From a virus, in IMG/VR virus record IMGVR_UViG_3300036466_000332, positions 1-64,000 of that record: DNA of 64,000 nt; one strand, written 5' to 3'. Below, one piece after another: positions 1 through 64,000 of the stretch. A program made the translations under genes and the position numbers. Under the pieces are notes generated by a model that made no database searches, was not told the origin of the DNA, and saw nothing but the letters and a program-made list of their open reading frames with translations. How positions within the stretch are numbered: position 1 is the first letter of the stretch; each line of letters begins with the position of its first letter.

Positions 1-942
1 GAAAAAGTAATGCAGTCTTATGGGCTTACAACCTCCCCAGAGACTGCAAGACGTTATATGAGAAATTATTTTAATACTTATAATAGAGTAATGGTTGATT
101 TATTTCCGGCATTTGAATTTAGTTATGTTTTTATAACAAGACCTGAGTTAAATCTTTTCGGTCAATCAGCCAATAAATCAATTGATTTACCTACTATGGT
201 GAATCACGATAGAGAATTATCAAAGTGGCTTGATTATAAAGCTGATAAACAAAAGGGTTCTTTTCTAACACCAATGATTAACCATTTAACTGAGATGTCT
301 GTATCTGATGTTGAGTTTCAATCTAAGACTTCACCTGCTAATGCACACAACATAAGAATAAACTATCCTACAAATTATGAAGAGTCTCTAGCTGGTGTAC
401 CTGTTAACTTAACATTCCAGGATAATAAGTCTGCTGATATATTGAAACTTTTGAATATCTGGACAACTTATATGTCAGAGGTTTCACTTGGTAGAATAGA
501 ACCAAGAGCTGAGGATATATTAAAAAATAAATTTGAATCTTCGGTTTCCATTTATCAATTCGTTACAGGTGAAGATGGCGAAACCATTAAATTCTGGGCA
601 AAGTGGATTGGTTGCTATCCAAACAATTTACCCTTCTCATCTTTTGAGCATAAAAAAATAAGAAAAGAATTACAACCTATGTCGGTTTCTTTTTATGCAC
701 CTTTTGTAAAGATGATGAGGCCGTCTATATTGGCAGAGTTTAATAAATTAGGAAATCACTCTGTTGTGAAAAATTTAGATTCTGGGTGGAAAAAATCCAA
801 TCCAAAAGATAGGGATATAAATAATTATTTTATGGATACTGTTGCGGTGGTAAAAGAAAACGGTGATTATAAATTAAAGTTTTCCAATACAAATAATGAT
901 CCAGTTACAATGGCTGCAGGGCCAAACACCACATTGGGATAA
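1..942 (+). CDS. Tail tube-like virion protein (5' end possibly outside window)
   Basis: An open frame runs from the window edge. The first ATG is at 10, but the nine bases before it show no ribosome site, so the true start may lie upstream. About 310 residues are visible. The part near residues 195-245, with FWAKWIGCYPNNLPFSSF followed by a beta-rich VSFYAPFVKMM segment, resembles proteins of tail-tube fold found in contractile-tail phages. It lies directly before a baseplate-type gene. A tail tube paralogue, tube initiator or tail terminator all fit. The family call is inferred from pattern and neighbourhood only. Confidence 0.5.
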   Translation, partial: EKVMQSYGLTTSPETARRYMRNYFNTYNRVMVDLFPAFEFSYVFITRPELNLFGQSANKSIDLPTMVNHDRELSKWLDYKADKQKGSFLTPMINHLTEMSVSDVEFQSKTSPANAHNIRINYPTNYEESLAGVPVNLTFQDNKSADILKLLNIWTTYMSEVSLGRIEPRAEDILKNKFESSVSIYQFVTGEDGETIKFWAKWIGCYPNNLPFSSFEHKKIRKELQPMSVSFYAPFVKMMRPSILAEFNKLGNHSVVKNLDSGWKKSNPKDRDINNYFMDTVAVVKENGDYKLKFSNTNNDPVTMAAGPNTTLG

Positions 943-958
943 GAAAGGAGGTAGAAAT

Positions 959-3667
959 TTGAAAGATTATACAATACCAGAGCTTATAGAAAAAGCTGTA
1001 GGTGAAATGACAGATAGACACGAAATAGAAGATGATGAATTTCAACTTATGAGTACAAACGGTATGTTACTTGATGGGTTAATTGAGGTTGCAGAAAACA
1101 GTTTATACAAGATAAATTCTGCTAAAAGAGAAAGATTTTTCGTTACAGCCGAACAAGAAGATTCTCTTCTAAAACACGGTAGACGTTTTGAGATTGACCC
1201 TGATCGAGCGGTACCAGCTAAGATGGATGTAATGCTTATAGTTAGATTAAAAGATGTTATAGATAATGCTGAACTTGATAGCAATAATATCTATAGGTAT
1301 ACAATCAATAAAGATTCTGAAATAACTATTGGTGAACATTACTTTAACTTAGATTATGATATCAATATTAGTATTTTTGATTTAAAATCAACATGGGGTG
1401 TAACCTCTGCTTATAATATAGATAACACAAATGATTTCAGTGATTTAGAAAACCCCAATATTAAAACTATCCGTTTTAAACAAAATGGGGAAGATTATAT
1501 CGGTATGATTTTAACTATAAGACAATTTAAAAGAGTTACTGAAGAATACACATATATTAGTAATGTAGATACCAGATCTTTTAAAGTACCATACAGTGAT
1601 CAGCTTTTAGATTTTAATGTATATTATAAAGAAGAAGGAAAAGATTTAGAAAAGATAAATAAAACTATGTTTTTAGAAGATAGTGGTGAAGTACAAAAAA
1701 ATATCTTCTATAGACATTTAGATAATAAAGAATTTTTAGTAATGAATAAATACGAATTAGGACACTTCTACCCTGAAAGAGGTTCTATCTTTAATATAGA
1801 AAAATTTGTGACAAAAGGTAGTGAAGGTAACTTTACATATGAGGGTGGTGACACTAAACTCATAAACTCTAATGATGATAATTTAGTAGTTAATGTTCAT
1901 GTATTATCTTCTGCTATTAATGGTAGTGATAAACTCGGGGTAGATGGCATAAGAAGAACACTTGTGGATAAAAATATAACAAGAGGTTCACTTGTATCGA
2001 CTAATGATATAGCAAGAACCCTATCTAACTATGATGATAGATATAAGATTATTAAATTTAGAGATGATGTTGCTTATAGAATTTATAATATCTTCGGTGT
2101 TATGAGTGATGATGAAGATAATATAGTACCCACAAATACTTTGGATGTAGATGTTAACTTAACTAACTTTATAGAAGAAGATGGAGAATATATGCTTCCT
2201 GAAGAACATATAATTTCAGCTGATGGGTATAAGGGTATATTAGAGGACACACCAGATGAAAGACATAAATACATCTATCCTTTTAATATGACATATGATA
2301 TGAGTGATAACTTTATTACGGTCTTTAGAAAATATATCGATGAATCATATAGAACTGATTACGATTTTATTAATTCATTAATACCTGTAACATATATGGT
2401 AAATAATATCGACTTTGAAAAAAGATTAAATAAAGATTATAAAATAAAGTTTGAACTAAGAACCAATACAGCTGAACCTGTGGATTTCTTACACGAGGTT
2501 TTAACTAGTGATACACAAACATTTACACCTTCTACTTTAGATACACCACTTAACATAAATAAAGATATTTTAGATGATGATTCAGCCAGTTTGGATTCAG
2601 GTACTGAAGGTACAGATTTTATTATAGATTATGAAAATAATACTATTGAATTCCCTACTGGTACAACTTTAACAGTTGATGGTTCTACTAGCTATATATT
2701 GACATATAATCACGAAGATATAATTGTTGATAAAGACCATATAAGGTGTGCTATGATTGTAAAAAATAATGGTATACCAAAAGGTTATTTGGATATGGAA
2801 ATGGTTAATTATACAGAAGAAGGGGATTTCTATAGTTATGAAAAGGTATTAAACTTTAATTCTATTTTAAGAGCTGATGGTACAGCAAATATAGATTTAA
2901 AAGATATCAATACACATAATGTTATGAGTCAGGATATAAATATAACCGATTGTGAATTCGAACTTTATATAATGTCTAAAGACAATATAGTCGATATGAA
3001 AGATCCTTTAATAACTATGACAGATTATTCAACTTCAAATATCTTTTCTTTTGATGCACCTATATATGAGGATATAACATATCTTAACTATCTACAAATA
3101 ATAAATAACACGCCAGATGAATTGACCTTAAGATTTGTCCCACTATTGGGATACGACTACTTTATGGAATTTAATGAAAAAGCAAACCAGATAGTAAACC
3201 GTAATGTTCGTAACTTAGAAACCTTATTTGGTTTAATGAAAGATGACTTTGAATATACTTTACTTTTCGTTAATACATTTGGTAAATCTAGAATTCATAA
3301 GATTGGTCTTGATTATATTGATTTAGATAGAACAGATTTAGCCATGTCATTTAGAATGGGAATTAAAAACGGTATGACTGTGGAAAAAGACACTATCCGT
3401 GATTATATCTGTGATTACTTTGAATCTATCGATTTTCTTGATAATCAAAATTTCCACATCTCAAGATTACTAAAAGAATTAAAAACTAACTATACAGAAA
3501 TAGATTTCGTTGAGTTTTTAGGTGTTAATGGATACAATAATGACCATCAATTAATCTCTTCTAATGATGAAGATCTTAAAAATGATAGTGTCCCTGAATA
3601 CTTAAATATTTATAGAAAAATCGTCAACAAAGAATTAGTACCAGACATTGATATTTTATATGTATAA
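959..3667 (+). CDS. Baseplate wedge protein, gpJ/gp6-like
   Basis: A 902-residue protein read from a TTG at 959, which has AAAGGAGGT six bases upstream; the in-frame ATG at 896 lies inside the previous gene without a ribosome site and is rejected. The N-terminus has the layout of baseplate J/T4 gp6-like wedge proteins: a helical start, then a segment LLKHGRRFEIDPDRAVPAKM like the 'GI.R.PA.PA' signature of that family, followed by beta-rich repeats. The C-terminal 150 residues are helical. Such proteins form the ring joining baseplate wedges round the tube. Position just after a tube-like gene supports this. Confidence in virion role is good, in exact family moderate. Confidence 0.5.
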   Translation: MKDYTIPELIEKAVGEMTDRHEIEDDEFQLMSTNGMLLDGLIEVAENSLYKINSAKRERFFVTAEQEDSLLKHGRRFEIDPDRAVPAKMDVMLIVRLKDVIDNAELDSNNIYRYTINKDSEITIGEHYFNLDYDINISIFDLKSTWGVTSAYNIDNTNDFSDLENPNIKTIRFKQNGEDYIGMILTIRQFKRVTEEYTYISNVDTRSFKVPYSDQLLDFNVYYKEEGKDLEKINKTMFLEDSGEVQKNIFYRHLDNKEFLVMNKYELGHFYPERGSIFNIEKFVTKGSEGNFTYEGGDTKLINSNDDNLVVNVHVLSSAINGSDKLGVDGIRRTLVDKNITRGSLVSTNDIARTLSNYDDRYKIIKFRDDVAYRIYNIFGVMSDDEDNIVPTNTLDVDVNLTNFIEEDGEYMLPEEHIISADGYKGILEDTPDERHKYIYPFNMTYDMSDNFITVFRKYIDESYRTDYDFINSLIPVTYMVNNIDFEKRLNKDYKIKFELRTNTAEPVDFLHEVLTSDTQTFTPSTLDTPLNINKDILDDDSASLDSGTEGTDFIIDYENNTIEFPTGTTLTVDGSTSYILTYNHEDIIVDKDHIRCAMIVKNNGIPKGYLDMEMVNYTEEGDFYSYEKVLNFNSILRADGTANIDLKDINTHNVMSQDINITDCEFELYIMSKDNIVDMKDPLITMTDYSTSNIFSFDAPIYEDITYLNYLQIINNTPDELTLRFVPLLGYDYFMEFNEKANQIVNRNVRNLETLFGLMKDDFEYTLLFVNTFGKSRIHKIGLDYIDLDRTDLAMSFRMGIKNGMTVEKDTIRDYICDYFESIDFLDNQNFHISRLLKELKTNYTEIDFVEFLGVNGYNNDHQLISSNDEDLKNDSVPEYLNIYRKIVNKELVPDIDILYV

Positions 3668-3672
3668 TTAAG

Positions 3673-3684
3673 GTTATATATTAT
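3673..3684 (+). promoter_or_regulatory. Early-type promoter box (TATATTAT class)
   Basis: GTTATATATTAT, 54 bases before the SSB-like gene. The leader after it contains ATCAAATAAAATATT, nearly shared with the leaders at 8836 and 63540. It is one of ten near-identical boxes in the window. Confidence 0.7.
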
Positions 3685-3737
3685 AATAGAGAATATCAAA
3701 TAAAATATTTTAAAATCAAAAAGGAGATGATTGAAAA

Positions 3738-4376
3738 ATGGCAAAGAATGATAATGTATTTGTGACAACGGAAATTTTTAGTTTAACAGAATGGAATAAT
3801 GATAGTAATAGTAAAAACCTATCAGCAAGATTATTAAACAACAATGGGTTCATAATTTTCTTTCAGGAGCAGAATCAAGGTAAAGGAGCCTATTGGAATA
3901 ACAAGGGTAACTTTTGGTGTAGACAGGATGATATGCCGATTCTAGCTAGGATGATTGAATTAGTAGTAAGAGATATTAAAGAAGGGAACTACTCCAGAGA
4001 AAGATACATGAAAGGCTCTAAGAGTGACTTCTATATTCTAGCTAAAGAAAAAAACGGCAGATTATATATTGCTGCTAAACTGGTACCAAAAGATAGCAAT
4101 GGAAACCAGGATGATTCTAAAGCACTACTTATTAAATTCCCATCAAATAAAGTATTAGATGATGAACAGACTAAAGGATTAATTTTACTTGAAACATTCA
4201 GAGATGCTATTAAAAATACCTATGATAGAGTAAACACATCCTTTGATTCTCATTACAAGAAATACTTTGAGGAAATCAATGGTAGTAGTGGTGGTTCTAA
4301 ATCAGGTGGATCATCTAAAGGTAAAAGCAGTGGGGGTAAAGAAGACATCGAAAGTGATGATGATTATCCTTTCTAA
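3738..4376 (+). CDS. Single-stranded DNA-binding protein-like, acidic C-terminal tip
   Basis: A 212-residue protein with AAGGAGATG ribosome site. Residues 1-170 form a mixed beta/alpha domain. From about 178 there is a Gly/Ser/Lys linker (SGGSKSGGSSKGKSSGG), then an acidic end DIESDDDYPF. That domain, flexible linker and DDD-hydrophobic-PF tip is the hallmark of bacterial and phage SSB proteins, where the tip recruits replication and repair partners. I cannot confirm an OB fold by eye, so the call rests on architecture. It sits behind an early-type promoter and near the DNA polymerase gene, fitting a replication role. Confidence 0.6.
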   Translation: MAKNDNVFVTTEIFSLTEWNNDSNSKNLSARLLNNNGFIIFFQEQNQGKGAYWNNKGNFWCRQDDMPILARMIELVVRDIKEGNYSRERYMKGSKSDFYILAKEKNGRLYIAAKLVPKDSNGNQDDSKALLIKFPSNKVLDDEQTKGLILLETFRDAIKNTYDRVNTSFDSHYKKYFEEINGSSGGSKSGGSSKGKSSGGKEDIESDDDYPF

Positions 4377-4388
4377 ATTAAATATAAA

Positions 4389-4423
4389 CCCCGAGGGATT
4401 ATACCCTCGGGATTATTTTTTTT
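4389..4423. terminator. Bidirectional terminator
   Basis: Stem CCCGAGGG / CCCTCGGG (4390-4397 with 4404-4411) followed by a T tract. It lies between convergent genes ending at 4376 and 4422 and can serve both. Confidence 0.8.
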
Positions 4424-5396
4424 ATACTTCTTTTCCTTTTTGTCTCCATTGCTCTCTATAGTGTTCTGGCATATTTTCTTTTTTATCTTCTACAAACTCA
4501 TAAGAATTATTTAATGAGTCTGTAACTACACCTTCATCCATATTCAAATTAATGTCACCAAGTGTTTCTATGTTTTTCTTTCTAGCATCACTTATTGTGT
4601 GTCCTTCTTCATCTTGTACTTCTATCCAGTAAATCTCTTCTTCTAAATCAAGATGCATAACTTCTTTTAAATCTTTATCTTTGTATCTTAAGTTAGCAGC
4701 AGATGAACCATAATTTATTCCATACTGTTCTTCTAGGTCAGCGTTTATATTTCCAGAACTTTTTTTCTTAGCTTTTTCTGGATCACATTTTGGTTTATTT
4801 TCATCTAGGGCTTTATTTGGTTTTGGTTGTGTTGAGTTTGCTATATCTTCTTTAGTTCTTTTTCTGGGTTCAGTTCTTGTTGGTCTTCTTTTAGTTTGTC
4901 TTCTATTTTTTTCTGGGTTGGTTAAAAAAGAACCATTTAACTGTGGTGTGTCAGCTGAATCATTGGAGAAAAATTGAGCATATGTACCACGCATATCACG
5001 AGGGTCATTACCCACACCACCAACATCCTTTTGGTTGAGTTTCTTTTCTTTCATTTCAAGATCAATGATATTTTTAGTGATTGAAGATTTTTTATCTATA
5101 GCAGTTATTTTGGAAGTTAAAAGAGAAGTTAGAGTCTGATACATATCCTTTTCATATACCAGTTGATTTCCGTGTTCTTTTCTTACCTCACGTATTCTAT
5201 GTTTAACTTCATTGGCTGCTGAGTCTATTTGTTTTTGTACTTTATTTAAATCCTTAATAGATTTTTTAAATCTTTTTTCTATATCAGATTTTTCGTTTTT
5301 CTTTTTAGGTTCTAGAACTTCGACATACTCCATATAATCATCCATGGATTTATTGGAGTTTAATCCAAGTTCTCTCATACCTTTATTAAGAATCAT
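4422..5396 (-). CDS. Hypothetical charged protein
   Basis: A 324-residue protein with AAGGAGGAG before its ATG. Residues 30-125 are strongly charged and heptad-like, suggesting coiled coil. Residues 160-220 are a low-complexity Lys/Arg/Pro/Thr region (RRQTKRRPTRTEPRKR) typical of disordered nucleic-acid-binding or head-internal proteins. The C-terminus is acidic. No family recognised. A late-type AACA box lies at 5425-5436 on the same strand, so a virion or assembly role is possible. Confidence 0.7.
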   Translation of the reverse strand: MILNKGMRELGLNSNKSMDDYMEYVEVLEPKKKNEKSDIEKRFKKSIKDLNKVQKQIDSAANEVKHRIREVRKEHGNQLVYEKDMYQTLTSLLTSKITAIDKKSSITKNIIDLEMKEKKLNQKDVGGVGNDPRDMRGTYAQFFSNDSADTPQLNGSFLTNPEKNRRQTKRRPTRTEPRKRTKEDIANSTQPKPNKALDENKPKCDPEKAKKKSSGNINADLEEQYGINYGSSAANLRYKDKDLKEVMHLDLEEEIYWIEVQDEEGHTISDARKKNIETLGDINLNMDEGVVTDSLNNSYEFVEDKKENMPEHYREQWRQKGKEV

Positions 5397-5424
5397 TTAA
5401 GTCTCCTCCTTTTGATTTTCCATA

Positions 5425-5436
5425 TATTTATTTGTT
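5425..5436 (-). promoter_or_regulatory. Late-type promoter box (AACA-N6-TA)
   Basis: Reads AACAAATAAATA on the minus strand, 29 bases before the start at 5396. It lacks the G that often follows TA in the other boxes, so support is moderate. Confidence 0.4.
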
Positions 5437-5463
5437 TATAACAATAAAACTATCCTTTATATA

Positions 5464-5475
5464 GTTATATATTAT
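5464..5475 (+). promoter_or_regulatory. Early-type promoter box
   Basis: GTTATATATTAT, 56 bases before the start at 5531. The leader GTGAAAAGAAAACTACATA is almost the same as that at 43669, after another early box. Confidence 0.7.
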
Positions 5476-5530
5476 AAAGGTGAAAAGAAAACTACATATA
5501 AAAAAAAAATTAAAAGAAAGGGTTGATAAA

Positions 5531-5737
5531 ATGTTAATACTTAAAGTTTTATTTATTGGTTTAATTGTTTATTTTATTGGTGGTGTAATGGCTATACCTT
5601 TAACCATTTATAAATTGGGGGATAAGGTTGGTTGGGATGATGATCCAGTTGATGTTAAGGTTGGGATAATTGTCTACATAATATTACATGGTTGGCAGTT
5701 AATCCATAGACTAACAGTTCATAGTGAGCAGAGTTAA
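5531..5737 (+). CDS. Small membrane protein
   Basis: 68 residues from an ATG at 5531 preceded by AAAGAAAGGG. A longer in-frame start at 5480 is a GTG with no ribosome site in the promoter leader and is rejected. Residues 1-25 (LILKVLFIGLIVYFIGGVMA) form a membrane helix, and a second weaker hydrophobic stretch lies near residues 45-55. No family recognised. Its early promoter suggests a role in host takeover at the envelope, which is inference only. Confidence 0.6.
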   Translation: MLILKVLFIGLIVYFIGGVMAIPLTIYKLGDKVGWDDDPVDVKVGIIVYIILHGWQLIHRLTVHSEQS

Positions 5738-5756
5738 TTCTCTGCTTATTTTTTTA
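5727..5756 (+). terminator. Terminator
   Basis: Stem AGCAGAG / CTCTGCT (5727-5733 with 5740-5746) followed by TTATTTTTTT. The stem overlaps the stop codon at 5737. Confidence 0.75.
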
Positions 5757-5791
5757 TATCCACAACAATTTTTTGAAGGAGAGTGAATAAA

Positions 5792-8605
5792 GTGAGCAAC
5801 GAAAATATGTTACTTCTTAATAACTATTTTGATAGAAATAAAAATAGACACCATATATTAATGAAGAATGTAGATACTGAGGAAAAGAAAGTTTATAAAA
5901 TAAATAACCCAACTATACCTATATATAAAGTTAAAGATGATGTTGAGGTGCCAGATTATTTTATGGAGTATCGTGATATAGAAGACCTTGAAAAACATGA
6001 TGTCTCATATAGATGGAGAGAATGGGACCTTGCAAGATTAATAGGTTATGATGGTTTTACAAATGATGTAAGAAAAAAGCATATTAAAAAGGAGCAGATT
6101 TATTTAGATAAAAGATTATTCGGAGCTGATGTTAGATTAACAGATAGAACTATTATGGACTATCTAGATTCAATGGGTAAAGAAGATAAAGAAGGTAATA
6201 TAACTTATCCTGATGAACCACCAATTAAAAATTTACACATAGGTTTTTTTGACCTTGAGTGGGATATTAGAATAGATAGTGATGATGAAGCTGATTACCC
6301 TATATACCTTATGACGTATTTTGATTCTAAAGAAAATGTTTGTCACACTTTTTATCTTGAAGATAAAAATTATAAATACCAAGATAAACTTCTTAAAGAT
6401 AAGGGTCATAAAAAATTTATCAAGGAATTGAAAAAAGAACTCGAAGAAGATTTTAGTAAACTATCCTTAAAAAATGCTAAGGAAGAACAGCAGGTAAAAG
6501 AGACAATATTCAAAAGATTAGATAATATTAAATATGAGCTTAAATCTTACAGCAGTGAACAGAGAATGATTCGTGATTTTTATAAAATGATAATCAGAGA
6601 TTATATGCCTGATTTTCTATATGCATATAACACCAGTGCAGATATAGGACAAACTCTAAACCGTTGTGATAAATTAAATATCAAACCATCTAGCATTTTC
6701 TGCCACCCTGATGTCGGAGATTATGTTGACTTTAGAATTAGAGATAACACCTTCCCACCAGAGGATAGAAAGCATAACTATGAATGTGCATCTTATACCA
6801 AGATAATGGATATGTTTATAACCTATCATGCTATAAGGGGTGCATCATCTTTTACAAGTTATAAGTTAGATACTGTTGCTAAAGATAATCTTGGTGTTGG
6901 TAAACTAGACTATTCTCATATCTGTGACCACATTGGTGATTTACCTTATAGAGATTTTTATACCACAACTAAATACAACATTCGTGATGTTTTGGTTATG
7001 CCATTTATAGAGGATGTTACACAAGATACTAAGACAATGGTATCTAAACGGTTTACAACAAGAACAGAATACGATCAGCTTTTTACTTCTATGGCTCAAG
7101 TTATGAATGCTTTTTTCCATATGGGAGAAAGAAATGGTCAGATACTCTCTAATGAAGTTAATAAACTTCTTTTAAAGTTGTCCGATAAACAGGTAGAGAT
7201 CCTAAAGGAAGAAGACAGAGTAACCTATGATATTATTATGTCTATTAAAAATGGTGATAGAATCCAGGGTGGTTTATGTACTGACCCAAATAAAGTTACA
7301 AGAAAAGGGATAAAACTTTTACCACTATTAAATAATAAGAAAGTATTTGAAACAGTAATTGATGCAGATGCATCTTCTATGTATCCTAATAATTTGATAT
7401 CCCACAATATAACTAAGACAACTTTGGTTGGTAAGTTAATATGGATAGATGAATTTCATGACTTAGTTTATAAAGAAACTAAAACAGTAAATGGTAGGTT
7501 GATAATAAGTAGGGATGATTGGGCAGCTATTAAAAAGATGCGTTCTAAATCAAATAATAATAAGTTCCAAAGAAATAAGTTTCTTAAAATGTATAGGGCT
7601 ATCAAATATTTTGATTATAAAGAACTTGCTAATAAGTCTATCGATATAGATATCATGAGTGTACTTGAAGATTACGGTTTTAAAGAAGAAAAAGAGTATA
7701 TGCCAAATTTAAGAAAGATATTCAAATACTTTAATGGTTCTATGATAGATAAGGAAGAGTTTGAAAAAGATTTCCCAGATAAAGATAAAAAGGACTTAAA
7801 ACACACTATAGAAATAATCCAAATCTATATTAAAAACATCACATCAAGAATAGGTGAAAGGGCTATCATTTCTTTAATCCAAAGAAACATTATAGAAATA
7901 GGAGAGATATTTTTTAATCTTCCGAATCTAACTGATTTAGATTTTATTTTAAATAATATATCTCAAAAGGAAGTTAGTCTGGTTGATTCACATGATGACT
8001 ATGAAGTAAAAATAGTTAAAAACAAATTAAGACCATTACTTTCTATTTTGTCTCAGCTTGATTCATCTATGTTAAATGATAAAGATTTAGATACCGGATT
8101 ATATAAAACAAACGGTATGTTTTATATCGGGGATAAAAAGAGAAATTATATCAGATATACTGGCACTGTTATAGAATACTTTCTTGAAAGTGGGAAAAAT
8201 CTAACAGATGTCTTCGAAATAGATGAACCAATATATACTGATAGAAGAGGTAACGTTGCAAATTACATTTATGAAGAACAAGTCAAAGTTAAAGAGATAC
8301 CAGATATTAATGGTTCAGTCATTTTCAGTGGTGAAGTTGATGAAGAAAATGTTCGTAAATTGAAGTTAACAGATAGGTTATCTAGGAGGTTAGACTTTAA
8401 AACTAAAAGTGGAGAAATAATAACCATTAATTTAAACCCTAGAATGGTTCCCTGTATAAGGGAGATAGAGTCATTACATGTTAAGATATGTAAAACAGAA
8501 CATGATAGTATTTATGATGTGATAATAAGATCTGAAATACCAATAGAAAAACCACACGAAGATAAATTTATATATAACCAATACATGAAAATACTAAATT
8601 ACTAA
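5792..8605 (+). CDS. Family B DNA polymerase, N-terminal half (exonuclease and motif A only)
   Basis: A 937-residue protein. GTG at 5792 is chosen because GAAGGAG lies ten bases upstream; the GTG at 5783 is too close to it. Exonuclease motif I is seen near residues 154-156 (FFDLEWD), motif II near 280 (YNTSADIGQ), motif III near 395 (YNIRDV). Polymerase motif A is DADASSMYPNNL near 524. Motif B (K-x3-N-T-L-Y-G) and motif C (DTDS) are absent, although 410 residues follow motif A. Both missing motifs are encoded in the gene at 28981-33974 on the other strand. The two products are expected to assemble into one replicative polymerase with 3'-5' proofreading. Confidence 0.85.
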   Translation: MSNENMLLLNNYFDRNKNRHHILMKNVDTEEKKVYKINNPTIPIYKVKDDVEVPDYFMEYRDIEDLEKHDVSYRWREWDLARLIGYDGFTNDVRKKHIKKEQIYLDKRLFGADVRLTDRTIMDYLDSMGKEDKEGNITYPDEPPIKNLHIGFFDLEWDIRIDSDDEADYPIYLMTYFDSKENVCHTFYLEDKNYKYQDKLLKDKGHKKFIKELKKELEEDFSKLSLKNAKEEQQVKETIFKRLDNIKYELKSYSSEQRMIRDFYKMIIRDYMPDFLYAYNTSADIGQTLNRCDKLNIKPSSIFCHPDVGDYVDFRIRDNTFPPEDRKHNYECASYTKIMDMFITYHAIRGASSFTSYKLDTVAKDNLGVGKLDYSHICDHIGDLPYRDFYTTTKYNIRDVLVMPFIEDVTQDTKTMVSKRFTTRTEYDQLFTSMAQVMNAFFHMGERNGQILSNEVNKLLLKLSDKQVEILKEEDRVTYDIIMSIKNGDRIQGGLCTDPNKVTRKGIKLLPLLNNKKVFETVIDADASSMYPNNLISHNITKTTLVGKLIWIDEFHDLVYKETKTVNGRLIISRDDWAAIKKMRSKSNNNKFQRNKFLKMYRAIKYFDYKELANKSIDIDIMSVLEDYGFKEEKEYMPNLRKIFKYFNGSMIDKEEFEKDFPDKDKKDLKHTIEIIQIYIKNITSRIGERAIISLIQRNIIEIGEIFFNLPNLTDLDFILNNISQKEVSLVDSHDDYEVKIVKNKLRPLLSILSQLDSSMLNDKDLDTGLYKTNGMFYIGDKKRNYIRYTGTVIEYFLESGKNLTDVFEIDEPIYTDRRGNVANYIYEEQVKVKEIPDINGSVIFSGEVDEENVRKLKLTDRLSRRLDFKTKSGEIITINLNPRMVPCIREIESLHVKICKTEHDSIYDVIIRSEIPIEKPHEDKFIYNQYMKILNY

Positions 8606-8617
8606 GGAGAGATATAA

Positions 8618-8806
8618 ATGGGTTTTACAAGTATTAAAGATCCACAATCATTTGAGGTTCAGGTAGATCATATAATCAAAGAGTGCAAGAATGATCCTGA
8701 AGATATGCATAAGAGATTAGATTCTTTAATGGAAGAGCAATTATGCCAACTAGGTTATTATAGGGCAATAAACAAAATAAGAGAAACGACAAGACACTAC
8801 TCATAA
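8618..8806 (+). CDS. Small hypothetical protein
   Basis: 62 residues, probably helical, twelve bases after the polymerase N-half stop with its own AAGGAGAG site, so co-transcribed with it. No family recognised. Confidence 0.55.
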   Translation: MGFTSIKDPQSFEVQVDHIIKECKNDPEDMHKRLDSLMEEQLCQLGYYRAINKIRETTRHYS

Positions 8807-8810
8807 TATA

Positions 8811-8822
8811 ATTATATATTAT
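8811..8822 (+). promoter_or_regulatory. Early-type promoter box
   Basis: ATTATATATTAT, 46 bases before the start at 8868. The leader contains GACAAATAAAATATTT, shared with the leaders at 3695 and 63540. Confidence 0.7.
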
Positions 8823-8867
8823 TTATTTGAAAGACAAATAAAATATTTCAAATAAGGAGAGATTCAA

Positions 8868-9260
8868 ATGGAAATTGTAGATATTGAATTTGATTTGGAT
8901 TTATACAAAAAGGAAGACTTTAAAAAAGAAGATATCGTAGAAGTGTCTAATAAGATTTTAAATATCTTGAAAAAGAACGATATAGTCCATGATGAATTGA
9001 TTAGATCACATGTCACCCTTTTTAGTTGTATTTACAAAGTGCCTGTTAAAATAATAGGACTTACAAAAAAACAGGTTGGTTTATTAATAGATGATATAAT
9101 AAAAAATAAAACAGCCTCGGATTCTATAGTGGCTGGTAGGGTATCATCTATGGAACATAATAAATCATATACTGTTGTATTGGAAATGGATAATACAAAG
9201 TATCATGTTTTTAATAGGGATTCAGTACCAAAAGAAAATTTAGAGTATTCTTTAAAATAG
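8868..9260 (+). CDS. Hypothetical early protein
   Basis: 130 residues with AAGGAGAG before the ATG. N-terminal 45 residues are acidic and helical; the rest alternates beta strands (KVPVKIIGLTKKQVGLLIDD, YTVVLEMDNTKYHVF). No cysteine cluster or catalytic signature is seen. It stands alone between an early promoter box and a terminator, a monocistronic early unit. Confidence 0.6.
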   Translation: MEIVDIEFDLDLYKKEDFKKEDIVEVSNKILNILKKNDIVHDELIRSHVTLFSCIYKVPVKIIGLTKKQVGLLIDDIIKNKTASDSIVAGRVSSMEHNKSYTVVLEMDNTKYHVFNRDSVPKENLEYSLK

Positions 9261-9266
9261 TATCTA

Positions 9267-9296
9267 CACCCGGTTAATAGCCGGGTATTTTTTTTG
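9267..9296 (+). terminator. Terminator
   Basis: Stem ACCCGG / CCGGGT (9268-9273 with 9281-9286) followed by ATTTTTTTTG. Confidence 0.8.
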
Positions 9297-9327
9297 TCAT
9301 TATATTCCAAAAGCACTATTTAATTCG

Positions 9328-9339
9328 AACAAAGATATA
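9328..9339 (+). promoter_or_regulatory. Late-type promoter box
   Basis: AACAAAGATATA matches AACA-N6-TA and lies 25 bases before the adhesin-like gene at 9364. Confidence 0.5.
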
Positions 9340-9363
9340 ATAAAAAATGAGAGGTGAAAACCA

Positions 9364-10518
9364 ATGACAATAGAGATAAACACAATTCAAGGTTTATTAG
9401 ATATTAAAAACGATTTATCAGCTGATTACGTTTTAACCGACGATATAGATTTAAGTGGTTTAAGTAATTGGGAACCTATTTTTAATCATAAAGCAGCAAC
9501 AGCTGAAGATGGGTTTTTTAAAGGAACACTTGATGGACAGGGTCACAAAATAATGAATTTGTCCGGGCAATATATTTATGAAGAGGACATGTGGCGTGCT
9601 TATTTTGAAAAAAATAATTTAGAGGATTTTGAGAAAGTTAAAAACGATCTTAAAACTGGAGAATTTGCTGATGATGAGCATTTATCTATATCTTTAGAAA
9701 TGTTTTTTGATATGGTGGTCATGGGTATCTTAGGTGATAATGATACAGTCTCTCCTTTTTTATCACCAGATACGGTGACACTTATAACAGACAATAATAA
9801 TAATGATTATTTTTTAGACGATACTATAGGTGAAAGACCAACTGAAGCAAAAATTATATTTAACAGTTGGCCTCTGCAAGATGAGATGGAGGGTTATTTT
9901 GGTCAGTTTGATGCTGATGGTGATAGTGGTATCACATTGGAAACAGATGCTATTCTTACTTATTTTGAAGACAATTATTCAAGATGTGAGATTATTTATA
10001 CCTTGCCAGATGATCCAGCAGAGGACCCACAGATAACCAATTTTTCTGGTAACTTTGCACCGAATGGCACTGATAGTATAGTGCCACCGAGAAGTTTATT
10101 TATGGGTTTATTAAATGCTGAAATTAAAAATTTAATTTTAGAGAATGTAGATATTGCTGGTTTAGATTCATCTGGACCTGATATGTTAGGTAATCCAGAG
10201 GTAGATTTTGTAAGTGTATTGTCACACATGTCATGCAATAGCACTTTTAAAAATATCAAAATTACTGGTACTGTTGCTGGAAAATGTTATGTTGCAGCTT
10301 TATCAGGTATAGGATATAAAAAAAATCAAGATGACAAGATATTAATAGATAATGTTGTTTTTGATGGAGATATATTTTCCAGAAGTAATTTTGCTGGTTT
10401 TATCACAAATGTTATACCAGTTGATCAAAATGTAACTCTTGATGTTGATGATATCGAAATAAATGAAAGCTATGTGCAGGGTAGGTTTACTATTTTAGAA
10501 CAGCCAGTAGCAGTATAA
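9364..10518 (+). CDS. GLUG-repeat beta-helix protein, tail fibre/adhesin-like (part 1)
   Basis: 384 residues. The start has the layout of GLUG/beta-helix surface proteins: NTIQGLLDIKNDLSADYVL, DDIDLSG, NWEPI, then FKGTLDGQGHKIMNLSG. Residues 255-384 resume short beta-helix rungs (IKNLILENVDIAG, FKNIKITGTVAGKC). Between them lies an acidic insert of about 170 residues that breaks the repeat. Such domains act in adhesins and phage receptor-binding proteins. The next gene carries the missing end of the repeat domain, so the two may form one fibre. Late promoter box upstream fits a virion protein. Confidence 0.6.
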   Translation: MTIEINTIQGLLDIKNDLSADYVLTDDIDLSGLSNWEPIFNHKAATAEDGFFKGTLDGQGHKIMNLSGQYIYEEDMWRAYFEKNNLEDFEKVKNDLKTGEFADDEHLSISLEMFFDMVVMGILGDNDTVSPFLSPDTVTLITDNNNNDYFLDDTIGERPTEAKIIFNSWPLQDEMEGYFGQFDADGDSGITLETDAILTYFEDNYSRCEIIYTLPDDPAEDPQITNFSGNFAPNGTDSIVPPRSLFMGLLNAEIKNLILENVDIAGLDSSGPDMLGNPEVDFVSVLSHMSCNSTFKNIKITGTVAGKCYVAALSGIGYKKNQDDKILIDNVVFDGDIFSRSNFAGFITNVIPVDQNVTLDVDDIEINESYVQGRFTILEQPVAV

Positions 10519-10544
10519 TTTTAATAACTGAGAGGTGAATAAAA

Positions 10545-11276
10545 ATGATAATTGATTTCCCAATAGATACATTTGCTATAGATACTGGATTAAATGATTT
10601 TGTGGCTGGAATGACAATTGCTGGACCACAAACAAAAATAAGAAACTCGTATGTTTCTGTTAGGCTAATTAAACCCGATTTGGCTGGAGATGAATACTAT
10701 GAAATGAGAGGACTCATTAGATCCAGTTTAGCAATAGGAGGACCATTGACCCATAGGTGTTATTACAATTCTGATTTATTTGGTCTTGTGGATACACAAG
10801 CTACACCTTTAACTAACGAGAGAATGAAGGACATGTTAAATTATGTTGAATGGGATTTTGAAAACACATGGGGTATGGATGATGGTGAACCTGAAGGGTA
10901 TACTCCTGAAGAATTGAATTTTGATGGTTTCTACGATCTTTTGATGGGTAGTTTTTCTGAAACAGGTATGCTTCCACCTGGAGACGAGCAGGAAATAAAA
11001 GATATGATGGAAATGTCCATTGGATCTTTGATGATGATGCTTTTTATGGCTGGAATGGCTAATAATCCCAATACACCTGATGCACCAGGTGATATCCCAC
11101 CGGGTTTGTTATCTGGTGATGTTGTTAGTTTTAAATTGGATGGACAACCAATGGATTTAGAAAATCTTACAGAAGAAGAGTTTATGAACATTGATCCAAC
11201 AAAAAACGTAACAATTACAGTTAACGATTATTCGAAACTTCTGCAAAATTTTAAAAATATACCAGATATGATTTGA
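10545..11276 (+). CDS. GLUG-repeat beta-helix protein, tail fibre/adhesin-like (part 2)
   Basis: 243 residues, 26 bases after part 1, with its own GAGAGGTG site. Residues 75-115 match the end of GLUG domains in bacterial proteins: CYYNSDLFGLVD, then a TNERMKDMLNY segment and WDFENTWGMDDG. In single-chain relatives this follows directly on the rungs seen in the gene before. The remaining half is acidic, with a Met-rich stretch (IGSLMMMLFMAGMA) and a Gly/Pro loop. Either a second subunit of the fibre or the product of splitting of a longer gene. Confidence 0.55.
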   Translation: MIIDFPIDTFAIDTGLNDFVAGMTIAGPQTKIRNSYVSVRLIKPDLAGDEYYEMRGLIRSSLAIGGPLTHRCYYNSDLFGLVDTQATPLTNERMKDMLNYVEWDFENTWGMDDGEPEGYTPEELNFDGFYDLLMGSFSETGMLPPGDEQEIKDMMEMSIGSLMMMLFMAGMANNPNTPDAPGDIPPGLLSGDVVSFKLDGQPMDLENLTEEEFMNIDPTKNVTITVNDYSKLLQNFKNIPDMI

Positions 11277-11284
11277 CCAACAGA

Positions 11285-11319
11285 CCCACCACTTGGTAGA
11301 TAAGTGGTTTTGGTTTTTA
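11285..11319 (+). terminator. Possible weak terminator
   Basis: Stem CCACTT / AAGTGG (11289-11294 with 11302-11307) followed by TTTTGGTTTTT. The T tract is interrupted. Confidence 0.4.
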
Positions 11320-11352
11320 ATATAAAATCAGATAATATAAGAGGTGATAAAA

Positions 11353-11709
11353 ATGGATTTAGAGATGATTATTTCTATGTTAGAAGAAATATCTAATTTT
11401 ATATCGTCAAGTGAAACTGAAGTGAATTTTGGAGATATAACTCAAGCAACTGACCCCACAACAGTACAGATGCAACAGTATAAGTTTTATAAAAAATATC
11501 AAGGTATAAATAATGGGTATCCTTTTCTTAGAGTTTTTGATGGCTCCTCTCCAGTTATTGATCCAGAAGATTCTACTGGTGATAATGGTGGTGGGTTACC
11601 TAATACCGGCAATTTAAGGGAGGTTATTGCACCTTTAATTTATGGTGATAGATATAGATATACTTTCCCTTATGTTAATTTACCTAGTGAATTTTTCACT
11701 AATAAATAA
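11353..11709 (+). CDS. Hypothetical protein, probable tail-associated
   Basis: 118 residues from the ATG at 11353 with AGAGGTG upstream. The N-terminal 20 residues are helical; the middle has a Gly/Asn-rich loop (STGDNGGGLPNTGN). No family recognised. It closes the adhesin-like cluster before a strong terminator, so a fibre accessory role is possible by position only. Confidence 0.55.
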   Translation: MDLEMIISMLEEISNFISSSETEVNFGDITQATDPTTVQMQQYKFYKKYQGINNGYPFLRVFDGSSPVIDPEDSTGDNGGGLPNTGNLREVIAPLIYGDRYRYTFPYVNLPSEFFTNK

Positions 11710-11716
11710 TAAATAA

Positions 11717-11747
11717 AACCCAGGGTTAACCCTGGGTTATTTTTTAT
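11717..11747. terminator. Bidirectional terminator
   Basis: Perfect stem AACCCAGGG / CCCTGGGTT (11717-11725 with 11730-11738) with a T tract on the plus side and an A-rich (T on the minus strand) flank on the other. Separates convergent genes. Confidence 0.8.
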
Positions 11748-12013
11748 ATAAAACCTTTTTTGGTTAATTTTTTAATTAAATCTTCGAGAGAAATTTTTCT
11801 TGATGCTTCTATACTTCCATTTTTAATCCACATCAAAGATTCCCCATTTTTTTTACCGTAAAAATAGACAGGTCCGATTCTATCAACATTGCAAAATTTA
11901 CCAACACATGTTTTTGTACCAAATACTCTTTCTGGTGTCCCTAACTTTTCTTTTAACTTCTCAACTCCACGACATAGTAGTAGTTTTTCTTTCCCCAATT
12001 TAACTATAACCAT
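11744..12013 (-). CDS. Hypothetical small protein
   Basis: 89 residues from the ATG at 12013, preceded by GGGTGGAG; an upstream in-frame start at 12052 lacks a site. Basic, beta-rich (MVIVKLGKEKLLLCRG). Contains three cysteines but no clear metal motif. It follows the amylase gene but has its own late-type box. No family recognised. Confidence 0.6.
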   Translation of the reverse strand: MVIVKLGKEKLLLCRGVEKLKEKLGTPERVFGTKTCVGKFCNVDRIGPVYFYGKKNGESLMWIKNGSIEASRKISLEDLIKKLTKKGFI

Positions 12014-12062
12014 TGTCTCCACCCTTCTTATTCCTATTATTTTTATATACACTTTAGTGTAC

Positions 12063-12074
12063 TAAATATTTGTT
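12063..12074 (-). promoter_or_regulatory. Late-type promoter box
   Basis: Reads AACAAATATTTA followed by G on the minus strand, 50 bases before the start at 12013, in the short gap after the amylase stop. Confidence 0.5.
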
Positions 12075-12081
12075 GTGATGA

Positions 12082-13188
12082 TTAGACTATTTCACATTTA
12101 TTCACAACTTTGTAAGATCTTGGTTTTATTTTAAATCCAGCGTATTCTCTTTTTGATAAACTATTATTTAATAATAAAGTTTTATCACCTTTAGTGACAA
12201 CATAAAGGTCTGAATCCAAATAGTTTAATTCATTTTTTTCTTCGCTGTTGTTTACCTTAATCAAAGGATCAATCCTTTTTTTGAGATTATAGTCGAAATA
12301 ATCTTTCCAGAAAATAACAGCCGGTTCATTTTGAAAAAGTATGTACGCATAGGCTAATTCTTTATTCTCGACTATATCCTTTGTGTACCCATTTTCGGTT
12401 CTACCTATATCGTGATTGGATACAAAGTTTATCATACCCGGATAACTCATACCATATATTTTTCTCATATCAAATTCTGGGTTCATACACATTTCTTTTA
12501 ATTTATAAAACATAGGGAAATTTAAAGTATCTATTTTAGTTTGGTTTCTAAAATCATCTATGTAGGTTATATCTCCATCCCATAATTCACCCATCGTAAA
12601 ACAATCAAAATTTTCTTTCCATTCTTTAAGAAAGTCCCATCGTATGTCTTTGCAATTATCTATTCTGAACCCATCGTATCCTATGTCTTTTTTCAACCAT
12701 TCACACCATTTTATCAATCCATTTTTCATATATTCATTATCTGAATAATAACAGATCGTTTCACCGAATTCATTATTTGATCCACAATTCCCACAGTTAT
12801 GGCAGAAATGCTTGTGGTTTTTTGGGAATCTCTTTTCAGTAAATCTGGTCCAAGTCTCTACTTGAACTCTTTCATCTGATAAAGATGGGTTTGGTTCTCT
12901 ATCTCCACCAACCATATGACCCATAACAACATCAGCTAAAACTTCTATATCTTTTGATTGTAAATTGGATATTAAATTCTTTAGGTCTTTTTTTGTTCCG
13001 AATCTAGAATTTAAGTTGTAGTGTTCTTTAATGTCATATCCCATAGAATCATTACCATTCATTCCTCTTGACGGTGGTGGCAACCATATTTTTTTAAAAC
13101 CTTTTTTTGATAAGGCGTCAACTAAGGCATCTAATTCTTTATACCAGTCTTTATGACAATCCCAATAAAACCCTTGTAGAATAACCAT
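12082..13188 (-). CDS. Alpha-amylase, glycoside hydrolase family GH13
   Basis: 368 residues predicted to hydrolyse alpha-1,4-glucan (starch/glycogen-type) bonds. It opens with VILQGFYWDC, then IWLPPPSRGMNGNDSMGYD, as in archaeal/plant-like GH13 amylases. Conserved regions are all visible: I ADVVMGH near residue 88; II GYDGFRIDN near 195 with the nucleophile Asp; III FTMGELWDG near 222 with the acid/base Glu; IV NFVSNHDIGR near 278 with the third Asp. A CHNCGNC cluster near 150 may bind metal or form an insert. It is shorter than most GH13 amylases, with a reduced C-terminal beta domain. No signal peptide. The ribosome site (AAAGG) is weak. Late promoter upstream. Confidence 0.9.
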   Translation of the reverse strand: MVILQGFYWDCHKDWYKELDALVDALSKKGFKKIWLPPPSRGMNGNDSMGYDIKEHYNLNSRFGTKKDLKNLISNLQSKDIEVLADVVMGHMVGGDREPNPSLSDERVQVETWTRFTEKRFPKNHKHFCHNCGNCGSNNEFGETICYYSDNEYMKNGLIKWCEWLKKDIGYDGFRIDNCKDIRWDFLKEWKENFDCFTMGELWDGDITYIDDFRNQTKIDTLNFPMFYKLKEMCMNPEFDMRKIYGMSYPGMINFVSNHDIGRTENGYTKDIVENKELAYAYILFQNEPAVIFWKDYFDYNLKKRIDPLIKVNNSEEKNELNYLDSDLYVVTKGDKTLLLNNSLSKREYAGFKIKPRSYKVVNKCEIV

Positions 13189-13234
13189 TTAATAAAACAC
13201 AACCTTTATCTATATATTTCCTTTCATTAAGTTC

Positions 13235-13246
13235 TAAAAAATTGTT
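13235..13246 (-). promoter_or_regulatory. Late-type promoter box
   Basis: Reads AACAATTTTTTA followed by GAA on the minus strand, 47 bases before the amylase start. The 15-base core is identical to the box before the RusA-like gene at 15937. Confidence 0.6.
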
Positions 13247-13273
13247 TAAATGGTGTTTCAAATGGTAAATTAA

Positions 13274-13298
13274 AAGCGAGGGATTTTAACCCTCGCAT
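13274..13298 (-). terminator. Terminator
   Basis: Stem GCGAGGG / CCCTCGC (13276-13282 with 13290-13296), followed on the minus strand by TTTTAATTT. Ends the operon 15887-13306. Confidence 0.7.
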
Positions 13299-13305
13299 AA
13301 ATTAT

Positions 13306-14721
13306 TTACATTGCTTTTTTTAGTTCTTGTTTTAATGCTGGATCTTGCACACACATATTTAATACTGCTTTAGGTTGCATGTTAGTTTTAAGAATAAATT
13401 TCTGACCTTTAGGTAGTTCTCTTGAAAGGGTTCTTGCAAAACCTGATAAAGCAACACTAATAGATTGCACAGGATCATAACCATTCTTTAATGCAACACC
13501 GACTATTTCTTGAATGATTGGTTTGATAATAGCAAAATCTTTTTTATCCAAAATAACAATTAAAGGTTCTGTTACTTTACCATTCATTAAATCAGCATCT
13601 TTTAATTTATATCTCTTACCTGAGTTTTTACCAATAGCAAAACCGTTTCTAGCTTCTTTAGCTTTAATCATTCTAAGAAGTCTTGACATATTATTTTCCT
13701 TGATCATGGTTGTTCTTAAATCGTTGATGATATTGCTTTCAGCAATCAGTACCTCGTGGGCTTTGAATGCTCTGGCAGTTTCTTCACCAAGCAAATCAAA
13801 AGACTCCCTAATCATTTCTTCGTCCATTTCTGCTTCGTAATCTTCTGCTGCTGGTTCTTCTCCTTCTTCGTCATCGCCATACAGTTCATTAAAGCTATCT
13901 TCTAATTCTTCTGGTGGTGTTTCTTCCATATCATCCATTCTTTCTAAGAACTCTTTTTTCTTCATTAATCTTAATCTATCAAAAGCCACAGCAATAGCGA
14001 CATAGACTATAGTATCTAACTTAGCTGACTGCATGATCACATCTTCACCAGCATCAATATTTGAATATGTATCAATCACTCTTTCTTTTATAATGGAAAT
14101 GTAATCCTTATCAGGGGTTACTTTATTATTAAAGGGATCTAAAGATTGGATTGCATCGAAAGTTGATTCACCAATTGTTTCTGATTCGTCTACTTCATCT
14201 TCGAAACCCATTCCCTCTTCATCTTCTACATCTAATTCTTCTTCTAGTTCTTCTGCTTCTTCTTTATCCTTTTTGACTTTTTCTGCATCTTCTTTCATTT
14301 CTTTTTTAATTGTTTGGGAAATCTCTTCTTCTATGTCTGTATTCTCCATTTCACCTAATACATCTTCTACTTCTTTTGGTGCCTCTTTGGTTTCTTCTTC
14401 ATCTTTAGCCTCACCAATTAATTTAGAATAATGATCTGTTAAACCCTCAATGATACCACGAATATAGATTGTATTGAATTCGTTTGTCTGTTTTACTCTT
14501 TCATCGAATTCTTCAAAGGGAAGTATTTCATCAACAACCTCACCTATATGGTATTTGACATCTCTAGCAGGGATATCTGATAACTGTTCTTTTTGTTGAT
14601 CTGGAATCGAGTTAAAGATAACCTCACCCATAACTGACTGATAAATCTTATCATAAGATTCATCTAACATTTTTCCTTTTTTATTTAATAAAATTTGATC
14701 TTCAAAACTATTAAAGTACAT
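13306..14721 (-). CDS. Acidic scaffold/core-like protein
   Basis: 471 residues. Residues 100-185 and 275-310 are very acidic and helical (EEAEELEEELDVEDEEGMG), a composition common in capsid scaffold or head-core proteins. Residues 345-470 form a more globular domain (FAIGKNSGKRYKLKDADLMNG, ending in LKQELKKAM). No protease signature is seen. It ends the minus-strand operon with the RusA-like gene. Scaffold is a hypothesis based on composition only. Confidence 0.6.
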   Translation of the reverse strand: MYFNSFEDQILLNKKGKMLDESYDKIYQSVMGEVIFNSIPDQQKEQLSDIPARDVKYHIGEVVDEILPFEEFDERVKQTNEFNTIYIRGIIEGLTDHYSKLIGEAKDEEETKEAPKEVEDVLGEMENTDIEEEISQTIKKEMKEDAEKVKKDKEEAEELEEELDVEDEEGMGFEDEVDESETIGESTFDAIQSLDPFNNKVTPDKDYISIIKERVIDTYSNIDAGEDVIMQSAKLDTIVYVAIAVAFDRLRLMKKKEFLERMDDMEETPPEELEDSFNELYGDDEEGEEPAAEDYEAEMDEEMIRESFDLLGEETARAFKAHEVLIAESNIINDLRTTMIKENNMSRLLRMIKAKEARNGFAIGKNSGKRYKLKDADLMNGKVTEPLIVILDKKDFAIIKPIIQEIVGVALKNGYDPVQSISVALSGFARTLSRELPKGQKFILKTNMQPKAVLNMCVQDPALKQELKKAM

Positions 14722-14992
14722 TATCTACACCTCTTTTTTTATTATAGTTATTAACATGATAGGATACAAATTCTTTAGAATTTTCTTTTTCTAAAACTTC
14801 TTTAATATCCTTTTTATGATAGAAATTATTGGACAAGGAAAGAAGTGTTGAAAGTGTTCTTTCCCTATTCACAAACTCACCAAATAAACGATTTATATCT
14901 TTAGCAGAAACTTCTATATCAGTTTTTTTTATTATCTCATTTGCTATATTCATTAAAAGCAGTTTGTCTTTTTCTTCTACTGTCGCAATCAT
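14711..14992 (-). CDS. Hypothetical small helical protein
   Basis: 93 residues from the ATG at 14992, which has AGGGTGAG upstream; the longer frame from 15052 overlaps the previous gene without a site. Predicted helical with conserved-looking NRLFGEFVNRERTLSTLLSL. It overlaps the next start by eleven bases, suggesting translational coupling with the scaffold-like gene. No family recognised. Confidence 0.6.
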   Translation of the reverse strand: MIATVEEKDKLLLMNIANEIIKKTDIEVSAKDINRLFGEFVNRERTLSTLLSLSNNFYHKKDIKEVLEKENSKEFVSYHVNNYNKKRGVDNVL

Positions 14993-15008
14993 TAAGCTCA
15001 CCCTTTTT

Positions 15009-15887
15009 TTATAGTTTACCTTTAGACTCCACAACATAAGTTGAAAGAGCATTCACATTTTTAGATTTTTTTCCACCCAATAGTTTAGGGTTTATATTTT
15101 CTAAAATGGTTATGACTTCATCTGCATAGAAAACACTGTTGATATATTTAGCAGCTTTATCGATACATTTATTTTTTCTTTTAGCTTTATCTTTTATATG
15201 TGAATACGATGTGTGGAACTTTAGTTTCTTTATGAATTTTTTAAAATGCTCAAACAGTTCCTTACCCTCTAAACCTTTCATTTCTATATATTTTCTAGAA
15301 AGTTTAAATTTATTATACACCATAGATTTCTTTATTGATTTTTCATAACAGTCATAAAGATAATCTTCTGAGTATAACACATCTATTTCTACTCTGGGAT
15401 TATTGGAATAATATTTTTCTGTATAATTTTTAATTATTGAACTGTCATTTAATATTATTTTAAAAGCGTCATCTTGTAATATATCCCAATGTACCTTTTC
15501 TATATTATCATTATCCTTTAAACCCAAAGCAGGAGCATTTTCTTTTTCTAAAATCTCATCAGGCAATGCTGCATCGAATGCTTTTTTTGGTTCTACATAT
15601 ATCCTTAAAACCAACATATGAGGGTATGTTACACATGTGTTTAATAATAGTTCATCTTCCTCATATAGTTTTTTAAATAACTTCTTTAAAGCATTTTTAT
15701 TTGGGTTATAGAAATGTCCAGATTTAGTACCCCTAGGTCTTGAATCACTTACAGGTGTACCCGGGATAACTAAGGATAATTTTTTATCAAAAAGATCTTC
15801 ATGCATTAAATCGTTTTTAGAAATTTTAGCTGGCACATAATTATCTATTGAATATCTTATTCTATCTACATCTATTTTAACTACCAA
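15009..15887 (-). CDS. RusA-like Holliday junction resolvase
   Basis: 292 residues. The RusA fold pattern is readable: a first strand VIPGTPVSDSRPRGTKSGH with FYNPNKNALKKLFKKL (the P-x-P..RPR..Y/N signature), and later LKDNDNIEKVHWDILQDDAF with LNDSSIIKN, carrying the acidic residues that bind catalytic magnesium in RusA (D-x-DN..K..D..L and DD/ND). RusA enzymes cut four-way junctions before packaging or repair. This protein has about 100 extra C-terminal residues, basic and helical. It heads an operon with a late-type promoter, consistent with resolving branched DNA before packaging. Confidence 0.7.
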   Translation of the reverse strand: MVVKIDVDRIRYSIDNYVPAKISKNDLMHEDLFDKKLSLVIPGTPVSDSRPRGTKSGHFYNPNKNALKKLFKKLYEEDELLLNTCVTYPHMLVLRIYVEPKKAFDAALPDEILEKENAPALGLKDNDNIEKVHWDILQDDAFKIILNDSSIIKNYTEKYYSNNPRVEIDVLYSEDYLYDCYEKSIKKSMVYNKFKLSRKYIEMKGLEGKELFEHFKKFIKKLKFHTSYSHIKDKAKRKNKCIDKAAKYINSVFYADEVITILENINPKLLGGKKSKNVNALSTYVVESKGKL

Positions 15888-15936
15888 ACTAAAAAAACAC
15901 CTCCTACATTGTATGAACGATTAATTACTTATTTTC

Positions 15937-15948
15937 TAAAAAATTGTT
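15937..15948 (-). promoter_or_regulatory. Late-type promoter box
   Basis: Reads AACAATTTTTTA followed by GAA on the minus strand, 50 bases before the RusA-like start. Confidence 0.6.
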
Positions 15949-15970
15949 GTGGGTGAGCTTATAGTTAGTT

Positions 15971-17365
15971 TTATCTTAATCCGAAAGTATCCAAAAGACT
16001 ATTTACTGTGTTTACACCAATATCAGAAACATTTCTTTTTGCAGAATGATATAGTTCGCCGGGAGACAACCTCTTTTTAACTTCATATAATAGTTTTATT
16101 TCAGCCATCAATTCTGGATCTGGCTTATTCATATTGTACCCACAAAGGGTTCCAAGATAACCCATTAATCCTGTGGTCTTAATTATCCCCGATATACTTG
16201 GTTTTTCTGGCATGTTCATTAAAGCATACAAATCTTTAACTGTCATTGTTACATCAATTTCTGTTGGTAAACCATCGATAGATACCTTTTCTGGATGACG
16301 GTTAATGTTTATTGCTGTTGCCATTCCCATATCACAATTCATCATACCCTTTGAAAAAACTCTTAAGACAAATGGTGATGTGTAAGTGTTTGACATGTTT
16401 ATTCTTCTGGATGAAACCAATGGTAATAGATGACAGATTGGAACGACTATGTTCATATAAACACTCAATGGATCACCATGTGGTGTTGAGAATTTAAATT
16501 TAACATTATATGTTTTATCATAAGAACTATCCTTCCATACATCGGGTAGTGCAACATTTACAGCCAGTGAAGAAACACCCCCGCCTAACATACCACTCAA
16601 AGCATTCATCGTGCCTGTATCCATACTCTCATTTGTGGCACCAGTATTCATTTTTTCTATATCCCTGGCAACATCAGCACCAGCTAGAAAGGAAACTTCA
16701 GATAACTTTTGTTTTCCTGGGAAATTGTTAACCATACCCTCTATAGACGATTGTCCAACCATGTTCCCAATTATTTCACTGGATTCAACTATACCGTCAT
16801 TATAGAAAGGAACATATTGCCAGAACTTAGTTGTGTCCCCTTCACCCGATGCCTTCTGTGACATAGAATAATTTATAAATTTTGATTTAAATTCACCCCA
16901 ATGCATTTCGCTGAAATGGGACACACCATCAAAAACATCTCTGGCCATTGTATCAACACCCATCATTTTGGCAGATATACCAGCTAAAATATCAACGTAT
17001 CTCCAGTATTCTGCCATGGCATTTTTAAAACCAAATAACTTATCATTTTTATAGTCCTTAAGTATCTTATTAATATTTTCTTCTCCACCATCTGATGTTA
17101 AGCTTTTAATAAAAGTAGATACCTGTCCTGTTCCTTCACCAGGTAAAAGTTTAGCCTTACCACAAGTAAAGGCAACAAAATTCCCTTCAGTAATAAATCT
17201 TTCAACGTATTCTCCACCGTAGGGGTTATTCGTTGTTTTGGTGTCGGCTAAAGTTGAGAAAATTGGAGGTGCACCTATAAGACCTTGCAAATCAATGGTA
17301 CTGTAATTAGAAGATTGGTTTGCCATAGAACCTAAAAGTCTTTCTGTTTCACCTGTCTTTGACAT
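15971..17365 (-). CDS. Tail/baseplate hub-region protein
   Basis: 464 residues from the ATG at 17365 with GAGAGGGGG upstream. Residues 300-410 are beta-rich (FKFSTPHGDPLSVYMNIVVP, RINMSNTYTSPFVLRVFSKG), resembling proteins of the tube/tube-initiator type in myophages. It lies directly downstream of the tape measure, where baseplate hub or tube-initiator genes normally sit. Exact family not recognised. Confidence 0.5.
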   Translation of the reverse strand: MSKTGETERLLGSMANQSSNYSTIDLQGLIGAPPIFSTLADTKTTNNPYGGEYVERFITEGNFVAFTCGKAKLLPGEGTGQVSTFIKSLTSDGGEENINKILKDYKNDKLFGFKNAMAEYWRYVDILAGISAKMMGVDTMARDVFDGVSHFSEMHWGEFKSKFINYSMSQKASGEGDTTKFWQYVPFYNDGIVESSEIIGNMVGQSSIEGMVNNFPGKQKLSEVSFLAGADVARDIEKMNTGATNESMDTGTMNALSGMLGGGVSSLAVNVALPDVWKDSSYDKTYNVKFKFSTPHGDPLSVYMNIVVPICHLLPLVSSRRINMSNTYTSPFVLRVFSKGMMNCDMGMATAININRHPEKVSIDGLPTEIDVTMTVKDLYALMNMPEKPSISGIIKTTGLMGYLGTLCGYNMNKPDPELMAEIKLLYEVKKRLSPGELYHSAKRNVSDIGVNTVNSLLDTFGLR

Positions 17366-17381
17366 AATTTTTCCCCCTCTC

Positions 17382-17418
17382 AAAAAAGAAAAACAGGGGC
17401 TTTAAGTTAAGACCCCTG
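17382..17418 (-). terminator. Terminator after the tape measure gene
   Basis: Stem CAGGGG / CCCCTG (17394-17399 with 17413-17418), followed on the minus strand by TTTTTCTTTTTT. It overlaps the tape measure stop codon; the next gene starts only 17 bases on, so it may attenuate rather than stop transcription. Confidence 0.6.
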
Positions 17419-20400
17419 ATGATATTTTGTTGATTGTTTCCATAAATGAATCTCTTTTATTTTTGTCTAAATTCTGTTCATCTTTACCACCAGCATTAAC
17501 ATTATTTGTGTTATTGTTGCTGGTTATATTATTGGTGTTGGAGTTTTGAACTATCTCTTTACCTACTGTTGAGAACACTCCGGCCAATTTTTTAATCTCA
17601 TCTATTAGAGTATCTAATTTCTCTTCAACTTTAGAATTATCAACTGATAAGTCTTTTATAGTTTCAGAATTAGAGGAATTATTATAAGTGGTATTATTTA
17701 TTTCTCTTTCGATATCCCTACCATAAGATACCCTGTCTTTTAGACTTCTTATCTTATTTAGTTGATCTGCTCTTTGTGTGTTGACCATGGATTTTATCTT
17801 ATCTCTTTTTTGTCCAGTTAATAAATCAACACCTGCACCTAATCCTGCCCCAACTCTGGTTTTAAAATCACTTAAACTAAACATCTTCTCGGGGTCCATT
17901 TTAGGTTGAGACATATAAGCTAATGAAGCATCTCTTATTATTTTGTCGTTTACTGAAATCATTTTGGTGTTGTTTTTAAGTGGATCAAATAACATCAATT
18001 TTCCACCAGATTTTTTAACCAGAACATAATGGTCATTTCCGTTTTGTGCTTTGGTTAATAACACGGATTGTGATCCTTCTGCCATATTATTCATTAGATC
18101 AGGTATATTTTCAGTATACATATCTCCTTCTAAATTATGTTTTTCGAATTGGTGTTTAAAGTAATCTATAACAACACCGCCGTTACTTGTGTAAGGTGCA
18201 GCCTCTTTAGCTAGGACTTCAACTGGAACCTTTTTACCATAATTAGAAAGGAGCATTGATAATACAGATGGTGCACAACCACTATTAGAGAATTTCTTAG
18301 AACCGATCATTAAGTTTTTAAACTTATTGGATTTTTGGTTAACAAAATTATCTCTACCATCACCATGTGCTGCAGGGTAACCACTTGGACCCATAATAGG
18401 TTGGGTTTGACCCCTTCCTCTTTTAGCTTCGGCTTGATCATAATAACTACCAAAGTTTCCTAAAGCACCCCATACATTGGAGAATGTATTTCCAATATTA
18501 CCAAAGAACCCGGTTGTGTTTTGGTATGCACTTTGCATCCAGTTAGGTGTATATCTATTTATAAAACCACCTGCAGTCTTTTTAATAAAGTCACCAGGGT
18601 TTGTTACAATCTCTACAATTGTATCTTTAAATTCGCCCAACTTTTCAGCAATGGTTTCAAATGATTCTTTAACCTTACCTATTGTGTTATCATATATGGC
18701 ATCACCCAAGTCAGTGACTTTTTTGGTAAATTCATCATAGGCTGTTTCAACCTTTGATTTTACATTATCACCTATACCGACTATTTTGTTTTTGAATTCA
18801 GTAAATGATTCTTGAACAGGACTTACTATATTATCATCTAGTGGTTTGACTATCTTTTCATGTAAACCATCTTTTATGGATTGAGCTGTATCGGATATCT
18901 TTAATTTAGCTTCTTCCACATTCTCTTTAACACCCTGGACTATCTCGTCAACATTAATGAATTGGTCTACAACATCACCGGCAGTTTTTCCAGCAGCTTC
19001 TAGGAAAGAGCCAAATTTAGAATCCCAGATTGCATCTTTGATACCTATTAGTTTATCACCGATCCATCCACCAACATCACCGATTGTTTCAATTGGGTTG
19101 GCAATTTTCTTTAAGAATTTACCTGGACCATAAGCACCAACACCAGCACCAATAAGTAATCCCAATGGACCACCCATTGCACCACCAGCTGCACCACCTT
19201 TTATTGCACCAACTATCCCGTCATTTTCACCCATTTTCTCAAAGATACCTTTTTTAGCATCTTCGCCTTCTCCATCATTACCGACAAAGAATTCTTTGAC
19301 ACTTGTTGTTATTTTACTACCAAACCCAAAAATAGCATCTTTTACTCCGGTTTGGAATTTAGCTATCCTTGAACCATTTACGGCACCCATACCAGCACCC
19401 AATACTGCACCAGCTATTGTACCGACCCCTGGTCCTATAGCTGTACCTATTAATCCCCACTTAACTGCATTCCAAACAATATTTGATACACCATCACCTG
19501 TACCACCTAGAACAGATGACATACCAGTTAGCACCTTATCTATAAATGTGGTTTCATCAACATCTTTATCAAGCATATCGCTTGCATGAATAAAACCTTT
19601 AATGGCATCCCAGACACTCATACCAGCACCAGCCGCACCAGAAGCTGCCATACCTGCACCAGCCAATATTCCTCCAGCACCGTGAGTTGCAACAGCATTG
19701 GTGGCGACACCGGCAACAGTACCACCGACAGTTCCACCTAATAATTCAGCTATGGATTCTTGTAAAACACCATCTATTAACCCACCTTCATCTTTACTTC
19801 CTTTTTTACTTCCGAGTTTATCTTTTATTTTTCCAAGTAAAGATGTTCTTTTGGATTCATTTGAAATGTCCATTTCCTGTTGTCTATCGGCAACCGTTAA
19901 AGCCGTAGAAGAATCAAAATCAATATCTCTACCTTCATGGTTTTGTGCATTCTCAGTTTTATCTAAATCATCTTTGGCTGCATTGTAAGCATCAGCATCG
20001 ATAGCACCCACAGCACCAATAGCATCTAGATGACCACCATCAACATATACTTTCTGAACCCTTTTGGAAAATAACTTATCTTTTATCTTTCCAGCTTTAT
20101 CAGAAAATAAACTACCAACAGATAGTGCTTTATCCAAACCCCACTTACCAGCAGATTTTATTCCACCCCATAATTTAGAGATACCACTTGCTAAATGTTC
20201 CTTAGCTGATGTGAAGAATTCTTTTCCTCTTTCTTTAAACTCGCCCATTGACTCTTTAATTGATGGGTAGATATCTTCTTTCCATCTTTCCCAAGCTGAG
20301 GCAGATTTCTTTTTCATATCTTTCATGAATTCTATAGCAGATTCTTTCATAGATTTAGCTGCATCAGACAACTTATCTTTGAATTCTAAACCATATAGAT

Positions 20401-23400
20401 AAACTGTTTCACTTAAGTCTTTTAATTTATCTGTGTATTCGTTCCATTTGCTTTCGATATCCTCTTTAGAAGGTAACAGACCATCTATTTTATCCTTGAT
20501 AGTTGATGGTAAGTTTTTCAAGAATGTAAATGGTTTGGTTATATTCTCTTTTATCTTACCTAAGTAATCAGTTATAGGTGAAATATATTGGTCTTTGAAA
20601 TTGCCCATCATATTTTTAAATTTCAGCATTAAGGCATTTCTTTTTTTGAATACACCGCCAAACACACCTTCTTTATCTGGTCTTAATGAAGGGTCTAGGT
20701 CACCAAATTGACCAACCAGTAATCTTTTAATGTATTCTATATTGTATGCAACACCATTTAAAAGTTCTTCTTGTTTTCTCATTATTTTATTTGAGAACTT
20801 TTTGATAGGTGATTCTGATATCTCTTCATTTCTTTTTTGTACAGAACCACCACCGGCAGCTTTTTTGTATTCGTTCATATCCACAACTGTATCTGACTTT
20901 TGGATATCACTTAATACACTTTCCATTGTGGTGTTTGATACTTTACTGGATAATTTATTTAAACTACCCATGACATCTAAATCAGAAATCTTTTTAGATA
21001 GTCCACTTTTTTTAAACATACCACCGAAAAATTCCTTTATAGATTTTGAATTTTTTAATTCATTATCTCTTTCTTTAGATTCAGATGCTGTATCTGGATA
21101 GAATACAATGAAGTTTCTAGATTTAGCATATATTAGATTTTTTGGTATATCGATTCCTTTGCCTCTCATCGGATCATCTACAGCAAAATGTTTTTGCTTA
21201 CCGTTTCTTACTAATATATAATGTAGGGAACCCGACTTATCTTCATATAAAGAGATAACCATTGCACCACTTGATATGGTATTATCTAATGCTTTAAGGG
21301 ATACCTCTTCTCTTGAGAATATGTTAGTTGAGATATCGAATCTGTATCCAACATCTCTGAAGAAACCAAAAGATATACCGTCATTTTTGACTTTATATTT
21401 TTTAGCTATATTTGTTAGTTCATCTGGTTTTATTTCAACATCAAGTATATTTGATACAGCCATTGCAGCTGTCAATAAACCACAACCAGATTCACCAACT
21501 GTTGAACCACCACTTAAAGGAATAGAAGAATAATCGCCGTCCTTTTGTGAGAAGAAATGAATACCTTTTCCAAATAAAGCTCTATTGGATTTACCACTAT
21601 ATAAACCCTTAACTCTATTTACCCCTTCTCCGTATTCTTCACCTTCATCATCTCTTTTTACTTCGTTATCTATTTCATCTAAATTTACACTGTCGGTTTG
21701 GGAGATATTTTCACTTTTAGGTTCTGTCATATCATCCCCGATACCGAGTTTACCCTTAACCCAATTTATTGGTTTTTTAAGCCACTCCCCAATTGGTGTT
21801 AGGAAAGTGTCTTTAAAACCTTTATATGCATCCATAATTGATTTATGGATTTTATCTGTTCTCTCTTTCCCAAAAAACTTCTCAGATATATTGGTTATCA
21901 TTGATTTATCTTTATTTTTGGCACCAAATAATCTCTCTTTTAATTTAGAGTTGTTTGCCATCATACCTGAACCAATACCTATTAGGGAAGTCAACATAGT
22001 ACCCATAAAAGGAGAACCGGTTAAAACGGTAGAAGCTATTGCACCAATACCGATACCACCCATAGCACCAGCACCAAAATCTAACCCTTTCATTACATTG
22101 GGGTTATAATCTTTAAATAAATCCCAACCGTCATCACCAGAGGATCCTCCACCCGATTTAAGAGCTTCAACAGCTGGATTTGAACTGGGAGAACCAGCTG
22201 CTTTAGAAAATAATTTGGATACACCTTTGGATAGTTGTTTTGTGACCTCATCTTCTATATCTTTTTCATCTTCTATATTGATATTGGGTGATTCAAAATC
22301 ATCAGTTGCATCTTTAACACCAGTTAAAATCTGTCCCAATTTGTTATCCATATAGGATGAATGTATATCATCTATACTTTGTCCACCAGATTTTATAATA
22401 TTATCTAAATCATATGGGTTATTATCTTTCCATTCCTTTATTTCTTTAATGTCGTTTACCCCGATTTTATCTAGGAACGGTAAATTTGTAACCCCCATCA
22501 TAGAAGCATTAATATAATCAAGGGTATTGAATTTATCATATGACTCTTCTAAAACTTTTTTATCTTCCTCTGTCATATTGATGTCAAAATTATTACCCAT
22601 CTCAGATAAATCTTTTCTATTTCTGGTTGGGTCATATTGACTTAAACTTTTATATTTTCTTTTATCATCTTCAGCTAGAGGTTCTCCATTTGAACCCATA
22701 CCGTTTACACCGTAACTTTGAGATCTAAATGAACCGTCGACTAAAGTGTTAACACCAGTCATATTAGCTCTTTGGGATTGCTCAGCATAATAATCTGACA
22801 TCTGAACATTATAGTCACCCATTGCATTTTGGATATCTCTGAACTCACTGGCTGAAGTTTGGTCTTTTCCAGATTTGGCTTTCATTATTGCATTTCTAAT
22901 TAACTGATATTCAGATTTAGATATTTCATCTGGGGACATACCCATCATATTTATGAACTTATTGTATTTCATAACCGACATATCGTCTAAAGTGTATGAA
23001 CGGTCTAAAAGATTATCAGTTATTTTTGTCATTGTGGCTTCTAAAGCATCTGAGTCCACTTCACCAACACGGTCTTTATCTAGGTTACTTTCTACTAGAC
23101 TGGTTATTCTACCATACTGTCCTTTAAAATCTGGACGCATATCGTAAAATTCTTTTGCTACTTCAGACACATCTTTATATTGACCGGTATCATAATTGAA
23201 TACCATCTCTTCATTACCAGAAAGTGTTGAAAGTATCTTTCTTAGGTATGTTGGTATAACTTCAGTTATTGCTTTTTTAGTTACACCATCGAAGAAAGTT
23301 CTACCTTTATTATAATTGCCAGTTTGGATGCCCCTGTTTATATCACCTTTATCTCTTAAGGCATCACCCAACATCTTGACAAGTTTATTATCGGATAAGG

Positions 23401-24478
23401 ACATCTTATTGAATAAAGAGTTCTTACCAGCTTTTGCTTGATCAAAAAGCCCATCTAATTTCTCTACAACATCAAATCCTAAGAAACGATTCAATCCTGC
23501 TTCAGTAACATCCTTTAAAATCATAGATGGGTTTGACATATATTCTTGCATGAAAGTGGGAGCCATAGATGCCATCATAGCAAAAGAACCTGTTGGGTCC
23601 ATTGCATTTAATAATTTATAACCAGCATCTTGAGCTGCACCTTTATAGTTTCCTTCTCTTATGAAGTCCATCATTCCACGGTTTTTATTTTGACCACCCA
23701 TCATTTGACCCATTGGGTTTTCTTCTATAACAACATTCTCTTCTAATATGGATCTTATCTCGGTCATTAAACTCATATGGTCTTGATAGAATTTGGTTGT
23801 CTTATCTATGAAATCTTTTTGGATCTCGTCATTAAATTTAACCAGGGTTTCAAGGTTATCATTCATCGTATCCATTTTATTATCTAATTTATCGAAGTGT
23901 ATGTTGGATGCGATTTTACTATCTATATGTAAAGCCTGCATGACATCACTTAAAGATAAAGCTAAAGCTTCATTACTATCTATGACGGCATCGGGTGTTT
24001 TCATATCCATCCCGTCTTTAACAGAATTATTTTGTCTGAGTTTACCTAATAATCCTGAATCTTCATTGGTGTCTGATGATGTGTTTATGTTTGTTCTGCC
24101 GGATGCTTGTTCATCATCTACAGAAACACTACCACCCTGTGGGATATCGTCACCCTCACCGTCATCATATATCATATCATTAACATTTGATAAACCCATT
24201 TGTTCTTCAAATGCTTGGTCTTTTCCTTTATATACATTACCTCTTTTTAATTCTTTAAAATATTTCCTAGAGGCATTATTGATATCTCTAAACATTGAGG
24301 TATTTAATATTTGCTTTTTTACATTTCTTATCGAACCTGATTTATGGTATAATTTTTTACTATCTTGTAAAGTCTTATTTAAATTTCTACCAGCTTCCAT
24401 TGTATTCGGTGCATAACTTTCTGATAAATCCTTAACCAAATACTCGAAGCTTTTTTTAAGGTTTTTTATATAAGCCAA
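17402..24478 (-). CDS. Tape measure protein with two C39-like peptidase domains
   Basis: 2358 residues, mostly helical with long amphipathic repeats (residues 1250-1450 and 1850-2000), and Gly/Ala-rich hydrophobic segments (near 830, 1590-1640, 1690-1780) that could insert in membrane. This is typical of tape measure proteins, which set tail length and pass into the cell during DNA entry. Two papain-fold C39-like domains are embedded: one with ESGCGLLTAAM (Cys near 999), GSLHYILVRNG and AVDDP; another with NSGCAPSVLSM (Cys near 2068), NDHYVLVKKSG and MLFDPL. Each shows Cys, His and Asp in the expected order. They may cut wall peptides during infection. Ribosome site GGGGTG. Confidence 0.85.
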   Translation of the reverse strand: MAYIKNLKKSFEYLVKDLSESYAPNTMEAGRNLNKTLQDSKKLYHKSGSIRNVKKQILNTSMFRDINNASRKYFKELKRGNVYKGKDQAFEEQMGLSNVNDMIYDDGEGDDIPQGGSVSVDDEQASGRTNINTSSDTNEDSGLLGKLRQNNSVKDGMDMKTPDAVIDSNEALALSLSDVMQALHIDSKIASNIHFDKLDNKMDTMNDNLETLVKFNDEIQKDFIDKTTKFYQDHMSLMTEIRSILEENVVIEENPMGQMMGGQNKNRGMMDFIREGNYKGAAQDAGYKLLNAMDPTGSFAMMASMAPTFMQEYMSNPSMILKDVTEAGLNRFLGFDVVEKLDGLFDQAKAGKNSLFNKMSLSDNKLVKMLGDALRDKGDINRGIQTGNYNKGRTFFDGVTKKAITEVIPTYLRKILSTLSGNEEMVFNYDTGQYKDVSEVAKEFYDMRPDFKGQYGRITSLVESNLDKDRVGEVDSDALEATMTKITDNLLDRSYTLDDMSVMKYNKFINMMGMSPDEISKSEYQLIRNAIMKAKSGKDQTSASEFRDIQNAMGDYNVQMSDYYAEQSQRANMTGVNTLVDGSFRSQSYGVNGMGSNGEPLAEDDKRKYKSLSQYDPTRNRKDLSEMGNNFDINMTEEDKKVLEESYDKFNTLDYINASMMGVTNLPFLDKIGVNDIKEIKEWKDNNPYDLDNIIKSGGQSIDDIHSSYMDNKLGQILTGVKDATDDFESPNINIEDEKDIEDEVTKQLSKGVSKLFSKAAGSPSSNPAVEALKSGGGSSGDDGWDLFKDYNPNVMKGLDFGAGAMGGIGIGAIASTVLTGSPFMGTMLTSLIGIGSGMMANNSKLKERLFGAKNKDKSMITNISEKFFGKERTDKIHKSIMDAYKGFKDTFLTPIGEWLKKPINWVKGKLGIGDDMTEPKSENISQTDSVNLDEIDNEVKRDDEGEEYGEGVNRVKGLYSGKSNRALFGKGIHFFSQKDGDYSSIPLSGGSTVGESGCGLLTAAMAVSNILDVEIKPDELTNIAKKYKVKNDGISFGFFRDVGYRFDISTNIFSREEVSLKALDNTISSGAMVISLYEDKSGSLHYILVRNGKQKHFAVDDPMRGKGIDIPKNLIYAKSRNFIVFYPDTASESKERDNELKNSKSIKEFFGGMFKKSGLSKKISDLDVMGSLNKLSSKVSNTTMESVLSDIQKSDTVVDMNEYKKAAGGGSVQKRNEEISESPIKKFSNKIMRKQEELLNGVAYNIEYIKRLLVGQFGDLDPSLRPDKEGVFGGVFKKRNALMLKFKNMMGNFKDQYISPITDYLGKIKENITKPFTFLKNLPSTIKDKIDGLLPSKEDIESKWNEYTDKLKDLSETVYLYGLEFKDKLSDAAKSMKESAIEFMKDMKKKSASAWERWKEDIYPSIKESMGEFKERGKEFFTSAKEHLASGISKLWGGIKSAGKWGLDKALSVGSLFSDKAGKIKDKLFSKRVQKVYVDGGHLDAIGAVGAIDADAYNAAKDDLDKTENAQNHEGRDIDFDSSTALTVADRQQEMDISNESKRTSLLGKIKDKLGSKKGSKDEGGLIDGVLQESIAELLGGTVGGTVAGVATNAVATHGAGGILAGAGMAASGAAGAGMSVWDAIKGFIHASDMLDKDVDETTFIDKVLTGMSSVLGGTGDGVSNIVWNAVKWGLIGTAIGPGVGTIAGAVLGAGMGAVNGSRIAKFQTGVKDAIFGFGSKITTSVKEFFVGNDGEGEDAKKGIFEKMGENDGIVGAIKGGAAGGAMGGPLGLLIGAGVGAYGPGKFLKKIANPIETIGDVGGWIGDKLIGIKDAIWDSKFGSFLEAAGKTAGDVVDQFINVDEIVQGVKENVEEAKLKISDTAQSIKDGLHEKIVKPLDDNIVSPVQESFTEFKNKIVGIGDNVKSKVETAYDEFTKKVTDLGDAIYDNTIGKVKESFETIAEKLGEFKDTIVEIVTNPGDFIKKTAGGFINRYTPNWMQSAYQNTTGFFGNIGNTFSNVWGALGNFGSYYDQAEAKRGRGQTQPIMGPSGYPAAHGDGRDNFVNQKSNKFKNLMIGSKKFSNSGCAPSVLSMLLSNYGKKVPVEVLAKEAAPYTSNGGVVIDYFKHQFEKHNLEGDMYTENIPDLMNNMAEGSQSVLLTKAQNGNDHYVLVKKSGGKLMLFDPLKNNTKMISVNDKIIRDASLAYMSQPKMDPEKMFSLSDFKTRVGAGLGAGVDLLTGQKRDKIKSMVNTQRADQLNKIRSLKDRVSYGRDIEREINNTTYNNSSNSETIKDLSVDNSKVEEKLDTLIDEIKKLAGVFSTVGKEIVQNSNTNNITSNNNTNNVNAGGKDEQNLDKNKRDSFMETINKISSGVLT

Positions 24479-24515
24479 AGTGTCTTCACCCCTTTATAAA
24501 CTTATTTGTTTAAAC

Positions 24516-24528
24516 TATTTACTTTGTT
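24516..24528 (-). promoter_or_regulatory. Late-type promoter box (N7 spacing)
   Basis: Reads AACAAAGTAAATA followed by G on the minus strand, 38 bases before the tape measure start. A second, N6 candidate AACAAATAAGTT lies at 24499-24510. Confidence 0.45.
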
Positions 24529-24558
24529 CCTCTTACCTTTTTATGGTGATATGTCAAA

Positions 24559-24570
24559 AACAATACTGTA
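24559..24570 (+). promoter_or_regulatory. Late-type promoter box
   Basis: AACAATACTGTA followed by G, 40 bases before the PhoH-like start. It forms a divergent pair with the tape measure promoter. Confidence 0.55.
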
Positions 24571-24609
24571 GTGTTTTTATATTTATATAGTATTTGAGGG
24601 GGAAAAAAT

Positions 24610-25533
24610 GTGAGACATTACAAAGTAGATGAACATATAATAGAAAATCTAGAAGAAAAAAAAGAGATTGCATGTGATTTACCGATCACCGATATAGGAT
24701 ATTACCACATATTCAAACATAAAGAACCGATCGAATTTTTATCGGATGATGATATGTACTCTGGTTTCTCAAGAACCAATTATTTTTACCCCAATGGTCT
24801 AATGGCTTATTATGATGGCACAACTTTAAAAGCTGTAGACAGAAACAGATGTGTTTATGGGCAGAAAGGAAAAAATCCATATCAGTGGATGGCTATAGAT
24901 TCCCTGCTTAGACCAGAAAAAGAATTAGTTGTTTTGACTGGTGTTGCTGGTAGTGGCAAAACATTTTTAGCATTAGCATATGCTTTAAATATGATAGACA
25001 ATCCAGATTGCGAGAATAAATATAATAGAATAGTTTTATCCAGACCGAAACAAACTCTAGAAAGAAAAGATGGTGCGGTACCTGGTGATGATGATGATAA
25101 AATCAAAGCTTATATGATGCCTTTCTATGATAATGCTAAAGCGATGGGTGCAACCCAAACCTTTAGGAGAATGGTTGGTCGTGGTGACGATATAATGGGT
25201 ATAGAATTTCAACCTTTAGAAAAAATAAAAGGAAGAAGTTATGCTAACGCCATAGTTATAATAGACGAAAGTGAAGATATGAGATATAGAGAAGTTGAGT
25301 CTTTATTAACTAGGTCCGATAATGCTAAGGTTATTTTAAGTGGTGACATAAAACAAATTGACGATAAGACATTCACCAAAAACAATATCCCTTTAGTATA
25401 TACCATTAAAAAAACAGAGGGTCAATTATTTGCATCCCATATAAATAATCCTGTTACTTCAAGAAAAGGTGAACTCACAAAATTTGTGATAAACAATTTT
25501 TCACAAGAAGAATACAGGTCTAAAAAATACTAA
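24610..25533 (+). CDS. phoH: PhoH-like ATPase
   Basis: 307 residues from a GTG (the overlapping ATG at 24608 hits an immediate TGA). The ATPase domain starts with NPYQWMAIDSLL, then Walker A LTGVAGSGKT near residue 117, the SRPKQTL segment followed by PGDDDDKIKAYMMPFYDN, EFQPLEKIKGRSYANAIVII, Walker B IIDESEDM and a sensor LSGDIKQID. This order is diagnostic for the C-terminal half of PhoH2/YlaK-type proteins, which are NTPases linked to RNA helicase and RNase activity. The N-terminal 100 residues are not a PIN domain that I can recognise. Common in large phages, function there unclear. Confidence 0.88.
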   Translation: MRHYKVDEHIIENLEEKKEIACDLPITDIGYYHIFKHKEPIEFLSDDDMYSGFSRTNYFYPNGLMAYYDGTTLKAVDRNRCVYGQKGKNPYQWMAIDSLLRPEKELVVLTGVAGSGKTFLALAYALNMIDNPDCENKYNRIVLSRPKQTLERKDGAVPGDDDDKIKAYMMPFYDNAKAMGATQTFRRMVGRGDDIMGIEFQPLEKIKGRSYANAIVIIDESEDMRYREVESLLTRSDNAKVILSGDIKQIDDKTFTKNNIPLVYTIKKTEGQLFASHINNPVTSRKGELTKFVINNFSQEEYRSKKY

Positions 25534-25540
25534 AAATTGT

Positions 25541-25568
25541 GGCAGGGGTCAAACCCTGCCTTTATTTA
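25541..25568 (+). terminator. Terminator
   Basis: Stem GGCAGGG / CCCTGCC (25541-25547 with 25554-25560) followed by TTTATTTAAT; short T tract. Confidence 0.6.
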
Positions 25569-25589
25569 ATCTAAAGATAAACCTACCGA

Positions 25590-25602
25590 AACAATTTAGA
25601 TA
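25590..25602 (+). promoter_or_regulatory. Late-type promoter box (N7 spacing)
   Basis: AACAATTTAGATA followed by GA, 34 bases before the portal start. The spacing is seven rather than six, as also at 49223. Confidence 0.45.
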
Positions 25603-25635
25603 GAAATTTAACCGTTTATTAAAGGAGGTTTATAA

Positions 25636-27798
25636 ATGGCTGATAAAGAAAACGAATTAAAAACACAATTCCAGAAAAAAATAGAAAACATTGATGAAGA
25701 TTATAATAAATTAGAGGATAAACTAAATAGAAAAGTATACGGTGTCGGAACTAAAGTTAGAAACCTTGTGGATATAAGTGATGACTTACCTAATAACTTT
25801 CTAGAGGGTCTAGGTTCCTCTTCTTACCGTTCATCTAGAAAACACCTGTTAGACATCGTTGGAAAAGATAACGACACCAGGGTGCCTTTAGAGGACGCTA
25901 TGGAGGATGCACTAAACGATATTGGTGATTACATAACATCTTCTCCTACATATCAGGAGAGAATACTTTTAGAGCAAGAATACAATTACATGTGTGCACA
26001 AATGCCACAGCTTTTAAACTCAATTGAAATAAAAGTTAATAATATTTTATCACCAGATGGCACATCCAAAAGGTTTATCCAAAACGATATTGTGCGAGGA
26101 GATAGTATCATCTCCCAACAGGAGTTAAAAGATATAACAGATAGCAAAGAATTAGAGCCAATGGTAAAAGACATATACACCAAAACATTTATAAGTGGAA
26201 ATAAATATGTTTATACAGTACCCTACAGAAGAATAGCCGAAAGAATATATTCTAGGTATTTGGAAAAAGAATCTGTAGGTGGTATGATAGCTGAAGCAGA
26301 CCTTGCAGAAAAAGAATTGGATAGTTCACTTTTTAGAGAATCTATTGAAGAAGTTGTTTTTTCTGACAGTGATGAAGAATTTGTTGATTACTATGGGGAG
26401 AGTGTGACTTTTGAAACCAGTGAAGAAAACAAATCAGAAATGATGTTAACAGAAAACCCATTGATTGATGAGGCTAAAGATTCTATAGCTTATGAACTTA
26501 ATAAGAAATTTGAAGAAGGTGACGATTTCTTATCTGAAAAAGATGGTGTGTTGATAGGTGAAGCTAGATCGAAGTTTAGTAAAATGACTGGGTGTCATGT
26601 CGAGGTTTTAGAAAACGAAAGATGTATTCCGGTTGTTGTTAATAGAGAAGTCATAGGTATATACTATATTGAAAAACCAGAAGTATTAAATGCTGCTGGT
26701 GGGAGGACAAGTTATAGTATCTCAAATATGACCGGCTCCAATTATATTAATGACACTAACGATGTCTTTAATGAAAGAAACAACATGACAAAAAATATGG
26801 TAACCAAGAAATTGAGAGGTGTAATAAAAAAGAACCTCGATAAGAAATTGATAAAGAAAAATAAAAAAATCTTGGATACAATAGAACATATACTAAAATC
26901 TTCTGAAACATCCGATTATAAAGTTAGGTATATACCAAGAAAATATATTACACCATTTATGGTTAATAAAGACAATATGGGTCTTGGTAGATCTCAATTA
27001 CATCGTTCAAGAATAATGGCACACATGTGGATTTTATTAAACTATTCTAATTTAATGAATAAATTGTTTTTTGAAAAAGATAAAATGTTGGTTAATGCAA
27101 GGGCATCTGTAAGTAAAGATTTAGGTTCGGTTGCCAAAAGAGCACTAGAGGCTGTCAAAAAAATATATCCTATGCCAAACGAAATCTTGGATCTATCTAA
27201 GACACACGGTAGGATGGCTGACATAGCAAGGGTTATAATGCCACAGGCAAGAAACGGAACTAAAGCTTTAGATATAGAAAGAATGCAGGGTCAGGCTATT
27301 GAAGAAAACTACGATTTTAAAAAGGATTTAGAACACATAGCAACAGCTTTAGTTGGTGTTCCTTTTTCAATGACAGATACTCAAGCAAATACTGATTATG
27401 CCACAAACTTAATAAGTCAAGACATACATCAAGTATCATCTTCGATAACGTACCAAATAGAATTAGAAAAACAGATATCTGAGTTTATAACAAAGGTTGC
27501 CAGATACGAAAAAGACGATGACAGTATAATTATTAAATCAAACTTACCATTACCTAAAACTCTAACACAAGGGTTACAGGGTGACGCTTTAAATAGAATA
27601 ACAGACAAAATAAATAGTATAGTTGAACATGTGGTGGAGGATAGAAATGAAGAGAAAAGGGATTATTTAAGAGAAAAGTTATTTAGAAAAGAAACAGGTT
27701 CTTCCATCGACTGGTTCCAGATAGATAAGATACTAAATAAATACAAATCAGAAACACCAGATAAAGATGACGAAGATTCAGGTGGAGGTAGATTCTAA
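25636..27798 (+). CDS. Portal protein
   Basis: 720 residues, AAAGGAGG site. The size, the central region (RSQLHRSRIMAHMWILLNYS) followed by a long helix-rich stem, and the segment FSMTDTQANTDYATNLISQD near residue 580 agree with T4 gp20-type portal vertex proteins, which form the dodecameric DNA gate. A 100-residue acidic insert (residues 215-300) has few hydrophobic residues. C-terminus ends in an acidic/Gly tail (DKDDEDSGGGRF). Late promoter and adjacency to the PhoH gene. No terminase lies in this window. Confidence 0.7.
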   Translation: MADKENELKTQFQKKIENIDEDYNKLEDKLNRKVYGVGTKVRNLVDISDDLPNNFLEGLGSSSYRSSRKHLLDIVGKDNDTRVPLEDAMEDALNDIGDYITSSPTYQERILLEQEYNYMCAQMPQLLNSIEIKVNNILSPDGTSKRFIQNDIVRGDSIISQQELKDITDSKELEPMVKDIYTKTFISGNKYVYTVPYRRIAERIYSRYLEKESVGGMIAEADLAEKELDSSLFRESIEEVVFSDSDEEFVDYYGESVTFETSEENKSEMMLTENPLIDEAKDSIAYELNKKFEEGDDFLSEKDGVLIGEARSKFSKMTGCHVEVLENERCIPVVVNREVIGIYYIEKPEVLNAAGGRTSYSISNMTGSNYINDTNDVFNERNNMTKNMVTKKLRGVIKKNLDKKLIKKNKKILDTIEHILKSSETSDYKVRYIPRKYITPFMVNKDNMGLGRSQLHRSRIMAHMWILLNYSNLMNKLFFEKDKMLVNARASVSKDLGSVAKRALEAVKKIYPMPNEILDLSKTHGRMADIARVIMPQARNGTKALDIERMQGQAIEENYDFKKDLEHIATALVGVPFSMTDTQANTDYATNLISQDIHQVSSSITYQIELEKQISEFITKVARYEKDDDSIIIKSNLPLPKTLTQGLQGDALNRITDKINSIVEHVVEDRNEEKRDYLREKLFRKETGSSIDWFQIDKILNKYKSETPDKDDEDSGGGRF

Positions 27799-27810
27799 AA
27801 ACAAATATAA

Positions 27811-27838
27811 GAGGCAGGGGTTAACCCTGCCCTTTGTT
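27811..27838. terminator. Bidirectional terminator
   Basis: Stem GGCAGGG / CCCTGCC (27813-27819 with 27826-27832) between convergent genes; T tract short on the plus side. Confidence 0.65.
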
Positions 27839-28239
27839 TATTCTTTAAAAAAATCCTCTATATTCTTTTTCAGTTGAATTAAGAATTCAAATAATATGTT
27901 ATGTTGAACACATTCTTTTATATAGTTCTTTTTAAACATGTTTTCCAATACCACCCTTCGAGTAATATATTTATGTTCCAAATGTATGGTATATAAAATT
28001 GCTACGGTAGTGAATATCCATAGTAACCTAACATTACCTGAACCCGAATTAATACTCATAAATGTAGTATATAAGCATAACAACATTAAAGTTATCATTC
28101 TCAACATACCCTTTAAATCGTATGTGTCCCTTATGATATAAATTTTTTTTCCCTCATAAACGGTTCCGACTCTACCTATTGTTTTCTCTAAGACAAAAAC
28201 TTTTTTATCGGGATTAGTCTTACATTTCCATTTTTCCAT
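27838..28239 (-). CDS. Hypothetical two-helix membrane protein
   Basis: 133 residues; start codon shares a base with the kinase stop, so it is translationally coupled. Two membrane helices are seen near residues 46-62 (MLRMITLMLLCLYTTFM) and 68-84 (VRLLWIFTTVAILYTIHL). Flanking domains are charged. No family recognised. Confidence 0.65.
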   Translation of the reverse strand: MEKWKCKTNPDKKVFVLEKTIGRVGTVYEGKKIYIIRDTYDLKGMLRMITLMLLCLYTTFMSINSGSGNVRLLWIFTTVAILYTIHLEHKYITRRVVLENMFKKNYIKECVQHNILFEFLIQLKKNIEDFFKE

Positions 28240-28967
28240 TAAATACCACCTTCACTAGTGCCCCCATACGTTATCCAAGCTGGATTAGGTAATACACCTT
28301 TTCTTTTTATTGATTCACATATTTCCCCGAGTATGGTTTCTCTATTCTTTAACTGTCCATTTTCACTACATTTGATTATGTCCCATTTTTGTCTTTTTAC
28401 AACAAATAAAGAATTCTCATGGGTTTTTTTCATGTATGCTTTATCAACTTCATGTATATCTTTATCCTTGGTGCCAGTGATTTTATTTTTTCTATTCTCT
28501 ATAAGTTTTTCTCTGATATCATAATCCATATGAAGGAAAATTGTGATATCTGGTTTTGGTAAACCTAGTTTATTATACTCTAAATCATATTCCCAATCTA
28601 AAAATTTTTCTTTTTCATTTAAGGTTTCGAATTTAGAACTCTGGTGTATCATATTGGAAGAAACATATCTATCCATTATTATAATATATCCTTCATCAAC
28701 ATATTTTTTCCATGTGTTTTTAAAGGATATAAACCTATCCGAGGCATAAAATAAAGATGCAGGGTAACCACCGATATCTTCAGCCTCTTTAGAAATTTCA
28801 CCATTTAAATACATTTTAACTAAATGTGAAGAATCATTATCATAGAAAGGGAAGGATAATCTTTTCACCTTCTCATATCTACCATTTAAATAATCATATA
28901 ATAATCTGGTCTGTGTTTCTTTCCCTACACCATCTACACCATCAATCGCTATTATTTTGGATTCCAT
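28239..28967 (-). CDS. tmk: Thymidylate kinase (dTMP kinase)
   Basis: 242 residues. P-loop at the N-terminus IIAIDGVDGVGKETQTRLL, the DRYVSSN motif near residue 99 that binds the phosphate and base, and a lid-like segment ENRKNKITG near 160. It converts dTMP to dTDP for DNA synthesis; in uracil-DNA phages such as PBS1 and AR9 the equivalent enzyme may also act on dUMP, which cannot be judged here. It lies just after the polymerase C-half, giving a replication operon. Confidence 0.88.
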   Translation of the reverse strand: MESKIIAIDGVDGVGKETQTRLLYDYLNGRYEKVKRLSFPFYDNDSSHLVKMYLNGEISKEAEDIGGYPASLFYASDRFISFKNTWKKYVDEGYIIIMDRYVSSNMIHQSSKFETLNEKEKFLDWEYDLEYNKLGLPKPDITIFLHMDYDIREKLIENRKNKITGTKDKDIHEVDKAYMKKTHENSLFVVKRQKWDIIKCSENGQLKNRETILGEICESIKRKGVLPNPAWITYGGTSEGGI

Positions 28968-28980
28968 TTAAACCACTCCT

Positions 28981-30420
28981 TTAATAAAAGTCTATAACAT
29001 TGGTAACATGTCTTCTTTTTTTGCTATCTCTAATAGTTATTAAACCTAATGGATCAATGACCGGTGCAATAAGGTTTGATGTTTGTGTTATAACTGGTGT
29101 GGTATTTAAGAAATCCAAAACAAAATCCGGTATATAGGTTATATCGTATGGTAGTGCTATTTTTTTTATATCCCTGTATCTCTTCTGGATGGAAGATAAA
29201 TTATCAAGTCTAAATCTTTTTAATTCAGATTCCTTTGCACCTCTCTCAATTAGTTTCTTTTTAATCTTTAAACCTTTTCTTTTCATAAATTCATTGGAAA
29301 CTAAACGGAATGTATCTGTATAAATGTCTAATACATCCATAGCCATTTTCTCTATACCCTGATCATATACATCGTTGATTTTAAGATATAAATATTCACC
29401 GTCATTTATGACCATGATATTATTATCCATCATGTCTACTACTTTCTTTGTTTTATAAAGGTCATATTGGCTCCTAAACTTAGAGTTAAATTTCTGTACT
29501 ATGACATCCAGTAAATCTTGATCTAAATCTATATCGTCAGATATCTTTAAAAAAACAGAGTTATTTTTTACTGAGACTTCACCGCGATACATTAAACCAG
29601 ATTTACCTTTTTCTTTTAATTCTATGAAATCCAACTCTTCATAATTGAAATTTATTCTATCTGATATGTCAACTCTGTATCCATTTAATTTATCTTCGTT
29701 TGATTCTATCATTCTATCTATTATGTGATAGGATAGTTTCTTAAACATCTCAGGGTAATCTCTTTTCATACCCTCTATATCTGTCATATCTAAATAAGCT
29801 GTATAAAAGGTTGCTGGTGCCTCTATCTCATCATCTAAACCTAAATCATTCCATAACTTTATTGCAGTAACTCTGTGGTCTGAGATAGGGAAGTCTTCGA
29901 ACACACCATTTAGCTTATGGACATCAAAGAATTCTTGTGCAGTTTCACCCTTCATCATTTCTAAAACTTCATTATCTATATCTCTTAATTTATTTAGTAT
30001 CCTGTCTAACTTTATATCCTTTTCTCTCATGATATCATTTTCAACTATGTCCTCAACATTACTGCATAACTTCTGGTTAAAATTTGATTTAGTAAAAGAT
30101 AAACCCTTAACGTCCAAGTCAGCAACTTCAAAAACATTTCCTTCTTTAAGTTTATTTAATCCTATATAATTTTTCTTTCTAGATGTTAAAACGAATCTTT
30201 TATAGAGGTACTCGTTTTTCATATTGATTCTTGATTTATATCTTTCCAAAACATTAGTGTGGTCCTTATATCTTTCCAAAGAATAATCCACACAACTTAC
30301 AGCAACCATTGTGGAAAGATTAGAAAGAGTAAACCATATCTCGTCTTCAGACAAATTTTTGTATCCTTTGTTATAAAGATCGTTTATATCATTATTCAGT
30401 TCATCTATAGCAACCATATT
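28981..30420 (-). CDS. DNA polymerase B C-terminal half, exon 3 (palm end and thumb)
   Basis: 479 codons counted from AAT at 30420 to the stop. The first residues NMVAIDELNNDI continue motif C (DTDS) of exon 2, as IYV/NVD-type residues do in family B polymerases. Near residue 78 the thumb motif SRKKNYIGL is seen, then VKGLSFTKSNFNQKL, equal to the 'KKRY..KG' block that contacts primer DNA. The first in-frame ATG (30417) has no ribosome site and a TAA lies two codons before AAT, consistent with a splice junction rather than a start. The rest is a large thumb and C-terminal extension. Confidence 0.8.
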   Translation of the reverse strand, partial: NMVAIDELNNDINDLYNKGYKNLSEDEIWFTLSNLSTMVAVSCVDYSLERYKDHTNVLERYKSRINMKNEYLYKRFVLTSRKKNYIGLNKLKEGNVFEVADLDVKGLSFTKSNFNQKLCSNVEDIVENDIMREKDIKLDRILNKLRDIDNEVLEMMKGETAQEFFDVHKLNGVFEDFPISDHRVTAIKLWNDLGLDDEIEAPATFYTAYLDMTDIEGMKRDYPEMFKKLSYHIIDRMIESNEDKLNGYRVDISDRINFNYEELDFIELKEKGKSGLMYRGEVSVKNNSVFLKISDDIDLDQDLLDVIVQKFNSKFRSQYDLYKTKKVVDMMDNNIMVINDGEYLYLKINDVYDQGIEKMAMDVLDIYTDTFRLVSNEFMKRKGLKIKKKLIERGAKESELKRFRLDNLSSIQKRYRDIKKIALPYDITYIPDFVLDFLNTTPVITQTSNLIAPVIDPLGLITIRDSKKRRHVTNVIDFY

Positions 30421-31471
30421 CGTTTATACCCTCGGTCTCCCGATATTTAGAAACTTGGGACTAGACTATATCATGATCATATAACCTTAAAGGTTACTTA
30501 GATCCCTTCCATTTCCCTCACGGTACTCTACTCAGTTATCATCAGTCAGTCACCCAACTGAATCCCTTTTCGATAGTCGTTGAACCTTTAGTCGAGATAT
30601 CTTAAAAATTATAGTTTTCGGAAATATTAACATATGATTCTTTCTCTCTTATTCTTTTTACAAATTTCCAGAACTTTTGTCTTTCTAATGTTTCTGAAGT
30701 ATCAAAGTTTAACGTGTCGGCTATTTCTCGGGTTGTAAGATTTTTTTCTAATAAATCACAAACTGACACCACCATGCTTTTCCAATTGTACTTATATTTG
30801 TTTTTTCTATGGTGTATATCATAATTTGCATATATGCCCTTATGAATGGTACCAGTTTTAATTTTTTGTATAGTGGTTAACTCCACTTTATCTTTGAATT
30901 TTGGATATAAATCCATCGGATTTAACCCTTTTTCTAACCCTCTACAAATATAATGTACATCGTCATCAGTCAATACACCTTGATCTTTATGTTGTGTGAA
31001 TGTCCCTTGTTTTATCGAATGGTGTATATTTTCTTTTTGTGTCAACCATCTCAAATTATAGATATTATTGTTACCCCTATCTAAGTCTATGTGATCGACC
31101 ACATAGTCATTTGGGTTATCTATTGGGTCATAGGTGTTTAACATCACCCGATGCACGTAGAAATTTCTTTTATTATTGTTTTCATCTATAGGTAATCTCA
31201 CATACTTATAGCCGGCATTCTTTATATTTTCTTTCAATACTTCACCAGTATTGTAATTTTCTATAATTCCGTGTTCTGAAATAATGTAATTCCCGTATAT
31301 TTTGTACCCATCGACAAATTCAATATCTTTATAAATGATAAACAAATCACTCCTTTGTCGATATCTCGATTACTTGGCTGCTGATTGTCTTATAACTTTT
31401 CAGCTATAACAGTTCCCAGCAATTAGAAAGGTTTTTCACATAATGTTTCCACTATGTGCTCCTATAAATTA
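30421..31471 (-). mobile_element. Group I intron 2 in DNA polymerase, with HNH endonuclease gene
   Basis: 1051 bases. The 5' splice follows GACTCT (codons Asp-Ser of DTDS); CUCU can pair with GGAG ten bases on, giving the U-G pair at the splice site. A GAAA-capped hairpin follows. Core signatures on the minus strand: AATTGCTGGGAAC, GACAATCAGCAGCC (31375-31390), TTCAACGACTATCG (30571-30586) and GATATAGTC (30463-30476). The last intron base is G at 30421. Joining gives DTDS-NMVAID, a continuous motif C. The endonuclease gene sits between the core elements. Confidence 0.8.
30602..31345 (-). CDS. HNH homing endonuclease (intron 2)
   Basis: 247 residues, same strand as the intron. The HNH core is YVHRVMLNTYDP, VVDHIDLDRGNNNIYNLRWL and TQKENIHHSI near residues 65-112, as in I-HmuI-type intron endonucleases. 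The C-terminal half contains helix-turn-helix-like segments (LTTIQKIKTG; LTTREIADTLNF) for DNA binding. Expected to cut intronless polymerase genes so the intron spreads. The reading frame is intact. Confidence 0.85.
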   Translation of the reverse strand: MFIIYKDIEFVDGYKIYGNYIISEHGIIENYNTGEVLKENIKNAGYKYVRLPIDENNNKRNFYVHRVMLNTYDPIDNPNDYVVDHIDLDRGNNNIYNLRWLTQKENIHHSIKQGTFTQHKDQGVLTDDDVHYICRGLEKGLNPMDLYPKFKDKVELTTIQKIKTGTIHKGIYANYDIHHRKNKYKYNWKSMVVSVCDLLEKNLTTREIADTLNFDTSETLERQKFWKFVKRIREKESYVNISENYNF

Positions 31472-32200
31472 AGAGTCTGTATCAATCAATAAAATCAAAC
31501 TTCTCATTATATTTTTAATTGTACCCTGTGTATTCGTGGTGATTTTGTTTGCCTCTTCAATAAGATCCCCGCCATACCAGTAATATCCACACAATATCTG
31601 TTCTGTCATATCCTGTAATTTATCGATTTGTTTTTTAACAGATTCCGGTGGTTCATAAGGGTCAACAAAAACACTACCTTCATCTTCTTTTCTATTTTTA
31701 TCAATTGTATCTAGGGACTCTTTAAATAAACTTTTAACTTCGTCAATATTTAAAAAGGCGTCTATATTATTTTTATAATATATTTTTATTAAAGATTCTA
31801 AAGATATCTTATTTATTTTTCTAAAGACACCATCGTATGCATAGTAGTTTTCATCAATACCAATATGCTCCATTACTTTTTGTATATAAATTCCTTTTAA
31901 CTTTGAATCTCTTTCTTTTTCGTTGTTCCAACTAATACCATTTTCTTTAGCTCTCCTTACAACATTAGCAAACAATACCCCATAATAATCGTCATCTTCT
32001 TTTATTATTTCATCCAATGTGTAAATTAGTGCATCATATTTTTTAGGGAAATAACCACCCAAAGCAGCTTCAACAGTTAAAGCAGAAATAGATATTATAC
32101 TTCTACCTTTAGAAGTTATTGCTGCACCCAAATCAGGAGAAAACAATTTACAGTACATATTAATTAAAACACCGTATAAGGTGTTCATAATAATTTTTGT
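31472..32200 (-). CDS. DNA polymerase B C-terminal half, exon 2 (motifs B and C)
   Basis: 243 codons from ACA at 32200 to TCT at 31472. It opens with TKIIMNTLYGVL, polymerase motif B (K-x3-N-T-x-Y-G), followed by AAITSKGRSI, and ends with LILLIDTDS, motif C with the catalytic Asp pair. The apparent GTG start at 32203 is really the intron end. Exon 1 ends YDLRQKD, so splicing gives RQKD-TKIIMNTLYG, matching the usual R/Q-x-x-x-K-x3-N-S-x-Y-G spacing. The whole spliced product would be about 862 residues (140+243+479). Confidence 0.82.
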
Positions 32201-33554
32201 CACTGTTGCTATTCATAACAAATAGCTTAGTGGACTATATCATATCCGTACATTCTTAAACAGGGGGCGATTCATTTGAAAAATGTAAAAATTAATACTG
32301 AGGAAACTTTATTTGATTATCACATTGATAAGGATGGTTTCATTTATGGACAATACGATAGACCTTTAACTATATATAAAAATGGTAAAGGTGAGTTTGT
32401 CAAAATGTATCATGAGGGGTCTTCAAAATCTTTTCATATACATGAGCTAATTGCGTATACTTTTTTGGAATATGAAAAGAGTGAAGACACAATAATATCT
32501 TATTACCCTAATAAAAAAACCAAACTGAACAACGTGAAGATATCCAATGTTTTCGATTACGTTGAAAATAGACATGGTTTCAAAAAACCCAAATTTTTAA
32601 AATACGATGATAAAAAATACACCAAATATATCGTGGATATAGATGGTCGTGTATTCAACACCGAAACATATAAAATATTATCTGAGCATCAAACCCCTCA
32701 GGGATATGTCTTTGTGACATTAAATTTAAAGACAAGAATGATGCATCGTATTTTATATAGCACATACGTTGAACCCATGGATCCTGATCTAGTTATAAAC
32801 CATAAAGACGGCATTAAGTCAAACAATACCCTCAGTAACTTAGAGTAGGTGACCACAAGAGAAAACTCAATGCACGCTATCAATACTGGGTTAATTGAGA
32901 CATTTGGGCCCGAAACAATAGAACCTATTTTGACCTTATACTATGGTGGGGAGGGAAGAAAACATATCTCAGAAAGATTAGGTATCAATTATAATACGGT
33001 TAGGTATATAATAGAAAAACATGCCAACCATTCTCCCGACTTTATTAACAGAACTTCTTTCAATTTATTAGAAGTTGAAAAAATATTCAAATTAAAAGAA
33101 AAAGGCTATTCATATTCTGAAATCTCAAAAAGAATCGATCACAAAAATATTTCCACCATAGGGTATACATTGAATAATAAAAATTTCCAAAGAATGTTTA
33201 AAAATGATTAGGATTTGCCTGTTTCCATTTAATCACATGGGTTTTTAGTGAACCTTTCGAGGGCTGTACTATATCTAAAAAGATACCCTAGTCTCTGAAC
33301 CCACACCATGATGACCTATATAAAAGTCATTTTAGATGTTCGGCTGCTGATTATCCATTATAACTCTCCTTAGGGCACCATCCTTAATTGGGTGGTGTTT
33401 TTATTTCACCATAGAGAATCCCCTAACTTGTTTCTGACTTTCGTCACCTTTGTATGGGTTTTCACCGCATATTTTGGTACAGGGGCGTTAAGAACTCCCA
33501 GCATTTAAGGCAATTTTAACCACACTGTTTCCAGTATGGTAGGACACACTTTTT
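32201..33554 (-). mobile_element. Group I intron 1 in DNA polymerase
   Basis: 1354 bases. The 5' exon end AGGAT can pair with GUCCU eight bases on, with the U-G pair at the splice site; then a perfect nine-pair GAAA-capped hairpin ACCATACTG / CAGTGTGGT. Core signatures on the minus strand: AAATGCTGGGAG, AATCAGCAGCCGAA (33340-33353), GTTCAGAGACTA (within 33281-33300) and GATATAGTCC near 32232-32245. The last base is G at 32201. Splicing restores motif B. The stretch 33212-33554 has no gene and holds most of the core. The endonuclease gene inside is on the opposite strand. Confidence 0.78.
32276..33211 (+). pseudogene. HNH homing endonuclease, antisense in intron 1, broken by an amber codon
   Basis: A TTG start with GGGGG upstream opens 190 codons ending in NHKDGIKSNNTLSNLE, then TAG (32846-32848), then in the same frame VTTRENSMHAINTGL and 105 more residues. 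In HNH endonucleases of this kind the text is NLEWVT..EN..HA, so TAG replaces a Trp TGG by one base. The N-terminal half carries two HNH-like copies (FHIHELIAYTFLE and MHRILYSTYVEP). The C-terminal part has helix-turn-helix-like repeats (ISERLGINYNTV; SEISKRIDHKN). It is opposite to the intron transcript. Probably inactivated; readthrough cannot be ruled out. Confidence 0.8.
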
Positions 33555-33974
33555 ATCCTTTTGTCTTAAATCATACAACTTACCAAGTATGGGGTCATCA
33601 CCTTCTGTTAAGTAGTAATTACCCAACTTCTTTATCTCAGCTCTATCATCAAACAATCTCATCTCACCACTAACAACTGGTGGTGTTTTGATATCTTGGT
33701 TTAAAAAGAATGTGCCATTTTCAACCATAAGATAAGGGGTTGAATAAACATCTTCAATAAAATCCAACGCATCCAATTTATAGTTTTTACCTCGAACTGT
33801 ATTGATTAATTCTACGCTTCTATTTACAAACTTATCTTTAAATAATCCGTATAATTTTGTGTCATCTTCTAATTCTAATTTTCTAGAAACATCCTCTATC
33901 CAAGCGTCTCTAAAAACATCTTCATTCTCGAAATTTTTTGCAAATTCCAAATACCCTCTTGACCATCTACTCAT
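33555..33974 (-). CDS. DNA polymerase B C-terminal half, exon 1
   Basis: 140 codons from the ATG at 33974, which has AAGGAG ten bases upstream, to GAT at 33555. It encodes the start of the second polymerase polypeptide, helical and acidic (WSRGYLEFAKNFENEDVF), ending in KLYDLRQKD just before motif B. The open frame runs twelve codons into the intron and stops at 33516. In most family B enzymes this region is continuous with motif A, which here lies in the separate gene at 5792-8605. Confidence 0.72.
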
Positions 33975-33992
33975 TGACAATCATCTCCTTAG

Positions 33993-34004
33993 AACAATAT
34001 TTTA
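33993..34004 (+). promoter_or_regulatory. Late-type promoter box
   Basis: AACAATATTTTA followed by G, 55 bases before the start at 34059. It faces the minus-strand box at 34010-34021; the two would give overlapping divergent transcripts. Confidence 0.5.
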
Positions 34005-34009
34005 GCTCA

Positions 34010-34021
34010 CATTAAATTGTT
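34010..34021 (-). promoter_or_regulatory. Late-type promoter box (TG variant)
   Basis: Reads AACAATTTAATG on the minus strand, 36 bases before the polymerase C-half start. TG in place of TA/TT weakens the call. Confidence 0.35.
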
Positions 34022-34058
34022 TACGATGATAAAAAATTATCTAGGAGGTCATTATATA

Positions 34059-34490
34059 ATGGAATTGCTATCTACAAATGAAATAGAGAAACAATTGGAC
34101 GCAAAAGAAAAAGGTTTCACCAGTCTTAATAGTGTAGACGATATTCTTCTTTCTCTTCTTCTTATCAAAAAAGGTGTACCTATGACAGCTCAACTTTCTA
34201 AGAAGGTAAAAAAGAATACTGAGTTTGAAATCCCCACAATCGAAGGTCTTGTTTCAAAAGAAGACGAAGAACATAAAACATATGATATTGAACTTTTAAA
34301 ACTTACTGCATTTTTAATAGCCCAAAAACGCGGCGATGAAAACGTAAAGGTTATTGAAGAACAGTATAGTGAATTTAAATCTATGATGGATAACCTTTAT
34401 GAAGACTATGCTGAAGATGCGGCTGTAACTTTAAATGAGGTTATTGAAAAAGCAGAAAAAATTGAGAAACTCGATAAATTAGATGTATAA
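34059..34490 (+). CDS. Hypothetical acidic helical protein
   Basis: 143 residues from the ATG at 34059 with CTAGGAGGT upstream; the frame from 34017 lacks a site. Almost entirely helical, Lys/Glu-rich, with a coiled-coil-like end (VIEKAEKIEKLDKLDV). Single-gene unit between a late-type box and a terminator. No family recognised. Confidence 0.65.
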   Translation: MELLSTNEIEKQLDAKEKGFTSLNSVDDILLSLLLIKKGVPMTAQLSKKVKKNTEFEIPTIEGLVSKEDEEHKTYDIELLKLTAFLIAQKRGDENVKVIEEQYSEFKSMMDNLYEDYAEDAAVTLNEVIEKAEKIEKLDKLDV

Positions 34491-34495
34491 AAATC

Positions 34496-34523
34496 ATGTG
34501 GGGTAAAACCCACATTTTTTTTA
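34496..34523 (+). terminator. Terminator
   Basis: Stem TGTGGG / CCCACA (34497-34502 with 34509-34514) followed by eight T. Confidence 0.8.
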
Positions 34524-34581
34524 TTTGTCACCAACAACCATTTAGACCACATCCAAATGATGTAGATGCTATATGTCTACG

Positions 34582-34593
34582 ATTATATATTAT
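34582..34593 (+). promoter_or_regulatory. Early-type promoter box
   Basis: ATTATATATTAT, 27 bases before the start at 34620, the shortest leader but one in this family. Confidence 0.65.
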
Positions 34594-34619
34594 TAAAATG
34601 AAAGAAGGAGATGAAGGAA

Positions 34620-34973
34620 ATGTTGATACTGAAAAAATATTCAGTAGTAGAGGAGATTTTGGAGAAGGTTTTACAGAATGTAAATAGCTATAAAGCAGGA
34701 CACCCAGAACTGATGATCAATGATAAATTAAAATTGGAGGTGAATATAGAAAGTGAATCTAAAAAATTTTATGGCTTTTCAATACAGATAAAAAAGGGAG
34801 AGAAAGTATTGGACACCATAATGATAACTAATGATGAAAGGTCTAATATATTCGATGTATTTAAAAAGGAGGAATACGATAAAGAGAGTATATTGACCAC
34901 AAATAGTATAAAGGAGATTGTCAGATTTTCAACAGAATATCTTATAGAAAAATTAAACAAGTTTAAGTTTTAA
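34620..34973 (+). CDS. Hypothetical early protein
   Basis: 117 residues from the ATG at 34620, nine bases after AGGAG; the ATG at 34611 is too near the site. Contains a beta hairpin region (KFYGFSIQIKKGEKVLDTIMI) between helices. First gene of an early operon running to 36881. No family recognised. Confidence 0.6.
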   Translation: MLILKKYSVVEEILEKVLQNVNSYKAGHPELMINDKLKLEVNIESESKKFYGFSIQIKKGEKVLDTIMITNDERSNIFDVFKKEEYDKESILTTNSIKEIVRFSTEYLIEKLNKFKF

Positions 34974-34986
34974 GGAGATGGTTTTT

Positions 34987-35883
34987 ATGGAGCCTAAAAA
35001 GAAAAATTTTTATATTAACCTAGGACGAGGAGGTGTTAATTATTTAGTAGATTATATAAACACTAATTACGATGAGATAACTTTTGAATACTTAGATAAT
35101 AAATTAAACGAAACGGTTATCACACATGATAAATTGGATTTAGAAAATGTCATAAGTTATTTATCGGATTATGATAAATTTATAAACCACTATGGTAATG
35201 TGCCAAGGAATACTTTGATGCCTAATTTATCTTCCTTAGAGAACCCTGATATTAGAGCAAGAATAAAAAATCTTTTATTATCAGATCTTTTGGGAAAGGT
35301 TCATGCTGTTTACAGGGATCTGTTTTTCAAAGGTTTGGAATCGTTCATCTTTGAAATGAAAAGGAAAGGAAGAGTATCTTGGGCGTATTTATATCACCCA
35401 GAGTTTGGAGAGTATTTGGGGGATTATAACTTAGGAGATTTCAAAAGATTTTTACCTAGAATTAAAGAGTTAATCAATGAGTGGTTCTTTTATATAGAAG
35501 GAGCTAGTAATTACCCAGGAACAAGTTACAATCATCCTGATGATTACGAGGTCAATAATCTTGAATTTAAATTTATTGTCGATGAATATGCTGGCAAATA
35601 TTCTGATAATAAAGAAAATTTAATGCATGTTATTAATGAATTGATACACCCAGAATATCTTGATACTTTCATAGAGACAAAAAATCTAATTTATTTGGGC
35701 TCTGAAAACATGAAAGAAATAATAGATATCTATAGTGAATTTTTAAGATTATTGATTTTTAGTTCTGAAACTATCGATTATAAGACACCGCTCAAAAAGG
35801 AACTCATGAGAGAGTTTGGGGTTATGGAGATTGGAGATACACAAACTTTCAATCACAATAGGAGAGTGATTTATCATGGATAA
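34987..35883 (+). CDS. Hypothetical protein
   Basis: 298 residues from the ATG at 34987, nine bases after AAGGAG. Helical, acidic, with aromatic-rich segments (RVSWAYLYHPEFGEYLGDYN; EWFFYIEGASNYPG). No signature recognised. It overlaps the next small gene by eight bases, so the operon continues. Confidence 0.65.
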   Translation: MEPKKKNFYINLGRGGVNYLVDYINTNYDEITFEYLDNKLNETVITHDKLDLENVISYLSDYDKFINHYGNVPRNTLMPNLSSLENPDIRARIKNLLLSDLLGKVHAVYRDLFFKGLESFIFEMKRKGRVSWAYLYHPEFGEYLGDYNLGDFKRFLPRIKELINEWFFYIEGASNYPGTSYNHPDDYEVNNLEFKFIVDEYAGKYSDNKENLMHVINELIHPEYLDTFIETKNLIYLGSENMKEIIDIYSEFLRLLIFSSETIDYKTPLKKELMREFGVMEIGDTQTFNHNRRVIYHG

Positions 35884-35974
35884 ATCAAATATTTTACTTG
35901 GTGTATTAGCCTTTGTTTATTGTGTATACCTAATAAAGAAAGGTTACTTTGGAGAATCCAGTAAGTGGAAATAA
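35876..35974 (+). CDS. Tiny membrane protein
   Basis: 32 residues, start overlapping the end of the preceding gene, with AGGAGAG upstream. One membrane helix (ILLGVLAFVYCVYLI) followed by a basic-polar tail KKGYFGESSKWK. Good site, spacing and composition favour a real gene despite its size. Function unknown. Confidence 0.6.
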   Translation: MDKSNILLGVLAFVYCVYLIKKGYFGESSKWK

Positions 35975-35999
35975 CAAAAAATAAAAAGGAGATGTTAAT

Positions 36000-36881
36000 A
36001 TGAAATTAAACAATTTAAAGTTAGAGATCAATGGTGAGGTTATCAGTATAGATGAAGCTGAAGTTAGACCTGAAGAAATAAATAAACTCTGGTCTTTGAA
36101 TTCAGAAAACTTTAAGGTTGATTTGGGTAATAGACCATTCACACCCAAAGAGGTCCAACAATTATTGAATGCAAAATTTAATAAGGAAGTTAACACTGTA
36201 ACAGAAAAACCAAAGGCCGAAGTTAAGCAGACCAATACGAATACGAATGATAGAAGTGTCGTTGATAAAACTGGTGTTATGGTCCCAAGAGAAATAAGAA
36301 ACACAAATCTTTTGGAATTCTTTGACGGACAGTACACCAAAAAAGAAATAGAATCAATGAACAATGAAGAGTTGGTCAATGCTTATGAAAAAAAGAAACA
36401 TATGGTTGAAAATGGATCAACTGAAGATAGCTATGACACAGAAGAAGATGATACTTTAGATATAGGTAATATAATATCTTCAGCAAAAAAGAATAACAAG
36501 AAAGAAGAGAAAATGGATTTAGAAAAAATGGATGTTTTAGATATATCATTCTATGATTTTCATAACACTATCGAAAACATTTATAAAGGATTAAGAGAAG
36601 ATTTAAATGTAAGAGAAATCGTATTAGAAAAATTCAATTACGATATGACTCTTGGTATGAGAATAGATAACTATGAGGAAATGGAAGATGTTATGGATCC
36701 TACTGAAATCAAACAGTTGAAGGAATATGTTTATGAAACACTGATAAACAATATCAATCATGACTTGTTTGATATGAAAGATTACAGTATATACATCCAA
36801 GCACAAGATTCCAATTATGATATGGACTTACAACCGAAATCACAAGTTTTATTTTCCATACTACCATACGATGAAGAATAA
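36000..36881 (+). CDS. Hypothetical protein
   Basis: 293 residues, AAAGGAGATG site. N-terminal domain of about 60 residues with beta strands (LKLEINGEVISIDEAEV), a polar linker with NTNTND, then a helical middle and an acidic stretch (DTEEDDTLD), and a C-terminal domain from about 185 with a final FSILPYDEE. Modular layout suggests an adaptor. No family recognised. Confidence 0.65.
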   Translation: MKLNNLKLEINGEVISIDEAEVRPEEINKLWSLNSENFKVDLGNRPFTPKEVQQLLNAKFNKEVNTVTEKPKAEVKQTNTNTNDRSVVDKTGVMVPREIRNTNLLEFFDGQYTKKEIESMNNEELVNAYEKKKHMVENGSTEDSYDTEEDDTLDIGNIISSAKKNNKKEEKMDLEKMDVLDISFYDFHNTIENIYKGLREDLNVREIVLEKFNYDMTLGMRIDNYEEMEDVMDPTEIKQLKEYVYETLINNINHDLFDMKDYSIYIQAQDSNYDMDLQPKSQVLFSILPYDEE

Positions 36882-36890
36882 TAAAAATAA

Positions 36891-36922
36891 TCGCAGGTGT
36901 TTAAAACCACCTGCTTTTTTTT
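36891..36922 (+). terminator. Terminator
   Basis: Stem GCAGGTG / CACCTGC (36893-36899 with 36908-36914) followed by eight T. Confidence 0.8.
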
Positions 36923-36925
36923 ATG

Positions 36926-36937
36926 ATTATATATTAT
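36926..36937 (+). promoter_or_regulatory. Early-type promoter box
   Basis: ATTATATATTAT, 43 bases before the start at 36980, directly after a terminator. Confidence 0.7.
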
Positions 36938-36979
36938 ATATGAGAACAGATAAAAATAATTTAAAAGGAGTTGATAAAT

Positions 36980-37312
36980 ATGGATAATAAACCAAGAGAA
37001 TATTCTGAGAATGAAATAAGAGAAAATTTTTTAAGAAATGTTTGGTCTATAGTGGACTATTGGAAAAACGAGGAATTAGAGAATGATACAATGGAAAACC
37101 GTATCGAAGGTGTTGTCTTTAGTATTCTAGCTATGTTGGATGGTGCCAACATCAATCTACCCAGCTTCATAGTGGCGCCGTCACCACATAAAGATGATAA
37201 AGAATACTCTATTAAAAATAACCATAACTATTACCCATATAATGATTCGGATAATATTAAGGGGAATATTGCTGGGTGTTTACACGAATTGTTTGATAGA
37301 TATAAAAAATAA
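36980..37312 (+). CDS. Conserved hypothetical protein
   Basis: 110 residues from the ATG at 36980 (AAAAGGAG upstream). The pattern NRIEGVVFSILAMLDGAN, then LPSFIVAPSPHKDDKEY and NIAGCLHELF, looks like a small family of uncharacterised proteins found in bacteria and phages. Its conserved aromatic and acidic residues suggest a folded enzyme-like or binding domain. Function unknown. Monocistronic early unit. Confidence 0.6.
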   Translation: MDNKPREYSENEIRENFLRNVWSIVDYWKNEELENDTMENRIEGVVFSILAMLDGANINLPSFIVAPSPHKDDKEYSIKNNHNYYPYNDSDNIKGNIAGCLHELFDRYKK

Positions 37313-37320
37313 ATGTTATC

Positions 37321-37332
37321 AACAATTGAATA
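37321..37332 (+). promoter_or_regulatory. Late-type promoter box
   Basis: AACAATTGAATA followed by G, 36 bases before the RNA polymerase gene start. Confidence 0.6.
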
Positions 37333-37367
37333 GTCCGAAAATATAAAAATATGAGGTGAGGGTTAAG

Positions 37368-39191
37368 ATGTTAGATATAGTTAATAATGGAGAAGAGATT
37401 GTAAGAGAACTTAAATTAAACATAAAAAATTATAAGCAAAAAAAGAAGTTCAGTTTAAATGATAAGGAATTTAAATTAACTATCGCTAGAGCGGGTTTAA
37501 ATGCACTTGTTTTTGATGTATTGCCCAAAGAATTGAGAGTTGAAAAATTCTTATTTTTAAAACCTGGCTCCAGCAGTAACCTAACAGAATACAAACAAGA
37601 AATCATTGATGAGTGTTTTAAACTTGGGAAAACAGTCGATGAAACCAAAGACTTAATATACGATGTTCAAGAAAAGGTAAATGAATATACATTGATATTT
37701 AATTTTAGGTTATCTGTCGATATATCATTATATGATTTTATAAAGATGATGAAAAAGTCTGATAGAATGAGAGAAATTTTAAGTGGTAATAACTTTAATG
37801 AAGAAATGAATGCCTTCGAAATAATGAGAAAGAAGGAGAAGTTATCTAAAGAAATTGAAGATTTTATTTTAAAAGAGAAGATAGATCCTATGTATACATT
37901 TCTTACTGCTGAAGCTGCTATGCGTAAACCACAGTTTCATGATATAGTGGTTGGTGTTGGTATAAGACCAAATAATAAGGATAGTGTTTACCCATTCCTT
38001 ATTAATGAAAACTGGCTTAATGGGCTCACTAATAAAGATTCCTTTTGGGCTGAAAACGATTCAGCAAGAAATGCTTTGATAATTCAGAAACTGGATATAA
38101 GAAAAACTGGTACATTCAACAAACGTTCTACTATGTTGGCTCAACCAAATTATTTAAATCCAGATCCTGATTATTGTTGTGACACTATACATTTTGTAGA
38201 AGAGAAGATAGAAGATGAAAGGGATTTCCAAAGGTTTATAGATTTGTACCATCAAGTTGATGGTAAACCCCAATTGATAACAGAAGATGACACACATTTG
38301 ATTGGAAAGAAGATATTATTAAGACAACCTTATACATGTAACAGTGACGATGGTGTCTGTCACTACTGTATAGGTGAGAAATTATATTTTGATAACCTAG
38401 AGGGTTACCATGGTGGAGAAAGAAACTTTGGTGTGGCTATCTCTAAAAAGAAAGTTGCCCCAAAAGTTCAGGGACACCTTTCTGCTAAGCATAACATTGT
38501 GGCTAAGTTATTTGATAAAGATGGTAAACCCCTAACAAGGATCAATGGTGAAAAGAACTGGCACGATTATTTTGATTTAAAATATATCAATAAGTTAGTT
38601 TTTAAAGAAGGGTTCAAAAAGAATATTGATGAAATCAGATTAATTAAAATAAAAGATAAAGGTAAAAGGAAAGCTAGATTTAGAAGGAAAATGGAAATAA
38701 AGATGGAAAACGGAGACACTATGGAATTTAAAACTAACTCTGTATTCTATACTGAAAAACCAAATATAGATTATGATACTGGGTTGGTTGATGATATTGA
38801 AAAGATTCATATTGAGATTATAAATAATCCGGTGTCCTCTGGTTATCATGAACTTGATAAGGTATTTAATAAAAACAACGGTAATATTCAAAAGGCAATG
38901 AAAGAATTGAAACACTTAATGAAAAAAGAGAAAGCTATTATCCCTTATCTTTTAATAAGAAACATAATAAGAAAAGAGGGACAAAATGAAGAGAGACCAG
39001 ATTATTCAAAGGAAAATCCAAAAGAAGAAATACTAACGATGCAGACTGCTATAAGAAACTTTAAAGAACTTGGTCTTAAACTCAATATTGGTTTCTTTAA
39101 ATCTATGCTTTCTGATTTGAGAAATTATGAAAAGACAAAACCTTCTAAATTCGATATACTATTCGAAAGTAGGAGAAAAGACAAACAATAA
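37368..39191 (+). CDS. RNA polymerase beta-prime subunit, C-terminal part
   Basis: 607 residues from the ATG at 37368 (GAGGTGAGG upstream). Near residue 324 a zinc cluster TCNSDDGVCHYCIGEKLYF matches the second zinc site of bacterial beta-prime (C-x6-C-x2-C, with a farther Cys lost or elsewhere). It is followed by NFGVAISKKKVAPKVQGHLS, the place of bacterial GVIAAQSIGEPGTQ before the trigger loop. Near residue 180, TAEAAMRKPQFHDIVVGVGI and NENWLNGLTNKD also fit. The NADFDGD catalytic motif is absent, as expected for a split subunit. Multisubunit polymerases with split beta-prime are known from phiKZ-like phages. A late-type box upstream suggests it belongs to the virion enzyme. Confidence 0.82.
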   Translation: MLDIVNNGEEIVRELKLNIKNYKQKKKFSLNDKEFKLTIARAGLNALVFDVLPKELRVEKFLFLKPGSSSNLTEYKQEIIDECFKLGKTVDETKDLIYDVQEKVNEYTLIFNFRLSVDISLYDFIKMMKKSDRMREILSGNNFNEEMNAFEIMRKKEKLSKEIEDFILKEKIDPMYTFLTAEAAMRKPQFHDIVVGVGIRPNNKDSVYPFLINENWLNGLTNKDSFWAENDSARNALIIQKLDIRKTGTFNKRSTMLAQPNYLNPDPDYCCDTIHFVEEKIEDERDFQRFIDLYHQVDGKPQLITEDDTHLIGKKILLRQPYTCNSDDGVCHYCIGEKLYFDNLEGYHGGERNFGVAISKKKVAPKVQGHLSAKHNIVAKLFDKDGKPLTRINGEKNWHDYFDLKYINKLVFKEGFKKNIDEIRLIKIKDKGKRKARFRRKMEIKMENGDTMEFKTNSVFYTEKPNIDYDTGLVDDIEKIHIEIINNPVSSGYHELDKVFNKNNGNIQKAMKELKHLMKKEKAIIPYLLIRNIIRKEGQNEERPDYSKENPKEEILTMQTAIRNFKELGLKLNIGFFKSMLSDLRNYEKTKPSKFDILFESRRKDKQ

Positions 39192-39208
39192 GAAATGGGG
39201 TTTTATAA

Positions 39209-39457
39209 ATGCCATACAAAAAGAAAAAAGAATTACCAGACAGTGTAAAAGAGAACTTACCCAAACATGCACAGGATGTTTATATAGCAGCATTCAATAG
39301 TTCTTTTGATGATAATGGAGATGAAGCTGAATCACACGCTATAGCTTGGTCTGCTGTCAAAAGAATATATAAAAAGAATAAGGATGATGATTGGGTTAAA
39401 AAATCAAAAAGCAAAAAGATTAAAGAGTCTGTAGAAATATTCATGGATATACCGTAA
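39209..39457 (+). CDS. ChaB-like protein
   Basis: 82 residues. MPYKKKKELPDSVKENLPKH, AQDVYIAAFNSSFDD and ESHAIAWSAVKRIYKKN match the ChaB family closely in order and spacing. Named in E. coli as a cation transport regulator but also found in phages and baculoviruses with unknown role. Seventeen bases after the RNA polymerase gene, same operon. Confidence 0.8.
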   Translation: MPYKKKKELPDSVKENLPKHAQDVYIAAFNSSFDDNGDEAESHAIAWSAVKRIYKKNKDDDWVKKSKSKKIKESVEIFMDIP

Positions 39458-39461
39458 TTTA

Positions 39462-39491
39462 AAACAAGGGGTAAAACCCTTGTTTTTTTTA
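39462..39491 (+). terminator. Terminator
   Basis: Stem ACAAGGG / CCCTTGT (39464-39470 with 39477-39483) followed by a T tract. Confidence 0.8.
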
Positions 39492-39510
39492 TTTAAAATT
39501 ATGGTGTTGA

Positions 39511-39522
39511 AACAAGTCTATA
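39511..39522 (+). promoter_or_regulatory. Late-type promoter box
   Basis: AACAAGTCTATA followed by GAC, 38 bases before the helicase start. Confidence 0.55.
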
Positions 39523-39559
39523 GACTTTTAAATGTCTGGAAGGTGGTGAATTATAAACC

Positions 39560-41035
39560 ATGTCAAAAGAAATGAAAATATTAGAGTATGGTGCAAGTTA
39601 TAAAATAATAAACCCTAATAAAGGTATAGAAGATCTTTTAGAGAATTTAGAAACTATAGACTATCATACTAGAGAAAAAGTACCTTTGGGGTATTTTTAC
39701 AATAGAGAAAAAGATGCCTATTCGGTACCAAAAGGTATAGGTAAGTCTGAACTTTTTAAATATTTGAAAACAAATAAAACCCAAATGGGTGGGTTTTTAG
39801 ATGTGGGGGATAAACTTGGTTTTAAAATGAAAAATAACCCATTTAAAAAACAGTCTAAGATAATCAATAATGTTCATGACAATTTTAAAAGAGGAGACAC
39901 ACAAGCTATTGTGGATATGCCAACTGGTAGAGGTAAGACATTTGCTGCCATTTACCTAACCCATAAGCTAAATAGAAAACCCATTATATTCGTTAAAAAC
40001 GGTAGACAGTGTAAACAGTGGGCAAAAGGTTTTGTAGAGCATACCCATATAGATGAGGATAGGATATATATAGCCAGAGGTAAAACCAGGGTACACTATC
40101 TATTTGAAAATGGTGATGACTATGATGTGTTTATAACAACACACAGGACAGTCTCAAACTTTATAAGAGATAACGGTTATAAAAAATTAAACCAATGGTT
40201 TCTAGCTATGGGTGTTAACCTAAAGATATTTGATGAGTTTGATTTGGCTGTAGAAAATATGTTCAGAATAGATTGTCATTCCTCTTTTAGATATAACTTA
40301 TATTTAACAGCTACACCTTTTAAATCTGGATATTACGATAACCAAGTTTTTAAATACGCATTTAATAGAGTATACCAATTGGGTAAAGATTTATATGCAA
40401 ATGAAACACCCAATAGAGATGCTCATATCGTATTTTTGAAATCTGATCCAGAGAAAAAGGAGAAGAAAAAATGTTACACATATAAAAATACTGGACAAAG
40501 GTGGGAACCTTTCTTTGACCCTGATAAATATCACCAGTATATAATTAAAAAGAAAAAAGTTTTAAAAAGCTTTTTAGATATTCCTTTAAAACACATCAAA
40601 AAAGAATTAAAAAATAATCCAGAAAGAAAACATATATTCTTTACTGGTAAAATAGAAAACTGCGAATTAATAAAAGGTTTATTGATAAAGGATTATAATA
40701 TCGATCCCTCGATAATTGGGATATATAATTCTGACGTTGATAAAAAAGAAAAAGATGAAGCTTTAAATAAATCGGTAATAATTTCTATCTCTTCTAGTAT
40801 GGGTAGAGCATTAGATATTAAAAACCTAGAAACACTGGTTGATATGGAAACCTATAGGAGTGCATCTATATTTGTGCAGCTAATAGGTCGTGTCGGTCGT
40901 GTGGGGGGATTAAGAGGAAGATGGTATAAAATGTTTGATACATCTTTTTATAGAAATTATTTTTATTATAAAGAATTAAAAAAATATATTCATAGCGAAT
41001 TCGATGAAGTTGAATATCAAAAATTAGAAAAATAA
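39560..41035 (+). CDS. SF2 DNA helicase, UvsW-like
   Basis: 491 residues. Motif I MPTGRGKTFAA near residue 121, TTHRTV (Ib) near 194, motif II as IFDEFD near 224 (DEFD in place of DEAH), motif III LYLTATPFKSG near 248, and motif VI QLIGRVGRVGG near 442. This is the helicase arrangement of T4 UvsW and related phage enzymes, which remodel branched DNA and R-loops and drive late recombination-dependent replication. The N-terminal 90 residues are a phage-specific domain. Late-type promoter fits a role late in infection. Confidence 0.82.
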   Translation: MSKEMKILEYGASYKIINPNKGIEDLLENLETIDYHTREKVPLGYFYNREKDAYSVPKGIGKSELFKYLKTNKTQMGGFLDVGDKLGFKMKNNPFKKQSKIINNVHDNFKRGDTQAIVDMPTGRGKTFAAIYLTHKLNRKPIIFVKNGRQCKQWAKGFVEHTHIDEDRIYIARGKTRVHYLFENGDDYDVFITTHRTVSNFIRDNGYKKLNQWFLAMGVNLKIFDEFDLAVENMFRIDCHSSFRYNLYLTATPFKSGYYDNQVFKYAFNRVYQLGKDLYANETPNRDAHIVFLKSDPEKKEKKKCYTYKNTGQRWEPFFDPDKYHQYIIKKKKVLKSFLDIPLKHIKKELKNNPERKHIFFTGKIENCELIKGLLIKDYNIDPSIIGIYNSDVDKKEKDEALNKSVIISISSSMGRALDIKNLETLVDMETYRSASIFVQLIGRVGRVGGLRGRWYKMFDTSFYRNYFYYKELKKYIHSEFDEVEYQKLEK

Positions 41036-41052
41036 CTTGGAGATGGATATAT

Positions 41053-41889
41053 ATGAAAACTAAATTTGATAACATCCATGATTTAGAAAATATAGAAAAG
41101 TATTATTTTTTTGCTGATGATATACTTTTTTCTACACAATTTACTCTTCTTTATTCTTTGACAAGTTTCATGCTAGATATAGAAAATTTTTTTGAAGCTT
41201 TAGAAAATATCGAAGAGTTTAATAATCTATCAGAAGAAGAAAAAAATAAAAGAGACCATGATCCAAACGATATTGATATAGAACTGCCAGAAGATGATGA
41301 TTTGGTAGAACTATTTAAAGACTACGCCAGTGGTGATGATAGGTTAGAAAAAATATATGATCAATGTAGTGAATTATTAAATGATATAAAGGGGAAACTC
41401 GGAATAGAAAACCCTGATGAAATTCATGAGAAAATACTATTGAGAGAGGATGAGGTCTTCATTACTTTAGAGGACCTCTTTAGTATTTATGATGGGTTTC
41501 CGTTACAATTAAAAACTATAACATCCGGTGTATGCGATGGTATGGTGTCGTTTCCCAATCAATTTAAAAAAACACATAAGATAGTTTTTAAAAACAAACT
41601 GGAATATAATATATATAAAAATATTGTCTCACCAGTAAACACTTTGGAATTGGAATACGATATAGTTTTAGATTTCTTATATATAGATGATTTAGAAGAA
41701 GATATATCGGAAGAATTGAAAACAGAAGATGAAGCTTTAATATATATATCAACAGTTGATAAAGAAATAATTGAAAAATATTTAGAAGAATATTTTTCAA
41801 ATGTATTAATACTTCTACCAACCAATTATGGTTTTATAAATAAAGATGATTTCCCCACAAACAGAATACTAGAAACCGGAGTTTGGTAA
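41053..41889 (+). CDS. Hypothetical acidic protein
   Basis: 278 residues, seventeen bases after the helicase gene, GGAGATGG site. Very acidic and helical, poor in Arg/His. A central segment (LFSIYDGFPLQLKTITSG) is less charged. No family recognised; co-transcribed with the helicase. Confidence 0.65.
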   Translation: MKTKFDNIHDLENIEKYYFFADDILFSTQFTLLYSLTSFMLDIENFFEALENIEEFNNLSEEEKNKRDHDPNDIDIELPEDDDLVELFKDYASGDDRLEKIYDQCSELLNDIKGKLGIENPDEIHEKILLREDEVFITLEDLFSIYDGFPLQLKTITSGVCDGMVSFPNQFKKTHKIVFKNKLEYNIYKNIVSPVNTLELEYDIVLDFLYIDDLEEDISEELKTEDEALIYISTVDKEIIEKYLEEYFSNVLILLPTNYGFINKDDFPTNRILETGVW

Positions 41890-41903
41890 AAACTATATTG
41901 TAC

Positions 41904-41915
41904 AACAAAAATGTA
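41904..41915 (+). promoter_or_regulatory. Late-type promoter box
   Basis: AACAAAAATGTA followed by GAC, 34 bases before the chaperonin start. Confidence 0.55.
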
Positions 41916-41948
41916 GACAGAAAATTAAATTACTAAGGGAGGAATAAA

Positions 41949-43601
41949 ATGAGTACATTTAAAAACTTCAATGCAACAGGAAACGAAATAGACACTAAAG
42001 AAAAAATCGGTGAGATTCTAAAAGAGATGAGTGGTATATTAGCTAAATCTTACTCTCCTTTCGGGAGCAGTTCTATCATTATTGATGAACACAAGGTGAC
42101 TAAGGATGGTTACAGTATACTGAATTCTTTAAAACCAGAAAGTGAACTTGCAGTCTGGGTCACTAATATGGTGAGGAGCTTAACAAATAAAACATTATTA
42201 ACTTCTGGTGATGGTAAGACAACAGCTGTACTTCTTGCTGAGGCACTTTTTGAAAACTTAAATGAAGTCTTTGAAGAAAGTTACCGTGGCAAAACACCAC
42301 AAGATTTTATAGGTGATGTGAACGGTTTAGGACATGCTTTAATAGACTCTTTGGATAAAATTAAGTATGTTCCAGAAAATAAAGAAGAGTTTTTGAATAT
42401 AGCTTACACTTCTTTAAATAACGATAAAGAATTAACCAATTATGTTAAAGAAGCACTAGAAGTTTTTGATGACCCAAAGGATATGAACATAGTCGCATCT
42501 ATTAATGAAGGGTCTGATAAAATCAAAGTTGATGTTTCAAAAGGTATGGACATTAGGTCTTCTTTAATGTTTGGTATTGGTAGTGCTTTAAATAATGCCG
42601 TACTTAAAGAATGTAAAGTATTTGTGGCTGGAGAAAAAATAGAATCAGTAGAACAAATCGAAAAAATATACGATGTCTTAGATTATGTTTCTGATACCAA
42701 TTCTAAACTCATGTTTATTGCACCAGAATATTCTGCAACAGCAACAAGAAAAATTAAACAAAGATTACAGAAAATGAATATGGAACAAAAAAATCTGGGT
42801 GTATTCTTTTTAAGTGTGGACAGAGGTGGTACCATGGATGGACGAGACCATTATGGAGATGTCATGGCATACCTTGGTACTGTTGTGCTTAATCTACACG
42901 ATGCTGAAGACTTTATGGATACATTTAAAGAAAACTTCAATAAATTATCGGTCGCTGACATTAAAGTGGGGACATATAGCACAACTTTCATGATTAAAAA
43001 ACGAAATAATGACCTACTATACAATGATAGGATTAGTTTGATAGAAAGACAAATGGAAAACGGTAGTCTTGAAGATAGAAAGAAAGCAACTTATAGATAT
43101 AATAAAATGACAAGTAAGGTTGCTGATATCAAAGTTGGTGGTAATATTCCAGAAGAAGCTAGAAGGATTTATTCTATGTTTATGGATGCCACACTGGCTA
43201 TGAATTATGCTAAAGAAGGTATTGTGTCTGGTATGAACACAGCAATGATTAAAACAATCAATTCATTTGAATATAAAGATGAAGGTATTGCTGAAATCGC
43301 AAATGCAATTAAAGATTCCTATAAAAAATTATTTGATGTCATTGTTGATATGTCTAGAAGAGATGTCTCAGATGATATTGTAGAAGAGATCACTCATTTA
43401 GACCCTGAAGATAAAAAGAGCATACTAAAGACATATGATGTTAAAGATGAGGAATTAACTTATACCATAACAAATCCTTTCCAATCTGAAAAGGTTATTT
43501 TATTAGCGGCATTAGAGATTGTAAAGATTTTTATTACAGCTAATCAGATTATCTTCTCAGATGTGTATGTTACAAACTATTTCGATAAAACAGGAATGTA
43601 G
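41949..43601 (+). CDS. groEL: GroEL-like chaperonin
   Basis: 550 residues, AGGGAGGA site. The N-terminus SYSPFGSSSIIIDEHKVTKD equals TLGPKGRNVVLD..ITKDG of GroEL, and TSGDGKTTAVLLAEAL near residue 80 equals the ATP-binding GDGTTTATVLA. VDVSKGMDIRSSL near 200 marks the apical/intermediate boundary. The GGM-repeat tail of GroEL is missing. Phages EL, OBP and AR9 encode single-ring chaperonins of this type that work without GroES and may fold virion or replication proteins. No GroES gene in the window. Late-type promoter. Confidence 0.88.
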   Translation: MSTFKNFNATGNEIDTKEKIGEILKEMSGILAKSYSPFGSSSIIIDEHKVTKDGYSILNSLKPESELAVWVTNMVRSLTNKTLLTSGDGKTTAVLLAEALFENLNEVFEESYRGKTPQDFIGDVNGLGHALIDSLDKIKYVPENKEEFLNIAYTSLNNDKELTNYVKEALEVFDDPKDMNIVASINEGSDKIKVDVSKGMDIRSSLMFGIGSALNNAVLKECKVFVAGEKIESVEQIEKIYDVLDYVSDTNSKLMFIAPEYSATATRKIKQRLQKMNMEQKNLGVFFLSVDRGGTMDGRDHYGDVMAYLGTVVLNLHDAEDFMDTFKENFNKLSVADIKVGTYSTTFMIKKRNNDLLYNDRISLIERQMENGSLEDRKKATYRYNKMTSKVADIKVGGNIPEEARRIYSMFMDATLAMNYAKEGIVSGMNTAMIKTINSFEYKDEGIAEIANAIKDSYKKLFDVIVDMSRRDVSDDIVEEITHLDPEDKKSILKTYDVKDEELTYTITNPFQSEKVILLAALEIVKIFITANQIIFSDVYVTNYFDKTGM

Positions 43602-43608
43602 TATATAA

Positions 43609-43634
43609 ATCCCAGGGTGTAAAAACCCTGGGGT
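43609..43634 (+). terminator. Hairpin after chaperonin gene, poor T tract
   Basis: Stem CCCAGGG / CCCTGGG (43611-43617 with 43626-43632), but followed by GTAAACTAC rather than a run of T, so termination may be weak. Confidence 0.45.
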
Positions 43635-43653
43635 AAACTACTATATAAATTAT

Positions 43654-43665
43654 AATTATATATTA
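43654..43665 (+). promoter_or_regulatory. Early-type promoter box
   Basis: ATTATATATTAT, 49 bases before the LysM gene. Leader GTGAAAGGAAACACTACATA resembles that after the box at 5464. Confidence 0.7.
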
Positions 43666-43713
43666 TAAAAGTGAAAGGAAACACTACATAATAAAAAAAG
43701 GGAGATGAAGAGA

Positions 43714-43995
43714 ATGAAAAACATAATTATTTTGATAGTCATGGTTAGTTTACTTTTTGGTCTAGGTGGTATTGTTTATGAATCTATGTCTTATGAAATA
43801 GGTTTTAACGACACTGTTCAGTTTACAGTAGGACCAAATGATACAATTTGGGAGGCATTAAATACTATTAAGGGTCGAGAAAATATAGATGGACATATGT
43901 TGGTTTCCTTAATAAAGGAAATGAATAATTTAGAAAACAGTATGTTGAGAGTCGGACAAACTCTCATCATACCTGAGGAGGTATATAGAAAATAG
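43714..43995 (+). CDS. Membrane-anchored LysM protein, YneA-like layout
   Basis: 93 residues from the ATG at 43714, about nine bases after AGGGAG; the ATG at 43705 is too close. N-terminal membrane helix (IIILIVMVSLLFGLGGIVY), then a LysM domain: FTVGPNDTIWEALNTI, a variable middle, and LRVGQTLIIPEE. LysM binds peptidoglycan glycan strands. The same size and order (one helix plus one LysM) is found in Bacillus YneA, the SOS-induced cell division inhibitor. A role in halting host division early is attractive but unproven. Confidence 0.75.
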   Translation: MKNIIILIVMVSLLFGLGGIVYESMSYEIGFNDTVQFTVGPNDTIWEALNTIKGRENIDGHMLVSLIKEMNNLENSMLRVGQTLIIPEEVYRK

Positions 43996-44019
43996 GGATT
44001 ATAATCTCCCTATTTTTTT
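43991..44019 (+). terminator. Terminator
   Basis: Stem ATAGGGA / TCCCTAT with an ATTATAATC loop, followed by seven T. Confidence 0.7.
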
Positions 44020-44060
44020 GTGAATATTATAAAACTCCCAACATATATATGAAGAGATTT

Positions 44061-44072
44061 AACATTGAGATA
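44061..44072 (+). promoter_or_regulatory. Late-type promoter box
   Basis: AACATTGAGATA followed by GTC, 40 bases before the HTH gene. Confidence 0.5.
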
Positions 44073-44111
44073 GTCGTCGTATTCTACTTTTTATGGGTGG
44101 TGAAAAAATAA

Positions 44112-44507
44112 ATGGAACAAACTCAGTTTGATTTTTCTAAAAACTCCAATTTAAAAGAACTGGATGAGGATAAAAGAGATAACATACATAGGTGTCTGGT
44201 TATTTCTGAGGCAACATCCAATAATCTCGATAATGTTTTAAAAGAAGCTATTGAAGAAGATGACATAAATAAAGAGGATAAAAAAGAACTTAAAGAACTT
44301 ATTAAAATAGTCAATAACTTCTATAGTAAATTGGAGACTTTAAATATCAATTTAGAAAAAAAGAGGAGAGGGTTAATAAGTTTAGAAATGAAGAAAAAGA
44401 TATATCATTTCTATATGTCTGGTTTATTTTCACAACACCAGTTAGGTAGAATATTTGGTGTTAGTCAGTCTACGGTTTCTAGGGTAGTAAAACAACTATC
44501 CAAATAA
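44112..44507 (+). CDS. Helix-turn-helix DNA-binding protein
   Basis: 131 residues, GGGTGGTG site. The first 90 residues are acidic helices (a likely dimer or partner region). The C-terminus has a clear HTH: MKKKIYHFYMSGLFSQHQLG then RIFGVSQSTVSRVVKQL, as in resolvase/sigma-region-4-like recognition helices. It may be a phage transcription or replication regulator. Operon with the next gene. Confidence 0.7.
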   Translation: MEQTQFDFSKNSNLKELDEDKRDNIHRCLVISEATSNNLDNVLKEAIEEDDINKEDKKELKELIKIVNNFYSKLETLNINLEKKRRGLISLEMKKKIYHFYMSGLFSQHQLGRIFGVSQSTVSRVVKQLSK

Positions 44508-44529
44508 TATAAAAATGGAGATGGTTTAG

Positions 44530-44820
44530 ATGAAAACTAAAAACTATATTTTCGATTATTTAACAGATTCTTTAGGGTTTGGGGGAAAAGAAGACAAATT
44601 TAAAGAATACCAGTTAAGAAAGATTGCTAAAGCAGCTAAAGATTTAGACGAAGCCTTTTATGCCTGTGAGCTACATATTAGCCATGGTTACAGTATACAC
44701 AAGTTAGAGACCATGTTAATGAATGGTGATAAAGAAGACTATGTGAGTGTCAGTGAAGAATACAAAAAATTAACAGAAAATGATAGATACGATGACTTTG
44801 AAAAAAAACTTCAAGAATAA
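44530..44820 (+). CDS. Hypothetical protein
   Basis: 96 residues, TGGAGATGG site, 22 bases after the HTH gene. Helical and charged, with a His-containing segment (CELHISHGYSIHKLE). No family recognised. Confidence 0.6.
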   Translation: MKTKNYIFDYLTDSLGFGGKEDKFKEYQLRKIAKAAKDLDEAFYACELHISHGYSIHKLETMLMNGDKEDYVSVSEEYKKLTENDRYDDFEKKLQE

Positions 44821-44840
44821 TTAAGAAATCGACACAATAT

Positions 44841-44872
44841 AAAGGTGGGGTTTGTAACCCCACCCTTTATTT
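44841..44872 (+). terminator. Terminator
   Basis: Stem AAAGGTGGGG / CCCCACCCTTT around 44841-44867, followed by ATTTA; strong stem, short T tract. Confidence 0.65.
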
Positions 44873-44891
44873 ACGTTTTGAAAGGCTAATC

Positions 44892-44903
44892 AACAATTCG
44901 TTT
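44892..44903 (+). promoter_or_regulatory. Late-type promoter box
   Basis: AACAATTCGTTT followed by AGAG, 38 bases before the amidase start. Confidence 0.5.
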
Positions 44904-44940
44904 AGAGAACTAATAAAAATAAAAGAAGGAGGTAAATAAC

Positions 44941-45519
44941 TTGAACGAGAATGCTTATAGAAAAATAGTTGGTAGAAAACCCCATAATGACATCATTAGG
45001 GTTTTGATTATACCAGGACATAGTATAGACAAACCTGGTGCATATAATGATAAGTTGGGTATTAGTGAACACGATGTAGTGATGGATATAGCAACCAAAA
45101 TGTTAAAGAAAGAAAAAGACAAGTCATTAAGTCTCATATTGACTTCAAGAAATTCTTATTCTAAATTACCTGATGAATTAAATTATTTAAGACCAGATTT
45201 TATTATTTCCTTACATCTTAATGCATTTAATTCCGAAGCACAGGGGACAGAAACCCTTTATTACGAGAAATCCTCAGCCTCTGAACTATTAGCAGAATTA
45301 ACACAAAAAGAACTCCTAAGACTAGGTTATAATGATAGAGGAATTAAAGCCAAAAAGAGATCTGATAGAGGTGGTCACATGTTGATAAACACAGCTAAAC
45401 CTTGTGTTATTGTGGAACCATTTTTTATAGACTCTATAGAAACTGAAGAAGAAATGAATGAAAACGCTGAAATTGTAAGCGACCTATTGCTGAGTGCTAT
45501 CTATAAAAACTTTACTTAA
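44941..45519 (+). CDS. N-acetylmuramoyl-L-alanine amidase (endolysin)
   Basis: 192 residues from a TTG with AGAAGGAGGT upstream. Amidase_3 zinc residues are in order: His in LIIPGHSIDKPG, Glu in LGISEHDV, His in IISLHLNAF, and catalytic Glu in CVIVEPFFI. RGGHMLINTAKPC is the usual loop before the last strand. It cleaves the lactyl-amide bond between glycan and stem peptide. There is no wall-binding domain and no signal peptide, so release needs a holin. Three membrane protein genes follow at once. Confidence 0.88.
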   Translation: MNENAYRKIVGRKPHNDIIRVLIIPGHSIDKPGAYNDKLGISEHDVVMDIATKMLKKEKDKSLSLILTSRNSYSKLPDELNYLRPDFIISLHLNAFNSEAQGTETLYYEKSSASELLAELTQKELLRLGYNDRGIKAKKRSDRGGHMLINTAKPCVIVEPFFIDSIETEEEMNENAEIVSDLLLSAIYKNFT

Positions 45520-45549
45520 ATATCCCAATATAAAGAGGGGAGGTATAAT

Positions 45550-45909
45550 GTGGCCACAGCAGAAAAGATCCTTTCAAACGAAGGAATTTTGAAACTCTTT
45601 GGGAGTGCTGATATTATACCACTTACTTTATTTATTTTTTTTACAATTTTTATTTTTTTATTGGTGATAATGTTAATAAATAATAGAAACCAACTTAAGA
45701 TAAATAAAGAATGGTCTAATGCTATAAATGATCTTTCTTTAGCCATTAATCTTGATATGGAAAAAGACAAAAGCACTCTAAAGGAGATAGAAAAGACCAA
45801 CGATAAATTAGACAAATTAAGCTTACAACTCGAAACACATAATAAACAAATGGAAGAAAATGGGGAAAACCAAGCCACCAAAACTATTAATAAAGAGGGG
45901 GGCGATTAA
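45550..45909 (+). CDS. Membrane protein, holin-candidate 1
   Basis: 119 residues from a GTG (an overlapping ATG at 45548 gives only a short frame), site GAGGGGAGG. One strongly hydrophobic helix near residues 22-43 (IIPLTLFIFFTIFIFLLVIM) and a long charged coiled-coil tail (LDMEKDKSTLKEIEKTNDKL). Position after the amidase suggests a holin or a spanin-like/antiholin partner; sequence alone does not decide. Confidence 0.6.
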   Translation: MATAEKILSNEGILKLFGSADIIPLTLFIFFTIFIFLLVIMLINNRNQLKINKEWSNAINDLSLAINLDMEKDKSTLKEIEKTNDKLDKLSLQLETHNKQMEENGENQATKTINKEGGD

Positions 45910-45915
45910 AGAAAA

Positions 45916-46185
45916 ATGCTTGAACTTATGATACTAACCCTAATCACGATACTGATGGGTATATCGTGGGTTTGGCTTTTTAACTTATCTCCATTTACAG
46001 TTTCACTAGCTATAAGTTCAGTCATATGGTTATTTACAACGACATTTGTTTCCATATTTTTTCTGATTTTCTTTTACACTGTTTTAAACGTGATTTATGG
46101 GTGGAAAAAAATGATGAATGAAAGAATAGCCATAATCAAAGAAACTGATGCACTTACTAAAAGAATAACTAAGGAGAATTTATAA
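45916..46185 (+). CDS. Membrane protein, holin-candidate 2
   Basis: 89 residues, start six bases after the stop of the previous gene; GGGGGCG upstream. Two membrane helices (LELMILTLITILMGISWVWL and a second centred near residue 45-60, TTTFVSIFFLIFFYTVLN) and a charged C-terminus, the layout of class II holins. Best holin candidate here by size. Confidence 0.62.
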   Translation: MLELMILTLITILMGISWVWLFNLSPFTVSLAISSVIWLFTTTFVSIFFLIFFYTVLNVIYGWKKMMNERIAIIKETDALTKRITKENL

Positions 46186-46634
46186 TGAAATATAATCTCC
46201 TACTTTATTTACTTGTATCGGTCCCTGAGCAATTCGTCATAGTATACTTTGTAACAAAAAGACAGAATAAATGGAATAGGTTGATCAAGGAAGATAAGCA
46301 GATTTTGGTTGGGCTAACATTCATTTTTTGTTTGTTTTATTTTCCTCTGTCAAATCTGGATATTCATTTACAATTGCTATTAATAACACCTTTTATATTG
46401 AACACAATAATGCTTACCAATCTATTACACAGTTATTACGATGTAGAGGTATTAAAGACTGTAAGATCTATAGTGCACATCTATGCCGTTAAAGCTTTAT
46501 TTATAATGGTGAGCATCACAACTATAATAATATTCGATAAAGGTTTTACAACATTAAATATTTTAGGAATAAGCTGGCTTGTTTATTTCCCATTACTAGT
46601 TACTTATGTTTATTATATTCGATTTCATAGATAA
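46185..46634 (+). CDS. Polytopic membrane protein
   Basis: 149 residues, start overlapping the previous stop (TAATG), AAGGAG site. Five or so hydrophobic segments: near residues 3-22, 43-60, 65-82, 100-120 and 125-145. No enzyme motif. Part of the lysis operon by coupling; may regulate lysis timing or membrane state. Confidence 0.6.
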   Translation: MKYNLLLYLLVSVPEQFVIVYFVTKRQNKWNRLIKEDKQILVGLTFIFCLFYFPLSNLDIHLQLLLITPFILNTIMLTNLLHSYYDVEVLKTVRSIVHIYAVKALFIMVSITTIIIFDKGFTTLNILGISWLVYFPLLVTYVYYIRFHR

Positions 46635-46636
46635 AA

Positions 46637-46667
46637 TGAGGAGGGTTAACACCCTCCCCTTATTTTT
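46637..46667. terminator. Bidirectional terminator
   Basis: Stem GGAGGG / CCCTCC (46640-46645 with 46652-46657) followed by TTATTTTTATT, between convergent genes. Confidence 0.7.
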
Positions 46668-47130
46668 ATTCTAAATTTTCAGAAACTATATCATACATCA
46701 TAGAATATTTATTAACTGCTTCTTTGATCTTTACCATATCATCCAGATGTATATCATCTATTTCGATATGGTTTGTGTTGTTTTCTGATAATTTCACACC
46801 ATCATTTTCGTCAATTTCTACTATTAGATGTCTGGATTCTGCGTTGTTGATATCCGCATCCAAAACGAAACTTGTTTGTGATGCTTCATCTATAGTTCCA
46901 TTTGCTTTTTCAATACTGGTTAATGAATGGTGTATATGTTTTCCTGTCTTGTGGATTTTATTTTTGATATCGTGTTTTAATTCTTCTAAGTTATCTATAT
47001 TAAAATCGTTTACATTTACAGGAATCGTTTCAAGTTCTTTTTTTGTTCCCTCTTTTATTAATCTGTCTTCTTTCTGGTTAAAATAAAGTTCTTTCTCATC
47101 TTCTGCGTTCAATACTAGATACATTTCCAT
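46666..47130 (-). CDS. Hypothetical protein
   Basis: 154 residues, GGAAGGTG site. Acidic with several His (KTGKHIHHSL; LVEIDENDGVKL), beta-rich at both ends. Last gene of a four-gene minus-strand operon. No family recognised. Confidence 0.62.
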   Translation of the reverse strand: MEMYLVLNAEDEKELYFNQKEDRLIKEGTKKELETIPVNVNDFNIDNLEELKHDIKNKIHKTGKHIHHSLTSIEKANGTIDEASQTSFVLDADINNAESRHLIVEIDENDGVKLSENNTNHIEIDDIHLDDMVKIKEAVNKYSMMYDIVSENLE

Positions 47131-47151
47131 TTTAAGGCACCTTCCCTATTT

Positions 47152-47829
47152 TTATAATTTCATATATTTTTCTAGTGGAGAAGGTGCTTCTTTACTGTCA
47201 TCTTTAACGAGGGATACAGACATCATTGTCTTGGGATCTTCATATGTCATAGCCGCAAATGTGGACTGTTGGGCTACAAGATTTTTATAAGATAATAGAA
47301 CATAGTCTTCTTTTCCTGTTGTGCGTAATGGTTTAGACGGATCTTTAGCATCTCTTATATAGTTTGCCAATAATAATTCTATATCTCTTTCTGAAACATT
47401 TAATCTTTCATTTAAATTCATATTGTTTAATATGATATCAAGATACAAATCTGGATCTATTTTGTTCGTTAATTTTCCTGAGGACAGTAAATCAAACATC
47501 TTCTCCACATTAGTTATATCGGAGATAACTTTTTGTCCCATACAAAAGGGATGAGATTTTTGATGTTTCATATCGTATTTTAAAGTGTATGTTCCTTCTT
47601 CTTTATTTCTTTCCACTTCCACTGGCTTAGTAGTAAAAACTGTTGCTAAAACCAATGCTCTCTCATCCACTACTTTTTTGTTCTCATCTTCAACTATGAT
47701 TAAAGGACCAAAACCAAAAATACTCATTATTTCTTTATCCTCTAATATGTTTTCTTCGTTCAATATCATTTCTATAATAGGTTCATTCACACACCAATTT
47801 CCATCTATTAATTTAAGATGTTTTTCCAT
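47152..47829 (-). CDS. Hypothetical protein
   Basis: 225 residues, GGAGGGG site. Contains a beta-rich middle (IFGFGPLIIVEDENKK; YTLKYDMKHQKSHPF) and an all-helical region from residue 120 to 190. No family recognised. Possibly a virion or assembly protein given a late-type box ahead of the operon. Confidence 0.62.
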   Translation of the reverse strand: MEKHLKLIDGNWCVNEPIIEMILNEENILEDKEIMSIFGFGPLIIVEDENKKVVDERALVLATVFTTKPVEVERNKEEGTYTLKYDMKHQKSHPFCMGQKVISDITNVEKMFDLLSSGKLTNKIDPDLYLDIILNNMNLNERLNVSERDIELLLANYIRDAKDPSKPLRTTGKEDYVLLSYKNLVAQQSTFAAMTYEDPKTMMSVSLVKDDSKEAPSPLEKYMKL

Positions 47830-47840
47830 TCATTCCCCTC

Positions 47841-48476
47841 CTACTCTTTTTTAGAGGTGTACTGATTGTAGAGTTCGATTATTTTTTTAAATACCTTTTT
47901 ACCATAAGTATCAACCATGGAGTTTAAAAATAGTTTAATAAATTTATATCTTGTTTCTAAGTTCTCGTTTACACTTTCTTCTTTTGTGATCAGGTAACAG
48001 AATGCACCAAATGTTTTTTCTTCTCTTCTTGACTCTGCTATTGAATTAATATTAGCCTTTACCAATTTAGTAAACATTTTATAATCTACACCTTTTTCGT
48101 TGCATGTGTTCTGAATGAAGGCTAAAAATAAAGCATTATGTTCTTTTATCTTATCATAATTATCTAAGAATGATAAATCAAGTGTATCAAGATATGACAC
48201 TATACCTTGGACATACTCATCACTAACATTTCTTTCTTTAACACTTTCTACTACACCCATTGCTTTATCGTATACTTCATCAGTTACCTCTTTTTTATCT
48301 TCATCTTCAAAAGCTTCTTTCATATTTTTCTCATATTCAAGAACCCACTCTTTTATATATTCGTTTAATTCATAAAAGTTAGCATCCTGATATTCCATTG
48401 TGTTTTCATCTTTTAAATCTTTATTAATCTGCTCCATCATTTCTTTTTCGTCATTATAAACAGCTAATTCTTCCAT
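47841..48476 (-). CDS. Hypothetical helical protein
   Basis: 211 residues from the ATG at 48476; the ATG at 48485 abuts the AAGGGG site and is less likely. Helical and acidic throughout. No family recognised. Same operon as its neighbours. Confidence 0.62.
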   Translation of the reverse strand: MEELAVYNDEKEMMEQINKDLKDENTMEYQDANFYELNEYIKEWVLEYEKNMKEAFEDEDKKEVTDEVYDKAMGVVESVKERNVSDEYVQGIVSYLDTLDLSFLDNYDKIKEHNALFLAFIQNTCNEKGVDYKMFTKLVKANINSIAESRREEKTFGAFCYLITKEESVNENLETRYKFIKLFLNSMVDTYGKKVFKKIIELYNQYTSKKE

Positions 48477-48492
48477 TTTATCCATCCCCTTA

Positions 48493-49128
48493 TTAGTTAT
48501 TTTGTAATTCTCTATTTTTTAATCTTAATCTAACCTTTTCTGATATATTCACAAGATAATGAATGTCATCCCCATAAACAGTTGACACCAATAGATGGTA
48601 CGGAGAGATGTCATCTTTTATTTCGATATAATCCTCAATAAAAGAAAGCTGATCATTTGGAATAAATTCAGATAGGTCATCCATAAGACAGTCAGAAACT
48701 ATATATGATAGACTATTTCTTATAACTGATTCTTTTCTACTCACACCATATATATTTGCTGTATGATCTACATCTTCTCTTTTAACACGGTCACGATACT
48801 GTTCATAAAGTCTGTCCTCATTAAACATTATATAACTTGCAACTATATCAGCTACATTGTTTAACCTCTTTGATACTAAAAAACGGTAAACTTTCGATAT
48901 TATTTTTGGGTCATTACTATTGATGTTTATCCCAAAAAATCTTTCTATTACAGATTTAATTGAGATAATCTCATTTACGACTTCTTTTGATTTTGTGATA
49001 TTGTCATCACGATACCTTTCTATATGGTAATTATAATCACCAACCCTTTCATTGTCTGGAAAACAGTTTTCGTCAATATAAGTATATTCTAAATTATTTA
49101 ATTGTCTGGCTATCATATTCACTAACAT
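48493..49128 (-). CDS. Hypothetical protein, first gene of operon
   Basis: 211 residues, AGGAGGG site. Predicted helical with Arg- and Asp-rich segments (RVKREDVDHTANIYGVSRKE). The next three minus-strand genes follow with gaps under 25 bases. No family recognised. Confidence 0.62.
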   Translation of the reverse strand: MLVNMIARQLNNLEYTYIDENCFPDNERVGDYNYHIERYRDDNITKSKEVVNEIISIKSVIERFFGININSNDPKIISKVYRFLVSKRLNNVADIVASYIMFNEDRLYEQYRDRVKREDVDHTANIYGVSRKESVIRNSLSYIVSDCLMDDLSEFIPNDQLSFIEDYIEIKDDISPYHLLVSTVYGDDIHYLVNISEKVRLRLKNRELQNN

Positions 49129-49154
49129 AACAATCCCTCCTTTTATTTTTGCTT

Positions 49155-49166
49155 CAAATCATTGTT
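49155..49166 (-). promoter_or_regulatory. Late-type promoter box (TG variant)
   Basis: Reads AACAATGATTTG followed by AAG on the minus strand, 27 bases before the start at 49128. TG in place of TA/TT weakens the call. Confidence 0.35.
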
Positions 49167-49222
49167 TCAATTATGAAAAAATATTTTATCCATAGGGTTA
49201 TCTTATATAAGCGTCACAATTT

Positions 49223-49235
49223 AACAATTTTTATA
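49223..49235 (+). promoter_or_regulatory. Late-type promoter box (N7 spacing)
   Basis: AACAATTTTTATA followed by GTC, 30 bases before the tail sheath start. Confidence 0.5.
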
Positions 49236-49264
49236 GTCAATAATTGAAAGGAGGAATAACATAA

Positions 49265-51262
49265 ATGGAACTAATTTATGGTGAGAATTTTCAATACTCA
49301 TTTCCACATACCACATATTATGAAGTAGATAGAACAAGACAGGACGATCCATTGCCTGCTTTACCTGATACAGCAACTCTGGTTATGTTTATTTTGTCGG
49401 GAGAGGGTTTAGATGATGGATTTTTAGAATTTAGTGGATCCACAGCTTTAAGAGACTTTGATGAAGCCTTTGGTGATTTAAACACAAAGAAATATGGTCT
49501 TATGATGGAATTTGCTAGAAAACATATTATAGCTGGTGGTCGTTTAATTGCAAGAAGACTAACAGCTGAAGATGCAGCTTTAGCCAATGCATTATATGAA
49601 CTAGAAATTTCTGAGAAAACAGATGTTACCTTTTACTTAGATGATACTGGTGCAGTTTTTGAAAGTCAAAATGATGCTGGTGATCTAGAAGAGGTGGTTG
49701 TTAGTTCATATGAATTCAACACATTAATCAAACATATAGCTTCAGTCCAAAACTCTGGGGAACTGGATGTTACAGCAGCCTTAGATATGGACGATAGTTT
49801 ACCAGCAGCTGGTTCACCAGCAGTTCTTCCTATTTACGGTTTTTCCGTTCTAGGTAGAGGTAAATTCGGTAACGCTTATCAGATAATTCTTAACGATACT
49901 ATTAAAGATGCACAAGGGTATCCTCTTAAAAATTATATGTTAGCCGATATGAAAACGGGTAATGTTATCGATGACTATGAGGTTTCTCATGTACCTGATT
50001 TAACTGATAATGATATTCCGGTAGCTTTTGACACCGTAATTAATAATTACAGTGCTAAATTGGGTGTAACAATGTATGAGGATAATTACGAACTGTTTAA
50101 CGATCTTTTTGAAGATATGATTGATGAGGTCATCACAAACCTTAATGCACTCACTACAACTAATCCTATCACAAACTTAGTTGATCGTTTAAACGAATTA
50201 AAAACATTCGTTTCATTATTAGATGAATCATTCCTTAATAATCTTGACTTATTTAGTGATTCAATATTCCCTGAAGAGGAAGGTATTAACCTAAATCTTA
50301 TCTTCCCAAATAATATTGATACAAATATTACTTTGGCTGAAGGTAGTGACGGGGAACTGGCTAAAATGAAAAGATTTGATTGGGAATACCAAAATGCAAC
50401 TGGCGATAAGGTTGTAGAAAAGTTATTTGCAGATGCTTGGTCAGGTGCTATTGACCCTGTGTTATTTGATATTCAGAAAGTATCTGGTGATATCATTCTT
50501 GACCCTGGATATCCAACCACAGTAAAAGAGGCTATTTCAGGACTTGTTAAAAAATCAAGATTGGATATGTTATATCTTGCTGGTGTTCCAGTCACAGCAA
50601 AAACAATCGACATGTTAGAAACATGGAATATGACATTCAATCCAGAAAATCAGCAAATGATGAAACTTGGTGAAACAGTACCTTATAGATCAGATGATAA
50701 TGGTAAAATATATAGGGTTCCTATTTCTATTTTGCTATATCTGAACTTAATTGATCATTATATGAATGGTTTTAAAGAACCGTTTGCTGGAGACAATGTA
50801 TATATTAGTGGAATTGAATCCGATAACATTCTGCCGTCTATCAATACACTTGATGACAAACAAAGAATGGACGATATGAACTTTAATATAGTTTCAAGAG
50901 ATTCTGACGGGATTTTCTTAAATGGTCAGATGACAAATATCATCGGTCAATACTCTAAATTAAAAGAAGCATTCAACATTATGATTAAAGGTAGAATCAT
51001 AAAATATTATGTGCCTTTATTAGAAGCTAGAAAACATAAACTGGATACTCCTCAAAATATCGAATCTGTTCGTAGAGAACTAGAAGAATTAATGAACGAT
51101 AGATTTGGTGGAAAGTGTGCTAAGATCCAGGTTGAAGCTTATTTTAAAAATGAACAAGAAGAAGCTCGTGGCGATGTTACTATGGCACTCTATTGGTGGC
51201 CTAATGGGTCTATTAAACGTTATAGAGCGTATCTATACACAATGCCAAAGGAGAAGCTATAA
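49265..51262 (+). CDS. Tail sheath protein
   Basis: 665 residues, AAAGGAGGA site. The N-terminal region (FPHTTYYEVDRT, ATLVMFILSGEGLDDGFLEF) and the C-terminal domain (DRFGGKCAKIQVEAYF, GDVTMALYWWPNGSIKRYRAYLY) have the form of contractile sheath subunits, whose C-terminal domain binds the tube and swaps strands with neighbours. Followed directly by the tube gene, the standard order in myophages. Residues 320-420 are a variable outer insertion. Confidence 0.75.
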   Translation: MELIYGENFQYSFPHTTYYEVDRTRQDDPLPALPDTATLVMFILSGEGLDDGFLEFSGSTALRDFDEAFGDLNTKKYGLMMEFARKHIIAGGRLIARRLTAEDAALANALYELEISEKTDVTFYLDDTGAVFESQNDAGDLEEVVVSSYEFNTLIKHIASVQNSGELDVTAALDMDDSLPAAGSPAVLPIYGFSVLGRGKFGNAYQIILNDTIKDAQGYPLKNYMLADMKTGNVIDDYEVSHVPDLTDNDIPVAFDTVINNYSAKLGVTMYEDNYELFNDLFEDMIDEVITNLNALTTTNPITNLVDRLNELKTFVSLLDESFLNNLDLFSDSIFPEEEGINLNLIFPNNIDTNITLAEGSDGELAKMKRFDWEYQNATGDKVVEKLFADAWSGAIDPVLFDIQKVSGDIILDPGYPTTVKEAISGLVKKSRLDMLYLAGVPVTAKTIDMLETWNMTFNPENQQMMKLGETVPYRSDDNGKIYRVPISILLYLNLIDHYMNGFKEPFAGDNVYISGIESDNILPSINTLDDKQRMDDMNFNIVSRDSDGIFLNGQMTNIIGQYSKLKEAFNIMIKGRIIKYYVPLLEARKHKLDTPQNIESVRRELEELMNDRFGGKCAKIQVEAYFKNEQEEARGDVTMALYWWPNGSIKRYRAYLYTMPKEKL

Positions 51263-51294
51263 TATATAAATTTATAAAGAGAGGTGAGATTTAA

Positions 51295-52116
51295 ATGGCC
51301 AAAGATGAAGCCAGCACAGCTTATCAAAATACTATTAATGGTTCATCACTTAAAGGCGATCAGTTTAATGCCGGTGGTGTAAACAATCATTTTTTAGCTA
51401 ATTATAAAGAAGACGATATTGCAAATAGGATATATACTGATCTTTTGCAGCTTGATATGGTTAACCTTAAAAAGTTAACACCCTACCAACCAGGTAGAGG
51501 ATACTTTATCCCAACCAGAATGCCCAAGTTTATGGAGGATCAATTTGAAGATCAAACTAAATTCTTTAAAACTTTATTGATTGGGTATTGTGTTGGGTTT
51601 GATGGTATCACAGATCCTACTATGAACTTCTCAGAAGTTACTAGTGGTGTTGAATCTCAGACCATGGATGTTGCAAATAATGTTACAGGTTTGACAAGAG
51701 AAGTGACAATGAGATTCCCTGCTGAACTTAGAGGGCAATTCCTAACCCGTTATCAGTACAACTGGATGACAGGTATTATGGATCCTTATACAGATAGAGG
51801 GAGATATCATGGTGCTGATTTAGAATACACCAACGCTAACCATACAATGAGTGGTGTTTATTTTACATTAGACCCAAGTGAATCCGCTATTGAATTTTCA
51901 GCTTATCTATTAAACATGATGCCTAAAAATGCACAGCTTAGTATCAATAACAAAAACAAAGGTGAGAACACGCCACCAGAAATTACCACACCTTACAGTT
52001 GTCAGTTTATTACTAATAATAAAATGATAACCGATAAGTGTTATGAGTTCTTAGAAGAAATGAACGGTGAAATTGGTGGAGTAACATCTAAAGCAGATAA
52101 CATTGAATTTCCTTAA
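51295..52116 (+). CDS. Tail tube protein
   Basis: 273 residues, AGAGGTGAG site, 32 bases after the sheath gene. Beta-rich with features of tube subunits: GRGYFIPTRMPKFMEDQF near residue 63, NNVTGLTREVTMRFPAEL near 125, and a long strand pair around FTLDPSESAIEFSAYLL. The gene order sheath then tube and terminator supports the call. Confidence 0.65.
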   Translation: MAKDEASTAYQNTINGSSLKGDQFNAGGVNNHFLANYKEDDIANRIYTDLLQLDMVNLKKLTPYQPGRGYFIPTRMPKFMEDQFEDQTKFFKTLLIGYCVGFDGITDPTMNFSEVTSGVESQTMDVANNVTGLTREVTMRFPAELRGQFLTRYQYNWMTGIMDPYTDRGRYHGADLEYTNANHTMSGVYFTLDPSESAIEFSAYLLNMMPKNAQLSINNKNKGENTPPEITTPYSCQFITNNKMITDKCYEFLEEMNGEIGGVTSKADNIEFP

Positions 52117-52123
52117 ATAAAAA

Positions 52124-52158
52124 TTAAGCAGGGGCTCACACCCCTGCCTTTTTATTTT
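52124..52158. terminator. Bidirectional terminator
   Basis: Stem GCAGGGG / CCCCTGC (52128-52134 with 52141-52147) followed by CTTTTTATTTTT, between convergent genes. Confidence 0.8.
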
Positions 52159-53255
52159 TAATATACAAATCTATTGTCACTATCATAAACTACTTTTATA
52201 TCTCTTCTTGCTGCACGGGCTACAGAATAAAAAACCCTTTTATTATTTATGTCGTTATTTTTCATTTCAAAAAATAAAGTATCGTAAGATTTATCCACTA
52301 CCATCTTTGGTGGTACAACGTAAGAATAATATAACCTAACACCACCAGCCATATACTCGTCATAATCTAAACCATATAAAACATTAATAAAGTTCATGTC
52401 GATCCAAAGTTCCACTTCTTTTCCTTTGAAATCAAAGACACCATAGAAACACCCATCATTATTCATTCTGGCATCCTTTACTATCAATTCTTCTCCAAGT
52501 TGTATCTCTATCTCATTTCCTTTTGAATCTTTTGTTTTGATTGGTTGGTATGCAATCATTCTCTCGCCTTTTCTTGGTTCAGCACCATGGTAATCAAATA
52601 TGTAACTTCTTATCTTTTTATTGGTGTCCCCAACATAGAATTTTGAAACAACAGCAACATCATAATCAAAAATCTCTTCAAGTTCTGGTTTTTTATCTGA
52701 TACAACATAAGATCTGTTATTTATATTTTCTAATTCTTCCATTGTACCGTTTCTTATTCTATTGGCAAAATAAACTAACTCCTGAGAATACTTTGGGAGT
52801 TTATTTATTTTATCTAAGTAAAGATCACAATTTCTAATATGTTTTATTACATCCCCGTTTGAAAAATAATCAACTAAAAAAGAATCCCCTATATCGACAA
52901 CCGATGTTTTAAAATTTCTTTTGATTTCATGTATGTGTTCTACACCGGTGAAATTAGAAGACCATATGAAAGTTAAGTCGGCAGTGGTGTCGTTTTCTTT
53001 TAACTCATATTGCATTCCACTTTCTTTTTTCTTTAATACATAGTAATCTGTTATCCTTTCATAATCCACATCGTAGTGATCTAGAATCCTTTCTTGCTCT
53101 ACACCTGAAGCTAAAACTTTAACACCTTTATTGGAATATAAACCCATTAATGGTTCTATTACTGTCTCATAAACATTCACACCATGTATTGCATCTACCG
53201 TCATAACTCTATTATTAGAATTTATTGTTTTTTCATATTTTTTTACGATATCCAT
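52158..53255 (-). CDS. Hypothetical protein
   Basis: 365 residues from the ATG at 53255 with GGGAGG upstream; the longer frame from 53306 has no site. N-terminal half alternates strands and helices in a Rossmann-like pattern (KVLASGVEQERILDHY; TSVVDIGDSFLVDYF), the C-terminal half is beta-rich (FYGVFDFKGKEVELWIDMNF). No catalytic motif identified. Single minus-strand gene within the tail cluster. Confidence 0.62.
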   Translation of the reverse strand: MDIVKKYEKTINSNNRVMTVDAIHGVNVYETVIEPLMGLYSNKGVKVLASGVEQERILDHYDVDYERITDYYVLKKKESGMQYELKENDTTADLTFIWSSNFTGVEHIHEIKRNFKTSVVDIGDSFLVDYFSNGDVIKHIRNCDLYLDKINKLPKYSQELVYFANRIRNGTMEELENINNRSYVVSDKKPELEEIFDYDVAVVSKFYVGDTNKKIRSYIFDYHGAEPRKGERMIAYQPIKTKDSKGNEIEIQLGEELIVKDARMNNDGCFYGVFDFKGKEVELWIDMNFINVLYGLDYDEYMAGGVRLYYSYVVPPKMVVDKSYDTLFFEMKNNDINNKRVFYSVARAARRDIKVVYDSDNRFVY

Positions 53256-53301
53256 AATTTTGAGCCTCCCACTGATAATATTGAAATATAATACCGCATG
53301 A

Positions 53302-53313
53302 AACAATTAAATT
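53302..53313 (+). promoter_or_regulatory. Late-type promoter box
   Basis: AACAATTAAATT followed by AG, 57 bases before the start at 53370. Confidence 0.5.
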
Positions 53314-53317
53314 AGTA

Positions 53318-53329
53318 CATTATTTTGTT
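53318..53329 (-). promoter_or_regulatory. Late-type promoter box (TG variant)
   Basis: Reads AACAAAATAATG on the minus strand, 63 bases before the start at 53255, and lies within the divergent region next to the plus-strand box. Confidence 0.3.
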
Positions 53330-53369
53330 TCCGACATTTGGAGGTACAAAAGTATTAGGAGGTTTTTAA

Positions 53370-54128
53370 ATGTTTAATAACGAGTATTTTGAGCCAACCA
53401 GCATAGAAAAATGTATATTACTCACACCTAGAGCACATATAACTTCAAAGGAATTTGAGATAAGTATACCTAGGCTGATGCCAAAGTTAGAAAAATTACC
53501 ACCAATAACAAAGAACGAACCAACAAACGAAAGTTCTCATGTTTTGAATAAAACAAGCATGGCTAAAAATGTTTCGACAGCTAATTTTTTAAAAGCAAAA
53601 GCCATGACAGATTATAGAAGTTGGATGTTTGGACAGATATATAAGATGACACACTCACATTGTATAACAGAAACTGAAGTTGTGCCTGTTGGTGGTAGTT
53701 ATGCAAAACCACCATTTAAAGAAAGAGTAGATGAAATGGAAACATCAGAAGTAACTTCACCAAGTCCGACAATCAAAACTTCCCCACCAGCTATTAGGAA
53801 CGCTGTCGTTAAGGATCTTCCAGATTTTGTTTTTAAACCATTCGAACAAAACGGCGTAAGTAGACCTATAAACTTTCCTTTTTCTTCAATGGATTTGAAG
53901 CACGACCATCTTGTGGATTCAAGAGGGGATGGACACCCACCACAACCACATAGAAAACATGTACATCCAATCATAAAACCTTTCCAATTTTTCAATGTGA
54001 AATATGAGGGTTTGAATGATAGGGTTATAAAATATGGACATGAAATGATAGGGTGTTTTGTTTCGGGTGATTTGAACGATTTCAGAATAATGCATATACC
54101 CGATATTATACCAATGAAAGGGGATTAA
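53370..54128 (+). CDS. Probable baseplate/tail protein
   Basis: 252 residues, TTAGGAGG site. Pro- and His-rich, with a long linker (TSPSPTIKTSPPAIRN) and the segment DSRGDGHPPQPHRKHVHPI in the second half, then a folded end (EMIGCFVSGDLNDFRIMHI). His clusters of this kind bind iron in some tail spike/needle proteins, but no tip motif is clear. Three bases before a gp53-like gene, so baseplate is likely by context. Confidence 0.58.
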   Translation: MFNNEYFEPTSIEKCILLTPRAHITSKEFEISIPRLMPKLEKLPPITKNEPTNESSHVLNKTSMAKNVSTANFLKAKAMTDYRSWMFGQIYKMTHSHCITETEVVPVGGSYAKPPFKERVDEMETSEVTSPSPTIKTSPPAIRNAVVKDLPDFVFKPFEQNGVSRPINFPFSSMDLKHDHLVDSRGDGHPPQPHRKHVHPIIKPFQFFNVKYEGLNDRVIKYGHEMIGCFVSGDLNDFRIMHIPDIIPMKGD

Positions 54129-54131
54129 TAA

Positions 54132-54506
54132 ATGTATTTAAATAAAGAGGATTTTTCAAGTTATACTGAATATATAAATTTATTGGACGAAAGTATATTC
54201 AATTTCGATAATTGTAAAATAAAGAAATTAAAGGACGAACATATTTTAGACCTGTGTTCTGATATCATCCAAAAGAACAAAATGGTTTTAACATTCGATA
54301 GAGATGAAGTTAAAACCTTTGATAACAAACCAAAAATATTATCCAATACACTTTATGGTACACCGGATCTTTGGTTTATACTCATGAAATTAAATGGGGT
54401 TTCACATCCCGATGACTTTGATTGTACGAGTGATGTGTTTATAATGAATCCAGAGAATATCCCGGAGTTATTAGCAGTGTATGATAATTTAAAACACACA
54501 CTCTAG
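54132..54506 (+). CDS. Baseplate wedge protein, gp53-like
   Basis: 124 residues, AAAGGGG site. The block FDNKPKILSNTLYGTPDLWF then ILMKLNGVSHPDDFD matches the core of T4 gp53/LysM-adjacent wedge proteins, where 'P..LAY.LYG.P.LWW.ILLLNNI..P.DF' is conserved. It clamps neighbouring baseplate wedges. The small size fits a minimal version. Confidence 0.68.
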   Translation: MYLNKEDFSSYTEYINLLDESIFNFDNCKIKKLKDEHILDLCSDIIQKNKMVLTFDRDEVKTFDNKPKILSNTLYGTPDLWFILMKLNGVSHPDDFDCTSDVFIMNPENIPELLAVYDNLKHTL

Positions 54507-54518
54507 TATTTTTCTTCA

Positions 54519-54530
54519 ATTATATATTAT
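54519..54530 (+). promoter_or_regulatory. Early-type promoter box
   Basis: ATTATATATTAT, 46 bases before the start at 54576. A further TATTAT follows, slightly extending the box. Confidence 0.7.
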
Positions 54531-54575
54531 TATATTAGAACGGTAATAATAATATTAATTAGGAGATGATTATTG

Positions 54576-55091
54576 ATGAATGCAGTTTATAGTTTTTTAA
54601 GAGTTTTAAATGATCCAAAAGAAATAGAAAATATTGAAGATGAAGAAGTTTTAGAAATAGCTAAGAATATCAATTTTAATATAGTGAAACATTTAAATGA
54701 GTCCAGACATTCTAAAATATTGAGGGAAAATGACGAGGAGCTAATTAAAGAGGTAATAAAAAAAGCAAACAGTAAGGATAATATTGAGATGCTTTTGGAT
54801 TCATTAAAGATACAGTGTTTAATGGGTAAGGAATTATATATGCTCATAAAAAATATAATGGACTCAATAGATAATAAAGAAAGTGTAGTAAAATTCTTAA
54901 TCCAAATATTACATGAGGTCGATGAATCACATTTACGTGATTTTCTATCCTTAATAAAAGATAAGAATGAGAATACGCTTTTAAAAGAGCTCATTAAGAT
55001 GGCTGAATTGATTTTGGATACCAAAACCATTAAGAATAAATTTTCTCGCAATCTTAACACTATAATAGAGGAATGTAAGGTACATGATTGA
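54576..55091 (+). CDS. Hypothetical helical early protein
   Basis: 171 residues from the ATG at 54576, AGGAGATG upstream. All helical, resembling short alpha-repeat proteins (LIKEVIKKANSKDNIEMLLD; VVKFLIQILHEVDESHLRDF). First gene of an early operon to 57071. No family recognised. Confidence 0.62.
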   Translation: MNAVYSFLRVLNDPKEIENIEDEEVLEIAKNINFNIVKHLNESRHSKILRENDEELIKEVIKKANSKDNIEMLLDSLKIQCLMGKELYMLIKNIMDSIDNKESVVKFLIQILHEVDESHLRDFLSLIKDKNENTLLKELIKMAELILDTKTIKNKFSRNLNTIIEECKVHD

Positions 55092-55110
55092 GAAATTGGG
55101 AGGTGAAGAA

Positions 55111-55968
55111 ATGGTAAATGTAAAAGATTATATGTATTTTAAAAATTTATACGATGTTACAAACGATCCTAAAGTTTTTAGAGAAATAGGAGACGGGTTA
55201 TATGAACTTATTGAAAAGACACCATTTTTCTTTGAGGTGTTTCGTCATGAGGATCTAATACATGAATATATAGAAGAGATAATAGATGTTTTAAATTTTA
55301 AAAATAAAAAATCATGGATGGATTGTGACGAAGACTGCGGTAAGTGCCATATATATTGTGAGAAGGCTATAGATATCATGTATCTACCTTTTTATAGGGG
55401 GTATCCGAAAGATAAAAAACTTTTGGATGAATTGATAGCAAGTTTTAATGATAATATGTTAATCGAGCAATGTCCTAATCTAGCCATCTATTATTTGAAT
55501 GAAGTTCCAGGTGAATTTGTTAAACTCTTAAATGAAAAGATGGTTTTAAATACACTTGTAGAAACCGTTGCAATATGGGTTGGTCAAGTTATAGAATGGT
55601 TGGGTTCACCAGTTGATTACCTTATGATGTATAAAAATATGCAGGGTATAACAGCTGAAAGTGACGACAAATTCAATGAAGAAAGATTCGTGGTTGATAA
55701 GGATACGCCTATTGATTACGAGAAATACAGAGTTGTACCTATACTTTGTGATGAATTCTATCAAACATATAAGGAACATATGTTGGAACTTATGTTTGAG
55801 TGGCTTTTAGATTATAAGTCAAGGGACTACATTATTTCTTATATAAATGATAATTTTGAAAAATTTGTGCGTTCCTTAACAGACATGTTACCATATTATG
55901 TGGATTCTAAAACAGACAATAAAATTTTAGCAAAGGATATAACAGAGAAATTGAGAGGAGGATATTGA
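55111..55968 (+). CDS. Hypothetical protein with Cys cluster
   Basis: 285 residues from the ATG at 55111 with GGGAGGTG upstream. Near residue 72 a cluster MDCDEDCGKCHIYCEKA (C-x3-C-x2-C-x3-C) may bind zinc. The remainder is helical with aromatic segments (TVAIWVGQVIEWLGSPVDYL). No family recognised. Stop overlaps the next start. Confidence 0.63.
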   Translation: MVNVKDYMYFKNLYDVTNDPKVFREIGDGLYELIEKTPFFFEVFRHEDLIHEYIEEIIDVLNFKNKKSWMDCDEDCGKCHIYCEKAIDIMYLPFYRGYPKDKKLLDELIASFNDNMLIEQCPNLAIYYLNEVPGEFVKLLNEKMVLNTLVETVAIWVGQVIEWLGSPVDYLMMYKNMQGITAESDDKFNEERFVVDKDTPIDYEKYRVVPILCDEFYQTYKEHMLELMFEWLLDYKSRDYIISYINDNFEKFVRSLTDMLPYYVDSKTDNKILAKDITEKLRGGY

Positions 55969-57071
55969 TGCTGACATTGAGGGATGTGGAGAAGATAAGA
56001 GATTTAGTGGAAAGATACCAGTTAAGTGGTAACCCTTTCCATAAAGCTGTGATTTATTTTGAGTACGGTATAGAGGGAGCTTTATATTTAAAAGAGTATT
56101 CAGTTGCAGCTACACTGATTAAAAAGAATCCTGGTTTAATAAATAAAGAATCAGCTAGGAAATTAAAATTCAGAGAAGAAATATTTAAGATGTTGGTTAA
56201 TGATTTTAGAGCATCTAAAGAAAAGATAACAAAATCCACCTCTGATACAGAAGGACTGGAAATGATTATAGATATCTGTAAGGAGATAGAACCAACACAT
56301 AACACAAAGAAATTAGATATGTCTTTTGTGTTTGATATTTATAGATTATATGCTGAATGTCCATTCTTTGAGGATTATGATTTTCTTACGGATGTTGCTT
56401 TCAAAGGCTTTATGGACACAACAGAATTCGTGGATAATTTATTTTATAAGTCCACGTTACACACTGCTGTGTTTGAATTATCTCAGACAATGATTAACAT
56501 GGCACCATACATGGGAGTCTATCTAGATTTACTTGTGGCTTTAATGCATATTTTTGTGAGACTTTACTATGGTGATGATATAATCGATAGAGGAGAAAGA
56601 AAGGTTTTAATGGAAGAGATAAAAGATTCCATTTGTGAATGTACTACAACAGTGGATACAGACACCATATTGAAAACTATCGTTTATATTAAGTCAATGG
56701 AAAGAACATCTAAATTCTATATCGATAAATTTGAATACGAACTACCTTCAGATAGGGATGAAGAATCAGCCCAGATGGAGATAATTGATAATCTTTATGA
56801 TTATTTGGAAAAGAGAATAGATAATGAATATGAAGATATCAAATACGATGATATTGAAATTATCGATGTGGTTCAAGAACTCACTCATGAAAATGGTTTA
56901 AGAAGAGTGGCAGTATATAAATATATCAAAGACAACATACTTGATTTCAATGTTGAAGGTTTCTACGATGTTCAAAAAGAAGTCTATCTTTTAGATTTAA
57001 TTGATAATGACACAAATACCAATGTCAGCGAAGATATGGACATCGAGGAGAACAACGAAGATTTAAAATAA
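55968..57071 (+). CDS. Hypothetical helical protein
   Basis: 367 residues, start ATG overlapping the preceding TGA (TGATG), site GAGGAGG. Helical, acidic at the C-terminus (EDMDIEENNEDLK). No catalytic motif identified. Translationally coupled to the gene before, so the products may act together. Confidence 0.63.
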   Translation: MLTLRDVEKIRDLVERYQLSGNPFHKAVIYFEYGIEGALYLKEYSVAATLIKKNPGLINKESARKLKFREEIFKMLVNDFRASKEKITKSTSDTEGLEMIIDICKEIEPTHNTKKLDMSFVFDIYRLYAECPFFEDYDFLTDVAFKGFMDTTEFVDNLFYKSTLHTAVFELSQTMINMAPYMGVYLDLLVALMHIFVRLYYGDDIIDRGERKVLMEEIKDSICECTTTVDTDTILKTIVYIKSMERTSKFYIDKFEYELPSDRDEESAQMEIIDNLYDYLEKRIDNEYEDIKYDDIEIIDVVQELTHENGLRRVAVYKYIKDNILDFNVEGFYDVQKEVYLLDLIDNDTNTNVSEDMDIEENNEDLK

Positions 57072-57112
57072 ATTTCCTTAGCCTATAACAAAAAAATAGA
57101 TAAGGAAATATA

Positions 57113-57124
57113 ATTATATATTAT
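57113..57124 (+). promoter_or_regulatory. Early-type promoter box
   Basis: ATTATATATTAT, 53 bases before the start at 57177. The leader is A-rich like the others. Confidence 0.7.
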
Positions 57125-57176
57125 TAGAGTGAAGCAAGTTGAATATTAAAAAAAAAATTAAAAAGGAGATGGTCAA

Positions 57177-57962
57177 ATGAAAAAAGATATTGATAATTTT
57201 GAAAATGACAACAATGGTAATGAAAGAGACAATAATCAAAGTAGGGGGAATAAAAAAATGAGCAACGAGAGACCAAAGAAAACAAGTCTAAAAGATAGTT
57301 TCAACGACAGAGATTTCAGCCCACAACACAGTGGTGTTAATTTGGGTTCAGTGAAGGAATATGACGAACCTGAATTATTAGTTACTAATTTAAGCTATCA
57401 AGCAATCTCAGATTTCCTGCTTGAGAACATACAGGAAATTAAACCTGAAAAGGTTAACTGGGAAAGGTTTGATATCGAATCACTTGCTAGTCAAATTCAA
57501 GTTGACAGTGAGGCTGCTATTGATACCATTTGTAAAATTAGTGGTGCAAACTATCGTGATGGTAGATTCACAGATTTCTTCGATGCTATTCCTATTTTAG
57601 TATTTAAGAAATTGGATGTTGTTGAGAAGCTATCTGTAGATGAAGATTTGGGAGCACTGTCTAGAGAAGAATATGAAATTGATTTCTCTAAGATTAAGCA
57701 GAAGAATCGTAGATTTTTCCCAAGCCACGGTATGGTTGCTAGTGTGGATAAGGTTAATGAATTGGTGTCAGTTAATGTTAACATCATTTCAGTGATTGTT
57801 TCTGCATTAGGTTATGATCCTGCTAGATTCGGTAGACCTAGTGAAAGAAACAAGTTATTCTTATATACAAAACAGCAACCACAATCCAGGAACTTTAAAA
57901 TTGCTATTGCAAATAATAAGTTTCTAGATGATAGATTATTTGATTTACTACAAAGAATTTAA
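57177..57962 (+). CDS. Hypothetical early protein
   Basis: 261 residues, AAAGGAGATGG site. The first 55 residues are polar and likely disordered (FENDNNGNERDNNQSRGNKK); an internal ATG at 57258 has GTAGGGGG upstream and could give a shorter form. From residue 80 a folded domain follows (VNWERFDIESLASQIQVDSE; GALSREEYEIDFSKIKQKNR; GMVASVDKVNELVSVNVNII). No family recognised. Monocistronic unit with a good terminator, so probably an abundant early product. Confidence 0.63.
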   Translation: MKKDIDNFENDNNGNERDNNQSRGNKKMSNERPKKTSLKDSFNDRDFSPQHSGVNLGSVKEYDEPELLVTNLSYQAISDFLLENIQEIKPEKVNWERFDIESLASQIQVDSEAAIDTICKISGANYRDGRFTDFFDAIPILVFKKLDVVEKLSVDEDLGALSREEYEIDFSKIKQKNRRFFPSHGMVASVDKVNELVSVNVNIISVIVSALGYDPARFGRPSERNKLFLYTKQQPQSRNFKIAIANNKFLDDRLFDLLQRI

Positions 57963-58000
57963 GTATATCAAATAGTTTAATTTATTATAATAAATTAAAT

Positions 58001-58036
58001 AATTCTGGGGATTCAGTTCCCCAGATTATTTTTTTA
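58001..58036 (+). terminator. Terminator
   Basis: Stem CTGGGG / CCCCAG (58005-58010 with 58019-58024), extended by AATT/AGATT, followed by ATTTTTTT. Confidence 0.78.
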
Positions 58037-58063
58037 GCCAAAAGATGAAAGGGGTGTTGAATC

Positions 58064-58831
58064 GTGGATGTATACAGAAAAAATTTCTTTAAGAATTTAG
58101 GTATATCAGAAGACAAATATAATTTTATTGCAAAGCACATAAGTAACTATGATGATGAGATATCCAGAGAATATATAAAATCTAAAAGACTCAGCCCTAA
58201 AACAGTAAATAAAATAGATATTGAAAAAATAATATATAGATTAGGGTTTGAAGAATTTTTAAAAGATTTTAAAATGTATCTTTGGTCTGTTGAAATACCT
58301 TCATTAAGGAAGCTGGATGACGTTGTTTTAAAAGAAAGGGTAAAGTCAACTTTATTTTATTACTTGGAGACTGAGGTTAGACTTGTCGTTTCTATTTTAC
58401 ACAATAGAGGTATGGATGATATAATCCAACTTGAAAAAGAAAATAATATGCAACATACAAAAACATGGTATGATTTGTACCATGATGATCTTGGGTTTTT
58501 AAATCAAAATAATAAAATGGATTTTCTCTATAAAATAAAGGATAAAGATGTAAGAGAAGAGGTTGATTTATTTTATAGATTCTTCCAAAGAGAAGAGGTT
58601 CTATTTTTGTTCCATAAATTCAATAGATATTCTCCAGCAGAAATGAATGCACTATATTTAGATAATGAAAATTTAAATGATATACTAGAAATCTATTATC
58701 ATTTTATAGAAACTTTAATGGACAGGGGATCTGGTATTCATATGAAAGAAGTTGAAGAAATTGTGAAAGAAGATTATCTAAAAGAAAATAAAGTAAAATA
58801 TATTTTGAGTGGTGGTCACAATGGATATTGA
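58064..58831 (+). CDS. Hypothetical helical protein
   Basis: 255 residues from a GTG with AAAGGGGTG upstream. Helical, with basic and acidic patches (YIKSKRLSPKTVNKIDIEKI) and a conserved-looking LWSVEIPSLRKLDDVVLKER. No family recognised. Overlaps the next gene by eleven bases; the pair is co-expressed. No clear promoter box upstream. Confidence 0.6.
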   Translation: MDVYRKNFFKNLGISEDKYNFIAKHISNYDDEISREYIKSKRLSPKTVNKIDIEKIIYRLGFEEFLKDFKMYLWSVEIPSLRKLDDVVLKERVKSTLFYYLETEVRLVVSILHNRGMDDIIQLEKENNMQHTKTWYDLYHDDLGFLNQNNKMDFLYKIKDKDVREEVDLFYRFFQREEVLFLFHKFNRYSPAEMNALYLDNENLNDILEIYYHFIETLMDRGSGIHMKEVEEIVKEDYLKENKVKYILSGGHNGY

Positions 58832-59678
58832 TTTATCTAGAAGAATAATGTTTGATCTTTTAAAATTTAAAGATAATGAAAACATCCATATGGATGAATA
58901 CAATACAGTAATAATTAATCTAAATAGTGTCTTCTCTACAACATTTTATGAGAGTATGATTAATGAATTTCTGGTAGATGAAGATAAGATGTCAGAATAT
59001 GTGTCTTCAGTTAGTGAGATGTTTAAATTGGTTTTAACATCACTTAGAACCAAAAGGGTAATACTTATATATTCAAATGAGGTTTCTAACTTTGTTAAAA
59101 TATACCCTAAATGGAGACACAACAGATACGATAATAAAAAGAAGAATGAATTTGCAAAGATGATTTTCGAACATTTTGTGGATATATTCAACCAATTGAA
59201 AAAAGCAAGTCCACTTATAGAAATCATTAATACCAAACAGTTTGACCCGGCTGTTTTCACACACGCTTTCATATTACTAAGAGATTACAAAAAAGAAATA
59301 CTTTTGATTTCAAGAGATAGGTTGGATTTCTTAAACTTAATAAATGAAAACGTGACAATGTTTGATGGGCAAGAAACATATACAAAAGAAAACTTCTGTG
59401 AAAATACAGTTAAGAAATTACCCAATATAGATATAGAGTTCTTAAAATATTATTATACTATCCGGGGTATAAAAAAATATGATTATCCAGGTGTGAGGGG
59501 TAAAGGAAGAAAGAGGACTATTAAATATATTGAAAGTAATCTTGATAGAATAGTGGATGGTGAAGATGAAAAGATACACCCATATATAAAGATATTCGAT
59601 TTTGATTTATTTATTGAAAACTTAGATGAAGAAGAATACCAGACACTTTTAGATATTGTAAATAAGTCTAAATTCTAA
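58821..59678 (+). CDS. Hypothetical protein
   Basis: 285 residues from the ATG at 58821 (GAGTGGTGG upstream); upstream in-frame GTGs at 58809 and 58812 are less likely. Helical with a basic segment near residue 230 (GVRGKGRKRTIKYIESN) that could touch nucleic acid. Ends acidic. No family recognised. Confidence 0.6.
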   Translation: MDIDLSRRIMFDLLKFKDNENIHMDEYNTVIINLNSVFSTTFYESMINEFLVDEDKMSEYVSSVSEMFKLVLTSLRTKRVILIYSNEVSNFVKIYPKWRHNRYDNKKKNEFAKMIFEHFVDIFNQLKKASPLIEIINTKQFDPAVFTHAFILLRDYKKEILLISRDRLDFLNLINENVTMFDGQETYTKENFCENTVKKLPNIDIEFLKYYYTIRGIKKYDYPGVRGKGRKRTIKYIESNLDRIVDGEDEKIHPYIKIFDFDLFIENLDEEEYQTLLDIVNKSKF

Positions 59679-59692
59679 TAGGTTGGTTAAAT

Positions 59693-59721
59693 TTAAAGAG
59701 GGGTGTACCCTCTTTTTTTGT
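59693..59721 (+). terminator. Terminator
   Basis: Stem AAAGAGGG / CCCTCTTT (59695-59702 with 59708-59715) followed by TTTT. Confidence 0.8.
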
Positions 59722-59737
59722 GAATTAAGCAGTATTC

Positions 59738-59749
59738 AACAACTATATT
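59738..59749 (+). promoter_or_regulatory. Late-type promoter box
   Basis: AACAACTATATT followed by AGA, 37 bases before the start at 59786. Confidence 0.5.
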
Positions 59750-59785
59750 AGATATCGATTACTTTTATTTAAGGAGGAAAAATAG

Positions 59786-60853
59786 ATGATTGTAGAACAG
59801 CAAATAGGTGAGATTCTCGGTACCATTTTATCTTCTAAGGTTTCTCTATCTATCAAAAAAACATTATTTAATACCATATCAAAAAACACTAGCATCACAC
59901 GTTCTGCTCAGGGTAGTTCTATTGTGTTTCCTGTTATCGCCACAGATGACATCACAAAAGATGTTACCATGGAATTAGCGAAATCAGCAGAAGTTAAAAT
60001 TGCATATGATATTAAAAGAATTTTAGAAAGAGACATTGCATCTGGACCAGATAAGGTAAATTATCAATCCGTAGTAGAAATGCTTCCTTTTGACAACTCT
60101 GGTGCTGTTGATTTGGCAACACTTAATGGTTTAAAAAATAGTGAATTAGATGCTAAGATCACATTAGAGAGAGAGGCTATTGATTACGTAGCTTCCAGAA
60201 TTAAAGACGTCAATGTTGAAGTTTATTCAGAAGCTAAATCTTATCTTATTAAAGAAAGAGGTTCTGAACCAACAAATATTGAAATAGAAGTTAAATATGT
60301 TACCGGTGGTAATAAAAATGAAATTAAATCAATAAGATACAATATGGCTATTCAAGCTGTACCTAGATATGTGCCAGCGACTACATTAAGGATGAAGTTA
60401 TCAACATATGATACAAAGAGATTTTTTAAAAGGTTCGTTTCTTTAACAAATCCAGAAAAACATTTCGTTAAAGATTTTTTAATTGACTATGATGTTATGA
60501 AAGAGATGGCTAAAGAAAGAACTAAGAAAAACAGTGTGTTTAAAGAGATAGAGCAAGCCAGACTCAAAAAAGACATGGGGTTACAAAAATACCCATTCTC
60601 AGTATTTCTGGTCACAAAAGATTTTGTAGATAAGTTAGAGTCTTCTGAAAAAATGGACATGTATAATGAAAGCCAGATGATTATGAAAAAACTGATGGCA
60701 ATGGGTATCTATATTTATGATACAGATACCGATTTAGTAGAAATCAAATACGATGGAGATAAAGTTTTTACAAAATATCCATTTGATGAAGTTGCTAAAG
60801 ACACCAGTAGATACGAAAAGGAATTAAAACAGTTAGTTAGACTAAATAAATAA
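59786..60853 (+). CDS. Probable virion protein
   Basis: 355 residues, AAGGAGGA site. N-terminal 45 residues helical, then mixed strands and helices (SITRSAQGSSIVFPVIATDD; RYNMAIQAVPRYVPATTLRM). The C-terminal domain ends in MGIYIYDTDTDLVEIKYDGD. No family recognised. A late-type promoter and strong ribosome site suggest a structural protein. Confidence 0.62.
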   Translation: MIVEQQIGEILGTILSSKVSLSIKKTLFNTISKNTSITRSAQGSSIVFPVIATDDITKDVTMELAKSAEVKIAYDIKRILERDIASGPDKVNYQSVVEMLPFDNSGAVDLATLNGLKNSELDAKITLEREAIDYVASRIKDVNVEVYSEAKSYLIKERGSEPTNIEIEVKYVTGGNKNEIKSIRYNMAIQAVPRYVPATTLRMKLSTYDTKRFFKRFVSLTNPEKHFVKDFLIDYDVMKEMAKERTKKNSVFKEIEQARLKKDMGLQKYPFSVFLVTKDFVDKLESSEKMDMYNESQMIMKKLMAMGIYIYDTDTDLVEIKYDGDKVFTKYPFDEVAKDTSRYEKELKQLVRLNK

Positions 60854-60871
60854 TAAAGGAGGTTGACATAT

Positions 60872-61858
60872 ATGGCTGTCACTAATGAAGATGCTTATAC
60901 ATTGTATGCGAGTGAGTTGTCTGAAAAAAGTTATAGAAACTATTATTCAACATTAGTAAAAGAATCCCCCAGTGATTTTGGTAAGAAAGGTAATACTTCG
61001 GATTCTGTTGTTGGGAAAGTTTCAGTGAAACTCATTTCGGCAATCACTAAAAAGATGAAGAAGATAAAGGTACATGAGATTATGGAGTCCAAAGGTGATA
61101 TTAAAAAAATAAACTATTATAAAGATTTCACACGTTTAAATAAACTTTTAGAATCATATCAAAAGGGTATGAAGAATAAATCCAAATATGCAAATATTTA
61201 TTTAGACACTTTCGATTTCATGATGAAACACAGAAGAGATTTCAGAAAATCTTTTAAGAACAACGAGGAAAATGTTATGTCCTTATTTTATGCAGGACTT
61301 ATTCTTTATATGATAGAGATGGCAACAGTTTTATCATCTGCTCTTTTAGAGTGGGCTAAAGAAGGTGAAGATTTAGATAAAACGATTGGTAATAAAAAGG
61401 AATTCAAAACTCCTTTCATTAAAACTGAAGATATATTGAGTGATGATGGTTTAAAGAAATTCTTTAAGATTGATTTCTCTAAAGAATTGATTGGTGAATC
61501 TGATATTTTTAACGGTGAATTTATCACTATGTATTCAGAGGCTTCTTTAAACGATACACTTAGAATTTTTTCTATGGGACTTGCATATTTATTATATAAG
61601 ATAACAGCTTTTTTAAGATACATAGTATATCTTTTCTTCTATGCTAAATTTTCTCTGGAAAAGAAAATTGAAAAGATTAATGACACATTAGATTTATATA
61701 GTGAAAAGGATAGTGAGAAAAGAAAAAGAGCAATGGATGAAGCCTCTAAAGAAGATAGACAATATAAGGTTTCAACTATTGAAGCAGTAAGTGATACAGA
61801 AAAACAGATCAAAAAAGATAAAGTTGAAGTTGAAGATGAAGACGGTTTTAGTCTTTAA
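60872..61858 (+). CDS. Probable virion protein, partly hydrophobic
   Basis: 328 residues from the ATG at 60872 (AAAGGAGG upstream); the TTG at 60863 abuts the site. Basic helical N-half, then hydrophobic segments near residues 142-160 (VMSLFYAGLILYMIEMATVL) and 232-260 (GLAYLLYKITAFLRYIVYLF), and a charged helical tail (EKQIKKDKVEVEDEDGF). Eighteen bases after the previous gene, same late operon. Could be a tail or ejected membrane-active protein. Confidence 0.6.
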   Translation: MAVTNEDAYTLYASELSEKSYRNYYSTLVKESPSDFGKKGNTSDSVVGKVSVKLISAITKKMKKIKVHEIMESKGDIKKINYYKDFTRLNKLLESYQKGMKNKSKYANIYLDTFDFMMKHRRDFRKSFKNNEENVMSLFYAGLILYMIEMATVLSSALLEWAKEGEDLDKTIGNKKEFKTPFIKTEDILSDDGLKKFFKIDFSKELIGESDIFNGEFITMYSEASLNDTLRIFSMGLAYLLYKITAFLRYIVYLFFYAKFSLEKKIEKINDTLDLYSEKDSEKRKRAMDEASKEDRQYKVSTIEAVSDTEKQIKKDKVEVEDEDGFSL

Positions 61859-61863
61859 AATAT

Positions 61864-61897
61864 ACGGTAGGGGTAAAACCCTACCTTATTTATTTTT
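61864..61897 (+). terminator. Terminator
   Basis: Stem GGTAGGG / CCCTACC (61866-61872 with 61879-61885) followed by TTATTTATTTTTATT. Confidence 0.78.
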
Positions 61898-61911
61898 ATT
61901 ATTTTATAACA

Positions 61912-61923
61912 GTTATATATTAT
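61912..61923 (+). promoter_or_regulatory. Early-type promoter box
   Basis: GTTATATATTAT, 25 bases before the start at 61948, the shortest leader of the family. Confidence 0.68.
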
Positions 61924-61947
61924 AAGGATAGAAGGAGATGATTATAA

Positions 61948-62262
61948 ATGGAAAAGAGAGCTAAATTTATTAAAGAGTATATTGAAAAGGTTGAAAATTT
62001 TAGGAATGCAGTAGAGGATTTAGATGGAATCAGAAATGAAATAAGAGAAGAGAATAGAGAACTTTATGATATCATTGATCAAATTGACAGGGTGGTTAGA
62101 TTATCTAATGACGATTTGGATTTCAGTTTTGATGAAGTGTTTGAACACACTATTAAAAAATGTAGTCTAGTAAAGATGATAGGTGTTGATAATTTTAATG
62201 AGAAGGCAATATGGGACTTGGGCAATACACTATTAGATGAATCAAGAAGGGGTGACGAATAA
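61948..62262 (+). CDS. Hypothetical helical protein
   Basis: 104 residues, GAAGGAGATG site. Coiled-coil-like N-half (FIKEYIEKVENFRNAVEDLD), acidic. Ends exactly where the next gene starts. First gene of an early operon to 63448. No family recognised. Confidence 0.62.
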   Translation: MEKRAKFIKEYIEKVENFRNAVEDLDGIRNEIREENRELYDIIDQIDRVVRLSNDDLDFSFDEVFEHTIKKCSLVKMIGVDNFNEKAIWDLGNTLLDESRRGDE

Positions 62263-62496
62263 ATGTACACTGTTAGCTTGAGATTTGATGGTAAGGATAA
62301 TAATGAAAAAGAAATAGTTGTTCACTCTAATGTCAAACCTGAATTAAAATGGGCGTTGAAAGTAAACCACAAAAATATAATCTATATTCTTAGAATTGAT
62401 GATGTGGTGTTGGATACAACAGCCAATACCGATTACATTATATGCAAGTGTAATGTTTTAAAAAAGATATATGATGGTGGTGAGAAAAATGAATAG
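62263..62496 (+). CDS. Small beta-rich hypothetical protein
   Basis: 77 residues, start abutting the previous stop, GAAGGGGTG site. Predicted beta sandwich (MYTVSLRFDGKDNNEKEIVV; IIYILRIDDVVLDTTANTDY). Two Cys in YIICKCNV. No family recognised. Confidence 0.6.
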   Translation: MYTVSLRFDGKDNNEKEIVVHSNVKPELKWALKVNHKNIIYILRIDDVVLDTTANTDYIICKCNVLKKIYDGGEKNE

Positions 62497-63448
62497 AGAT
62501 ATTAATGTTCGGGATATAGATAATATGAGTGACCTTTCTTTTTATAAAGCTATTGGTACTTGGGGTGGGAGTTTCTTAGTTTATTATATCAATAATGCTG
62601 AACCAAATGAAGAATATGTAAGAAGACTTTCTATGATTAATTTAGTGAGTGAAGATATAATACTTTCCCACAAGGAGTTAGAAGTGTTCCATCACCGCTC
62701 TAAAGATATATTGCCTGACGGTTTTTCTATTTTAGATGCACTGAGTGTTTTTAAAAATATGGATAAGATAAAGGTGATTGATTCTATAGGGGATGTTAGT
62801 TTCTTGAATAATTTCAATTTTCCTATTAAGGTTGATTTGATAGTAAAAGAAGACATACCAAAATACTTAGAGTATCTATTTACAGAAAACAAAAATGAAT
62901 TGCTGGAAGATTTATTTTTAGAGACTATACTAAAAGAAATTTCTAACAATGAAAAAATATACCAATTCGCATATGAGATTTTCGAATTTTATGATTACAA
63001 TATAAATGGGTTTGGTTTACAAGAAAATCCAGGGTATTTTGATTTAGAAAATAAATATAAGGATAAAGATTTAAAGATAACGAAAAAAGAAGCAGAAGAA
63101 ATAGATTTTGATGGTGTTGTCGTATTAGAGGGTTTATCTAAACCTTATATGAAAGATATAGTTGGATGGTATATACATGTGCTAGAGGAAGTAGAAGATT
63201 TAAAAATAATAAATAAATATAAATTTCTAGGTGGGGATATGGATGATTTGACTAATAAATTATATAGAGCTATAGTGGATAATCTCATATATTACCATGA
63301 AGATGATAATATTAGTTTTTATGATGGTTATACAGATGAGTCTCTATCCATTCATATCGGTATTTCTCCTATATTCTATTATGAGAAAGATGAAAGTTTC
63401 GAAAATAAAGGTGACTTGATAGATGCAATAATGGGTTATGTATCATAA
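62489..63448 (+). CDS. Hypothetical protein
   Basis: 319 residues from the ATG at 62489, overlapping the end of the previous gene, with GATGGTGGTGAG upstream; an in-frame ATG at 62471 lacks a site. Acidic, helical, with a Trp/Gly segment near residue 25 (KAIGTWGGSFLVYYINNAE). No family recognised. Confidence 0.62.
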   Translation: MNRDINVRDIDNMSDLSFYKAIGTWGGSFLVYYINNAEPNEEYVRRLSMINLVSEDIILSHKELEVFHHRSKDILPDGFSILDALSVFKNMDKIKVIDSIGDVSFLNNFNFPIKVDLIVKEDIPKYLEYLFTENKNELLEDLFLETILKEISNNEKIYQFAYEIFEFYDYNINGFGLQENPGYFDLENKYKDKDLKITKKEAEEIDFDGVVVLEGLSKPYMKDIVGWYIHVLEEVEDLKIINKYKFLGGDMDDLTNKLYRAIVDNLIYYHEDDNISFYDGYTDESLSIHIGISPIFYYEKDESFENKGDLIDAIMGYVS

Positions 63449-63480
63449 GCTGGGTTTACACTCAGCTTTTTTTTATTTTT
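63447..63480 (+). terminator. Terminator
   Basis: Stem AGCTGGG / CTCAGCT (63448-63454 with 63461-63467, one G-U pair) followed by eight T. Confidence 0.78.
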
Positions 63481-63519
63481 CAGTAACAATCTTTTGAAGG
63501 ATTGTACAAATTCCTTTTG

Positions 63520-63531
63520 ATTATATATTAT
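63520..63531 (+). promoter_or_regulatory. Early-type promoter box
   Basis: ATTATATATTAT, 63 bases before the RNA polymerase gene start; leader contains AACAAATAAAATATT, shared with the leaders at 3695 and 8836. Confidence 0.7.
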
Positions 63532-63593
63532 ATAGACGAAACAAATAAAATATTAAAAGGAAAACAATTTATTTATCATAATAAGGAGATGAT

Positions 63594-64000
63594 ATGGAGA
63601 TGGGTAGAAAAGGACTTAGTTTTTCATTTTTGAATTTAGAAAAATTAGTTAAAAAAGACATTAAGAATGAAACTGGTTTTATGTTGGATACCAGTATAAA
63701 CTACCTTTATTTGTACAAAGAGGAAATGTTAATGAGTGATTCTATTTATTCTAGAAAGTTTGGAATAAGTGAATCAGACCCTAAAAGTATACTGGCTTAT
63801 CTTTACACATGTAAATGTGAGAATTTATTAGGTCAGAATAATAAAGGGAGAGTTTGTCCTGAGTGTGGTTATAAAGTAAAAAAACAAGAGTTCCCAATAA
63901 CGATAAGAGCTTGGGGTAAAATAGCACCACATAAAATAATGACTTATGCAGGTTTACTACACTTTAGAACTGTACTTGGGAGAAAGAACTTTAAGAAATT
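63594..64000 (+). CDS. RNA polymerase beta-prime subunit, N-terminal part (cut by window end)
   Basis: 136 codons visible from the ATG at 63594 (AAGGAG six bases upstream); the ATG at 63600 is an alternative. Near residue 77 the first zinc site of beta-prime is seen as CKCENLLGQNNKGRVCPECG, equal to C-x-C...C-x2-C of the bacterial subunit. It is preceded by YSRKFGISESDPKSI, in place of the EPIRDGLF region, and followed by FPITIRAWGKIAPHKI, equal to 'MGHIELAAPVAHIW'. The frame continues past the end, where NADFDGD should be checked. The early-type promoter suggests the non-virion polymerase. Confidence 0.78.
   Translation, partial: MEMGRKGLSFSFLNLEKLVKKDIKNETGFMLDTSINYLYLYKEEMLMSDSIYSRKFGISESDPKSILAYLYTCKCENLLGQNNKGRVCPECGYKVKKQEFPITIRAWGKIAPHKIMTYAGLLHFRTVLGRKNFKK

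Follow-up and report, generated by a model that had tools for sequence, protein, structure and literature searches.

The window, the 64,000-nucleotide stretch of viral DNA analyzed here, very probably encodes a divergent family B replicase of the phiKZ type, which is divided over two genes and whose C-terminal half (C-half) gene carries two predicted group I introns. A sequence-only reading of this DNA had proposed a family B DNA polymerase (PolB) split over two distant, continuous genes in an unusual, inverted arrangement on opposite strands; the split is real and of a known type, but neither the continuity of the second gene nor the unusualness of its orientation held. The introns in the catalytic-half gene are the part that was overlooked, and the corrected gene model comprises four blocks of coding sequence plus two probable ribozymes instead of two genes.

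The gene for the N-terminal half (N-half) has the following features.
5783-8605, plus strand: N-half of the split PolB, 940 aa, with exonuclease motifs I to III and palm motif A
6251-6259, plus strand: Exo I, D157-x-E159, invariant in alignments A1 and A3
6629-6643, plus strand: Exo II, N283..D287, invariant in A3
6974-6988, plus strand: Exo III, Y398xxxD402, invariant in A3
7361-7387, plus strand: polymerase motif A, DADASSMYP (D527ADASSMYP), with D527, D529, S532, Y534, and P535 invariant in A3

The plus-strand open reading frame (ORF) had been placed at 5792 to 8605; the ORF is real but its start is not, since it extends from 5783 to 8605 and position 5792 is an alternative GTG. As claimed earlier, it contains Exo I, II, and III and motif A and lacks motifs B and C, the residues concerned being invariant in a 13-member alignment. 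It matches phrog_3011 ("DNA polymerase"; E value, 1.6e-31) and aligns with AR9 gp131, and its DnaQ-like exonuclease and motif A fit the N-half of this family. The N-half profile matches residues 95 to 490 of RB69 gp43 (E value, 6e-40) and also T4 gp43, running past motif A, and a Foldseek search with the N-half model identified RB69 gp43 (E value, 8e-15). The N-terminal and exonuclease domains of the AlphaFold model are good, and the palm has a pLDDT below 50. Motif A is followed by an extension of about 400 aa (7388 to 8605, plus strand), in which no fold was found (model pLDDT below 50); the corresponding length is 62 to 70 aa in AR9 and phiR1-37 and about 265 aa in JD-Fnp4, the only phage with a similar extension of the N-half after motif A.

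On the minus strand, the C-half gene and its insertions are arranged as follows.
33555-33974, minus strand: exon 1 of the C-half, start ATG at 33974, C-terminal end ...LYDLRQKD
32201-33554, minus strand: predicted group I intron 1, 1354 nt, inserted a single codon ahead of the lysine of motif B
32276-33211, plus strand: putative HNH homing endonuclease gene in intron 1, antisense, its frame broken by a TAG at 32846-32848
31472-32200, minus strand: exon 2 of the C-half, from motif B (32200-32171) to motif C (31483-31472)
30421-31471, minus strand: predicted group I intron 2, 1051 nt, immediately following the codons for DTDS
30602-31345, minus strand: putative HNH endonuclease ORF (NUMOD4 and HNH_3) in intron 2, sense, intact, 247 aa
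28981-30420, minus strand: exon 3 of the C-half, thumb (SRKKNY, 30183-30166) and C terminus

Positions 28981 to 33974 had been taken for a single gene, but only 33980-33516, 32212-31469, and 30423-28981 are open in this frame, and a single minus-strand gene of 1664 codons is ruled out by its many stops. The motifs assigned to this region do lie on the minus strand, 20 kb from the N-half gene (motif B, TKIIMNTLYG; motif C, DTDS; and SRKKNY), and in the alignments and the spliced frame, the KKxY thumb motif, motif B, and motif C are confined to the C-half. When 33554-32201 and 31471-30421 are excised, the junctions are exactly in frame and a continuous reading frame of 863 aa results. The junctions were fixed by three independent guides: by the uninterrupted JD-Fnp4 homologue (738 aa), which reads YDNLQKNIKILMNTYYG followed by VIDTDSNFLSYE; by the relative L005, which lacks the second insertion, reads LLIDTDSNMVAIDEL, and has an exon 2 protein 90% identical; and by the group I rules of a U at the 5' exon end and a G at the intron end. 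Exon 1, in an identical copy (L018), has 37% identity to residues 10 to 147 of the JD-Fnp4 C-half; exon 2 matches phrog_262 (E value, 7e-8), phrog_2927 (E value, 7e-5), and, under the curated cutoff, PF00136 (E value, 0.0015); and exon 3 matches PF20286 divDNApol with 68.7 bits (cutoff, 25.7) and phrog_2927 (E value, 2.4e-24). On this sequence evidence, the C-half gene is best described as three exons cut by two group I introns, with splicing expected in the cell.

The C-half profile matches PolB from the fingers through motif C, and on the template Thermococcus gorgonarius PolB (2xhb), the best-matching stretches are 392 to 444 for the N-half profile and 451 to 545 for the C-half profile (E value, 4e-12). 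The alignments show no variation at the catalytic residues of the C-half. Its AlphaFold model is poor (mean pLDDT, 55), and the BFVD matches are mainly AR9 gp151 and its kin. Consistent with the sequence-only reading, no complete polymerase was found elsewhere in the 146-kb record or in a 194.6-kb contig identical to it across a 7-kb region: profile searches with PF00136 (146-kb record) and with PF20286, PF00476, and PF07733 (record and contig) revealed no second polymerase, PF00136 and PF20286 each identified one polymerase locus (the latter also in the contig), and neither record nor contig gave a PolA or PolIII alpha match. Because the 2xhb stretches are complementary, the catalytic residues are invariant, and no second polymerase was found, we infer, as the best and most natural reading, that the two chains share one PolB active site. 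The plus-strand product would be an exonuclease chain that also bears the motif A aspartate, the minus-strand product would supply the fingers, motif B, motif C, and thumb, and their association would complete one palm active site. Both HNH-bearing introns would have to be spliced from the C-half mRNA to give the 863-aa chain.

A different division of labor, in which the N-half is a stand-alone proofreading exonuclease with an idle motif A-like stretch and the C-half is a self-sufficient polymerase, appears very improbable. Iyer et al. (2021; PMC7824862) treat the exonuclease as a protein of its own that may associate with the polymerase, but the five motif A residues listed above are invariant across N-halves, the N-half profile passes motif A of RB69, and the C-half match to 2xhb starts after motif A.

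The two insertions have the hallmarks of group I introns. At intron 1, the 5' exon ends in T and the intron in G, P1 can be drawn as AGGAU/GUCCU with a U.G pair, and the core elements Q (AATCAGCAGCC), R (GTTCAGAGACTA), and S (GATATAGTCC) are present; intron 2 has P1 CUCU/GGAG, a U at the 5' exon end, a 3' G, and P, Q, R, and S elements. Within the 64-kb window, Q (AATCAGCAGCC) and R (GTTCANNGACTA) occur only in these introns, two times each, compared with expected counts of 0.01 and 0.06, respectively. The P/Q and R/S core elements are common to seven introns of relatives, and the change on both sides of R/S in L030 (GACCA with UGGUC versus GACUA with UAGUC) fits pairing. Rfam RF00028 gave no match to the window's own introns, even at an E value of 10, perhaps because ORF insertions break the group I core. 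No close relative without intron 1 was found, and the proposed junction of intron 1 was set from the distant JD-Fnp4 homologue and from P1.

Were the C-half message left unspliced, the HNH insertions would divide it into three separately translated pieces, which together with the N-half would make a four-chain polymerase. The split nrdA of phage Aeh1 is a parallel for pieces translated separately; each piece here is an open frame, and the second codon of exon 3 is ATG. We nevertheless regard this arrangement as highly unlikely, given the exact in-frame junctions with the 5' U and 3' G, the P1 pairing, and the P/Q/R/S elements; moreover, a separate start for exon 2 would fall inside motif B, exons 2 and 3 are fused in L005 without intron 2 (...DTDSNMVAIDEL in one frame), and relatives have introns in this gene that RF00028 does match (phiR1-37, E value of 8.5e-14; L036, E values of 3.8e-17 and 6e-12). 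An assembly or binning artefact behind the split or the inversion is hardly credible, even for a metagenomic, incomplete (146-kb) record, since the 194.6-kb contig agrees across the 7-kb region and isolates, JD-Fnp4 with the same layout among them, already refute it.

The ORFs within the spliced introns of our preferred model probably encode HNH homing endonucleases, with a presumed cutting activity. The intron 1 ORF matches phrog_959 (E value, 5e-23), with HNH_3 (23.3, just short of 24.8) and NUMOD4 under the Pfam cutoff. In L005 this gene is intact (311 aa), with CAG where the window has TAG. The intron 2 ORF matches HNH_3 with 35.5 bits (cutoff, 24.8), NUMOD4 with 23.7 (cutoff, 23.4), and phrog_59 (E value, 2.5e-24). 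Between the window and L005, positions 34087 to 32190 are identical except for one mismatch (99.9%), whereas the flanks are about 9 to 22% divergent (exon 2, 83.6% identical; upstream gene, 89.2%). Besides intron 1 and exon 1 in its entirety, the tract includes 107 nt of upstream sequence, and it enters exon 2 by only 11 nt; its sole mismatch is the TAG/CAG difference in the antisense HNH gene, and the L004 contig, which is identical here, also has TAG. Such an asymmetric co-conversion tract is homing-like, that is, the pattern expected from a recent homing of intron 1. L005 lacks intron 2, which the window has. Natural pairs of intron-plus and intron-minus alleles of this gene are suited to studies of homing and of how jumbo phages compete.

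Interruptions recur in the C-half genes of relatives, in a census that is small and whose counts are uncorrected for shared descent: at motif B in L032-L035 and L036; at motif C in LPJP1, L030/L031, AH12, and, by its core elements, MarsHill; at NMKNEF in phiR1-37, L036, and AH12; and at a fourth place in L024. Most of them have the same core elements as the window's introns. The MarsHill GenBank record annotates an exon junction in this gene, whereas the AH12, LPJP1, and phiR1-37 records list the C-half pieces as separate proteins, because group I introns recur at the catalytic motifs. Unannotated introns lie in LPJP1 (Listeria; L010, ~3496-3977), phiR1-37 (Yersinia; L009, ~4560-4920, minus strand), and AH12 (Staphylococcus; L067, ~3800-4500), and in L024 a span of 1.3 kb contains three group I introns that match RF00028 (88-1334, minus strand, opposite to the polymerase gene strand; each E value, ≤1e-20). 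It is conceivable, although we consider it somewhat doubtful, that the C-half gene is a repeated landing site for introns at motif B, motif C, and NMKNEF, which would make the replicase supply splicing dependent while the endonucleases attack the polymerase gene of co-infecting relatives. By analogy, phiPA3 gp210 reportedly attacks at an RNA polymerase gene. Outside the window, L065 (G001:C1:34000-41000) has two more group I R elements beside an RNA polymerase beta' piece that stops shortly past MNGDYDGDK, with an HNH-like fragment nearby; these are probably introns at the RNA polymerase active site, as in AR9.

The split itself is not new; it is the rule among phiKZ-like phages, to which the window adds a lineage. 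AR9 and other phiKZ-like genomes divide the polymerase at this point too, after motif A and before the fingers; AR9 gp131 is described as an "exonuclease and partial catalytic domain" and gp151 as the catalytic domain (PMC5312081), and for phiKZ, a "split subunit DNA polymerase" is mentioned in the literature (PMC5105663). The nearest relatives are the Fusobacterium JD-Fnp phages, and in JD-Fnp4, gp99 and gp117 are the same halves, on the plus and minus strands and 25 kb apart. Opposite strands also encode the halves of phiR1-37 (2-kb gap) and of CR5, phiEaH2, and pVa-21 (27 to 29 kb); AR9 and PALS_2 have both halves on one strand. Because many isolates have opposite-strand halves, commonly 25 to 30 kb apart, the inverted order is ordinary in this group; inversions are frequent in its genomes. 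The genome also encodes a multisubunit RNA polymerase (beta subunit, phrog_3015; E value, 2.7e-30; 37356-39191). Elsewhere in the window are a phage gene with an alpha-amylase catalytic domain (12082-13188, minus strand; PF00128; E value, 4.5e-18) and a GroEL-like phage chaperonin (41949-43601, plus strand; phrog_5725; E value, 3.6e-50).

Some T4-like phages and one archaeon had been offered as the comparison set, wrongly. The split gp43 of some T4-like phages and the split PolB of Methanothermobacter also consist of two chains, but they belong to another lineage and are not encoded on opposite strands 20 kb apart; the adjacent, single-strand halves of the T4-like type are not what is found here. 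The phiKZ-type split PolB (Pfam PF20286, divDNApol) fits, with the same cut, distant genes, and a genome of the multisubunit RNA polymerase type, and the window's C-half differs from it by two predicted group I introns. The introns of MarsHill, AH12, LPJP1, and phiR1-37 are in the same gene, with the same core elements and at motif C, NMKNEF, or motif B sites, whereas those of the window lie a few codons off and harbor HNH ORFs, of which one is antisense. In phages SPO1 (I-HmuI) and Bastille (I-BasI), too, the DNA polymerase gene has a group I intron with an HNH endonuclease (cited in PMC12908238), but their polymerases are intact single-gene enzymes, whereas here the host gene is one half of a split PolB and would carry two introns.

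Follow-up and report, generated by a model that had tools for sequence, protein, structure and literature searches.

The window, a stretch of 64,000 nucleotides of viral DNA (positions 1 to 64,000 of the 146-kb IMG/VR record IMGVR_UViG_3300036466_000332), encodes the catalytic half of a split family B DNA polymerase of a jumbo phage. We put the probability at about 95% that this gene is interrupted by two mobile group I introns of subgroup IA. Intron 1 (32,201–33,554, minus strand; 1354 nt) lies one codon before motif B (QKD/T-KIIMNTLYG) and intron 2 (30,421–31,471, minus strand; 1051 nt) lies directly after motif C (DTDS/NMVAID). The intron boundaries, the restoration of the frame, an intron-2-minus allele, the group I core, the HNH genes, the presence or absence of introns in related phages and conversion-like footprints can all be read from the sequence. 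Each intron RNA is predicted to fold into a P1–P9 ribozyme and would self-splice, with a U.G pair at the 5′ site and omega-G at the 3′ site, to give an 862-aa subunit. The HNH proteins would act on intron-free alleles, cutting them at or close to motifs B and C, and repair of the cut allele would then copy the intron together with flanking exon. Placement at indispensable residues would fit a selfish strategy, in which imperfect loss would be lethal and the target site would be conserved between phages.

The interrupted polymerase gene

A divergent family B DNA polymerase of the AR9/phiKZ type is split in this phage, and the minus-strand gene (33,974–28,981) encoded its C-terminal half. This gene consisted of exon 1 (33,555–33,974; 140 codons ending in ..LRQKD, the last codon being GAT), exon 2 (31,472–32,200; 243 codons from motif B, KIIMNTLYG, to motif C, IDTDS) and exon 3 (28,981–30,420; 479 codons and a stop, with a divDNApol match), all on the minus strand. 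Joining the three exons gave an 862-aa frame without a stop and raised the Pfam divDNApol score to 106 bits from 68.7 bits for exon 3 alone (PF20286; cutoff 25.7), and the DNA_pol_B score to 50.5 bits from 17.9 bits for exon 2 alone. Both KIIMNTLYG and DTDS were present, and the invariant residues of the family were kept across the three open exons. The joined exons aligned, with no gap at either junction, to intronless homologues from Fusobacterium phage JD-Fnp4, Bacillus phage AR9 and Staphylococcus phage SA1; at junction 1 QKD/TKIIMNTLYG aligned with QKN/IKILMNTYYG, and at junction 2 IDTDS/NMVAID aligned with IDTDS/NFLSYE.

The first-pass annotation had placed two group I introns at motifs B and C of one polymerase gene. 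The gap-free homologues, an empty site in a sister phage and the covariance and homology evidence given below all bore this out, and the splice coordinates (33,554–32,201 and 31,471–30,421) proved to be exact. It had also stated that joining restores textbook motif spacing; the frame was indeed restored, but the distance between motifs B and C was 238 aa, in line with the 195–219 aa of AR9-type relatives and unlike that of classical family B polymerases. The open frames were correctly described as running on past the splice sites and stopping soon after: the read-through frame of intron 1 continued for 12 codons (KKCVLPYWKQCG) before a stop and that of intron 2 met a stop (TAA) at once.

A separate gene of the DNA polymerase family (phrog_3011; 5783–8605, plus strand) is taken to encode the remaining half of the polymerase; a split polymerase has been described likewise for AR9 (gp132/gp152; PMC5312081). 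Among jumbo phages, this one is related to AR9 and to the JD-Fnp phages of Fusobacterium. The window also encoded a GroEL-like chaperonin (41,949–43,601) and a fragment of a multisubunit RNA polymerase (RNAP) beta subunit (37,356–39,191), as expected for an AR9/phiKZ-like jumbo phage.

Group I structure of the two introns

Both introns had P2 hairpins, a P4 helix of UGCUG/CAGCA and a P7 helix of GACUA/UAGUC. Intron 1 was preceded by U and ended in G (..CAGUG); its P1 (33,541–33,559, minus strand) paired exon AGGAT with intron GTCCT, placing a U.G pair at the splice site, and its P7 5′ strand GACTA (33,289–33,293, minus strand) had its partner TAGTC at 32,237–32,233. Intron 2 was likewise preceded by U and ended in G (..AAACG); its P1 (31,459–31,475, minus strand) paired exon CTCT with intron GGAG, again with U.G at the splice site, its P7 5′ strand GACTA (30,574–30,578, minus strand) had its partner TAGTC at 30,468–30,464, and its P3 was CCTTTC/GGAAGG. 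The core motif AATCAGCAGCC was present in intron 1 (33,342–33,352, minus strand), where it spans J5/4, the P4 3′ strand and the P6 5′ strand, and in intron 2 (31,376–31,386, minus strand); these were the only two exact copies in the 146-kb record. The U-G splice pairs, terminal G, shared core motif and P7-like pairs that had been noted previously were all recovered. A third site resembling AATCAGCAGCC (5214–5224; one mismatch) lay inside an ORF (4422–5396), gave no model match and was taken as chance.

A P3–P9 core with the P7 G-binding helix was found in both introns, more weakly in intron 1, together with U.G in P1 and the terminal G. With their ORFs removed, the introns folded with z scores of -3.8 (intron 1) and -4.0 (intron 2) relative to dinucleotide shuffles. 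A constrained fold of intron 1 contained P1, P2 and P4–P9, with the core assigned by hand. These features point to introns of the subgroup IA type that is common in phages.

The covariance-model search that had been proposed as a check gave a positive result for intron 2 with our own model and fell below the cutoff for both introns with Rfam. The Rfam group I model (Intron_gpI, RF00028) matched the 5′ half of intron 1 locally (33,513–33,215; 20.6 bits, E 0.014 across 4227 families), and its other scores were 14.0/10.7 bits; neither intron reached the curated gathering score of 50 bits, which is a score cutoff and not a structural criterion. The low scores are probably due to the ORFs and the long P5 extension in these introns. 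An Rfam scan across the whole window and one 7-kb stretch returned no group I match. Our model, R1, covers P7–P9 and was built from 35 other phage introns collected by a 14-base motif, with double changes in 17 of its 24 pairs. It matched intron 2 at 38.7 bits (E 1.4e-5), the Herelleviridae pol I introns at 31–35 bits and an RNAP beta' intron of the sister phage at 36.1 bits. R1 gave no match to intron 1, which escapes the model because its P8 holds an ORF. Over its last 160 nt, intron 2 was 71% identical to the DNA polymerase I intron of Staphylococcus phage phiSA_BS1; identity to introns of Enterococcus phages was about 70%. The P5 region of intron 1 had 72% identity over 100 nt to the vRNAP beta intron of Staphylococcus phage MarsHill.

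A natural intron-2-minus allele was found in a sister phage (IMG/VR contig 3300017923_000003, 77.5 kb; here G002), the polymerase gene of which contained intron 1 and lacked intron 2. Its exon 2 was joined to exon 3 exactly at 31,472/30,420; in the alignment, position 31,475 of the window and the bases upstream of it, and position 30,420 and the bases downstream, became neighbouring bases, reading ..LLIDTDSNMVAIDELN.. For intron 1, no intron-free allele was found among close relatives, and the intron-free junction was provided only by distant intronless homologues. The group I identity of intron 1 is well supported, if less formally proven than that of intron 2.

The same evidence bears on three rival readings of the inserts. 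Jumbo-phage polymerases are split elsewhere, here with the other half as a separate gene at 5783, and in phages PB50 and LPJP1 the annotation gives the polymerase as two CDS, so that the three frames might be translated separately and the polymerase assembled from the pieces, the inserts being spacers that need no splicing. This is very improbable: the gene is broken in or next to catalytic motifs B and C, no clear start can be seen for exon 2 (the GTG listed for it is inside the end of the intron), the inserts carry group I cores and the intron-2-free sister encodes exons 2 and 3 as a single frame. We give almost no credence to the gene being a decayed pseudogene with insertions, as its interrupted frames and the nonsense codon in the HNH gene of intron 1 might suggest, because all three exons are open, the invariant residues are kept and the joining is in frame at homologous positions; many of the differences to G002 in exons 2 and 3 also fall at intervals divisible by three, the pattern expected of changes at third codon positions. 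Motifs of DNA polymerases are well-known sites of inteins, and group II introns have reportedly also been found in the AR9 genome. An intein is nevertheless refuted by the TAA with which intron 2 starts and by the stop after 12 codons in intron 1, and group II introns are refuted by the group I core, with its P7 and P4 elements and the covariance model match, leaving a negligible probability for either class. Group I introns are the preferred reading in each case.

Intron endonuclease genes and turnover between sister phages

Both introns contained an HNH reading frame, and these intron ORFs, one of them antisense, were absent from the first-pass annotation. Intron 2 encoded a 247-aa HNH/NUMOD4 protein in the sense orientation (30,602–31,345, minus strand; TTG start; HNH_3 and NUMOD4 signatures) in its P6 loop. 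The HNH frame of intron 1 (32,276–33,211, plus strand) was antisense to the polymerase, lay in the P8 loop and was interrupted by an in-frame TAG (32,846–32,848). The intron 1 copy in G002 differed by a single base, at position 32,846, where the codon was CAG; the frame was open and carried HNH_3 and helix-turn-helix signatures. Recoding of TAG as glutamine, which would rescue the frame, was rejected: 10 of the 103 ORFs with 180 aa or more end in TAG, and scans of the window and of further stretches gave no tRNA. In this phage TAG acts as an ordinary stop, so the copy in the window was most likely broken by a recent nonsense mutation, and intron 1 has probably been left without a mobility enzyme of its own only recently.

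What sets this finding apart is the antisense endonuclease gene. Antisense HNH genes occurred in two introns of the phage pair, intron 1 and a sister-only intron in the RNAP beta gene; in contrast, 15 insert-carrying phage group I introns drawn from the motif search all had their longest frame in the sense orientation (in one of them a frame of only 47 aa). Beyond these sister records, other viral contigs gave no close relative of either antisense HNH protein. A literature search limited to open-licence papers gave no example of an antisense endonuclease gene in a phage intron, and to our knowledge this would be the first such layout in phages. In the sister phage the antisense HNH of the RNAP beta intron was homologous to the sense HNH of the RNAP beta' intron (34%, E 9e-38), which indicates that endonuclease genes have passed from intron to intron and settled in either orientation. 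An antisense HNH gene would need its own promoter, and its RNA would be complementary to part of the intron. The late promoter of AR9 is AACA-N6-TA/G (PMC5312081). The sequence AACAAATAGCTTAG, upstream of the antisense HNH (32,217–32,230, plus strand), bore a loose resemblance to it without matching; as AACAAATAGCTT at 32,217 has TT in place of TA/TG, no AR9-like late promoter is claimed. We tentatively suggest, as a possibility somewhat short of even, that the HNH homing genes of this lineage circulate among polymerase active-site introns and are installed in either orientation, with antisense expression and interference with splicing as part of the scheme. In that case, production of the mobility enzyme and removal of the intron from the polymerase mRNA could hinder one another, which might link the two in regulation.

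The window phage and G002 were mosaics of near-identical blocks and blocks of 85–90% identity, with over half of the alignable DNA in near-identical blocks. Between 24,600 bp and 39,400 bp of the window, a block of roughly 15 kb with ~85% identity to G002, which contains the split polymerase gene, lay between near-identical stretches; this arrangement is evidence of extensive recombination between the sisters. A further contig of 194.6 kb (G001) contained the whole 146-kb record of the window at 100% identity and is therefore not independent evidence. Outside that record, G001 encoded a second RNAP beta' gene (36.2–40 kb of its contig C1) with two interruptions; one was near NGDYDGDK and was followed by a truncated HNH frame, and the other was an ORF-less group I intron scoring 64.6 bits to R1.

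Within the divergent polymerase block, a tract of 1898 bp (32,190–34,087) had one difference to G002 (32,846), with flanks of ~85% identity. It took in exon 1 and intron 1 as well as 113 bp past the start codon, extending 533 bp upstream of intron 1 and just 11 bp into exon 2. On its own this tract would not prove homing, since near-identical blocks are frequent between the sisters; it could reflect general recombination with an edge that falls 11 bp from the intron end by chance.

Two further introns were present in G002 at sites that are empty in the window's record. One, of 1054 nt with a sense HNH (G002:C1:16,910–17,963), was in the DxDGD motif of RNAP beta' (YNGDH/DGDALT), corresponding to record position 64,796/64,797; its 3′ end had 73% identity to intron 2 of the window. 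The other, of 1233 nt (G002:C1:7741–8973), was in the DD motif of RNAP beta (SKDD/APR), corresponding to record position 72,736/72,737 on the minus strand; it had a group I-like 3′ end and its antisense HNH was in the P8 loop. Three synonymous changes at the RNAP beta' site and two at the RNAP beta site lay within 7 nt of the insertion point, and further out no more than single differences separated the sisters over hundreds of bases or more. Such clustered silent changes are what a recent gain with very short co-conversion of the flanks, or its reverse, would leave, and a comparison of two genomes fits either direction.

These footprints weigh on whether the introns are still mobile. They might be group I introns that have become resident, the near-identical tract being the product of ordinary recombination between co-infecting phages; the broken HNH of intron 1 in the window and the share of near-identical sister DNA, above half, would agree with that. 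We consider this unlikely, though less so than any of the three readings above, because G002 has two introns that the window's record lacks in otherwise near-identical DNA, with silent changes bunched at their insertion points, and because the tract at intron 1 ends 11 bp from the 3′ splice site. Mobility is the preferred reading: close relatives differ in the presence of introns, with apparent co-conversion of the flanks, even though general recombination between the sisters is also frequent. A sister without one of the introns and with others elsewhere shows introns that are, to judge from this comparison, still moving between viral genomes.

Relatives and comparison with known systems

Most relatives in viral contigs had no insert at either window intron site, and a search of genome contigs returned no relative. 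Inserts with group I signatures were found at motif C in Listeria phage LPJP1 (L193; 3528–4019) and in L190 (6627–7176), both at I/DTDS, and in Staphylococcus phage PB50 (L194; 3857–4055) at D/TDS, compared to DTDS/N in the window. Motif C is a repeated target, since these relatives carry their own inserts within or beside it at other nucleotides. The DNA polymerase of MarsHill has an annotated intron further downstream (KNEY). Gene callers fragment such polymerases, LPJP1 and PB50 being examples.

The sister phages offer natural before and after pictures of polymerase active-site introns, with empty and occupied sites in nearly identical DNA and footprints at the sister insertion sites only a few bases long. 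They show how one family of introns and endonucleases comes to occupy the catalytic motifs of both DNA and RNA polymerases, and intron mobility in giant phages becomes directly testable. We infer splicing, endonuclease activity and the direction of transfer.

Introns in phage polymerase genes, their placement at catalytic residues and HNH genes in jumbo-phage RNAP introns were already known (PMC12908238, PMC11620839). Intron 2 shares its 3′ domain (71% over ~160 nt) with the pol I introns of Herelleviridae and SPO1-like phages (phiSA_BS1, Enterococcus vB_EfaH_149; I-HmuI, I-BasI), in which the endonuclease ORF is also just upstream of this domain and the host gene is also for a DNA polymerase; that gene is DNA polymerase I, whereas the two introns here are at motifs B and C of a family B polymerase. 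In the related jumbo phage PhiPA3, the vRNAP beta intron (gp210; PMC11620839) likewise carries an HNH gene at the conserved catalytic residues of a polymerase, and the sister-only RNAP beta intron (SKDD/APR) is at paired aspartates like those described for it. Compared on sequence alone, the PhiPA3 intron differs from the window introns in its gene and sites, and the HNH of intron 1 is antisense and broken. The jumbo phages AR9/PBS1 and Staphylococcus MarsHill/PB50 likewise have introns in their RNAP and DNA polymerase genes, but the endonuclease frames of the RNAP introns of MarsHill and PB50 are sense, unlike that of intron 1. Antisense endonuclease genes are known from nuclear rDNA introns, with those of Didymium (PMC9548176) encoded opposite the intron strand as in intron 1; these are eukaryotic IE introns with His-Cys endonucleases and spliceosomal introns, compared to a phage intron with an HNH gene here. 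To these systems the window adds an antisense arrangement that appears uncommon, and an unusually clear natural record of intron turnover.
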